A DNA stretch of 30,706 nt from a virus. Of this stretch, positions 1 to 30,706 are shown in pieces. The notes beneath the pieces are model-generated. The model was given only the letters and a program-made list of their open reading frames with translations. It was not told where the DNA came from and did no database searches. Position 1 is the first letter of the stretch. Each line of letters starts with the position of its first letter. The position numbers were made by a program, and so were the translations under genes. The stretch is taken from the IMG/VR virus record IMGVR_UViG_3300031857_016441, positions 1-30,706 of that record. One strand, 5' to 3'.

Positions 1-29
1 CCATTTGAGATTCTTGTTATTAATGCCAT
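1..29 (-). CDS. Possible start of a gene cut by the left window edge
   Basis: An ATG at 29-27 opens a frame that stays open to the window edge and would encode MALITRISN. It follows the bS21 gene by about 100 bases in the same direction, and the bases just before the ATG are A/T-rich like the other leaders here. Nine codons are too few to identify a family, and the frame could be chance. Confidence 0.35.
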
Positions 30-131
30 TTTATAATTCTTGTTGAATATTATTAGTTACCTACATAAATATATTCTAAATGTAAAATAACTATTGTGAT
101 TAATTATCCAAGAATGATTAATCTCTATTTT
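30..131. other. Short non-coding gap after bS21
   Basis: This 102-base A/T-rich gap is the largest space without a recognised gene. On the minus strand it holds TATATTTA (66-73), which resembles a Bacteroidota -7 box, about 36 bases before the possible ATG at 29, but I find no TTTG -33 box at the right distance. GATTAAT-type arms at 98-104 and 116-123 could form a weak AT stem, but no clear T-run follows it, so I do not call a terminator. Confidence 0.3.
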
Positions 132-353
132 TTACTTTTGCGGGTTAGATACGGATGGTAAATTTTTATTATACTTCTCTTTTCTAATTGCTTTTTGTGT
201 TTGCTCTCTTTTAATCGTTGTTGGTTTTTTATACTCCTTTCTATCCCTTAATTCCTGAATATGTCCGGATTTAATAACCTTTCTTTTAAATTCTTTAAGA
301 GCTTTATTGATGTCCTGGTTTTTACAGTCCACTATAACAAGTGTTACTCCCAT
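132..353 (-). CDS. rpsU: Phage-encoded 30S ribosomal protein bS21
   Basis: This 73-residue basic protein matches bS21, the small-subunit protein that sits near the 3' end of 16S rRNA and the anti-Shine-Dalgarno sequence. The family signature is clear: ALKEFKRK at 18-25, KSG at 28-30, ELRDR at 34-38, Y41 followed by KKPT, then KRE and a lysine/arginine-rich tail ending near K63. The length is normal, with a short extra tail (64-73). It lies one base after the HAD gene's stop, as the last complete gene of the run. Phage bS21 genes are known from several large and marine phages; the usual proposal is that they replace the host protein in ribosomes during infection. Identity is secure; the role here is inference. 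Confidence 0.93.
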   Translation of the reverse strand: MGVTLVIVDCKNQDINKALKEFKRKVIKSGHIQELRDRKEYKKPTTIKREQTQKAIRKEKYNKNLPSVSNPQK

Positions 354-354
354 A

Positions 355-888
355 TTAAGAGTGTTTTATATGTTGTATTTTTTGTTTTACATTCGGATAT
401 CCCTTAAGTCTCTTTCTTACAGCATCTACATTTTTAAGGGAATCATCAACAAAGAATACATCATCGTATCCCTCATCTTTCACCTTTGTTTCTATCCAAT
501 CTGCTTTCTTTTCAGGGTTGTTATCACCTAATGCAACTACTTCGATATTTCTAATACCTAAATCTCTAATAAAATCGTAAACAGGTTTATATGCTGAACG
601 TGCAGTCAGAATGTAAATAGTTCTACCACTATCCGCTGCTGACATTCTCTTTAATAGCTCAAAATATCCTTTAATTAATTTTGGTTCGGTTACCTTTTGA
701 AAATCGGTATAATCCATTACGTCACCCGGTCTCTCTTTGTAAACTGCATATTGACCAGGACTTAATTTTGATTTCTTACCGTCTTTGTGAGTTACATATA
801 TAAAAGAGTTTGTTTTGACAAGAGTGTCATCAAAATCAAATATTCTTAATTTTTTGTCTTCGGTAAATAGTGTTCTTGATATTGGCAT
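355..888 (-). CDS. HAD-superfamily phosphatase (polynucleotide-phosphatase-like)
   Basis: This 177-residue protein has the HAD phosphohydrolase core. Motif I is FDFDDTLV with nucleophile D18 and acid/base D20; motif II is in ILTARS near residue 97; motif IV is FFVDDS near residues 145-150. There is only a small cap insert. Such compact phage HAD proteins with a DFDDT motif are often compared with the phosphatase half of T4 polynucleotide kinase, but no kinase P-loop is present here. The substrate is unknown: a nucleic-acid end, a nucleotide or a sugar phosphate are all possible. It sits between a membrane-anchored coiled-coil gene (one-base gap) and bS21, so it may belong to a general takeover set rather than the glycan island. 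Confidence 0.8.
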   Translation of the reverse strand: MPISRTLFTEDKKLRIFDFDDTLVKTNSFIYVTHKDGKKSKLSPGQYAVYKERPGDVMDYTDFQKVTEPKLIKGYFELLKRMSAADSGRTIYILTARSAYKPVYDFIRDLGIRNIEVVALGDNNPEKKADWIETKVKDEGYDDVFFVDDSLKNVDAVRKRLKGYPNVKQKIQHIKHS

Positions 889-889
889 A

Positions 890-1201
890 TTATCCGTTAA
901 GTAATTTTTTGTTTCTTGGAGTCTTTACTAATTTATCATTTTCTTTGGTAAGGAATTCCACTTTAACACTCAATTCAGCTACTTTAGCTGTCATATCTAA
1001 AACCATCTTTCTTAATTCATCCTTTTCTTTAGAAGATGCTGTAAGAAGTGCTTCTAATTTAGTAATACGGTCTTTGCAATCATGTCTGATAAACTCGTCA
1101 TCTTTCTCCTTACGCATTGCTCTCTTTTCATAGTAACGAAATGCGGTTGTTCCACTTAATACTGTGATTGCCGTTATTAATACCGAATATATGTTTTCCA
1201 T
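890..1201 (-). CDS. Small membrane-anchored coiled-coil protein
   Basis: This 103-residue protein is of unknown function. Residues about 4-22 form one hydrophobic segment, followed by a positively charged patch (RYYEKRAMRKEK), so the long C-terminal part probably lies in the cytoplasm. Residues about 45-90 have heptad-like spacing of leucine, valine and isoleucine with many lysines and glutamates, indicating a coiled coil. A holin, an inner-membrane spanin component or a membrane tether are all compatible with this layout, but no lysis gene lies next to it. It follows the preceding gene directly (stop at 1202). Confidence 0.6.
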   Translation of the reverse strand: MENIYSVLITAITVLSGTTAFRYYEKRAMRKEKDDEFIRHDCKDRITKLEALLTASSKEKDELRKMVLDMTAKVAELSVKVEFLTKENDKLVKTPRNKKLLNG

Positions 1202-1531
1202 TTAGATGTCTTTTTGTGGTTCTTCTTCAGTTTGAGGTAACGCCGCCGCAACTCTTTCATTTCCTTTTTTATCAAAGTATTCTTTCACATACTTTAATCT
1301 CTTTTCAGTATCCAAAATCTCGCGATAATCCATATCCATGAGGTCATTAAGAATCTGACCTCTGTTTGATGTCTTTTTTCCAGTAACTACAATAGCTACT
1401 TGCTTCTTTGTAGATGGAGTACCTCTATCATAGTATTTCATAATAGCTTTAAGGTGTGTATCGTTAATACCCATCTCTTTTATGAAATTTTCTCTTATAA
1501 TACTTCTAATTTTATCTTTAATATTTGCCAT
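1202..1531 (-). CDS. Unknown 109-aa protein
   Basis: I do not recognise this protein. It is charged and probably helical, with no membrane segment or catalytic motif, and a short acidic tail (EEEPQKD). The N-terminus resembles phage proteins that begin with an amphipathic 'IKDKIRSIIRE' helix, but this does not define a family. It stands 33 bases after the last gene of the glycan island, one of the larger gaps in this compact region, and so may head a short separate unit with the coiled-coil, HAD and bS21 genes. Confidence 0.6.
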   Translation of the reverse strand: MANIKDKIRSIIRENFIKEMGINDTHLKAIMKYYDRGTPSTKKQVAIVVTGKKTSNRGQILNDLMDMDYREILDTEKRLKYVKEYFDKKGNERVAAALPQTEEEPQKDI

Positions 1532-1552
1532 TTTTACATGAAATTATAGATA

Positions 1553-1560
1553 TAAATATA
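1553..1560 (-). promoter_or_regulatory. Weak -7-like box before the 109-aa gene
   Basis: On the minus strand 1560-1553 reads TATATTTA, one mismatch from the Bacteroidota -7 consensus TAnnTTTG. It lies 21 bases before the ATG at 1531, close to the distances of the two better promoters in this window. No TTTG appears 19-21 bases upstream, so this is only a possible site. Confidence 0.22.
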
Positions 1561-1564
1561 ATTT

Positions 1565-2461
1565 TTAGGAATTAGGGGTATTTTTTTCAATCAATTTTAC
1601 AGCAAAGTCCCTAATAAGATTTGGTCCCAATGAATTCGCTTTATCATAAAACTCTTTTTTTCTATCAATTGGTTTTATTTTACCATTAAATGATGGAATT
1701 CTGTTTTCATAATCCTCCGTTATATACAAACCATCCAAAACATATTGCTGAATATCATATCCCAATTTTAAACCCACTTTTCCAGCTTCCATTCCATATG
1801 TATCTTCGGGACCATATCCACCAAATTCTTCAGGTATTGTAACAAATTCCCAAAATGATTTAGAATATAAGGTATGCATCCCACACCCAAATTTAATAGT
1901 AGGAATTCTTTGTGCTACCATTTTACCAACCTGCTGCGTATATGCACCATCAATCATTTTCTTATCGAGTGCATATCCATATACCGCATCTTTGTAATCC
2001 GAATGACATAAAACATCCCAACTGGCATCCCACCATTTTGCAAGAGAAGGTGAAACTATATACATACCATCTAATTGATAAGATACATCTAATTGATATC
2101 TAAGCTGCAACTCGTGAAATAGGATATCAGTATCACAAAATATAAACTGGTCATAATCTAATTTATAACTCTCTCTTTTTTGTTGAGTAGTTCCCCAGCA
2201 CGATTCATCCAGTATAATTTCATTTATGTTTTTAATACCATTAAAAAGTATAGCGAAACGGCTAACAAAGTATCCTTGCTTATATTCGCTATTTTCCCAA
2301 TCTGTTAATTTTGGATTTAAATTAAGAGTTACTTTGAATGTAATATCATCATTTTCATTTGTGTAAACCAATGCACGTCTAAATTGAAACATCAATCGTT
2401 CAACCATTTCCAATTCGGATGGCATAACGTGTATGCAAATAAGTGTTTTTTTCTTAGCCAT
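1565..2461 (-). CDS. GT-A-type glycosyltransferase-like protein
   Basis: This 298-residue protein looks like a GT-A fold glycosyltransferase. The strand FIFCDTDILF supplies a D-x-D pair (D110, D112), the usual metal and nucleotide-sugar ligands, and a later GGYGPEDTYGMEAG segment resembles the 'G-ED' acceptor-side motif of GT2/GT7-like enzymes. The N-terminal LICIHVMPSELEM replaces the more common 'vvIPtyN' strand, so it is divergent from classic GT2. No membrane segment is seen. Its start overlaps the stop of the upstream GT2 gene by one base (TAATG), suggesting coupled translation. It is the last gene of the glycan island. Donor and acceptor cannot be read from the sequence. Confidence 0.7.
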   Translation of the reverse strand: MAKKKTLICIHVMPSELEMVERLMFQFRRALVYTNENDDITFKVTLNLNPKLTDWENSEYKQGYFVSRFAILFNGIKNINEIILDESCWGTTQQKRESYKLDYDQFIFCDTDILFHELQLRYQLDVSYQLDGMYIVSPSLAKWWDASWDVLCHSDYKDAVYGYALDKKMIDGAYTQQVGKMVAQRIPTIKFGCGMHTLYSKSFWEFVTIPEEFGGYGPEDTYGMEAGKVGLKLGYDIQQYVLDGLYITEDYENRIPSFNGKIKPIDRKKEFYDKANSLGPNLIRDFAVKLIEKNTPNS

Positions 2462-3693
2462 TAAAATACGTTTTTAAAGAATGGAACTACCATGTCTTTT
2501 GTTCTTAAATTAAATATGTGTAGTTGGAATATATCCCACTCAAAGCTTCCCAATGAATCAGTTTGCTGAATTATAAATGGTATGTTTTTTATAAATGTTG
2601 TAAAATGTTCGTTGGTTATTTTAGAACCGTCAAACATAATTTGCACATCACCTTTCATTTCATCACCAATCGAATGAACTTTACTCGTAATATCAAACAT
2701 AGATTCTGTTTGCTCACTATTAACATAATCCACATACATACAATCGACATAGATATTATCACACCAAGGTTCTAAAGCTTTTAATAATTGTGGATGACAG
2801 TTATGAACCACAAATGTAGTATCGTATCGGTTTGGAACGATTGGCATCATTAACTCATCATGTAATACATCAGTATGCCACTTTCTCCACCACTCTTTAA
2901 ATTTATTTTGACGAAGTTTTGTGTATTCTTCTGAATCTTTTGGTTTGTACCACTTTGTCCCATCTGGTAAATCTATTACCCTTTCAATTTCAATACCATC
3001 TTTGAAACGGCTACCTCTACACGTCATATGATATACAAAAGCATCTCTACTTTGTATTAACTCATATTGTTGTAAATGAAATCTATTGAATATATCAGAA
3101 TCTTCTAATTCCATAGGTGCAAACAATTTATCATGTCCACCGATGCACACAAAATCTTCTTTATATAACATCCAAGGTGCAAATATACCTTGAGTTGTTT
3201 TACCTTCGGTTACATATTCGGTTTCATAAACGAACTTTTGAAATGCACGATTATCAAATGATTCCGGCTCCATTCCAAAATCCTCCACATACTTTTCAGG
3301 ACCGGGTGGATGTAATGGTGGTTCGATACGAGTAGCACTTACTACTGATAATGGTTTCAAGTGTTTTAGCATATTACCTACATAATTTTGTGTTACAATC
3401 ATATCCGAATGTAAAATACTAACAACCGGTGTTTCTGCTAATTGAATACCTTTATCATATAGAACCGTATGCCCAACTCTTTCAGGTCCTTCGTTTCTAT
3501 ATCCTTTAATATACGGATGTTTATCTTCCATCAATTGTACCCATTCCCAAGTCCCATCGGTTGAAGCATCATCTAATATTATTATATTGTGAGTATCACC
3601 ATAGCAATCTTCAATACTATTTACAGCTTGCTTTAAATATTTTACATTATTCCTACAAGGAATTATAAATGTTATACGTTGATATTTTGTCAT
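2461..3693 (-). CDS. GT2-family glycosyltransferase
   Basis: This 410-residue protein has a clear GT2 N-terminal domain: the strand ITFIIPCRNN, then IIILDDASTDGTW (37-49), and a metal-site region SILHSDMIV in which H-S-D (95-97) stands where D-x-D is usual. The acceptor-side motif ELEDSDIFNRF follows at about residues 214-224. A C-terminal extension of roughly 130 residues beyond the catalytic domain (from about 280) has no family I recognise and may bind the acceptor. The start shares one base with the stop of the upstream fusion gene, so translation is probably coupled. Family assignment is confident; the sugar transferred is unknown. Confidence 0.85.
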   Translation of the reverse strand: MTKYQRITFIIPCRNNVKYLKQAVNSIEDCYGDTHNIIILDDASTDGTWEWVQLMEDKHPYIKGYRNEGPERVGHTVLYDKGIQLAETPVVSILHSDMIVTQNYVGNMLKHLKPLSVVSATRIEPPLHPPGPEKYVEDFGMEPESFDNRAFQKFVYETEYVTEGKTTQGIFAPWMLYKEDFVCIGGHDKLFAPMELEDSDIFNRFHLQQYELIQSRDAFVYHMTCRGSRFKDGIEIERVIDLPDGTKWYKPKDSEEYTKLRQNKFKEWWRKWHTDVLHDELMMPIVPNRYDTTFVVHNCHPQLLKALEPWCDNIYVDCMYVDYVNSEQTESMFDITSKVHSIGDEMKGDVQIMFDGSKITNEHFTTFIKNIPFIIQQTDSLGSFEWDIFQLHIFNLRTKDMVVPFFKNVF

Positions 3694-5057
3694 TATTTCT
3701 TATAATTTTCTAAATAGTATTTTAAATCTTCCGGTGTTCCCAATCCCCACATCTTATCAATGTTGAATGTTTTTATTTTCTTACCATCTCCAATTGCTTC
3801 ATTGAAAGTAGGGCAAGTATAGAATTCATTATTAGTTCTGATATTCTTACTAATCATTTGTTCTGCATACTTAACATAATCAGAACCCTTTGCCCAATAA
3901 TAAACACCAACAGTTGCGATATCCGAAATTGGATTCTTCTCTGCTACTTCGGTTACATACCCATATTCATCTACTTTAGCGAATGACCATTTAGGGTGTG
4001 TTGCTGTAAATGTTAGAATGCCACCATCAACTTTTTGTTCAATCATCTTATACATAAACTCATTACTATCCCACTCTACGAATTGGTCAGAGTTTGCCAT
4101 AACTAACGGAGAATCGTTATCAATGAATTCTTTTGCTAATAAAGTTGTACACGCTGCACCTTCCGTCATACCATCCACTTCCACAATCTTACAATTAGGA
4201 GTGATTAAGTTTAGGAGAGTATCCAGGTTATACTTCTCTCTATGTTCTTTTTGTACTACATAAATAAATGTAGCATCTATGTTTAGGTTATCTACTACAA
4301 CTTGAATCATTGGTTTGCCTTCCACATCAATTAGTGGTTTTGGAAATGTATATCCAGCTTGTTGGAATCTACTTCCTGCTCCTGCCATTGGGATAAGAAC
4401 GTTCATCTTACCACCTTGCCATTTTGGTATGCTCATAGGTTTTGTTTGCTCTAATTTACGAATAATTTTTGATATTTCCAAATCATATGGATTATCAACT
4501 CTCAATACACTTGCTCTACTTCTACTTGCCGCTAATAATCCAGGTGGAGAATCTTCAACTATTAGAGTTTCCTCTGGTAGTACACCCATCATACTCATCG
4601 CCTTCCAATACATTTCAGGATGTGGTTTGCTATTTTTTACATCCTCATTAGAGAGGATTAAATCCATATACTCAATTAATCCTATCTTTGATAACATAAC
4701 CAATACAGACCTTCTAATTGAGTTTGAACAACATGCTAACTTATATCCTCTATCTCTTAATTCTTTGAAAACCGAAACCAGTACATGATTAGTTTGTAAT
4801 TGAGAAATAGCTTCTATTGTTAGATGTTGTTTTCTATACCAGATATCCTCATACAATGTAGAATTTAATCCCTTATTCTTCGTAAGTAATTCTAACTTCT
4901 GTGTTGTTTTTAATCCATCGTAAATTGAAAGATGTTCCGATTCAGTAATTACATATTTTTCATCAATTTCTTTTAGTGCCTGATTTAATGTATCATAGTG
5001 GATTTGTTTGGCCTCTACCAATACACCATCCAAATCAAATATTATTAATTTTGTCAT
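3693..5057 (-). CDS. HAD phosphatase-sugar nucleotidyltransferase fusion
   Basis: Two enzymes are joined in one 454-residue chain. Residues 1 to about 205 are a beta-phosphoglucomutase-type HAD domain: FDLDGVLVE with D8 and D10, CSNS (S111), K144 in KPHPE, and VEDSPPG (168-173). Residues about 218-454 are a nucleotidyltransferase of the glucose-1-phosphate uridylyl/thymidylyltransferase type: LIPMAGAGSRF (221-231), PKPL with K240, and MANSDQ in place of the usual metal-binding strand with aspartate. The chain could therefore process a sugar phosphate and activate it as a nucleotide sugar. This kind of pairing fits a heptose or deoxy-sugar route with the kinase at 6594-7349, but neither the sugar nor the nucleotide can be assigned. 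Confidence 0.87.
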   Translation of the reverse strand: MTKLIIFDLDGVLVEAKQIHYDTLNQALKEIDEKYVITESEHLSIYDGLKTTQKLELLTKNKGLNSTLYEDIWYRKQHLTIEAISQLQTNHVLVSVFKELRDRGYKLACCSNSIRRSVLVMLSKIGLIEYMDLILSNEDVKNSKPHPEMYWKAMSMMGVLPEETLIVEDSPPGLLAASRSRASVLRVDNPYDLEISKIIRKLEQTKPMSIPKWQGGKMNVLIPMAGAGSRFQQAGYTFPKPLIDVEGKPMIQVVVDNLNIDATFIYVVQKEHREKYNLDTLLNLITPNCKIVEVDGMTEGAACTTLLAKEFIDNDSPLVMANSDQFVEWDSNEFMYKMIEQKVDGGILTFTATHPKWSFAKVDEYGYVTEVAEKNPISDIATVGVYYWAKGSDYVKYAEQMISKNIRTNNEFYTCPTFNEAIGDGKKIKTFNIDKMWGLGTPEDLKYYLENYKK

Positions 5058-5058
5058 A

Positions 5059-6594
5059 TTATAATTTTATTTTTAAAGATTCCGATAACCCATATGTTTT
5101 CGTTATTGTATTTTCTATTGTTTCCATATTTTGCTTATGATGCAATTCTATCATATCTTTTTTAGAAAACGTTTCATATTTTTTTAAAAATAAGTTTTTA
5201 TCAAAATAATCTAGACCAATACCAACGCAAGTATAACCATGCCAACTAAAAAAACTGGTTTTAAAATAATTTAAGTTAGTAAAATCACTTGCAACCGGGC
5301 ATTCATTTTTCCATTTTTCATGCATAACTTTCAATGAAGGTTTCATTGGTGCTTGTTCCGTATAATATTTCCAAAATTCAGTGTCCTTTCGTTTTGTCAG
5401 ATAATGAAATTGTAAAAAATTTAAAATATCATCATTCATTTCGCAGAATCTATTATTGTACAATTCAACAATTTCATCGGTTGGATTATTTAAATCATAC
5501 CGATTTAATAAATCTAATTGAGTTATTGTTATCCATATTGAAGTTGCTTCCAATGGTTCGGTAAACCCGGTACTCAATCCTATACCAATACAATTATTTA
5601 CCCAAACTTTTTTGAAAGAACCCGCTTTAAAATTGATATTTTTAATTACCGATATTGGGTGTCCTAAATAATCTTCAACTTCTTTTTTTGCTTCATCTGG
5701 GTTAATGTACTTGTTATCGAAAATATACCCACACCCATGTCTAGATTGTAAAGGTGTTATCCACATCCAACCATATTTCATTGCAATTGCTCTAGTGTAT
5801 GGTTTTATATCTTTATCGGATGGTAGAAAAAATGGTATTACTGAATTTACAGTCAGATGTTCTTCATACGATTTCCATTCGGTTTTGTATAATCCACCAA
5901 GTACTAATCTTTTAAATCCTGTACAATCAAATACAAAGTCACATTTTATATTTTCTTTACTTTTTAAATGTATAATATCAATGTCACCTTTTTCATTTTG
6001 TGTGAAACTATCTACAATACCTTCTATTCGTTTAACACCTCTTTTTTCCGCCAAATTTCTAAAATATTTAGCACCCAACGATGCATCAAATTGCAAAGCA
6101 TAATAATTGGCTAATTCTAAATTATTTCCACTTTTAACAAATGGAGATTTATTATGTTTTAACAATGCATTCGATAATACACAATCATTTAGTGATAAAT
6201 TGTTTTTAATCAAATATCCGATGTATTCGTTTCCAATTGAAGTATCATACGGGGTTGTATTTGCATCATTAAAACTATAAGGAGAGCTTTTACTATTTGT
6301 AACTCCAAATGCGTGAAAATAGCTATTACCATCCCCATTCCAATTTTCAAAATTAATTCCTATCTTATAAGCTGCATTTGTTTTAGCAACAAAATCATTA
6401 AAATCAATTTTTAATTGTGCTAACGTTGATATGAATATAGGTATCGTGCTTTCACCCGCTCCCAATATACCAATTTCCGCACTCTCTACAACTTTTATAT
6501 CGGTATCTGAACCAAATAGTTTATTGGTGTACAAAGCAGTCAACCACCCTGCCGTGCCACCACCAATTATTACTATTTGTTTTATCTTGCTCAC
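5059..6594 (-). CDS. Flavin-dependent halogenase (tryptophan-halogenase family)
   Basis: This 511-residue protein, a normal length for the family, carries its diagnostic features: an FAD-binding GGGTAGW (11-17) right at the N-terminus, GAGEST (45-50), a lysine in YKIGINFENW (K77) that aligns with the catalytic lysine of PrnA/RebH, and a W-x-W segment GWMWITP (275-281) in which threonine replaces isoleucine of WxWxIP. GFTEPLEATS (343-352) gives the glutamate (E349) that aligns with the catalytic glutamate, with alanine where serine is usual. Such enzymes use FADH2, O2 and halide to halogenate electron-rich substrates. The start is GTG at 6594-6592, overlapping the upstream TAG by one base; it sits just before the FAD strand, so I accept it. 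No flavin reductase is seen nearby. Confidence 0.88.
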   Translation of the reverse strand: MSKIKQIVIIGGGTAGWLTALYTNKLFGSDTDIKVVESAEIGILGAGESTIPIFISTLAQLKIDFNDFVAKTNAAYKIGINFENWNGDGNSYFHAFGVTNSKSSPYSFNDANTTPYDTSIGNEYIGYLIKNNLSLNDCVLSNALLKHNKSPFVKSGNNLELANYYALQFDASLGAKYFRNLAEKRGVKRIEGIVDSFTQNEKGDIDIIHLKSKENIKCDFVFDCTGFKRLVLGGLYKTEWKSYEEHLTVNSVIPFFLPSDKDIKPYTRAIAMKYGWMWITPLQSRHGCGYIFDNKYINPDEAKKEVEDYLGHPISVIKNINFKAGSFKKVWVNNCIGIGLSTGFTEPLEATSIWITITQLDLLNRYDLNNPTDEIVELYNNRFCEMNDDILNFLQFHYLTKRKDTEFWKYYTEQAPMKPSLKVMHEKWKNECPVASDFTNLNYFKTSFFSWHGYTCVGIGLDYFDKNLFLKKYETFSKKDMIELHHKQNMETIENTITKTYGLSESLKIKL

Positions 6595-7349
6595 TAAAAT
6601 ACTTTTAAGTGTTTACCAACTTTGGTTACTCCTTTGTGTTGAACGGCAATTGTTGCGCATTCATTTCCATAAAGTATTGCACTTTCTATATCATTAGTTC
6701 TACAATATTGTATTGTTAATGCTGATATAAATGAATCTCCTGCACCACTATTATCCCTAACCTCAACTTCCTGTACATTGTATTCTTTATCCATATACTT
6801 ACATCCCTTTCCACTCATAGTTACAATTAACTTATCGTAGAACTCTTTGAAGTATTGCCCAGCTGCAATATTGTTTTCATACTCATGTTCATTTATCTTA
6901 ATAAATCTAGCACCTAACATTTTCTCATTCACAATCTTTTTAGTATCAATGAATACCGTATCATGCTTTGAGCAAATGTACTGAATGTCATCATACTCTA
7001 AAAATCCTTTGTTGTAATCCGATATGATAACTGCACAATAGTTTTCGAATGGAATGTGTTCTATGCCTTCAATTCTTTTTGATTTAGTAGAATCGGAATC
7101 TACTCTAATAATTTGGTGATTGGTTTTTTCCTCTACATATCTTGTTTTGGTAATAACTTCTTGATTTGTAATTAAATCAACTTCAACCCCCAATGATTCT
7201 ATGTTCTCATATACATTAGCTGCCATCCCACCTGTTTCAGTCTTTCTTTTAGGAATGAATACAGGAACAGGTGCTTCAGGACACAGCCTATTGGCTGTAC
7301 CATAAATGAATACATCTTTACAACTATCTCCTATAACTAATATTTTCAT
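6594..7349 (-). CDS. PfkB sugar kinase, heptose-7-phosphate-kinase-like
   Basis: This 251-residue kinase most resembles the kinase half of HldE/RfaE, which makes D-glycero-D-manno-heptose 1,7-bisphosphate. Specific matches are RLCPEAPVPVF (21-31), GGMAANV (40-46), SDYNKGFL (110-117), KINEHEYE (151-158) and DNSGAGDSF (199-207) with the catalytic aspartate D205. It is shorter than a typical HldE kinase domain (about 310-330), with less sequence between residues 60 and 100, and lacks the C-terminal cytidylyltransferase. A nucleotidyltransferase lies two genes downstream, in the HAD fusion. Assignment to PfkB is firm; heptose 7-phosphate as substrate is inferred from the motifs. Confidence 0.85.
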   Translation of the reverse strand: MKILVIGDSCKDVFIYGTANRLCPEAPVPVFIPKRKTETGGMAANVYENIESLGVEVDLITNQEVITKTRYVEEKTNHQIIRVDSDSTKSKRIEGIEHIPFENYCAVIISDYNKGFLEYDDIQYICSKHDTVFIDTKKIVNEKMLGARFIKINEHEYENNIAAGQYFKEFYDKLIVTMSGKGCKYMDKEYNVQEVEVRDNSGAGDSFISALTIQYCRTNDIESAILYGNECATIAVQHKGVTKVGKHLKVF

Positions 7350-7361
7350 AACTTTTTTATT

Positions 7362-7766
7362 TTACCAGCTTATTTCCCAATCTTTAAAATCGGCTGCTAA
7401 GCAATCAATTTTGTAATCTTTTCTACCACCCATAACTTCTTGAATCTTATTTTTAGCTACGTTACGGATGCCATTCAATCCATGTGTTAATTCTAAATTG
7501 TTACCATCTTTAATTCCCTTACGATAGTTTGATTCATTGTGCCAAATATGCAAGTTCATTTGTGATAATACTACAATTGCTCTGATTGTTTCTGCGGTGA
7601 TTGGTTCTTTGCTTTCATTCAAATATAATTGAATATCATGCACAATTGCTTTAATTTCTTCTCCGTATTCTGCTTTGTGTTCGGCTATAAATACTTCTTT
7701 CAATTGTACGATAGATAATCTATCTACTAATTCACTCAATGTTGGTAAATACTTTCTTTCTTCCAT
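7362..7766 (-). CDS. Small helical protein, possibly DUF4254-like
   Basis: This 134-residue protein appears fully helical. The pattern LSELVDRLSIVQLKEVF near the start, then NLHIWHNESNYRKG and HGLNGIRNVAKNKIQE, recalls the DUF4254 family, small helical proteins often found beside lipopolysaccharide genes in Bacteroidota. I make that link from remembered sequence patterns only. No catalytic motif is evident. It lies 2 bases after the SDR gene and 12 bases before the kinase gene, so it is expressed with sugar-activation enzymes and may be an accessory or binding protein for that pathway. Confidence 0.55.
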   Translation of the reverse strand: MEERKYLPTLSELVDRLSIVQLKEVFIAEHKAEYGEEIKAIVHDIQLYLNESKEPITAETIRAIVVLSQMNLHIWHNESNYRKGIKDGNNLELTHGLNGIRNVAKNKIQEVMGGRKDYKIDCLAADFKDWEISW

Positions 7767-7768
7767 AA

Positions 7769-8707
7769 TTAAAGGTTTGTAAAATTTTGATTGTTTTTGT
7801 TTACTACGAATTTATATGCACTCATCAATTGTTTGATTCCGTAATCTAAATCATAAATTGGTTTCCATCCTTTGCTTTCTAATTTCTCATTAGATACGAT
7901 ATAATTTCTTTTATCAAAATCTTCTTTGAAATCATCTTGCTTAATCACCAATGATGGAATATGTGATTTAATTTTTTCTGCTAATTCTAATTTACTCAAG
8001 TTAGCGGTTGATAACCCTACATTAAATGCCTGTCCTTTACATGCTTCATAATTTTCAATTATAAATTGGAATGTACGAGCTATATCCTGAACGTGGATGT
8101 AGTTTCTTTTAAAGTGTGCTTCAAACAATACTAAATACCCATCAACTACACTCTTATAAACAAAATCATTTACTAATAAATCAGTTCTCATACGAGGTGA
8201 TACACCAAATACAGTTGCTAATCTTAATGATACACCATTACCATTTGCTAACATAGTGTTCTCTGCATCACATTTAGTTTTAGCGTAAAGTGATAATGGA
8301 TTGAATGGAGATTCTTCTGTAATAATTGAATCGGATGAACCATATTGTGAGTTAGTATTAGGTAAGATTAACTTTTGGTCATCTCTTAATACTTCAACAA
8401 CATCCGCTACTTGCTGATAGTTTACTGCTATCGTTAATTCTGGATTAGCTTTACACGCAGGCATACCCACAATTGCTGCTAATGGAATAATAACATCATG
8501 CTCACTTACTAATTTTTGCAATAACTCTTTATTTCTAACATCCCCTAGTTCAAATTTGAATCCCTCTCTTTTGAATAGATGTAAAAGCGATAATTGGTCA
8601 TACATTAAGTTGTCCAATACCGTAACTTCGTAGCCGTTATTTAATAACTGCTCTGTCAATGTAGAACCTAAATATCCCGCTCCACCTGTGATTAAAACTT
8701 TATTCAT
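7769..8707 (-). CDS. Extended SDR nucleotide-sugar epimerase/dehydratase
   Basis: This 312-residue protein is an NAD(P)-dependent extended short-chain dehydrogenase/reductase. It has the Rossmann motif TGGAGYLG (7-14), the NAD ribose-contact region VLDNL, and the catalytic pair Y141/K145 in LYAKTK. NTNSQYG at 117-123 supplies the Thr/Ser of the catalytic triad. Enzymes of this type oxidise a nucleotide sugar at C4 and then epimerise, dehydrate or decarboxylate it. The segment LRLATVFGVSPRMRTDLLVNDF matches the substrate-binding side of this family. The exact reaction cannot be read from the sequence; a C4 epimerase is the default guess. Confidence 0.83.
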   Translation of the reverse strand: MNKVLITGGAGYLGSTLTEQLLNNGYEVTVLDNLMYDQLSLLHLFKREGFKFELGDVRNKELLQKLVSEHDVIIPLAAIVGMPACKANPELTIAVNYQQVADVVEVLRDDQKLILPNTNSQYGSSDSIITEESPFNPLSLYAKTKCDAENTMLANGNGVSLRLATVFGVSPRMRTDLLVNDFVYKSVVDGYLVLFEAHFKRNYIHVQDIARTFQFIIENYEACKGQAFNVGLSTANLSKLELAEKIKSHIPSLVIKQDDFKEDFDKRNYIVSNEKLESKGWKPIYDLDYGIKQLMSAYKFVVNKNNQNFTNL

Positions 8708-8710
8708 ATT

Positions 8711-9349
8711 TTATTTATTTTTTTGTAACATTATGTGAAATGATTGAGAACCGCCTCTTACCCAATATTGGAACGGATACTCTTTAACAACTAAATTCGT
8801 ATTTTTTAAAACTTCTGGAAATATCGTTGTTAGCCATTCTTCTTTTGTATTTACGGTTTGATGCAAAGGTCCATCTGGATGCATTGCAATTGATGCCAAA
8901 AAGATTCCATCGGTTTTAAGAGAATTGTTTATGTTTTCAAACAATAAACTCAAATCAGAATATTTGATATGTTCAACAACTTCCCATGCGGTAATAACAT
9001 CAAATAAAATAGGCGTTACTTCTTCATCATTAAAAATTTTAAAAGGTTTTGTGATATCGCATGTAAAAAGAATTTTATTACCATACTCTGGCCAATTTGC
9101 TCTATTATTTACCAAACTATAATCACTTCCTTCTAATCCAATACTAACATTACCTTTATTGTGCAAATCAACAACCAACTGTCCACCCGAACAACCTAAA
9201 TCTAAAAAATTTATTTTTTCATTTTTAAAATGAGCTGTAAGTTCATCTAAAAAGTTGATATCGGTTGAATTGTCATGTGCAGTTCCGTGTGGATAAAGGT
9301 GGTCCGGTGAATCGGATGCAATTGGGTATTGTGTTTCTATTTTTATCAT
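8711..9349 (-). CDS. Class I SAM-dependent methyltransferase
   Basis: This 212-residue protein has the class I methyltransferase fold. The SAM-binding loop is INFLDLGCSGGQ (46-57), followed by an acidic strand end in GLEGSDYS and a later DVITAWEVVEHI, the post-II/III region common to small-molecule methyltransferases such as UbiE/COQ5 relatives. The substrate is probably small: its position among nucleotide-sugar enzymes suggests a sugar or glycan hydroxyl or carboxyl. It is only 21 bases from the next gene downstream and 3 bases after the stop of... its upstream neighbour's coding block in the same direction, so it is part of the island transcript. A second, distinct methyltransferase lies at 12058-12720. 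Confidence 0.82.
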   Translation of the reverse strand: MIKIETQYPIASDSPDHLYPHGTAHDNSTDINFLDELTAHFKNEKINFLDLGCSGGQLVVDLHNKGNVSIGLEGSDYSLVNNRANWPEYGNKILFTCDITKPFKIFNDEEVTPILFDVITAWEVVEHIKYSDLSLLFENINNSLKTDGIFLASIAMHPDGPLHQTVNTKEEWLTTIFPEVLKNTNLVVKEYPFQYWVRGGSQSFHIMLQKNK

Positions 9350-9370
9350 AATATTTGTTTTTTATTTTTT

Positions 9371-10132
9371 TTAATTATACCAGTATAAGTTTGGTTGTAA
9401 CGGCATTGCCACTGTCCAATCGTGGTAATCTTGCTTTACCATTAGAAAATTGATATTGTGTTTCTTTAAAGTTGTAATCATAAAATAAACTTTATCCTTT
9501 AAGTATTCAAAGGAATGATTATTTTCCATACCACGTTTTGTTAAAAAGGTTTCTACTATTTTTGTTTCAGCCGGTCTATTAATAACGGTTGATTCCTGAT
9601 AATCAAATAAATCAAGCATATCAGTTACGGCCCCACTTATACAATAATCCATTAAGTATCCACCACTAACAGTTCCAACATCCGCCGAATTTACATATGC
9701 AAAAAATCCTAATTTATCAAAATTAAAATTGTTAATAAATTCATGTAGTTGTACAATAAATTGGTCACTTCTCATTCTGATACAATACTTTTTATTTTGT
9801 TTATTTAAATGATTAGCACCTAATAAAGAAGCCGCACATTGTTTATTAACATTTCCAAATCCAGAAAAGCTAGGTACATCTAAAACGATAACTTCAAATC
9901 CATTTTCTTTTAATGTATCTATTTTATAATCTGGCTCACTGTTATCTACAACAAATAAAACATTTTTTATACCTTTATAAAAATCTAAAAGTATATCCAA
10001 ATGTGTCAAATGTCCTATTATCATTATATTAACATCATCGCTAAATCCGTTTCTAACTTCTAAAGAAGTATTCTTGCAATATTCTCTTACATATTCTGCC
10101 GAATAATATTTTCTGTATTGTTCCCAACTCAT
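9371..10132 (-). CDS. WavE-like glycosyltransferase
   Basis: This 253-residue protein resembles WavE-type lipopolysaccharide synthesis proteins, which are GT-A-like. The supporting pattern is a 'N-x-Q' segment (FGNVNKQCAASLLGA) followed by KYCIRMRSDQFI, matching the family's conserved 'iktRsDq' strand, in which the aspartate is the likely metal ligand. The C-terminal half ends in DYHDWTVAMPLQPNLYWYN. It begins in an ATGA overlap with the upstream SDR gene (10129-10132), so it is probably translated by re-initiation and made in step with that enzyme. No membrane segment is seen. The call to WavE is from pattern memory; glycosyltransferase in general is more secure. Confidence 0.65.
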   Translation of the reverse strand: MSWEQYRKYYSAEYVREYCKNTSLEVRNGFSDDVNIMIIGHLTHLDILLDFYKGIKNVLFVVDNSEPDYKIDTLKENGFEVIVLDVPSFSGFGNVNKQCAASLLGANHLNKQNKKYCIRMRSDQFIVQLHEFINNFNFDKLGFFAYVNSADVGTVSGGYLMDYCISGAVTDMLDLFDYQESTVINRPAETKIVETFLTKRGMENNHSFEYLKDKVYFMITTLKKHNINFLMVKQDYHDWTVAMPLQPNLYWYN

Positions 10133-11103
10133 ATTCTGTTTTTTATATCGTTATATACTATTGTTAATCCATCTCTTAAAGATGTTTGTGCTTCCCATCC
10201 TAATTCTTGTTTTACCAAACTACAATCACACCATTGTCCCCAAATGACTGTGTTCTTTGTTGTATCCCATTCAATATTAATATCTTTACCACTAATTTCA
10301 ACAACATTATTTGCTATTTCCTCAATGGTACATCTCTCACCTTTACCAACATTATACGGTCCAACTATTTGTTTTGTATTCATTGCTTCAATCATTTTTT
10401 CAATACAATCCAATGCATCATTGATGAAACAATAAGAACGAGTTTCCTTTCCAGTTCCCCATACACTAAATGGTACTTCAGGATATTTGATTGCTCTATG
10501 TGAGAATACAGGAATTACTGAACCCGTTTCTAATCCATAATCTTGATTTGGTCCGTAGATACCAATGAATCTTGCTATTGCTACTTTCAACCAATCGTTT
10601 TCAACTACCGCTGATTCAATCGCCTTCTCACCAATCAATTTTGCCCAACCATATGTTAGTTCAGGATTTGCTGGGTAAGCTTCTGATTCTTTAATCATTG
10701 GGGAATCTGCTATCGTTTGTAATTCCTTTGGATAAATGTGTGCAGATGATGCGTAAAAGTATGTATCTATTTTATTCTCAATAATACCTCTCAATACATT
10801 ACTATCCATTTTTATATTAGAGTTCATCACTTCATATGGCTTTGATAGATACGTTCCAATACCACCAACTTTGGAAGCTAAATGAATTACCATATCTTTA
10901 CCAATAAAATATCTACTACATTCATCATAGTCTGTCAAGTCACTATGTACCATTTTAATAGATGGAATAACATCCGAAATAAATTCAATTCTACCTCTTT
11001 CCAAATTGTCTATTACCGTAATATCATGCCCTTTCTCAACCAATCGTTTAACTAAATGAGAACCTATGAATCCGGCCCCACCTGTAATTAATATTTTTTT
11101 CAT
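10129..11103 (-). CDS. SDR epimerase resembling GDP-mannose 3,5-epimerase
   Basis: This 324-residue extended SDR has TGGAGFIG (7-14) and the catalytic pair Y151/K155 in YGWAK. The closest remembered pattern is GDP-mannose 3,5-epimerase: YASSAHIYPKE, then KESEAYPANPELTYGWAK, then WGTGKETRSYCFINDA. In the plant enzyme the position after SSA is a cysteine that acts in epimerisation (SSACIYP); here it is histidine (H122). The reaction may therefore differ, for example a single epimerisation or a C4 reaction. It would work on a GDP- or other NDP-hexose made for the neighbouring transferases. The start shares one base with the stop of the next SDR gene upstream (TAATG). Confidence 0.8.
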   Translation of the reverse strand: MKKILITGGAGFIGSHLVKRLVEKGHDITVIDNLERGRIEFISDVIPSIKMVHSDLTDYDECSRYFIGKDMVIHLASKVGGIGTYLSKPYEVMNSNIKMDSNVLRGIIENKIDTYFYASSAHIYPKELQTIADSPMIKESEAYPANPELTYGWAKLIGEKAIESAVVENDWLKVAIARFIGIYGPNQDYGLETGSVIPVFSHRAIKYPEVPFSVWGTGKETRSYCFINDALDCIEKMIEAMNTKQIVGPYNVGKGERCTIEEIANNVVEISGKDINIEWDTTKNTVIWGQWCDCSLVKQELGWEAQTSLRDGLTIVYNDIKNRI

Positions 11104-12050
11104 TATAATCTTACTTTATCTTTATTGTTTGCATACCAATCGATTGTAATTTTTAAACCATCTTTTAGTTTAGTTTCAGGAACATATCCAAATGCCTTTT
11201 CAAATTTAGTCATATCATAAAATCTTCTAGGTTGTCCATCGGGTCTATCTGAATTCCAAACTATGTTTCCTTTATAATCTACTAATTCTGCAATCGTTTC
11301 AACCAATTCTTTAACAGTTGTTTCAACTCCAGTGCCCAAATTAAAAGGACCACTTTCTTTACAATCAACCGAATCTATAATAGCTTTAACAGCATCATCA
11401 ACATATAAAAATTCTCTAGTTGCTTTACCAGTACCCCACACTTCTACACTATCTAACTTATTTTCATTAGCTTCAATAAATTTTCTAACCAATGCAGGTA
11501 CTACATGCGATGCTTCTAAATTGAAGTTATCACCCGGACCATATAAGTTTGCCGGAAGTAATATTGTAGAATCAAATCCATATTGTTCTCTATATGCCCA
11601 ACTTTGTATAATTAAATTTTTCTTAGCCAATGAATATCCATATGAATTTTCATCTGGTAATCCTAACCAAAATCCTTCTTCGGTGAATGGTACAGGTAAA
11701 TGTTTAGGATATCCACACCCAGCTGCAAATGATACAACTTTTTGTACATTAAATAAATGCGATGAATGCATCACATTAACTCCCATCATAATATTTTCAT
11801 AAAAAAATTCAGCAGGTTTTGCCTTATTAATTGCAACTCCACCAACTTTACCAGCTAAATGAAATACTATATCAGGTTTATTCAAAAGAAAATAATCTTC
11901 AGTTTCATCCTGATTGATTAGATTCAATTCTGTCGATGATGGTGTTAGTATATTCGTTGCACCCATTTGTGTTAGAATTCTAACTAATGCTTTACCAACA
12001 AACCCATTAGCTCCAGTTATTAGTATTTTTTTGTTTATCCAACTTTTCAT
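11103..12050 (-). CDS. GDP-L-fucose synthase-like SDR with altered active site
   Basis: This 315-residue protein matches GDP-L-fucose synthase (GMER/WcaG), which epimerises and reduces GDP-4-keto-6-deoxymannose. Conserved points are TGANGFVG (12-19), Y139/K143 in GYSLAKK, LPANLYGPGDNF, and ASHVVPALVRKF, whose histidine aligns with the active-site histidine. The expected GSSCIYP stretch reads AAGCGYP (109-115): the cysteine is kept (C112) but the catalytic serine is replaced by alanine (A110). It is a paralogue of the gene at 12722-13672, which keeps the serine. It could have reduced activity, a different substrate, or form a heterodimer with its paralogue; these are inferences. Confidence 0.84.
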   Translation of the reverse strand: MKSWINKKILITGANGFVGKALVRILTQMGATNILTPSSTELNLINQDETEDYFLLNKPDIVFHLAGKVGGVAINKAKPAEFFYENIMMGVNVMHSSHLFNVQKVVSFAAGCGYPKHLPVPFTEEGFWLGLPDENSYGYSLAKKNLIIQSWAYREQYGFDSTILLPANLYGPGDNFNLEASHVVPALVRKFIEANENKLDSVEVWGTGKATREFLYVDDAVKAIIDSVDCKESGPFNLGTGVETTVKELVETIAELVDYKGNIVWNSDRPDGQPRRFYDMTKFEKAFGYVPETKLKDGLKITIDWYANNKDKVRL

Positions 12051-12057
12051 TTTCTTA

Positions 12058-12720
12058 TTATTTTAATTTATATGCTAATTCGGCAGTTGTTCCCCATCTC
12101 AATGCACATCCAGAAGTATTATTACTATTAAATAATTTTCTTTCAAGTTCAACAAATCCGTATGTTTCTTCCATTTCAATTTTCCATAAAAATTCAGGCT
12201 TAACATTACAATGAACTCTATCTACTGCACCACTATATGCCCAACTAGCAGCCGATGCGTATAGTACCGAATCTTTATGCATATGTTTTTTTATATTTTC
12301 TATAAATTGTGGAAATGTATCTGATTGTATATGTTCAAAATGTTCAAACGATGTAATAACATCAAATTTTACTATATCATTATTTTCGTCCACCAATGTA
12401 TAATCAACATCAGTTCTTAATATAAAATGGTAATTTTTATCAATAGTATTTAACTGTAATGTTTCATAATTTCCGTCTAAACTAACTGCCAAATAATCAT
12501 CGCCAAATTCTCTTACTCGCTTGGATATGAATGCTGCACCACTTCCAATATCTAAAAACTTTCTAGCATTTGGATACATTTCTTTTAAATCCTCTGCAAA
12601 TGCGTACATATCATGCGCAATTGGTTCAATTGTATTTATACCATCGTGGTGTTGATATCCCGGAAATTCCATATCGGTAATACCTTTATTATCCGTATTT
12701 AATTGTGTTATTGTTATCAT
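12058..12720 (-). CDS. Class I SAM-dependent methyltransferase (second)
   Basis: This 220-residue protein has a class I methyltransferase core: KFLDIGSGAAFIS (54-66) is the SAM loop and VITSFEHFEHI the post-II/III strand and helix. The acidic residue expected at the end of strand 2 lies in VSLDGN. It differs in sequence from the methyltransferase at 8711-9349, so the two probably act on different positions or acceptors. The N-terminal 40 residues contain a GYQHHDG segment that may help shape the substrate pocket. It lies between two fucose-synthase-like genes, which suggests O-methylation of a deoxyhexose, but the substrate is not shown by the sequence. Confidence 0.78.
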   Translation of the reverse strand: MITITQLNTDNKGITDMEFPGYQHHDGINTIEPIAHDMYAFAEDLKEMYPNARKFLDIGSGAAFISKRVREFGDDYLAVSLDGNYETLQLNTIDKNYHFILRTDVDYTLVDENNDIVKFDVITSFEHFEHIQSDTFPQFIENIKKHMHKDSVLYASAASWAYSGAVDRVHCNVKPEFLWKIEMEETYGFVELERKLFNSNNTSGCALRWGTTAELAYKLK

Positions 12721-12721
12721 C

Positions 12722-13672
12722 TTATTTAATTAAATGTTTATTTTCGTTATACCAATCAATAGTTTTTTTAAGATTGTTTTCTAATGTATCTGGTTGAATA
12801 GTATCCATCCATCCAAATTTTTCTTTTGCTAAATCAATTTTAAGAACTTTATGTTTAACACCAACAAATCTATTAGTATTATAAAATATGTTTCCATCAT
12901 ATCCTACTAAAGTTTTAATAGTTTCTGCTAAATCTTTAATAGTATGTGTTACTCCGGTTCCAATGTTGATAATCTCACCCTCATAATCGATAACACCTAA
13001 TAATGCTTTAATTTGGTCTTCCACATAAATTAATTCTCTAGTTTGAGTACCATCTCCCCACACTTCAACTTCAGGTAAATTATTATCTTTAGCTTCTACA
13101 AACTTTCTAATTAAAGCAGATACAACGTGCGCTTTTTCTCTATCAAAAGAATCATGTGGTCCATATAAAGTTGCGAATACAACCGTTGTTCCTTTTAAAC
13201 CATATTGTTCTTTATATGCTTTGATTCCGGTTGTCATAACTTTTTTAGTTAATCCATAGATATCAACTGATTCATGCATCGGGCCATCCCAATAATCAGT
13301 TTCACTTAATTCTTGTATGTTTCCAGGATATGAGCAAGAACTACCAATACCAATTAATTTAGCTTGCGGCTGATATTTGTGCCAACAAGTAAATGTATTT
13401 GTATGTATTCTACAATTTATATCAAACTGCTCTGCTTTATGATGCAAAGGCCAATCACCCGCACCCTGTAACACAGCTGCGTGTACGATATAATCGTATT
13501 CTTTATTAAAATCGGTAAATGCTCTTTCCGCTTCAGAAAGAATTGATAGGTCATAATTTGAACCGAAATAATCGGCTATACCATCATTTTCCGTAATATA
13601 CTTTGCTAAATTCTTTCCTAAGAATCCAGTTCCACCAGTTATTAAAAACTTTTTACCTTTTACTATTTCCAT
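12722..13672 (-). CDS. GDP-L-fucose synthase-like SDR with intact active site
   Basis: This 316-residue SDR belongs to the GDP-L-fucose synthase family. It has TGGTGFLG (12-19), GSSCSYP (110-116) with the catalytic serine and cysteine, Y139/K143 in YGLTKK, and KAHVVSALIRKF with the active-site histidine. VFATLYGPHDSF and WGDGTQTRELIYVED are further family landmarks. All residues expected for GDP-4-keto-6-deoxymannose epimerisation and reduction are present. The enzyme that makes that substrate, GDP-mannose 4,6-dehydratase, is not recognised in this window and would have to come from the host or from elsewhere in the genome. The start overlaps the upstream glycosyltransferase gene by 10 bases. 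Confidence 0.84.
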   Translation of the reverse strand: MEIVKGKKFLITGGTGFLGKNLAKYITENDGIADYFGSNYDLSILSEAERAFTDFNKEYDYIVHAAVLQGAGDWPLHHKAEQFDINCRIHTNTFTCWHKYQPQAKLIGIGSSCSYPGNIQELSETDYWDGPMHESVDIYGLTKKVMTTGIKAYKEQYGLKGTTVVFATLYGPHDSFDREKAHVVSALIRKFVEAKDNNLPEVEVWGDGTQTRELIYVEDQIKALLGVIDYEGEIINIGTGVTHTIKDLAETIKTLVGYDGNIFYNTNRFVGVKHKVLKIDLAKEKFGWMDTIQPDTLENNLKKTIDWYNENKHLIK

Positions 13673-14604
13673 TTTTTATTGTTTTTTATATGTTCGTATA
13701 ATTTTTTCGATGTATAATTTAAACTCTTATTATAAGCGTTTTCAATCATTTGTTCGTAATCTTTATAATTGTTAAGGATATCTTTAATCAATCCTTCTAA
13801 TTCACTATTTTCGTTAAAATAAATAAAATCTTCACCAGGTGTATAATAATCTTCTATTATATTCCAATGGTCTCTTTTACATAATATCAAAGTTCTACTA
13901 AACGCAGATTCATGTACTCTTTGTTTAAATTGTGGAACTCTACCATGTTCATCCATATATTGAAATGCTGGATTTTCTTCCCATCTCTCATGCATTCTAA
14001 CAACTTCTCTTTGGTCAGGTCTAAAATGCAATAAATTATAACATACTGATATTTTTGTTTTTGCAACTATATCTAATTTTTCTTTGAATGAAACATTATG
14101 GTCAGTTGGTCTATAAATTCCATCATACCATTGTTGAGAAACAAATTTATAATTAAAATTTCGTATTTGTTGAATACATTCAGCGTGGTCTATACCATGT
14201 ATACCACCGAAATAACAAACATCATAAATCTTTTCTTGTCTTTCAGGAATTATATCATCTCCAAAAGGATAAAATATTGCTTCATGCCTATCATCACCTA
14301 AACAATCATTTAACCACTTTGCAGTATATGGACATATTGTATATACTTTTGTAAAATATAATATTTGTTCAAATGCACTTTGACCGGCAGGGTCTGCCGC
14401 GAATACAAACTCACAAGGTTGCCAAAGATTTAAAAGTTTTCTACTTTTAAAGTTTTGATATTGCTTTTGTAAATCAAAATTCAATGTACAATTAATACCA
14501 TACATTAGAATATCACTATCGCTTTGCTCGGAGTGTTTTTCAATTTTTAAATAATCATTTACTCCATCTGGTGTATCACCACCCATATCTTTTACTACTA
14601 GCAT
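13663..14604 (-). CDS. GT-B glycosyltransferase, CgeB-like
   Basis: This 313-residue protein resembles CgeB-like GT-B glycosyltransferases (glycosyltransferase 1 C-terminal domain). Support comes from the order of segments: an N-terminal Rossmann-like half ending in a KVYTICPYTAKWL strand/helix, YDVCYFGG at the domain boundary, an arginine/glutamate-rich middle, and a C-terminal QRVHESAFSRTLILCKR followed by YYTPGEDFIYF, the 'R-FE-a..g...l' and 'E.g.d.l.f' region that binds the nucleotide in this group. It contains an unusual VRMHERWEENPAFQYMDEHGR insert just before that region. Ends overlap both neighbours by 7-10 bases. Donor and acceptor are unknown. Confidence 0.72.
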   Translation of the reverse strand: MLVVKDMGGDTPDGVNDYLKIEKHSEQSDSDILMYGINCTLNFDLQKQYQNFKSRKLLNLWQPCEFVFAADPAGQSAFEQILYFTKVYTICPYTAKWLNDCLGDDRHEAIFYPFGDDIIPERQEKIYDVCYFGGIHGIDHAECIQQIRNFNYKFVSQQWYDGIYRPTDHNVSFKEKLDIVAKTKISVCYNLLHFRPDQREVVRMHERWEENPAFQYMDEHGRVPQFKQRVHESAFSRTLILCKRDHWNIIEDYYTPGEDFIYFNENSELEGLIKDILNNYKDYEQMIENAYNKSLNYTSKKLYEHIKNNKKWK

Positions 14605-15455
14605 ATTATATAATTGTTTGGATAAAATTTTTCTCTTTTTAAAGTTGGTTCGTCAGGATGATAATATTCAGGTGCTACCACAATCTTATTAGGATTTGGA
14701 TTAACATATGCCGCCCACCATCCAAAACTACTAGCATGCGAAAGTATGTTATGGTCACAACTCATTATCAATGAAAAATCATCTATTTGCTGATTGCCTT
14801 CTGAAAAAAGAAATTCATCTCCTTTAAAGAAACTTCTACACCAATCAACATCTATTTTATTATCTTCATTAAATCTCTGTCCACCTGTGAATACTAAAAA
14901 CTTTACATTCTTTCCTTCAAATACTTTTTTAGCGTTGTTAAAGTAAGTTTCATACACACCACCCGGTTCAAACGCTTGAATTAATCCAGTTTGTCCGTTT
15001 GTCATATTATCACCTCTCCTAACATGCACACTTACTATTTCGCAGTTATGTTGTCCTTTTAAATAATCAATAAATTTAGTTGCTTTATTTAAATACTCTT
15101 GTTTAGGTGTAAGTTCTTTTTTAATTTGTTCGGTATAATCTTCAAAATAAAACATACTTTGAAAAAATCCCTCTATTGTTGTACCATCTGGTAAATTAAA
15201 GAAATTAGAATCGTATTTTTGCCAGTTTGGTTCTTCGTAATGATACTGCAATTTACTAGCATCTTCCTGTGTTAGATATCCACATTCTATATTAAACTTA
15301 TCTAACAAAGAAGTTTGTCCATGCCAACTCATTGTTTGTGGATTTGGTATTTTTACTTCATATCCATTTTTTAGTGCCAATCCCTTTAAAGCTGCATATT
15401 GAAACAATTGATTTCCCAATCTTCCTAACTCTCCTAATTTATGAAATGTAACCAT
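14598..15455 (-). CDS. GT11 family alpha-1,2-fucosyltransferase-like
   Basis: This 285-residue protein is a GT11 glycosyltransferase, the family of bacterial and animal alpha-1,2-fucosyltransferases. Motifs are GRLGNQLFQYA (11-21), GFFQSMFYFED (96-106), VSVHVRRGD (141-149), in which the HxRRxD loop contacts GDP-fucose, and ILSHASSFGWWAAY (237-250), equivalent to the family's 'SNSTFSWWaA'. Length is typical. The presence of two GDP-fucose-synthase-like genes in the same run supports GDP-fucose or a close relative as donor. Two glycines (in SSFGWW and near the FEPGG loop) vary from the usual serine-rich pattern but the motif is intact. This is the strongest clue to the identity of a sugar in the product. 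Confidence 0.9.
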   Translation of the reverse strand: MVTFHKLGELGRLGNQLFQYAALKGLALKNGYEVKIPNPQTMSWHGQTSLLDKFNIECGYLTQEDASKLQYHYEEPNWQKYDSNFFNLPDGTTIEGFFQSMFYFEDYTEQIKKELTPKQEYLNKATKFIDYLKGQHNCEIVSVHVRRGDNMTNGQTGLIQAFEPGGVYETYFNNAKKVFEGKNVKFLVFTGGQRFNEDNKIDVDWCRSFFKGDEFLFSEGNQQIDDFSLIMSCDHNILSHASSFGWWAAYVNPNPNKIVVAPEYYHPDEPTLKREKFYPNNYIIC

Positions 15456-16087
15456 TATTCTATTACTTTATTATTTTTAAAAACGGTGAATTCAGTTAAA
15501 TCTCTATAACCATTCAATTCTCCCTGGTCTGAATTATGAAGTGGTAAGTTTTGCATCATAGCCAAACCATGTGCTGCTTGTTGTGGAGTCATATACATAT
15601 TCCATCCTAAAAACTCAATATCATCATCTTTGTAATACTTCTCACTTCTACCTTCATAACGAGCTCTTTTAAACCATTCAGCCGCTTTAGCATCATCGGT
15701 AAGAATCATACCACCTTTCCAAATTGGAAGTAACTTTTTAATATGAAACGATAATCCCATATAAGTTCCTGGCTGATACATTCCTTGTGTAAATCTTTTA
15801 GCTGCATCCCAAATCGGATATGGTTTCAATTGATATGCACCAACCCAATGATTTGTTTCAGGTCTTTTATCAAAGATAACTTCTCCACCGGCGTGTATAA
15901 TTGATTGTGGAACTGAAAGATATGTTTTGGATGGGATAGTAACTTCTTTTACTTCCAAATATTTACAAATTAAGAATAGTGCGTTTGTACAACTATCAAT
16001 TGAAATAGCAAATGGTGCTTTCGTATATTCTGCTACTTCTTCCTCAAACATCTTTACGATTTTATATGGGTTGTGTAATTTTATCAT
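15455..16087 (-). CDS. Half-length DegT/DnrJ/EryC1/StrS aminotransferase
   Basis: This 210-residue protein matches the PLP domain of sugar aminotransferases: FEEEVAEYTKAPFAISIDSCTNAL near the start, IPSKTYLSVPQSI, the PLP-ring aspartate in WDAAKRF (D94), and SFHIKKLL with the probable internal-aldimine lysine K118. The following GEGG of the family reads WKGG (123-126). Normal family members have about 370-390 residues; this one ends soon after MTPQQAAHGLAMMQNL, so the C-terminal small domain is missing. The stop overlaps the start of the fucosyltransferase cleanly (TAATG), which argues against a fresh frameshift. It may transfer an amino group to a keto sugar, or be a non-catalytic relic. Confidence 0.8.
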   Translation of the reverse strand: MIKLHNPYKIVKMFEEEVAEYTKAPFAISIDSCTNALFLICKYLEVKEVTIPSKTYLSVPQSIIHAGGEVIFDKRPETNHWVGAYQLKPYPIWDAAKRFTQGMYQPGTYMGLSFHIKKLLPIWKGGMILTDDAKAAEWFKRARYEGRSEKYYKDDDIEFLGWNMYMTPQQAAHGLAMMQNLPLHNSDQGELNGYRDLTEFTVFKNNKVIE

Positions 16088-16088
16088 A

Positions 16089-16706
16089 TTAATTTTCTTT
16101 TATTATTTCTATACAAAGAATATTCTTATCATTTATCATAACAAGTCTACCATCTTTTGTTTCAAACTTTGTGAACTGTCCTTGCTTAATCGAATCAGTA
16201 TCAACTCCATTAAATGTTCTTTTTTCTCCACCAACAAAGTGTAGAATTTTAGAAACATATTTTCCTTTTGCTGTGATTGAACTTTTTAAGCTAACCATTT
16301 TGTTTTTTAGTTTATAGTATGTAAAGTTTTCATCTCTACCACTAACTTCAAATCCACAACTAATGAATAATTTATCACTAGCTATGTTTCCTAATTTAAC
16401 TTTAGCGTATGCGGTTGGCCATATAGCCATAGCAGATTTTATCATAAATTTACCAACACCCATTCCGAAAAAATCAGGATGTGTACATACTCTGATATCA
16501 TCTTCTATCACACCCACATATCCTGCGGGCTTACCATCTAATAAAGCAATACGATAATATTGTGAATTATCCGTCATATACTTTATTTGTTGTTCTTCGG
16601 TGATTGGATTTGTTTGTAAAAAACCATCAATTACTCTACCATCCATTCGAAGTTTTCTTACGAACTCCCAATATTCTTTTGTACATTCTACTATTACCAT
16701 ATACAT
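16089..16706 (-). CDS. GNAT acyltransferase with extra C-terminal domain
   Basis: Residues about 1-132 form a GNAT N-acyltransferase: GYVGVIEDD strand, then the acetyl-CoA pyrophosphate loop DFFGMGVGKFMI (78-89, GMGVGK at 81-86), and the ending DKLFISCGFEVSGRDENFTYYKL. Residues about 140-205 are a separate small beta-rich domain with the run FVGGEKRTFNGVD, SIKQGQFTKFETKDGRLVMIN. I recall similar short domains as free-standing small proteins in T4-like phages, but know no function. Acetylation or formylation of an amino sugar would fit the aminotransferase gene immediately downstream (1-base gap). The start at 16706 overlaps the preceding gene by 13 bases; Met3 (16700) is an equally good start. 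Confidence 0.77.
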   Translation of the reverse strand: MYMVIVECTKEYWEFVRKLRMDGRVIDGFLQTNPITEEQQIKYMTDNSQYYRIALLDGKPAGYVGVIEDDIRVCTHPDFFGMGVGKFMIKSAMAIWPTAYAKVKLGNIASDKLFISCGFEVSGRDENFTYYKLKNKMVSLKSSITAKGKYVSKILHFVGGEKRTFNGVDTDSIKQGQFTKFETKDGRLVMINDKNILCIEIIKEN

Positions 16707-17470
16707 ATTTTTTGAATGTCAGCTCCACCTCTATATCCCCAAAATGCCTCTAAATAACCTCTATGAGTTGGCATGTTCATCATTGGTGTAAGACACGTTC
16801 CAATATCAATATAAGAATTATTGGGAAAATCTCTAAATAGTTCATACACTGCCAAGTTGGTGAATGTAGAAGCTGAAAATAAGAACACGTGATTTGTGAT
16901 ATTATTTTCTTTAATCCATTGTCTAATAATGTCAATTTTATCATAATCGTTTACAAATGCGTTATATCCCACTCTAAAATCTTTTTTAATGAATGGTAGT
17001 TTTGATGTATCTGCACTTTCATGTCCAACAAACACACAATCTTTACTATACAAAATTGGAAGTGTGTGCATAATGAATAGTGGATAGTTACCATTAACCC
17101 AAAGATTTGCCCAACTCAAACTCTCATCATCACCACCATGCAAATCCAATTGAAACTTAAATGCTTCATCACCTACACAACATTTACAACTAATACCTTT
17201 ATAATAATTTGGTTGTCTATGTTTGTATGCTTCAATTAATCGATTGTATGATTCACCATGTTGTTTTGGGTCATAGTGTTTAAAATCAGCCGGTTGATAA
17301 ATACCACCTTGCTTTTGGTCTCCAATTTGAATTACACCTTTGTCCAAAACCAATTCTTTATTTTGAAGAATATACAACTCACCGTCAGAATATCTTGCAA
17401 AACCAAAATGAATATCATTTCTAATCATTTCAGTAAATTTTCCAAAATGTTCTCTAAAATTTTTCTGCAT
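16694..17470 (-). CDS. GT-D-type glycosyltransferase-like protein (DUF1792-like)
   Basis: This 258-residue protein resembles GT-D fold glycosyltransferases. The key sign is FARYSDGE (24-31), matching the family's 'iRfGDGE' segment in which the D-x-E pair (D29, E31) binds metal and donor. A second sign is the C-terminal SYIDIGTCL, like the 'aiDiG' strand of DUF1792 proteins. In between, HVFLFSASTFTNLAVYELF resembles the 'lisaGp-ak.l...l' strand and helix. It lacks membrane segments. It starts 17 bases inside the end of the epimerase gene. The transferred sugar is unknown; the DUF1792 prototype moves glucose in adhesin glycosylation, which makes a protein acceptor worth considering. Confidence 0.68.
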   Translation of the reverse strand: MQKNFREHFGKFTEMIRNDIHFGFARYSDGELYILQNKELVLDKGVIQIGDQKQGGIYQPADFKHYDPKQHGESYNRLIEAYKHRQPNYYKGISCKCCVGDEAFKFQLDLHGGDDESLSWANLWVNGNYPLFIMHTLPILYSKDCVFVGHESADTSKLPFIKKDFRVGYNAFVNDYDKIDIIRQWIKENNITNHVFLFSASTFTNLAVYELFRDFPNNSYIDIGTCLTPMMNMPTHRGYLEAFWGYRGGADIQKICIW

Positions 17471-18464
17471 CTAATATCTTTTTAATCTTCTCCGCTGCCC
17501 TACCATCACCATACGGACAATTTATACAAATATACGAATTCTTTTCCAACTCACCAAATAATTCTCTTAATTTTTTTGGGTCTTCGCACATATGTAAGTG
17601 ACCGGTTTGGATACCTTCTGGTCTTTCAGTTGTTTTTCTACATACAATAACTTTCTTATTAAAGAAAGAACCTTCTTCTTGTAACCCACCACTATCCGTT
17701 ATAACCAATTTACAATCTCTTAAAATGTTAATCGTTTCATCATGCGATAGTGGTTCTACAACATCCACATTATGTAGTAAATGCTTCCATTTTTGAACGT
17801 TTGGATTCGGGTGGATAGGTAATATGAATTTTAAATTTGGATACAATATTGCCAACGCATTTATCTCTCTGAACCATTCATCTAACCAATGATGATTTTC
17901 TCTACGATGCATTGTTACTAAAATAGTATCACCATAATCACCCTTCTCATATTTCATAAGGTTATCCAATACGGTATTTCCAACTATATGAATATCTCCT
18001 TTTACTCTTTCTGCTTTTAAGTTATCAGCTGATAGTTGTGTTGGTGCAAAGTTTACATCTGCTAAACGGGCTATCATCTGCCTATAACCTTCTTCTGGAT
18101 ATGGATTTTCCAAATCATAACTTCTCAACCCAGCTTCCATATAATAGATTCGGATTCCTCTATGATATGCTGCTAATGCACATCCGAAAGCAGATGCGGT
18201 ATCACCCTGAACTAATACTCCACTAAATTTATATGGTGGAAATTCTGATAAACAAGATGCTATAACATTATCCAATCGTCCACATCTAAGCAATTGAGCA
18301 ATTGGTATTTTAAAATTTACTGAAATATCATTCAATAAATCTTCATGCTGACCTGTAAATAACAATCGGTATTCCTTCTCATCCATTGTATCGATAAGAG
18401 GTTTTACTTTCAACCATTCAGGTCTAGTTCCAAAACATATTAATAATGGTAGTTTATTTTTCAT
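17454..18464 (-). CDS. wecB: UDP-N-acetylglucosamine 2-epimerase (non-hydrolysing)
   Basis: This 336-residue protein matches WecB, which interconverts UDP-GlcNAc and UDP-ManNAc. Motifs in order: FGTRPEWLKV (11-20), VQGDTASAF, YMEAGLRS followed by NPYPEEGYRQ, FAPT, the phosphate-binding VTMHRREN, ITDSGGLQEEGSFF, TTERPEG, and PYGDGRAAEKI near the end. All expected active-site residues (D in QGDT, E in MEAG, E in PEE, H in HRREN) are visible. It is slightly shorter than typical enzymes (about 370), mainly near the N-terminus. ManNAc could serve one of the island's transferases. The gene overlaps both neighbours by 11-17 bases. Confidence 0.92.
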   Translation of the reverse strand: MKNKLPLLICFGTRPEWLKVKPLIDTMDEKEYRLLFTGQHEDLLNDISVNFKIPIAQLLRCGRLDNVIASCLSEFPPYKFSGVLVQGDTASAFGCALAAYHRGIRIYYMEAGLRSYDLENPYPEEGYRQMIARLADVNFAPTQLSADNLKAERVKGDIHIVGNTVLDNLMKYEKGDYGDTILVTMHRRENHHWLDEWFREINALAILYPNLKFILPIHPNPNVQKWKHLLHNVDVVEPLSHDETINILRDCKLVITDSGGLQEEGSFFNKKVIVCRKTTERPEGIQTGHLHMCEDPKKLRELFGELEKNSYICINCPYGDGRAAEKIKKILDAEKF

Positions 18465-19224
18465 TTACTAATTTCCAGCCTTTTTGTCTTTGTTCATTAA
18501 AATACTGATTCATCAATTGTTTAAACGGTGTACCATCTATACTTTTTTGATTTGATTCCCAAAGTGAATTAGCATCCCCACCATAAGTTCCACCTTTTAA
18601 ACTTCCCCACATTTCCATATCAGAACGAGGATGTGGTGGTACATATGTTTTTATTCCGGCATACTTTTGTAACATATATGAAAAGTGCATATCTTCACCA
18701 CAGGTATTGTATTTAGGGTCTGGTAATTCTCTTACCATAATAGGTAACCACTCCTTCTTAAAGAACCAACTATGCCCCACTAAATCTACTTCTACAGTCC
18801 TATCATTGTTACCTTGCTCCGGCCATCCGAAACGTAAGTAGTGTTCGTAGTAAGATGAATGTTGCGGTGGTAGTGGATTTAAGTAAAGTAATCCTACCGT
18901 TCCCAATAAACCTTCCTTCTCATTCATTGTGTTCATACAATTTTCTAACCACTTCTTACCAGGAATTGTATCATCATCAAATACACATACATAAGGATTC
19001 TTAGCGTTCATAGCAAAGTAAAATCTTGCCCAAACTCCGAAGTTGTAATTACAATAGGCAACGGGAACTTCCGTACCAATATCGTAATTAATCAAATCAT
19101 TATCACCAGGATTATTGTACCATACCAATATCTCGTCAGGTGGTAATGTTTGGTTTTTGAGAGCCTGTATTTGTTCATTTAGATTCTCTCCTCTTTTGTA
19201 ACCATTTAATATAACTGTTATCAT
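18454..19224 (-). CDS. GT2-like glycosyltransferase
   Basis: This GT2-like protein starts with MITVILNGYKRGENL, the usual first strand, and carries YVCVFDDDTIPGKKW with the D-x-D metal site (about residues 83-85) and a later CGEDMHFSYML acceptor-side motif. I set the start at 19224, giving 256 residues, rather than the longer frame from 19269. The ATG at 19224 overlaps the upstream TGA as ATGA and places the conserved strand at the N-terminus, whereas the 15 extra residues would lie inside the neighbouring gene and match nothing. The overall pattern is close to enzymes that extend lipopolysaccharide or protein glycans. Donor unknown. Confidence 0.82.
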   Translation of the reverse strand: MITVILNGYKRGENLNEQIQALKNQTLPPDEILVWYNNPGDNDLINYDIGTEVPVAYCNYNFGVWARFYFAMNAKNPYVCVFDDDTIPGKKWLENCMNTMNEKEGLLGTVGLLYLNPLPPQHSSYYEHYLRFGWPEQGNNDRTVEVDLVGHSWFFKKEWLPIMVRELPDPKYNTCGEDMHFSYMLQKYAGIKTYVPPHPRSDMEMWGSLKGGTYGGDANSLWESNQKSIDGTPFKQLMNQYFNEQRQKGWKLVNEK

Positions 19225-20204
19225 AATTCTGCCATTATTCGTTTTATCCAAAGTTCTTTTGAAAAACAAGCTTCATAATTATTTTTTGCTATTTCTGAAC
19301 ATTGATTATAAAACTCTTTATCATCTCTTAATTGTATTGCTAATTCTCTTGCGGTTTCCAAATCACCAACGGCTACCGATAACGATGGATGGCAAAGTAA
19401 TTGTGTATCCACATCAGCATTACCGATACACGGAATACCAAAATATGCACAATTCAAAGCAAATGTTCCAGCTGCTACCGTTGGCATCATATGAACCGCA
19501 TATTTGAATGTTGATAATACAGCCATCCATTCATTCCACATCATTCTTGGTAAGTGATTTAGGTTATCCATACTAGCTTCGCCAACTCTCATAGCGTGTG
19601 ATGTTTGAGCCCAAATAGGTACTTCAAAATTTCCAGCTATCATATAACTTTCAAACCCACCATACCATCTTGCAAAGTTACCACCTATAATTGCTTTATC
19701 TTCTTTTGTAGGTTGGATATCTTTGATTAGAGTATCAATCATCAATGTACCAATAGGTCTGATTTTCTTATTAGGAAATAATCCTTTGTAATAATATACA
19801 TCGGAATCGTTATGTGTAAAGATTGAATCACAAGATTGTAAAAAGTTATAGAAATAAATTTGGTCTGCTATCTCATAATCATTATACCACCAATGAGGTC
19901 CTTCTTGTACATAGTGAACATTGATATTACCCTGTTGTTTTATTTTACCAACAATATCTTCTCTAAGCAATTGTGAAACTGGATTAACTCCATTTACTAA
20001 TGTACTTCCTTCCGAACTTAAAAATGTTTTACCTTTTGGGAATATAACAAACACATGCTCATATCCTTTTAACTCATCAAGCATATGAATATTAAAATGG
20101 TCAGCATCTAATGCATACATCCAAGCAAACTCCGTTCTCATATTTGGATGATTTGCTGGAACTTTACCCATAAATCCCATTTCAGTTAAGAATGCTATTC
20201 TCAT
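19221..20204 (-). CDS. GT-B-like glycosyltransferase
   Basis: This 327-residue protein looks like a two-domain GT-B glycosyltransferase. Its first strand, MRIAFLTEMGFMGKVP, and the 'SCDSIFTHNDSD' segment, where an inter-domain strand names an asparagine/aspartate-rich loop, fit the N-terminal domain. The C-terminal domain has IRPIGTLMIDTL, then MMPTVAAGTFALNCAYFGIPCIGN, equivalent to the donor-binding 'E..G.p.lEa.a.G.Pvi' helix-strand although the first glutamate is replaced. No classic EX7E is seen, so it may be inactive or use another donor contact. It overlaps the upstream gene as ATGA and the downstream one the same way. Confidence 0.66.
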   Translation of the reverse strand: MRIAFLTEMGFMGKVPANHPNMRTEFAWMYALDADHFNIHMLDELKGYEHVFVIFPKGKTFLSSEGSTLVNGVNPVSQLLREDIVGKIKQQGNINVHYVQEGPHWWYNDYEIADQIYFYNFLQSCDSIFTHNDSDVYYYKGLFPNKKIRPIGTLMIDTLIKDIQPTKEDKAIIGGNFARWYGGFESYMIAGNFEVPIWAQTSHAMRVGEASMDNLNHLPRMMWNEWMAVLSTFKYAVHMMPTVAAGTFALNCAYFGIPCIGNADVDTQLLCHPSLSVAVGDLETARELAIQLRDDKEFYNQCSEIAKNNYEACFSKELWIKRIMAEL

Positions 20205-20830
20205 ATTGTATCGTATAATTCATTTTGCTTTTCTTGCCTTTCAATTTGCTTATGATGATATAAACAAAATTGTTCTTCTTGCGGCAAAACCGAAAGTGTA
20301 TTATATCCAACAATTCTTTCATGCACTTTACCTTGCCATTCTATTTCGGATGTTCGTCTATATAGACGTGTTTGGTAATCAGGAAAATTTATCCATTCTT
20401 TCTCATTAACTTTCCATCCCCATTTTTGAATATGTTTTTGTGTTAATCCGGTAACCGTATTTATTCTCGGTACAAAGAAAAGGTCAACATCCTTATTGTA
20501 ATCCAATAGTTCATGTATATTTTCAATCAAATATTCCGATGGCATTTCATCTGCATCAATTTGGAAAATAAAAATACCATTTGCATGATTTTTCAAATTA
20601 TTTTTATACGATGCAAAGTCTTTGTTTAAAGGAAACGCAATTATTCGTATATTGGAATGAAGTTGTTTTATAATATTCAAATAATCTTTTACTTGCGATG
20701 TAACGGAATCCGAATCATATTGGATTAGTATCTCATCATCAGCATGTACTCTTGGGTGTAAAAAATTAATTAAGTTTGTAATTTCATTTAACTCATTACA
20801 AACGGTAACGGCATATGTAACATTTATCAT
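20201..20830 (-). CDS. GT2-family glycosyltransferase, short
   Basis: This 209-residue GT2 protein begins with VTYAVTVCNELNEI, then a strand DEILIQYDSDS and FIFQIDADEMPSEYL, whose D92-A-D94-E95 gives the D-x-D metal site. YQTRLYRRTSEIEWQGKVHERI matches the conserved 'R.frr...i.w.g.vHE' of Waa-type beta-1,4-glucosyltransferases (WaaE/KdtX), enzymes of the lipopolysaccharide inner core. It is shorter than those enzymes (about 250-260), ending soon after LYHHKQIERQEKQ. The lipopolysaccharide-core similarity suggests a heptose or Kdo acceptor, in line with the heptose-kinase-like gene in the island, but this is inference. Confidence 0.83.
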   Translation of the reverse strand: MINVTYAVTVCNELNEITNLINFLHPRVHADDEILIQYDSDSVTSQVKDYLNIIKQLHSNIRIIAFPLNKDFASYKNNLKNHANGIFIFQIDADEMPSEYLIENIHELLDYNKDVDLFFVPRINTVTGLTQKHIQKWGWKVNEKEWINFPDYQTRLYRRTSEIEWQGKVHERIVGYNTLSVLPQEEQFCLYHHKQIERQEKQNELYDTI

Positions 20831-20838
20831 AAAAAATA

Positions 20839-21351
20839 TTATTCTTCGGGTTTATCTTCTTCTTTTGTTTCCTTTTTATTTAAAAGTTTTTTTAAATATT
20901 CATTATCTAATTTCATTAAACTGATTCGTTTAACACCGGATAAAAGATATGTTCTATATGAACCCGGTGCCATCTTATATAAAGAATCATTTTTAACTGC
21001 ACTAAATGTTCTAGTTCCAATTCTGTTATCTCTCTGTAAAAGGGTATCTATTTTAGATTCCATAAGAGCGTTATCGATATCGGAAGCTTTTGTTGTTCTT
21101 TTAAAATTCTTTTTTAACCATTGAAAAAATTTTTCCGGTCTAACTTGTGTAATTTTTATACACAATAATTTTTTATCAGGTGTTATACCTAATAAAAAAA
21201 CTATTGAAGTTTTTGTACCGCTTAAAGTTTTTACTTTCCCATCGGCATATTCATATGTAACTATTTTATAAATGTTTCTTGGAATTAATTGATTCTTCGC
21301 AACATTTGTTTCTTGTATAAAAAATTTACTATATGATTGTCCGTACGGCAT
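20839..21351 (-). CDS. Unknown 170-aa basic protein
   Basis: I do not recognise this protein. It is lysine-rich with a likely beta-rich first half (PRNIYKIVTYEYADGKVKTLSGTKTSIVFLLGITPDKKLLCIKI) and a helical, highly charged end (KKLLNKKETKEEDKPEE). There is no signal peptide, membrane segment or obvious catalytic motif. Its composition is more like a virion or nucleic-acid-associated protein than an enzyme, yet it lies between two glycosyltransferase genes, 8 bases from one and sharing one base with the other (TAATG). It may be a structural gene around which the island grew, or the target of the transferases; both are guesses. Confidence 0.6.
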   Translation of the reverse strand: MPYGQSYSKFFIQETNVAKNQLIPRNIYKIVTYEYADGKVKTLSGTKTSIVFLLGITPDKKLLCIKITQVRPEKFFQWLKKNFKRTTKASDIDNALMESKIDTLLQRDNRIGTRTFSAVKNDSLYKMAPGSYRTYLLSGVKRISLMKLDNEYLKKLLNKKETKEEDKPEE

Positions 21352-22640
21352 TATACTTTGTTAAGTTTTGGTATTTGAATTTTTGCTTTATTTAGTTGTG
21401 GTACGTTAAATGGTACTACCTTTGGCGAAGCCTTTACATTTGATTCCAAAATCTGAATAAATCGCTCATTCATTTTTTCTAATGTAAAGTTATTCAATGT
21501 GTTTTCTTTCAAACCTACTGATTTTGATAAATACTTATCATAATTCTTATAAACATCATATATTTTATTTGCCGCAACACTATAATTAACAGTAAACCAT
21601 TGTGCCTCTTTAAGAATAAATTGGTCTGCTGCTGATTCATCTACTGGTGTTAATGAACCTTCTAATAAGTCAGCGTATTCGCCTGGTAAGAAATCCAATT
21701 GCCCACTCCAACCACTAGCTATAATTGGTTTACCTGTCAAAGTAAATTCGGCCATAGGTCTACCATATCCTTCTCCTTTAGCAAATGAAATCATTGCTTT
21801 AATTTTTGGATTATGATATAAGTTACTTACATCAATTTCTTCCATATCACCATGTATCAAATATACAGATGGACATTTATCACCAAATGATTTCAATACT
21901 TCATCTATTTTTTTACGAGTTTCTTCTCTATCAATTACACTAAATCCAGCGTGAGATGTTTTAACAACTAATGCGGGTCTTTTATCTTTTGGTAGGTATT
22001 GGAATACAGTTGCAAATGTTTTAATTGCCATACCAATATCTTTTCTATCTTGTCCCAATGAACCTTTCAACCAATGTCCTACAATTAAGAAACAAAAATC
22101 TTCTTTCACATTTTCCAATACATTATTACCAGTTCCTTTAGAAAATATTTCAGTATCAACCCCTTCAAAAAGAACTTCAATTGGAGTTGTTGTTCGTATT
22201 TCACCAACAATCTGTCCACTAGCTTGGTCTTTTTGCTGATATACAGTTCCACCTAAATTATTTTTTGTAAAATTCGATGGTACGATGATTAGATTCATTT
22301 TGTTAGAACCATCAATAAAATCTTTTGGAGCAATTGTGGTTTCTACACCAGCAGTTACACCAATGTTATAATGTCCTTTTGGCTCAAATTCGTTTGCTAC
22401 TGAAACTTGCATAAACACATCCGGTTTTTGTTCAATACCGGTGATAACTCTCTCTAACATCCATCTACCAAATTCAGATTCGCCATCTACTTGATTTTGT
22501 GGAGTGTTACCCCAACGAAGTGGAATAATTTTAATGTCATATTTGTCCATCTTGCGTAGGGATTTCATTAAATCTCTACAATGGTCTCCATAACCACTAC
22601 GAGTGAATATAGGTCCTTGAAATACTAATGTTGGTTTCAT
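21351..22640 (-). CDS. GT4-family glycosyltransferase
   Basis: This 429-residue GT-B protein belongs to the GT4 superfamily. Its N-terminal domain starts PTLVFQGPIFTRSGYGDHC, the glycine-rich acceptor loop, and its C-terminal domain has FLIVGHWLKGSL, then SFAKGEGYGRPMAEFTLTGKPIIAS, in which E290-GYGRPMA-E298 is the E-x7-E donor-binding motif, and FLPGEYADLLEG, the region following it. VPSNFTKNNL and LFEGVDTEIF are the usual inter-domain landmarks. Its sister gene at 22651-24033 has the same architecture. Retaining transfer from a nucleotide sugar is expected; the sugar is unknown. Confidence 0.87.
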   Translation of the reverse strand: MKPTLVFQGPIFTRSGYGDHCRDLMKSLRKMDKYDIKIIPLRWGNTPQNQVDGESEFGRWMLERVITGIEQKPDVFMQVSVANEFEPKGHYNIGVTAGVETTIAPKDFIDGSNKMNLIIVPSNFTKNNLGGTVYQQKDQASGQIVGEIRTTTPIEVLFEGVDTEIFSKGTGNNVLENVKEDFCFLIVGHWLKGSLGQDRKDIGMAIKTFATVFQYLPKDKRPALVVKTSHAGFSVIDREETRKKIDEVLKSFGDKCPSVYLIHGDMEEIDVSNLYHNPKIKAMISFAKGEGYGRPMAEFTLTGKPIIASGWSGQLDFLPGEYADLLEGSLTPVDESAADQFILKEAQWFTVNYSVAANKIYDVYKNYDKYLSKSVGLKENTLNNFTLEKMNERFIQILESNVKASPKVVPFNVPQLNKAKIQIPKLNKV

Positions 22641-22650
22641 TCTTTATAAC

Positions 22651-24033
22651 TTATTTAATTTTAAATACCTCAAATCTTTGGCGAGGTTTCCAATTTTCAA
22701 ATGTAGATTCAATTCCATCTACTAAAGTTTGGCACATATTCGTATGATTCAAACCGGCTTCATTTATGAAAAATTCTCTACCAATCAATCCATTTGCTTT
22801 ACGAACTTCTTTTGGTGTGTTATACACTTTCTCAATTGCTTCTGCAACTTCCGTAATATCAACTCTATCATCCCAAATATAAGGTGTTGGTACTGAACCT
22901 GCCAATGATTGTGCTCTACTCCAAACAGGAGTTACCCAAGGACCAGGTTCCGCTTTACCTTCCCACTCTCTCCATTGGTGTAATGAACCAATCTTAATAT
23001 AATCGTCTGCGGTCAATACTTTACCATTCACTTTAAATCCACATTGGTCTTGCAATCCACCAGTTACGTTTACAATGATTGGAGTTCCAGCCATTACTGA
23101 TTCTGCAGTTGCTAATCCAAATCCTTCGTTATTAGCTATGTTGATTGTTGCATCTGCTATATTATAAAGAAAATTTAATTCTTGTTGTGGTCTTCTTTTT
23201 TCAGAGAAGATAATGTTACAATTAGGTGCTACTGCATCAATTACAGCTGGCAAATCCGTACCATTCTCATCCACAGGTTGTGTATGCATTACTAATACAC
23301 ATTTATCCGCTTTCTCTTTACCAATTTTATCACAAAACTTTTGAAATGCTACAATAACATCTGCAGGTTGTTTTCTTCTGATGTTACGATTACTCCAATA
23401 TAATACGAATTCATAATCTTTACCACCTAAAATTTCTTTACGATAATCATCAGGCACTTCGGTTGGTTTGTACATATCGGTATTGATACCATGTGGTACA
23501 TAACTTACTTGCCAATCCTTTTTAGGTTTCCAAGTTGGTTTAGTATCTAATGCTGATAATCTTTTAATAATACCATATGTTTGACGTGAGATACAACCAA
23601 TCCAATCACAACTTTCATAGTAGTTACGATTGTATAATGGGTCTGGTAAATCATCCCAAATTGCGTAAAATAAAATTGGAACATTTTGTCTAATTTCATG
23701 TTCGATATCATATAACCATGTCCAATAACGAGGGTCAGTAAAGTGTAAGATAGCATCTGGTTTTTCGGAATTAATTAGTTGTCTAATCAAATCTGCATTA
23801 CCATATCCATTCCAAGGAAGTATCTTTAGAGAAGCGTCAGGTATACCATAATTGGTTTGTATATCCTCACTAACATCTAAAACTCTACCCTGTTCTGGGT
23901 GGTTAATTGCCGCTCCAACTTGAAACCAATCGTACTTATGTATAGTACCTAAAACCAATTCTTTTGAAACGGTGGCTATACCACTCGCCATTCTTAAATC
24001 ATCTGAAAGTAACAGTATTTTTTTCTTTGCCAT
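22651..24033 (-). CDS. GT4-family glycosyltransferase (first gene of the island)
   Basis: This 460-residue GT4-like protein begins ILLLSDDLRMASGIATVSKEL with the acceptor-binding glycine loop, has SYVPHGINTDMYKP at the domain boundary, an FVLYWSNRNIRRKQP donor-phosphate region with the expected arginine/lysine, and NEGFGLATAESVMAGTPIIV with the E-x7-E motif (E303, E311). NVTGGLQDQCGF follows as expected. The long segment from about 355 to 400, KAEPGPWVTPVWSRAQSLAGS, is an insertion relative to typical GT4 enzymes. It is the first transferase transcribed in the island, 9 bases after the ribbon-helix-helix gene's stop. Confidence 0.87.
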   Translation of the reverse strand: MAKKKILLLSDDLRMASGIATVSKELVLGTIHKYDWFQVGAAINHPEQGRVLDVSEDIQTNYGIPDASLKILPWNGYGNADLIRQLINSEKPDAILHFTDPRYWTWLYDIEHEIRQNVPILFYAIWDDLPDPLYNRNYYESCDWIGCISRQTYGIIKRLSALDTKPTWKPKKDWQVSYVPHGINTDMYKPTEVPDDYRKEILGGKDYEFVLYWSNRNIRRKQPADVIVAFQKFCDKIGKEKADKCVLVMHTQPVDENGTDLPAVIDAVAPNCNIIFSEKRRPQQELNFLYNIADATINIANNEGFGLATAESVMAGTPIIVNVTGGLQDQCGFKVNGKVLTADDYIKIGSLHQWREWEGKAEPGPWVTPVWSRAQSLAGSVPTPYIWDDRVDITEVAEAIEKVYNTPKEVRKANGLIGREFFINEAGLNHTNMCQTLVDGIESTFENWKPRQRFEVFKIK

Positions 24034-24041
24034 AACTAATT

Positions 24042-24242
24042 TTAAAATTGTGAACCTGAAATTTGAAGTTTCGCGTATTCATTCATTTCTTCTCTAAATT
24101 TTTCATCATTAACGTATCTTTCAACCGTTCTATTAACTAATTTTTGTAGTGTAACATCCGAGTTAAATGATACTTTTTTAAAGGAAGAATACACATCTTT
24201 CAATATTTTCACAGTTGTCAGCTTTGTATTTTCTTGATTCAT
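24042..24242 (-). CDS. Small ribbon-helix-helix DNA-binding protein
   Basis: This 66-residue protein fits the ribbon-helix-helix fold of Arc/CopG/MetJ regulators: KLTTVKILKDVYSSFKKVSFNSDVTLQKLVNRTVERYVND has a beta strand near 7-13 (TTVKIL), a first helix, a turn at NSDVT and a second helix. The end (FREEMNEYAKLQ) is a further helix. Such proteins dimerise and use the paired strands to read the DNA major groove. It is the first gene after a 74-base, almost pure A/T gap and stands directly before the glycan island, so autoregulation of the island is plausible. No operator repeat is obvious in the gap. Confidence 0.68.
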   Translation of the reverse strand: MNQENTKLTTVKILKDVYSSFKKVSFNSDVTLQKLVNRTVERYVNDEKFREEMNEYAKLQISGSQF

Positions 24243-24316
24243 TTTAATATCTATTTATATATGTATATATAAGTATATAGAAACAATAAAAAACAATAAC
24301 TTTTAAAGAACTTTTT
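24243..24316. promoter_or_regulatory. Very A/T-rich intergenic gap before the ribbon-helix-helix gene
   Basis: This 74-base gap between the nuclease stop and the ribbon-helix-helix start is almost pure A/T and holds a run of alternating TA steps at about 24252-24280. It is the natural place for a promoter or operator of the island. I could not fit a TTTG-(19-21)-TAnnTTTG promoter to it, so if a promoter is here it is of another class. No GC-rich hairpin is present. Confidence 0.4.
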
Positions 24317-25189
24317 TTATTTATCCGCCTTACCATCACATATCCCTCTATTCATAAATTCGCACCACTTACAATTCTTTTTGTTTTGTCCAGGTACTTT
24401 AGGATATGGTATATTTTTAAAACTCCCTTCATCATCAAATACAGTATTGATAAATTCCATAAACTCATCATATACTTTATTTACGGATGGTGTTCCATTT
24501 GGCGGAACGTGTTTTGATATGTAAGGAATAGGAAATGCCGAATCTTCAGGCAACTTCCTTCTCATAATCTGATATTCTACTTTTATTTTAGTAATAGGAA
24601 CATTAAATAATTCCGAATAGTATTTTTTATATAATAGGATTTGTGAATTTTTCATCTTATCAGCTTTCTGATACTGATTCCAACCCATTGTAGATGTCTT
24701 AAGGTCGATAATGATAATTTCATTGGATGCCAAATCTCTTAATACGATGTCTATGAATCCGATAAAATGAACACCTGGTTTAATATTCGCATTTAATGGA
24801 ATTTCAATACCAACTAATTCATAACCAGATTTGGAATAAAACTTACTACAATATTTTTTAAACCAAGTAAGAATTCTTCTACCATCACCATAAAATTCTT
24901 CTAATTCAATTTGAGTACAAGGAGTACCCTCACTAAGTGCTTCTTTTTCTTTGGTGAAGTTTTCTTTCATTCTATCTAATAACAATCTATCCAACTCAAT
25001 TTCATCGGCTTGTTTTTTAGATACACCATACATCACCGATAAGTAATGTTGAATTGTTTCGTGCATTGAACTACCAAAAAGAGTGTGAATGTTACCAGAA
25101 CTTTCACCTAATTTATCTATGTAATTTAACTTATATTGTTGGGGGCAGCTACTCCACATTGAGTACTGCGAAAATGATACTTTTGCCAT
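24317..25189 (-). CDS. RecB-like PD-(D/E)XK nuclease with probable Fe-S cluster
   Basis: This 290-residue protein belongs to the PDDEXK_1/Cas4/AddB-type nucleases. It has C15 in SSCPQQYKL, a conserved histidine in GSSMHETI (H43), D147 in FIGFIDIV, and D162/K164 in IDLKTS, giving the metal site. Three more cysteines, C273, C276 and C284 in CKWCEFMNRGIC, complete the four-cysteine set that ligates a 4Fe-4S cluster in this family. Such proteins process DNA ends with 5'-3' or 3'-5' polarity. No Cas genes or helicase are adjacent; the neighbours are clamp-loader and polymerase genes, so a role in phage replication or recombination is most likely. A promoter-like sequence lies just upstream. Confidence 0.88.
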   Translation of the reverse strand: MAKVSFSQYSMWSSCPQQYKLNYIDKLGESSGNIHTLFGSSMHETIQHYLSVMYGVSKKQADEIELDRLLLDRMKENFTKEKEALSEGTPCTQIELEEFYGDGRRILTWFKKYCSKFYSKSGYELVGIEIPLNANIKPGVHFIGFIDIVLRDLASNEIIIIDLKTSTMGWNQYQKADKMKNSQILLYKKYYSELFNVPITKIKVEYQIMRRKLPEDSAFPIPYISKHVPPNGTPSVNKVYDEFMEFINTVFDDEGSFKNIPYPKVPGQNKKNCKWCEFMNRGICDGKADK

Positions 25190-25203
25190 TTGTTTTATTT
25201 ATA

Positions 25204-25235
25204 TAAAGATACGAAAAAATGGTGATATTACCAAA
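25204..25235 (-). promoter_or_regulatory. Bacteroidota-type promoter before the nuclease gene
   Basis: On the minus strand TTTG (25235-25232) is followed after 20 bases by TATCTTTA (25211-25204), one mismatch from the Bacteroidota consensus TTTG-(19-21)-TAnnTTTG. The ATG lies 14 bases after the -7 box. The box is preceded by a T-run and CG, giving TTTTTTCGTATCTTTA, nearly identical to the site before the 122-aa gene (28399-28429). Confidence 0.65.
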
Positions 25236-25685
25236 TTAAATTTTGAGTTTTAACTTGGTAATTAATTTAGGTTCAGTACCATACGCCTCTGCAATCCGTT
25301 TGATTTCCTCTCTACCGGCTACACTTTCGTATAATATATCAATATATTCGGATGCTTCTTTTGTAGAAACTTCGTACCATTTAGCTACTAAATCGATAAT
25401 CCATTGTTCATAATCTTTTACCGATTTGCCCTTCATGTATCGAAGGTATGTTTTACCTTTTGGTATAACACCGATTAGTGCTTTATAAACTGCTTTAGGT
25501 GGTGCTTCTTGAATATAAGGTTGTATCTCTGCTATCATTTCTACCCAATCAGGGTTCATAGACATGTAACGTATGATTAACCAGTTACTCCAAGTCTTTT
25601 TATCAGCATCATCTAATTTATCCCAATACTTTGGGTCCTGTTCTTTTGTAATTGCGTTGATATGGTCAAATAATCCTTTAGCCAT
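25236..25685 (-). CDS. 62: Clamp-loader small subunit (T4 gp62-like)
   Basis: This 149-residue protein matches T4-type gp62, which joins four gp44 subunits to load the sliding clamp onto primed DNA. The supporting pattern is GLFDHINAI at the start, WSNWLIIRYMSMNPDWVEMI, the central VYKALIGVIPKGKTYLRYMKGK and a helical remainder, together with its position close downstream of gp44. It is shorter than T4 gp62 (187 residues), mostly at the C-terminal end. Its start overlaps the zinc-ribbon gene's end by 8 bases. The call relies on both sequence and gene order. Confidence 0.8.
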   Translation of the reverse strand: MAKGLFDHINAITKEQDPKYWDKLDDADKKTWSNWLIIRYMSMNPDWVEMIAEIQPYIQEAPPKAVYKALIGVIPKGKTYLRYMKGKSVKDYEQWIIDLVAKWYEVSTKEASEYIDILYESVAGREEIKRIAEAYGTEPKLITKLKLKI

Positions 25686-25989
25686 TTGTATCTAAATCTA
25701 TTTTTGGTTCAGCTGACATTTTATCTTTTGCTTCTAATGCTCTTAATTCAAGAGGTTTAAATGGTTCGAATTCTTCGCCACAACTACCACATATAAGTAA
25801 ATCAAATGGAATAACCATATCTTGTGCCCCACCAAATGATAACTTTGATAATCTTCTTACTTTTATAGTTGATATGAATTTATCATATCCACAATTCTCA
25901 CATACCATCGGTAATGATTGTGAAATATCTACTTTAGGTTGTCCTCCCGGCATTTGCGGAACGTCACCTTGTCCAATAATGTTTGCCAT
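25678..25989 (-). CDS. Zinc-ribbon protein of unknown role
   Basis: This 103-residue protein has two C-x2-C pairs, CENC (30-33) and CGSC (67-70), which should bind one zinc ion in a ribbon fold. About 34 residues of beta-type sequence separate them (KFISTIKVRRLSKLS and MVIPFDLLIC). The first 25 residues are glycine/proline-rich and probably flexible. It lies between the two clamp-loader genes, which are normally adjacent in T4-like phages, overlapping gp62 by 8 bases, so it may be co-made with the clamp loader and act in replication or late transcription. No firm function can be given. Confidence 0.7.
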   Translation of the reverse strand: MANIIGQGDVPQMPGGQPKVDISQSLPMVCENCGYDKFISTIKVRRLSKLSFGGAQDMVIPFDLLICGSCGEEFEPFKPLELRALEAKDKMSAEPKIDLDTNG

Positions 25990-25990
25990 A

Positions 25991-26932
25991 TTATATTAAA
26001 TTTAAAATTTGAATTAATGTTGCCGCTGCAATAATTTCTTTATCTATTGCTACTGCGGATTTAGCCACCCCATCTCCCAATACAAGAATAACGTTTGCTG
26101 TATTTTCTCCTGCATACTCATCAACCTTATCATATAGTAATGTATAAAGGTCAGAAAAATCAGTTGCCTTTGAATCTAAAATAGCCTGCCTAATATTCAT
26201 ATATTTATTTCTCTTATCATCTTTTGATTTAAGAATTTCCAAAACTTTCATTTTGTAATCATTCTCTAAAAGATTTTGAACATCTACTTGCAATTTACCT
26301 TTAAGAGAGTTTAATTGACAAGTATTAATAATTTTACGAATATCAGGATAAGATGAATCAATAATTGGAACTAAATCTTTCGGGTCAAATTCAACGCTTT
26401 CCGCTCTTAAAATTTTACTCATTTGAATAGCAACATCCTTTTTAGTAGGTGGTGTTATTTGGAAAGTTTGACAACGGCTTTGTATTGGTTCGATAATCTT
26501 TTCAACATAGTTACAGGTCAAAATAAATCTACAATGTTTACTGAATGTTTCCATTAAGTTACGAAGGATTGCCTGTGCGTTTGGTGTCATATAATCAAAC
26601 TCATCTAATATAATGATTTTATATTTTTTAAAACCCATAGATGATGCGAAGTTCTTCACCTTTGTTCGTACTGTCTCAACGTTATTTTCATCCGATGCGT
26701 TTAGAATCATATAATCACAATCAATTGATTTTATAATCAATTTTGCCAACGTTGTTTTACCAGTACCGGCTTTTCCAAAGAACAAAAGATGTGGTACATC
26801 TTCGGTTTCAATATAACCTGCTACTTTATTTTTTAAATGCTCATTACCTACATAATCATCCAATTTAGATGGGCGGTATTTTTCTACCCATAGTGAATGA
26901 TTTATTTGTTCTTCTTCTTTAAATTCAAACAT
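25991..26932 (-). CDS. 44: Clamp-loader large subunit ATPase (T4 gp44-like)
   Basis: This 313-residue AAA+ ATPase matches the large clamp-loader subunit of T4-like phages, related to RFC. It has WVEKYRPSKLDDYVG near the start, Walker A GKAGTGKT (53-60), Walker B IIILDEFD (106-113), the sensor-1 ILTCNY segment and the arginine-finger motif QSRC (151-154). A C-terminal helical collar domain follows from about residue 230. ATP hydrolysis drives clamp opening and loading for the family-B polymerase encoded 1.5 kb upstream. Length agrees with T4 gp44 (319). Confidence 0.95.
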   Translation of the reverse strand: MFEFKEEEQINHSLWVEKYRPSKLDDYVGNEHLKNKVAGYIETEDVPHLLFFGKAGTGKTTLAKLIIKSIDCDYMILNASDENNVETVRTKVKNFASSMGFKKYKIIILDEFDYMTPNAQAILRNLMETFSKHCRFILTCNYVEKIIEPIQSRCQTFQITPPTKKDVAIQMSKILRAESVEFDPKDLVPIIDSSYPDIRKIINTCQLNSLKGKLQVDVQNLLENDYKMKVLEILKSKDDKRNKYMNIRQAILDSKATDFSDLYTLLYDKVDEYAGENTANVILVLGDGVAKSAVAIDKEIIAAATLIQILNLI

Positions 26933-26937
26933 ATTTT

Positions 26938-27570
26938 TTATTTTATTATTATTAAATCGGTTGGTGTTGGGATTCCTAATTTTTCAAAGAAATCCGCTCT
27001 ATATACGTCAAATGCAATACTAATTCTTTTATGTCCCTGATAAGGTAATACTTCATGAGGAACAATACACGAAAAGAAATGTATATTACCTTTTATACTT
27101 TGCATAGGAACTGTGTTATTATCAAAATAATAAATGGTTTCTGAATCTATATCATTTTCTAAAAATAAGTGTCCGCAGATTGTGCTAAAAATATTTTTTT
27201 TAAAATCATCAGTTTCTATGATTGGTTCAGCGTGGTGTATATGTTTTTTTATATATTGTTCTTTTTTCAAAGAGTTTGCCCACATTTTTATTAGAAAAGT
27301 ATCTCCACCAATTATTTGTGAAGAATTATGGATAATTTTGCGTTTTAGATATTCCAACTCATCCCATTTATAATTTAACAAGTTGTAATATAAATGCTTT
27401 GCGGTTATAGTATTTTCAGGAACTTTATCATAATTTGATGGACCTAAATTCATAATTTCATCCTCTACACTAATAATTTTTTGTGTAAGAGAATCGCAAA
27501 TATTTTCTTCTAAACTATCTTCCGATAATATTTTACTTTTCCAAAGTATTATTTTTTCTTCGTAATTCAT
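26938..27570 (-). CDS. Putative 2OG-Fe(II) oxygenase
   Basis: This 210-residue protein looks like a double-stranded beta-helix 2-oxoglutarate/Fe(II) oxygenase. HIHHAEP (110-116) gives the first ligands (H113 and E115 as H-x-E, with H112 nearby), GNIHFFSCIVPHEVLPY gives the distal histidine H162, and KRISIAFDVY the 2OG-binding arginine R172. Similar proteins occur in T4-like marine phages, where the substrate is not known. The N-terminal 85 residues are helical and have no match I recognise. It lies between dUTPase and gp44, with one-base overlap to the former. Possible substrates include a protein residue or a nucleobase; the sequence does not decide. Confidence 0.7.
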   Translation of the reverse strand: MNYEEKIILWKSKILSEDSLEENICDSLTQKIISVEDEIMNLGPSNYDKVPENTITAKHLYYNLLNYKWDELEYLKRKIIHNSSQIIGGDTFLIKMWANSLKKEQYIKKHIHHAEPIIETDDFKKNIFSTICGHLFLENDIDSETIYYFDNNTVPMQSIKGNIHFFSCIVPHEVLPYQGHKRISIAFDVYRADFFEKLGIPTPTDLIIIK

Positions 27571-28049
27571 TATTTTCCGGTTGAACCAAAACCACCATCA
27601 CCTCTTTCGGTATTTGATAATTCTTCTACTTCCATAAATTCAATTGGTGGATACGGTATAATCATAATTTGTGCAATTCTATCACCTACTTTATACCAAT
27701 CATTTACATTAGTATGAGATGCTTCATTTACTTTCATTTCATCATACATAGCTTCGCCGCCAAATAATTTATTAAAAGTAGCTTGTAATTCTCCTCTATA
27801 TCCACTATCAATTACACCAACTGAATTACTTAATTGTAAACCAGTCTTTCTAATCGATGAACGAGGGAATACTAATCCTACGAATCCTTCAGGTATTTCT
27901 AAAGCGATACCTGTACCGTATGTGATTTGTTCAGGCGTATCTTTAAGGATTTCAGTTGCTACTAAATCCATCCCAGCATCACCACCTTTGGCGTATGTTG
28001 GAATTACAGCATTAGGCTTCAGTTTCTTTATTTTCACTTGCATATTCAT
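27570..28049 (-). CDS. dut: dUTP diphosphatase (trimeric dUTPase)
   Basis: This 159-residue enzyme cleaves dUTP to dUMP and pyrophosphate, keeping uracil out of DNA and feeding thymidylate synthesis. All five family motifs are present: AGMDL (25-29), PRSS (62-65), GVIDSGYRG (78-86) with the catalytic aspartate, GDRIAQ (122-127) and the C-terminal flexible RGDGGFGSTG (149-158). Length is typical. The start at 28049 overlaps the upstream gene by 38 bases; a second in-frame ATG at 28043 (Met3) is possible and would still retain the conserved fold. It is a normal member of T4-like replication blocks. Confidence 0.96.
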   Translation of the reverse strand: MNMQVKIKKLKPNAVIPTYAKGGDAGMDLVATEILKDTPEQITYGTGIALEIPEGFVGLVFPRSSIRKTGLQLSNSVGVIDSGYRGELQATFNKLFGGEAMYDEMKVNEASHTNVNDWYKVGDRIAQIMIIPYPPIEFMEVEELSNTERGDGGFGSTGK

Positions 28050-28380
28050 TCATTTTTTCTTCAAAATTTTCTAAATCGATTTGTGCTTCAATCTTTAATT
28101 TATTTGCCTCTTTTCTCATTTTTTTACCTTCGCTTGTAATTGGTCTAGCGAACAGTTTAAATACTTTGTTACTATTGGTATGTTTAAAAGAAATATATGC
28201 ACCTTCAATATTAGAGATTGTAAATGTAACGGTTGGTTCATCTTCGGTATCGGTATCTTTATCCGTCCAAGCGAATACCTGTGGTTCATCTTCGTCAAAT
28301 TGAAAAACCCACTCACAATCTTCAATTCTTTTTTGTTCCACCAAAGTTACTCCTTCAGTTTCTAATTTTTCATTTTTCAT
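28012..28380 (-). CDS. Unknown acidic 122-aa protein
   Basis: I do not recognise this protein. It is acidic, with a beta-type middle (WVFQFDEDEPQVFAWTDKD, VTFTISNIEGAYISFKH) and a helical, glutamate/lysine-rich end. I place the start at 28380: it follows a well-matched promoter by 18 bases, whereas the longer frame from 28494 would run into the polymerase 3' end and add a basic stretch unlike the rest. T4 has regA in this area, but the sequence shows no resemblance. The end overlaps the dUTPase start by 38 bases in another frame. Confidence 0.65.
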   Translation of the reverse strand: MKNEKLETEGVTLVEQKRIEDCEWVFQFDEDEPQVFAWTDKDTDTEDEPTVTFTISNIEGAYISFKHTNSNKVFKLFARPITSEGKKMRKEANKLKIEAQIDLENFEEKMNEYASENKETEA

Positions 28381-28398
28381 TTTATGTTTTTTACAATA

Positions 28399-28429
28399 CA
28401 AATATACGAAAAAAAGTTTAGAATTCAAA
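28399..28429 (-). promoter_or_regulatory. Bacteroidota-type promoter before the 122-aa gene
   Basis: On the minus strand TTTG (28429-28426) is followed after 19 bases by TATATTTG (28406-28399), an exact match to TTTG-(19-21)-TAnnTTTG, the Bacteroidota housekeeping sigma promoter. The -33 box lies in the last codons of the polymerase gene, and the ATG at 28380 follows 18 bases after the -7 box. It shares TTTTTTCGTATnTTT with the promoter at 25204-25235. Confidence 0.72.
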
Positions 28430-30706
28430 AAACTTTTTTGCGTTTTGCGATTCCGCCGATGCCATCTCCCATTTAAGTGCACCGAAGAAATCATTAAGTT
28501 TATTTTCTAATTCTGCTTTATATATTTCATCTCTATCAATGTAGGTATCGATAAAATCTAATATCTCTTTCGGGTCATTATAATCTTTAAATGCCACCGT
28601 ATCAATTCCTAATGGATTTTGTTTAAGATATACCCATTTTACTTTTTCACCATCTCTAATCGGTTCATGCTTAAACGGACACTCAAAGAATTTAAGTAAT
28701 CGGTTATAAGAAATACCGGCTTTAACGTGAGCAGGAGTTCCTTTCTCAAAATTAGCAATCGCTAATCCACTATCCTTTCTCCACTTACCTTTGTCATACT
28801 TACTCAATTCTTTAATAGCTCCACCTTTTGCTATTTTATTAATAGGAAGATTATAAATGTTCTTTTTAAATTCTAAAAGTGATTCATTTATTTCTTCGTT
28901 GGTCTTACCCATCAAGATATCTTTCAACATTTTTGCCATAAAGTCCTGAAATGCTTTGGGGAATGATGAACGAACCACATCCAATCCTTTCACATCCAAC
29001 TTATCACAAGGAATACCATTTTTCAAAATCATCCATTGTGCGTATCTTTTCTTTGCTACCCAAAATCCCGCCTTACTGATATATTCCTTTTTGATTTCAA
29101 AACGATGTTTCTCTTTAGGAATACAAAAGAATCTTTCCGCTAATAAGTTATAAAATGAATTTAAGAATGCTTGTGTTTCTTCTGCAACAGTATTAACTTC
29201 CGCGGCCATTCTATCTTGGTCAAATGTTTTATATTCAGGATATCTAAACTTAACCAATGGTTCTGCCATCATATAAATTGAATCGGTATCAATGTAAACG
29301 TTGTAATCATCTTTTGTACCTAACTCTTTTTGATATTTCAGATTAGCCATTTCTGCAGTTTTCTTAATTACAGTTTGACCTGTAATTGTTACAGCTTCGG
29401 CGTTATCAATATCATAGAAACGAAATGCTACAAGTCCTAATACACCATACATTGAGTTCAAAAGAATCTTTTGTACCAATTGTCTTTTACCATAGAATTC
29501 ATACTTTTCAGTATCACCCGCTTCACCATACTTCTTCTCTAACTTTCTGAATTCAACCCTTTGTTTAAACCACGTATCCAAAATATCTGCAATCAAACCT
29601 GGCTTCTTTTGTGTGTATAATACACCATTTGCAGCCACACCCAATTGATTATCTTTGATAACTTCTTCTAACTCTTTTCTATTATATGTAAACTCTTTTG
29701 TTTTACCAACAATAGTATATTGTCTATCTTCACCTCTAACCCAAGATTCAGGATCCCAATTATTAATTTTACCAACTTTAGTTTCTGGTGAAATATTAAG
29801 AGTCATAATGATTGATGGATATAGGGATGTTAAATCCAAGTCATATATCCAATCATACTTTCCAACAATTGGTTCTTTTACATAAGCTCCAATGAATTTT
29901 TCTTCACCGGCTTCAGATTGTTCTGCAAGTTTATCTTTGTGATTCTTTGGTTTATTCGGTGCTACTAATCCTTTCTTTTTAAGATATGCTAAACATGCCC
30001 CTTCCAAATACTTTGATGAGAAAATATAATCCTCATATGGAGTAAATCCAGAATGACAAATCGCTCTACTTAACTCAATGAATTGAAGTTTTGTATCCAT
30101 CGATACAACTAACTCAACGTCAGTAATGTTATATTCAATAAACTTTTCTAAATCATTTTCAAAAAGGTCATCCAAACTTCCTTCGTATTCAATCTTACCT
30201 CTGCCTAATTCTTTTGTTGCGATATGATTAAGAGTATATGAACTTTCTAAACCAAAGTTGTATCTTTTATACAATCCGATATAGTCCATAATACTCACAC
30301 CCGCAATACTATAACGATTACGATATGGTGACCAGTATGTTTTACCTATACAAGATAAACGATTAGCCTGATTTTCTCCACATACGTTTTTGATACGATT
30401 GTAAAGATATGGAACGTCAAAGAAATCAATATTCCATCCTGTCCAAATCGTTGCGTTTACACTTTCAACATAAGTTAAATACTTCGATAAGAGTTCGCGT
30501 TCAGTATTAAAGATATGAACATGCACATCCCTACCATCTTTTTGAAATGATTTACCTTTTACTTTACCTTTCTTATCTACAACAAATACGTGATATTCTT
30601 TTGTAGCATCATCGTATGCTGCTATTGAAGTAATTTCGTTTTCTGCTTTTTCAATGTTTGGAAGTCCTGTTATCATTTCTACCTCAATATCAAAAGTCAA
30701 AACGAT
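28418..30706 (-). CDS. 43: Family-B DNA polymerase (T4 gp43-like), 5' end outside window
   Basis: This replicative polymerase enters from the right edge, giving at least 762 residues. Exonuclease motifs: LTFDIEVE at the start (ExoI), GWNIDFFDVPYLY (ExoII) and YNITDVELV (ExoIII), so proofreading should work. Polymerase motifs: DLTSLYPSII (A), KILLNSMYGVLG (B) and VYIDTDSIYM (C) with the two catalytic aspartates. The frame is open to the edge before ExoI (I-V-L-T-F), so the TTG at 30700 is not a real start; about 100 N-terminal residues are missing. The end contains the usual C-terminal clamp-binding region after the thumb. It is the first of the replication genes seen here. Confidence 0.96.
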   Translation of the reverse strand: MVLTFDIEVEMITGLPNIEKAENEITSIAAYDDATKEYHVFVVDKKGKVKGKSFQKDGRDVHVHIFNTERELLSKYLTYVESVNATIWTGWNIDFFDVPYLYNRIKNVCGENQANRLSCIGKTYWSPYRNRYSIAGVSIMDYIGLYKRYNFGLESSYTLNHIATKELGRGKIEYEGSLDDLFENDLEKFIEYNITDVELVVSMDTKLQFIELSRAICHSGFTPYEDYIFSSKYLEGACLAYLKKKGLVAPNKPKNHKDKLAEQSEAGEEKFIGAYVKEPIVGKYDWIYDLDLTSLYPSIIMTLNISPETKVGKINNWDPESWVRGEDRQYTIVGKTKEFTYNRKELEEVIKDNQLGVAANGVLYTQKKPGLIADILDTWFKQRVEFRKLEKKYGEAGDTEKYEFYGKRQLVQKILLNSMYGVLGLVAFRFYDIDNAEAVTITGQTVIKKTAEMANLKYQKELGTKDDYNVYIDTDSIYMMAEPLVKFRYPEYKTFDQDRMAAEVNTVAEETQAFLNSFYNLLAERFFCIPKEKHRFEIKKEYISKAGFWVAKKRYAQWMILKNGIPCDKLDVKGLDVVRSSFPKAFQDFMAKMLKDILMGKTNEEINESLLEFKKNIYNLPINKIAKGGAIKELSKYDKGKWRKDSGLAIANFEKGTPAHVKAGISYNRLLKFFECPFKHEPIRDGEKVKWVYLKQNPLGIDTVAFKDYNDPKEILDFIDTYIDRDEIYKAELENKLNDFFGALKWEMASAESQNAKKFFEF

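Follow-up and report, generated by a model that had tools for sequence, protein, structure and literature searches.

Genes of the island

The window, by which we mean the whole 30,706-nt stretch analyzed (IMGVR_UViG_3300031857_016441), is from a large freshwater-type virus of bacteria and carries an island of 25 genes, all on the minus strand, at positions 1565 to 24033 (Table 1). The island lies between T4-type replication genes, on the side of gp62 and a PD-(D/E)XK nuclease gene (PDDEXK), and a bS21 gene, in agreement with the T4-like setting and the 25 consecutive same-strand genes proposed in a first-pass annotation. No gap among the 25 open reading frames (ORFs) exceeds 21 nt; 14 of the 24 joints overlap, and the other 10 are gaps of 1 to 21 nt. 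The overlaps comprise six of the 1-nt TAATG type, three of the 4-nt ATGA type, and five longer ones, which bears out the many such joints noted in that annotation. The start of i06 is taken as the ATG at 19224, which its homologues use, rather than the TTG at 19269 of the called ORF.

Table 1. Features of the window, with positions, strand, and supporting evidence
Feature	Predicted product	Position	Strand	Evidence
	PD-(D/E)XK nuclease, upstream boundary	24317..25189	-	PF12705 2.3e-19
i01	GT4 glycosyltransferase, first frame gene	22651..24033	-	PF00534 3.7e-9
i02	GT-B-like glycosyltransferase, frame gene	21351..22640	-	phrog_2170 7.9e-17
i03	Small frame protein	20839..21351	-	Predicted model, pLDDT 77
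i04	GT2 glycosyltransferase, frame gene	20201..20830	-	PF00535 1.7e-8
i05	Possible GT-B glycosyltransferase	19221..20204	-	PDB GT group 1 profile, E 0.07, subthreshold
i06	GT2 glycosyltransferase	18454..19224	-	PF00535 1.5e-8
i07	Nonhydrolyzing UDP-GlcNAc 2-epimerase (WecB type)	17454..18464	-	TIGR00236 226 bits
i08	Probable GT-D-fold glycosyltransferase	16694..17470	-	Homologue L172_08 matches PF08759/PF22882
i09	GNAT acetyltransferase	16089..16706	-	PF00583 1e-5
i10	Compact 210-aa DegT-type sugar aminotransferase	15455..16087	-	PF01041 1.3e-21
i11	GT11 (alpha-1,2-fucosyltransferase family), allele marker	14598..15455	-	PF01531 9.4e-27
i12	GT-B-like glycosyltransferase	13663..14604	-	PF13524 3e-6
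i13	SDR nucleotide-sugar enzyme	12722..13672	-	PF01370 1.3e-38; 86% in G038
i14	Methyltransferase	12058..12720	-	PF13489
i15	SDR, GDP-L-fucose-synthase-like	11103..12050	-	NF047922 288 bits, below cutoff 500
i16	SDR nucleotide-sugar enzyme, allele marker	10129..11103	-	PF01370 6.2e-45
i17	Unassigned, possible glycosyltransferase	9371..10132	-	Position between i16 and i19 (with i18)
i18	Methyltransferase	8711..9349	-	PF13489 9.9e-10
i19	SDR nucleotide-sugar enzyme, allele marker	7769..8707	-	PF01370 4e-34
i20	134-aa protein, allele marker	7362..7766	-	90-96% in all allele relatives
i21	HldE-type PfkB sugar kinase, allele marker	6594..7349	-	PF00294 1.7e-18
i22	Flavin-dependent halogenase	5059..6594	-	PF04820 1.8e-100
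i23	HAD phosphatase + nucleotidyltransferase fusion	3693..5057	-	PF13419 8.8e-30, PF00483 2.4e-11
i24	GT2 glycosyltransferase	2461..3693	-	PF00535 1.7e-15
i25	Probable GT-A-like enzyme, last frame gene	1565..2461	-	Invariant DxD, 13 phage homologues
	bS21 ribosomal protein, downstream boundary	132..353	-	PF01165 3.4e-12
	Collagen-like tail-fiber gene start (MALITRISNG...)	1..29	-	Cut by contig end after 29 bases

Seven glycosyltransferases (i01, i02, i04, i06, i11, i12, and i24) are supported by profile scans, and i08 is assigned to the GT-D fold only through its homologue, its own structure model (pLDDT 38) being too poor for use. The island thus has seven firm, eight probable, and at most eleven predicted glycosyltransferases, so that the eleven or so first proposed are an upper bound and about eight can be supported. 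PDB profile searches with i03, i05, i08, and i25 gave no significant match, and profile scans of i25 found none. The proposed eight genes for nucleotide-sugar work and four tailoring enzymes were both recovered, the former by profile scans as i07, i10, i13, i15, i16, i19, i21, and i23, and the latter as i09, i14, i18, and i22; i03 and i20 fall outside all three classes. The i07 score exceeds the NCBIfam TIGR00236 cutoff of 210 bits, and i21 scores 132 bits with TIGR02198, below the equivalog cutoff, and has PEAPVPV and GAGD motifs. Candidate parts of a GDP/ADP-heptose pathway are the HldE-like kinase i21 and the phosphatase and NTP-transferase fused in i23; a SIS isomerase (GmhA) was not found in relatives G001, G034, G040, and G041. 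The predicted i03 structure weakly resembles the T4 gp2 DNA-end protector (BFVD hits 3, 8, and 36, E 0.02 to 0.8), which we treat as a lead only.

A fixed frame with an exchangeable middle

The locus is at the same place in 27 phage relatives, with a frame of i01 to i04, joined in most by i23 to i25. In the 21 relatives selected by pol (9 near and 12 far) the order, as far as the contigs extend, is PDDEXK-u66-i01-i02-i03-i04-variable-(i23)-i25-u103-HAD, and the recurrence of the locus at this place in every relative examined answers the question in the first-pass annotation of whether the gene order is kept in phages. The boundary nuclease and i01 are present in all 21, i02 in 20 (the remaining contig stops within it), i04 in 8 of 9 near and 10 of 12 far relatives, and i23, a frame gene in most, in 6 of 9 near and 5 of 12 far relatives, being missing in G040 and G041. 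A Megablast search of phage records with the island as query gave no match.

The middle of the window's island recurs in order (i11, i15, i16, i19, i20, and i21) in about ten other phages, mostly with 60 to 98% amino acid identity. Homologues of i11 (68 to 87%) are in 11 other viral contigs; among allele relatives i16 is 79 to 93% and i19 89 to 91% identical, and the length of i10 is the same in G005 and G025. Other genes are more sporadic: i14 has no homologue among the compared relatives, the sole match to i18 among them is 35% in G038, and i16 and i19 abut in L221, whereas the window has i17 and i18 in between. The window's nearest kin by replication genes (G001, G004, G008, and G019; 95 to 97% for pol and 98 to 99% for gp44) have a different middle and lack the window allele. 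In a tree of gp44, gp62, and PDDEXK, strongly supported branches require at least two changes of allele, and a single origin is found in 0 of 200 bootstrap trees. Because the AU test of one clade for the allele carriers is borderline (p = 0.052), the case for exchange rests on these forced changes and on the identity contrast; by these comparisons the locus is multi-allelic and exchangeable between phage lineages.

The halogenase is, from its sequence context, a precise insertion specific to the window: i22 sits exactly between i21 and i23, i21 abuts i23 in L221, and no allele relative has an i22 homologue. It matches PDB tryptophan halogenases (to 1.1e-71) with the catalytic Lys and EPLE positions aligned, and has the FAD GxGxxG motif, the catalytic Lys, the EPLE-region Glu, and a WxWxIP motif with a small change (WMWITP). 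Since all allele relatives lack a halogenase and its homologues in other phages are in other contexts, among tail-fiber or structural genes, we ruled out a conserved link between halogenase and glycan. Synteny with P-SSM2 was also rejected; its halogenase is likewise ∼26 kb after pol, but the intervening genes differ.

Most of the families to which these enzymes belong are often met in the surface-polysaccharide loci of bacteria, as would be expected if the island were a host operon captured recently, or chance metabolic cargo, with no dedicated phage role, but that origin is very improbable. The best match to i07 in bacterial genomes is 55%, on a 16-kb phage-looking contig, and the others are 32 to 51%; a host-operon copy was rejected, as none of these matches carries the island order, which many phages share. 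The island genes are also under purifying selection as judged by dN/dS, which is 0.04 to 0.26 in most comparisons and up to 0.46 for i24. A host operon in the same order and a lack of phage kin keeping the block had been named in advance as arguing against a selected, phage-specific system for a complex glycan; neither was found, and the fixed place and purifying selection uphold that system.

Soluble enzymes, a collagen-like fiber, and the candidate acceptors

None of the 25 island proteins has a predicted membrane helix, and there are 4 marginal calls among 317 island proteins of the relatives, compared with ∼9% genome-wide. A flippase, polymerase, ligase, exporter, initiating glycosyl-1-phosphate transferase, and Gtr-type protein are all absent from the island. 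Because all 25 proteins are predicted to be soluble, assembly of the glycan probably takes place in the cytoplasm. Lipid-linked sugars of the host could also be extended by soluble glycosyltransferases.

Among the closer (lineage-1) relatives, all 15 with DNA spanning the place encode a collagen-like fiber with Gly-Ser/Thr repeats, either within the island or next to it (14 by N-terminal motif and G008 by homologue). These fibers match Pfam Collagen (2.5e-41) and PHROG tail fiber, and their X/Y positions are 62 to 80% Ser/Thr and 0 to 2% Pro. The fiber start in the window was predicted from the position in G034 and then found at 29-1, scoring 21.4 bits on a fiber N-terminus matrix, with 6.8 for the best nonfiber among 1,301 ORF starts. 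The fiber adjoins the island even where its side has changed, as it has between G034 and the window on the one hand and the remaining phages on the other. This adjacency may merely reflect a variable region shared by fibers and glycan genes.

Glycosyltransferases are common in phages, and the frame, exchangeable alleles, and adjacent Ser/Thr-repeat fiber offer one concrete, testable acceptor. We give about an even chance to cytoplasmic O-glycosylation of the phage's own virion protein, foremost the collagen-like fiber; two features favor the virion over the host surface, namely the solubility of every enzyme and the position of the fiber beside the island. In such a system, the choice of sugars to be synthesized and attached would lie with the exchangeable middle, enclosed by the frame of glycosyltransferases and the sugar phosphatase/nucleotidyltransferase fusion. 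The putative products are a ManNAc donor of the WecB type, an amino-deoxy sugar made by the DegT enzyme, and fucose-like and heptose-like sugars from the SDR/kinase/HAD-NTP set. The nucleotide sugars would be made and attached in the cytoplasm of the infected cell, the likeliest acceptor being a Ser/Thr-rich virion protein, first the collagen-like Gly-Ser/Thr-repeat tail fiber, which the sugar chain may stiffen and mask; exchange of alleles would then alter the antigen-like surface or attachment of the phage. In Riftia, glycosylated threonine stabilizes a Pro-poor collagen (PMC11766948), and we found no glycosylated collagen-like phage fibers in the open-licence literature.

The acceptor cannot everywhere be collagen. 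Lineage-2 relatives and the isolated phage vB_FspM_immuto have the island frame with no collagen match over the Pfam cutoff, which rules out the collagen fiber as a universal acceptor, makes its role as acceptor an inferred one, and means that another acceptor must exist there; Ser/Thr-rich fibers do occur in lineage 2. That the targets are instead other virion proteins (capsid, baseplate, or Ser/Thr-rich tail proteins), with the fiber adjacency incidental, is unlikely: it would suit these collagen-free frames, the halogenase homologues among tail-fiber or structural genes of other phages, and the glycosylated capsids and tail tubes of mycobacteriophages (Freeman 2023, as cited in PMC12619734), but the fiber stays beside the island despite its change of side. 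In those mycobacteriophages, phage glycosyltransferases are shown to act on virion proteins, whereas here this is proposed, and they have a few such enzymes, compared with about eight and a whole set of sugar-pathway genes in the window.

Remodeling of the host surface, in which phage enzymes extend or retailor lipid-linked O-antigen or another surface glycan in the cytoplasm and host flippase and ligase are used, thus blocking superinfection or releasing progeny, is a lesser but real possibility. The WecB, DegT, SDR, and GT11 content is typical of surface polysaccharides, and bacterial O-antigen and capsule loci, which also have GT2 and GT4 enzymes, share the architecture of a fixed frame with swappable alleles; the island differs from them in having no initiating transferase, flippase, polymerase, or exporter and in lying in a lytic-type phage genome. 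A change of the host O-chain is also what is proposed for similar glycosyltransferase islands of pelagimyophages (PMC7029224). Against it are the lack of membrane proteins in the window's island and their near absence from those of its relatives, and the cost of spending 22 kb on a host in its final hour, if the phage is lytic.

DNA glycosylation, with phage bases hypermodified against restriction, would fit the adjoining replication genes and the several glycosyltransferases that act on phage DNA (Pyle 2024, as cited in PMC12619734), but it is improbable and we disfavor it. Two relatives with the island, G015 (202 kb) and G024 (209 kb), have no member of the thymidylate-synthase/dCMP-hydroxymethylase family, the member in G001 has the Asn of a true thymidylate synthase, and the 7-deazaguanine DNA modification set of immuto lies outside its island.

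More broadly, though with somewhat less confidence than in virion glycosylation itself, we propose that this is a phage counterpart of serotype loci, with whole glycan-synthesis alleles swapped among lineages at one dedicated site of the chromosome, the phages' own proline-free collagen-like tail fibers O-glycosylated by soluble enzymes, and optional halogenation. If so, phages would diversify a virion glycan coat as bacteria diversify O-antigens, with a bearing on phage attachment and on the stabilization of Pro-free collagens. As a matter of sequence, the exchangeable locus stands whatever its acceptor.

Known relatives and the host

Phage immuto (NC_055915, gp178-gp183 onward) was isolated on Flavobacterium (strain LMO8) and provides the same frame in a phage-host pair. 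It shares the PD-(D/E)XK nuclease, a small protein, i01 (gp181, 48%), i02 (gp180), a small gene, and i04, in this order, followed by an aminotransferase, methyltransferase, epimerase, and i24-type GT2; gp179 as an i03 homologue was rejected on alignment. It differs in its island of ∼11 kb, its family-A DNA polymerase, and its lack of the GT11/kinase/HAD-NTP allele and a halogenase. Microcystis phage Mel-JY01 (PP395634) has related replication genes (27 to 49%) and homologues of i01 (51%), i02, and i04 downstream of PDDEXK, but the run is short (about eight genes) and the phage is labeled a cyanophage. Open-licence literature yielded nothing useful on either.

The likeness to cyanophage gene clusters in the first-pass annotation needs correcting, in that the frame has its closest known kin among phages of Bacteroidota. 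Pelagimyophages and cyanomyophages have a hypervariable host recognition cluster, which in excerpts of PMC7029224 is a large variable island with many glycosyltransferases near tail-fiber genes, including collagen repeats and rfaE; it lies between VrlC and gp14, whereas ours lies between gp62/PDDEXK and bS21, and those excerpts describe no ordered recurring alleles.

Moraphages are reported to have core DnaK/heat-shock genes in many members, PolB, and a Bacteroidota host (PMC12619734); compared by description only, PolB is present here, and no HSP70 was found in relatives G001, G015, G023, G024, G034, G040, and G041. The host is probably a member of the Bacteroidota. Homologues of i01 are almost only in Flavobacterium and Rhodothermus phages, and a Shine-Dalgarno-like motif precedes 1 of 35 window genes, the leaders being A-rich.

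Composition and position of the glycan island

The window covers the whole of the IMG/VR record, a linear fragment of 30,706 bp in which every clear gene lies on the minus strand. In transcription order, the genes preceding the island start with a family-B DNA polymerase (pol), an unassigned gene, dUTPase, a 2OG-Fe(II) oxygenase, and the clamp-loader gp44, followed by a Zn protein, gp62, a PD-(D/E)XK nuclease (PDDEXK), and a 66-aa protein; downstream are two small proteins, a HAD protein, and bS21. Seven island glycosyltransferases are profile supported, i08 is assigned to GT-D via a homologue, and at most three further genes are possible candidates, together with eight nucleotide-sugar genes and four tailoring enzymes recognized in profile searches. 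The island and its flanks cannot be told apart by GC content. The compact DegT sugar aminotransferase (210 aa) lacks ∼90 internal profile positions; it is of the same length in relatives G005 and G025 and nearly so in phage immuto. No homologue of the 2OG-Fe(II) oxygenase, located between dUTPase and gp44, was found in 21 relatives.

Coordinates of the island and of selected genes in the window and related phage contigs
Feature	Sequence	Coordinates	Strand
Island, 25 genes (i01 to i25)	Window	24033 to 1565	minus
i01, first island gene	Window	22651-24033	minus
i25, last island gene	Window	1565-2461	minus
2OG-Fe(II) oxygenase	Window	26938-27570	
Compact DegT aminotransferase	Window	15455-16087	
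Three halogenase-family genes and one 2OG oxygenase	L086	9998-18048	
RuBisCO large-chain-like protein	L091 (G004)	18352-19542	
Subtilisin-like protease	L091 (G004)	12665-14230	
Kinase-aldolase domain fusion	L112 (G021)	12854-14293	
Mucin-like protein	L110 (G019)	6174-7550	
Mucin-like protein	G037	38498-40873	

A polymerase scan of viral contigs yielded 414 related stretches, and the DNA downstream of pol was fetched for 21 of these. In these 21 relatives, to the extent that the contigs cover it, the island comes after PDDEXK and stops before u103/HAD177 (small and HAD genes). The conserved outer genes, or frame, include i01 (21/21), i02 (20/21, the remaining contig stopping within i02), and i04 (18/21), and i25 and i23 were found in 15 and 11 of these pol-selected relatives, respectively. 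Beyond these relatives, Flavobacterium phage immuto, an isolate whose polymerase is of family A, carries PDDEXK, a small gene, i01, i02, a further gene, i04, and then a shorter sugar cluster, and the version of the island in Microcystis phage Mel-JY01 is short. The first-pass annotation had proposed a 25-gene phage glycan synthesis island, and phage relatives do keep the block: its place and i01 are retained in all 21, and in immuto.

Origin and exchange of the middle genes

A recent copy of a single host operon in the same gene order, the other origin considered in that annotation, is rejected on an i07 profile scan of 84,980 bacterial and archaeal genomes, which gave 39 loci, none with the island order. 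The best match (55%) is on a 16-kb contig binned as Altibacter (NZTP01000040.1), which also has i06 and i08 homologues and an open reading frame resembling a UvsX-type recombinase; the contig resembles phage DNA, complete with a glycosyltransferase cluster of its own, and the Altibacter bin may thus be contaminated. The remaining loci match at 32 to 51%. Most island gene comparisons with relatives gave dN/dS of 0.04 to 0.26 (up to 0.46 for i24; 0.01 to 0.08 for gp44 and pol), and the island is therefore maintained by selection.

The middle genes form an exchangeable set (allele). The nearest relatives (G001, G004, G008, and G019) are 95 to 97% identical to the window in pol and 98 to 99% in gp44, but i09 to i22 are absent, apart from a 27% i17 match in G008, and are replaced by other sugar genes; i08 matches at only 24%. 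Scans with i11 and i21 found ∼10 other phage contigs sharing the window's middle genes in window order (i05-i10, i11, [i12, i13], i15, i16, i19, i20, i21, [i23], i24, i25), mostly at 60 to 98% identity. In several of these carriers (G034, G036-G041) pol is only 57 to 59% identical, whereas their genomes are 62 to 79% identical to G001 (medians), an indication that pol itself has been replaced. A tree of gp44, gp62, and PDDEXK places the window with G019/G001, apart from the main carrier group; its well-supported branches force at least two allele changes, and a single allele origin appears in 0 of 200 bootstrap trees, although a direct test of the carriers as one clade is borderline (AU p = 0.052). 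We conclude from these sequence comparisons that whole alleles are swapped at one fixed locus, with the number of exchanges uncertain.

The replacement genes in the G001 and G004 islands include one, flanked by a HAD gene and WecB, for a RuBisCO large-chain-like protein of 396 aa (PF00016, 115 bits). Lineage-2 islands (G017, G021, and G027) code for a phosphoribulokinase/uridine-kinase fused to a class II aldolase domain.

Glycan assembly and the likely acceptor

By Kyte-Doolittle analysis only, none of the 25 island proteins has a predicted membrane helix, and the relatives' island proteins gave four marginal calls in 317, three being the same HAD-NTP protein at threshold, compared with ∼9% of proteins genome-wide. 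An initiating transferase, flippase, polymerase, and Gtr system are consequently all missing, and the best explanation is that a soluble acceptor receives the chain in the cytoplasm, where it is assembled. We infer the sugars from gene families: i07 would supply a ManNAc donor, i15 is GDP-fucose-synthase-like, i11 is a GT11 family member, and i21 and i23 resemble a heptose-type kinase, phosphatase, and nucleotidyltransferase set, with the i21 kinase scoring below its family cutoff. A search of relatives of this allele turned up no GmhA-type isomerase, so a heptose precursor would need host supply.

Pelagimyophage host recognition clusters contain glycosyltransferases and fibers and were read as modifying the host O-chain (PMC7029224); predicted Bacteroidota phages, the moraphages, are reported to have four core glycosyltransferase groups (PMC12619734). 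The locus described here represents a larger variant at another place, and a corresponding change of the host surface is somewhat unlikely here. We consider DNA a very improbable target.

A collagen-like tail fiber is the candidate acceptor. Its gene lies within or adjoins the island in all 15 closer (lineage-1) relatives with fetched DNA across the place (14 by an N-terminal motif; the G008 homologue was missed by the motif). Most have it between i03 and i04, and in G034 it comes immediately after bS21. The protein matches Pfam Collagen (2.5e-41) and PHROG tail fiber and collagen-like minor tail protein, with 49 to 147 Gly-X-Y triplets in which Ser/Thr occupy 62 to 80% of X/Y positions and Pro 0 to 2%. 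The window has no fiber gene between i03 and i04; a start just after bS21 was predicted from G034 and then found, the last 29 bases of the contig encoding MALITRISNG, which matches the fiber N terminus at 21.4 bits (best non-fiber score among 1301 other ORF starts, 6.8). In Riftia, glycosylated threonine stabilizes Pro-poor collagen (PMC11766948). The open-licence literature yielded no description of a proline-free collagen fiber adjoining such a locus, or of a fixed-frame, exchangeable-allele organization.

That the island glycosylates this fiber is an evenly balanced proposition, and no stronger because lineage-2 phages and immuto carry the frame but gave no collagen match above the Pfam cutoff, a result that also opposes a collagen acceptor in all frame carriers. 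Lineage 2 has Ser/Thr-rich fibers instead. Decoration of other virion proteins is judged quite unlikely. Directly after the fiber, G004 and five other lineage-1 relatives (G001, G002, G008, G013, and G019) encode a subtilisin-like protease (PF00082), possibly a fiber-processing enzyme. G019 and G037 also encode, close to tail-fiber genes, mucin-like proteins that contain long stretches of Thr (TTTTTTAAP repeats) and are additional O-glycosylation candidates.

Host and window-specific genes

Bacteroidota leaders are A-rich and have few Shine-Dalgarno (SD)-like motifs. Window leaders are A-rich, and an SD-like motif precedes 1 of 35 genes (2.9%, versus 7.3% in random windows). Among annotated phages, i01 homologues occur only in Flavobacterium and Rhodothermus phages, Mel-JY01, and one uncultured phage. 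The host is thus likely, though not proven, to belong to the Bacteroidota. Large relatives encode 20-odd tRNAs and one tmRNA.

The allele relatives all lack i22, which is an insertion specific to the window: in L221, i23 begins where i21 ends. Genes i14, i17, and i18 are likewise without a counterpart in these relatives or have only poor matches there. By sequence, i22 is a genuine flavin-dependent halogenase; it aligns with structurally characterized tryptophan halogenases (to 1.1e-71), its catalytic Lys and EPLE Glu falling in register. Its nearest phage homologues (39 to 46%) are sited among tail-fiber or structural genes with 2OG oxygenases nearby, and number up to three per contig; in the contig with three (L086), these and one 2OG oxygenase lie amid tail-fiber genes, a context that hints at virion components as the targets of phage halogenases.

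Follow-up and report, generated by a model that had tools for sequence, protein, structure and literature searches.

Does the position of a halogenase gene inside a phage glycan operon reveal what the enzyme acts on? The question is raised by a viral DNA of 30,706 bases (the window), a complete IMG/VR record that is probably a fragment of a larger genome. A sequence-only reading had located a flavin-dependent halogenase (FDH) at 5059-6594, which proved correct with the gene on the minus strand, and had taken its place in a sugar operon to suggest that the target may belong to the glycan or to a glycosylated protein. As that reading noted, halogenases are already known in phages: cyanophage halogenase genes (prnA) have been recognized since the early cyanophage genomes (PMC2984593; PMC3037559) and occur in 20 of 153 cyanophages (PMC10452541), and VirX1 has been characterized structurally and biochemically (PMC8407142). 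Though these genes are common, for none of the phage halogenases does the literature cited here name a natural substrate, and in the open-access literature searched we found no paper discussing one in a glycan operon. The enzyme described below is of a known type; what is new is its placement, together with a natural comparison in which a nearly identical phage operon is found with and without the halogenase.

The gene (5059..6594, minus strand) has an intact frame of 511 codons running from a GTG start to a TAA stop. Its product matched Pfam family PF04820 (Trp_halogenase; E=1.8e-100, 337 bits against a cut-off of 21, residues 6-463) and PHROG 2928, 'tryptophan halogenase' (3e-108). Every match among PDB sequences was a flavin-dependent halogenase, beginning with Tar14 (6nsd, 1.1e-71), followed by PyrH and BrvH, and extending down to VirX1 (6qgm, 4.7e-49) and finally a weak match to CmlS. 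An AlphaFold model built from a 56-row alignment was confident (pLDDT 90.0, pTM 0.90), and structural comparison aligned 473-483 of its residues with SttH, AbeH, PrnA, Xcc4156 and BrvH (Z 46-48), the top match reaching Z 48.2 (rmsd 2.2, 479 residues aligned) and VirX1 Z 37.3. Foldseek agreed with this ranking. After the PF04820-type enzymes, which aligned over their full length (Z 37-48), came CndH and Bmp2 with partial coverage (Z 31-33), and these are FDHs too. Thus, on the combined basis of sequence and predicted structure, the open reading frame encodes a flavin-dependent halogenase.

Computation also places the catalytic positions. A pattern search located the FAD motif GxGxxG as GGGTAG at residues 11-16, and mapping onto PyrH (2wet) paired K77 with the catalytic K75, E349 with the catalytic E354, and E48 with E46. 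The FAD loop and both catalytic residues had been named beforehand, with the proviso that a displaced K77 or E349, or a grouping with non-halogenating monooxygenases, would speak against a halogenase; both residues occupy the catalytic positions, and neither structure nor tree overturned the assignment. Among 69 viral homologues the K77 position is lysine in 68 and the E349 position glutamate in 65.

The Trp4 substrate clamp, in its group A and group B patterns, is the mark of tryptophan halogenases (PMC8269204), and a pattern search detected neither pattern in the window enzyme. Its halide loop, T351-S352, is the same residue pair found at the halide site of BrvH, an enzyme with an open active site that does not accept tryptophan (PMC5945002). 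Because the clamp is absent and the halide loop is of the BrvH type, we do not file the window enzyme as a tryptophan halogenase; it is probably an FDH of the non-tryptophan kind, resembling BrvH in its active-site features. BrvH itself (6frl, from Brevundimonas) shares the fold (Z 46.2), the catalytic lysine and glutamate, the T-S halide loop and the lack of Trp4, but it is only 26% identical, retains WxWxIP and PLEST, and is a bacterial enzyme active on indole, whereas the window enzyme is phage-borne and its activity is predicted. PyrH, PrnA and RebH likewise share the fold (Z 40-48), the lysine and glutamate positions and the glutamate at E48, and their HxFG and TIP segments have likenesses in the window enzyme, where HAFG (94-97) and STIP (49-52) are Trp2- and Trp1-like segments resembling HLFG and ATIP; unlike them, the window enzyme lacks the Trp4 clamp and carries PLEAT and WMWITP. 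VirX1, an iodinase of cyanophage Syn10, has phage origin, family, catalytic residues and fold in common with it, but is 28% identical and carries PLESTG. In a 106-row tree made by a quick method, the window halogenase fell within the main viral clade of PF04820 with L379, L077 and L004, and VirX1 fell in a separate group. In Syn10 the surroundings of VirX1 consist of a tandem pair of halogenases, and the annotation shows no sugar-nucleotide genes close by.

As judged from its genes, the window phage is T4-like and a distant relative of Microcystis phage Mel-JY01: its PolB is 49% identical to that of Mel-JY01 and ~32% identical to those of marine cyanophages. A T4-like replication block (24317..30700, minus) comprising a PD-(D/E)XK nuclease, clamp-loader genes, dUTPase and PolB precedes the glycan island, as it does in relatives and in Mel-JY01, where a glycosyltransferase island occupies the equivalent position after PolB, clamp loader and nuclease. 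No halogenase is annotated in the Mel-JY01 island, and Mel-JY01 is absent among the halogenase matches listed. Much closer relatives exist in IMG/VR, with identities of up to 97% for PolB, 93% for the kinase and 92% for the HAD-nucleotidyltransferase (HAD-NTase). Among these the framework gene order is conserved around variable blocks of methyltransferases, glycosyltransferases and other genes; in one of them (L257) there are genes for an acyl-carrier protein and an AMP-binding ligase.

The glycan genes of the window form a co-directional run on the minus strand. Nearest the replication block is a conserved region of two proteins (21351..24033), a group 1 glycosyltransferase (PF00534; 22651-24033) and a protein without Pfam match (21351-22640). 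These are followed by a gene of the UDP-GlcNAc 2-epimerase family (PF02350; 17454..18464), a GT11 glycosyltransferase (PF01531; 14598..15455) and four NAD-dependent epimerase/dehydratases (PF01370; 12722..13672, 11103..12050, 10129..11103 and 7769..8707). A DegT-family aminotransferase gene at 15455-16087, conserved in relatives, encodes 210 residues against a profile length of 360. Next come a conserved protein that adjoins the kinase in relatives (7362..7766, 134 aa, no Pfam match), a PfkB-family sugar kinase (PF00294, PHROG 8133; 6594..7349, 251 aa), the halogenase, a fusion of HAD phosphatase (PF13419) and NTP_transferase (PF00483) (3693..5057, 454 aa), a GT2 glycosyltransferase (2461..3693, 410 aa) and a conserved island protein without Pfam match (1565..2461, 298 aa). 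The immediate neighbours are therefore as first described, except that the label 'heptose-like' holds for part of the kinase: residues 2-60 match an HldE-type heptose-7-P kinase (4e84, 1.4e-9) and the remainder matches generic sugar kinases. No sedoheptulose-7-P isomerase (GmhA) was matched among the Pfam-searched proteins of the window, which is a fragment. Homologues of the window kinase were also seen near the clamp loader of T4-like phages, away from sugar genes (L267-L289).

The halogenase sits precisely between the kinase upstream and the HAD-NTase downstream as a single extra gene relative to the related phages. At the upstream junction (TAGTG, 6592..6596, minus) the kinase TAG overlaps the halogenase GTG, with the G at 6594 common to both, so that the reported one-base overlap is real; at the downstream junction (5055..5061, minus) the halogenase TAA is followed by one base and then the HAD-NTase ATG. 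In seven IMG/VR loci (L256, L257, L258, L259, L260, L264 and L265) the HAD-NTase comes straight after the kinase, the independent cases being fewer because L257 and L258, and likewise L256 and L259, look near-identical. The neighbour genes of these loci are 88-93% identical to those of the window, their flanks align to it as far as the kinase stop and again from the HAD-NTase ATG, and their kinase and HAD-NTase overlap stop to start, the junction sequence being ATGA or TAATG (shown for six of the seven). In L261-L263 the HAD-NTase is absent as well and the kinase directly adjoins the GT2 gene, which indicates that single genes have been exchanged at the kinase junction more than once.

The closest known halogenases, L379_a/b on contig G074 (47-50% identity, SH-aLRT 99 in the 106-row tree), form a tandem pair in a related phage that shares the glycan island with the window phage, but they lie outside that island. 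A foreign composition of the insert was considered and rejected: its codon distance of 0.075 is the same as that of its neighbours, and its GC content of 0.296 is low yet inside the island range. No further contig carrying this kinase-halogenase junction turned up and, since only a single occupied site is known, gain here rather than repeated loss rests on parsimony. The cassette architecture is observed directly in the alignments, and the best-supported account of it is that the halogenase was acquired as a one-gene cassette at the kinase/HAD-NTase junction of a variable glycan island.

The halogenase matched more than 590 viral stretches, and tandem halogenases are common among them. Their surroundings were analysed in 50 viral records that were long enough, counting genes within 3 kb of a halogenase against uniform placement; the records are fragments picked for a halogenase, which makes this a small test for glycan genes. 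2OG-Fe(II) oxygenases were enriched (28 of 59 within 3 kb against 17.1 expected, P 0.0005), whereas GT2 (4 of 15 against 3.2), epimerase (0 of 8 against 1.7) and PfkB genes (1 of 3 against 1.1) were not, although all three PfkB genes lay within 5 kb (P 0.12). Glycan linkage as a general rule for viral halogenases was therefore rejected; the partners that recur are 2OG-Fe(II) oxygenases rather than sugar genes, and one set also has a small membrane-like protein. Among bacterial relatives, homologues of the window glycan proteins were found near the halogenase in none of 80 loci.

The sugar-operon placement, described initially as unusual, is real and uncommon but not unique. In S-SSM7 the halogenase SSSM7_125 (T4-GC 212) abuts a nucleotidyltransferase and a PfkB/HldE-like kinase and adjoins the genes of an LPS-type cluster described in 2010 (PMC3037559). 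It differs from the window enzyme in being 24% identical and in its place on the tree, where it sits on a long branch close to the VirX1 group; its nucleotidyltransferase is small and separate (GC 304) rather than a HAD fusion, with isomerase and carbamoyltransferase genes nearby. Three IMG/VR loci (L019, L021 and L029) have halogenases beside HldE-like genes, and the L380 halogenase has a WavE-like protein and a CTP-transferase as neighbours. These sugar-linked halogenases are scattered over the 106-row tree, each of them nested within halogenases that lack neighbours of this kind.

The earlier suggestion of a glycan target from the operon position was not supported by these comparisons: the close relatives have the operon without a halogenase, the nearest halogenases stand outside any glycan island in a related phage, and glycan genes are not enriched around the 50 other viral halogenases. 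The comparative evidence lowers the glycan-target reading without removing it, and a glycan target is possible. Our preferred explanation, which we consider probable though well short of certain, is that this gene, inserted as a one-gene cassette into a T4-like phage's glycan island, specifies a two-component non-tryptophan FDH, which would halogenate an electron-rich and likely aromatic substrate. Counting against this explanation are the threonine in place of isoleucine in WxWxIP and the single occupied site.

From these data and the known chemistry of the family we infer the activity, halide, substrate and benefit of the enzyme as follows. Its placement would bring about expression together with the glycan operon. 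FADH2 would come from a host flavin reductase, as a search of 32 related viral records, fragments that give weak evidence of absence, turned up no PF01613 reductase, and with O2 it would form FAD-OOH, a step known for the family. FAD-OOH would then oxidize a halide held at T351-S352 to HOX, which would move through the tunnel to K77, with E349 orienting the halogenation of a substrate that would be electron-rich, most probably aromatic, and bound in a pocket devoid of the tryptophan clamp. HOX reacts poorly with saturated sugar rings. FDH chemistry, in which HOX acts by electrophilic substitution, requires an electron-rich target (PMC8407142), and a bare sugar ring is therefore unlikely to be the substrate; a protein-borne aromatic group, or one on a small molecule, would be a likelier target. 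The target is probably of the same kind that other viral halogenases act on, and a part in the operon product may come in addition. Despite the lack of glycan linkage elsewhere, the start/stop overlap and the mid-operon position favour co-function with the operon.

It is also possible, though we lean against it, that the halogenase is an auxiliary metabolic gene acting on a free host metabolite or pigment, such as indoles or phenolics, during infection, in which case the island would be a tolerant insertion region and the placement incidental. The strong variation of the island among relatives and the many genomic places in which relatives of the halogenase occur are consistent with this, and the characterized non-tryptophan FDHs BrvH and VirX1 accept free aromatics (PMC8407142). 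However, partner biosynthesis genes are absent, and the cyanobacterial hosts of known halogenase phages do not have the gene (PMC2984593).

Rather unlikely, in our estimation, is that the enzyme serves the operon by halogenating an aromatic (or enolisable) group on its glycan or on a glycosylated virion or host protein, giving a halogenated glycoconjugate. The halogenase does stand among glycan genes that all read in the same direction and shows the one-base overlap, independent cases of sugar-nucleotide neighbours occur in S-SSM7, L019/L021/L029 and L380, and the island genes of relatives are swapped singly, as expected of decoration genes. Set against this are the operons that run without a halogenase in close relatives, the absence of GT2, epimerase and PfkB enrichment, and the chemistry of the sugar ring; moreover, no aromatic precursor gene was seen in the window. 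Its narrower form, in which the halogen would be one of the island's interchangeable decorations, placed on an aromatic group of the operon's glycan or of its bearer protein, is unlikely.

We regard as quite improbable that this PF04820 protein oxidizes or hydroxylates its substrate instead of halogenating it, owing to its altered motifs. Pattern searches bore out the substitutions noted earlier: the WxWxIP position reads WMWITP (276-281; I280T) and the PLEST position PLEAT (347-351; S350A), and WxWxIP has been proposed to block monooxygenase action (PMC5945002). However, K77 and E349 are kept, WxWxxP retains its two tryptophans and its proline, and A350 is the norm among viral homologues (59 of 69), with T280 the exception (5 of 69). 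The FX[DE]PX[EFL] motif listed for FDHs is present as FTEPLE (344-349), overlapping PLEAT within a segment, FTEPLEATS (344-352), that includes E349 and T351-S352, and WxWxIP or its variants are missing from some active FDHs (PMC8407142). The structural ranking, with PF04820-type FDHs above CndH and Bmp2, also counts against this reading. A passenger gene useless to the phage, or an assembly join, would account for the single occupied site and the lack of a second contig with this junction but is very improbable given the intact 511-residue frame, the full set of catalytic residues, the tight junctions on both sides and the native codon usage.

Several further features were observed around viral halogenases. 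A protein of ~95 residues, which has hydrophobic stretches of membrane-like character and matches no Pfam family, usually lies directly downstream of the halogenase (L071:10256-10537 and homologues, alignment A4; L379:19072-19410); none was seen in the window. Searched on its own, this protein had a halogenase within 4 kb in 60 of 62 loci, directly upstream in 55, the loci being 71-100% identical to the query and partly one clade. A SET-domain-like gene directly follows the halogenase at L077:11523-11930 and, in reverse-complement coordinates, at L380 8375-8806 and L381 8190-8606 (PF00856 confirmed in L077 and L381, sequence likeness in L380); as a general partner it was rejected, being present in 1 of 50 contigs.

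Two to four halogenase genes occur per phage region in L379 (6879-9901 and 14167-17259, contig G074), L004, L041, L050 and L059. Some viral homologues have replaced catalytic residues (K to R with E to D; E to T; E to Q in two: L057:972-2507, L080:3886-5361, L041:4151-5578 and L013:545-2059) and, as partners of tandem copies, may have lost activity or taken on another role. A family of ~240 residues, whose representative has no Pfam match, adjoins halogenases at L010:7574-8362 (after VirX1), L001:9328-10014, L005:9295-10008 and other loci, standing between paired halogenases in L001 and L005. Finally, APS-kinase-like, sulfotransferase-like and carbamoyltransferase genes, and a small protein that we take to be DUF2061-like, recur near viral halogenases (L083:8985-9743, L065:7829-8428, L051:7839-8051 and L022:11467-13236).
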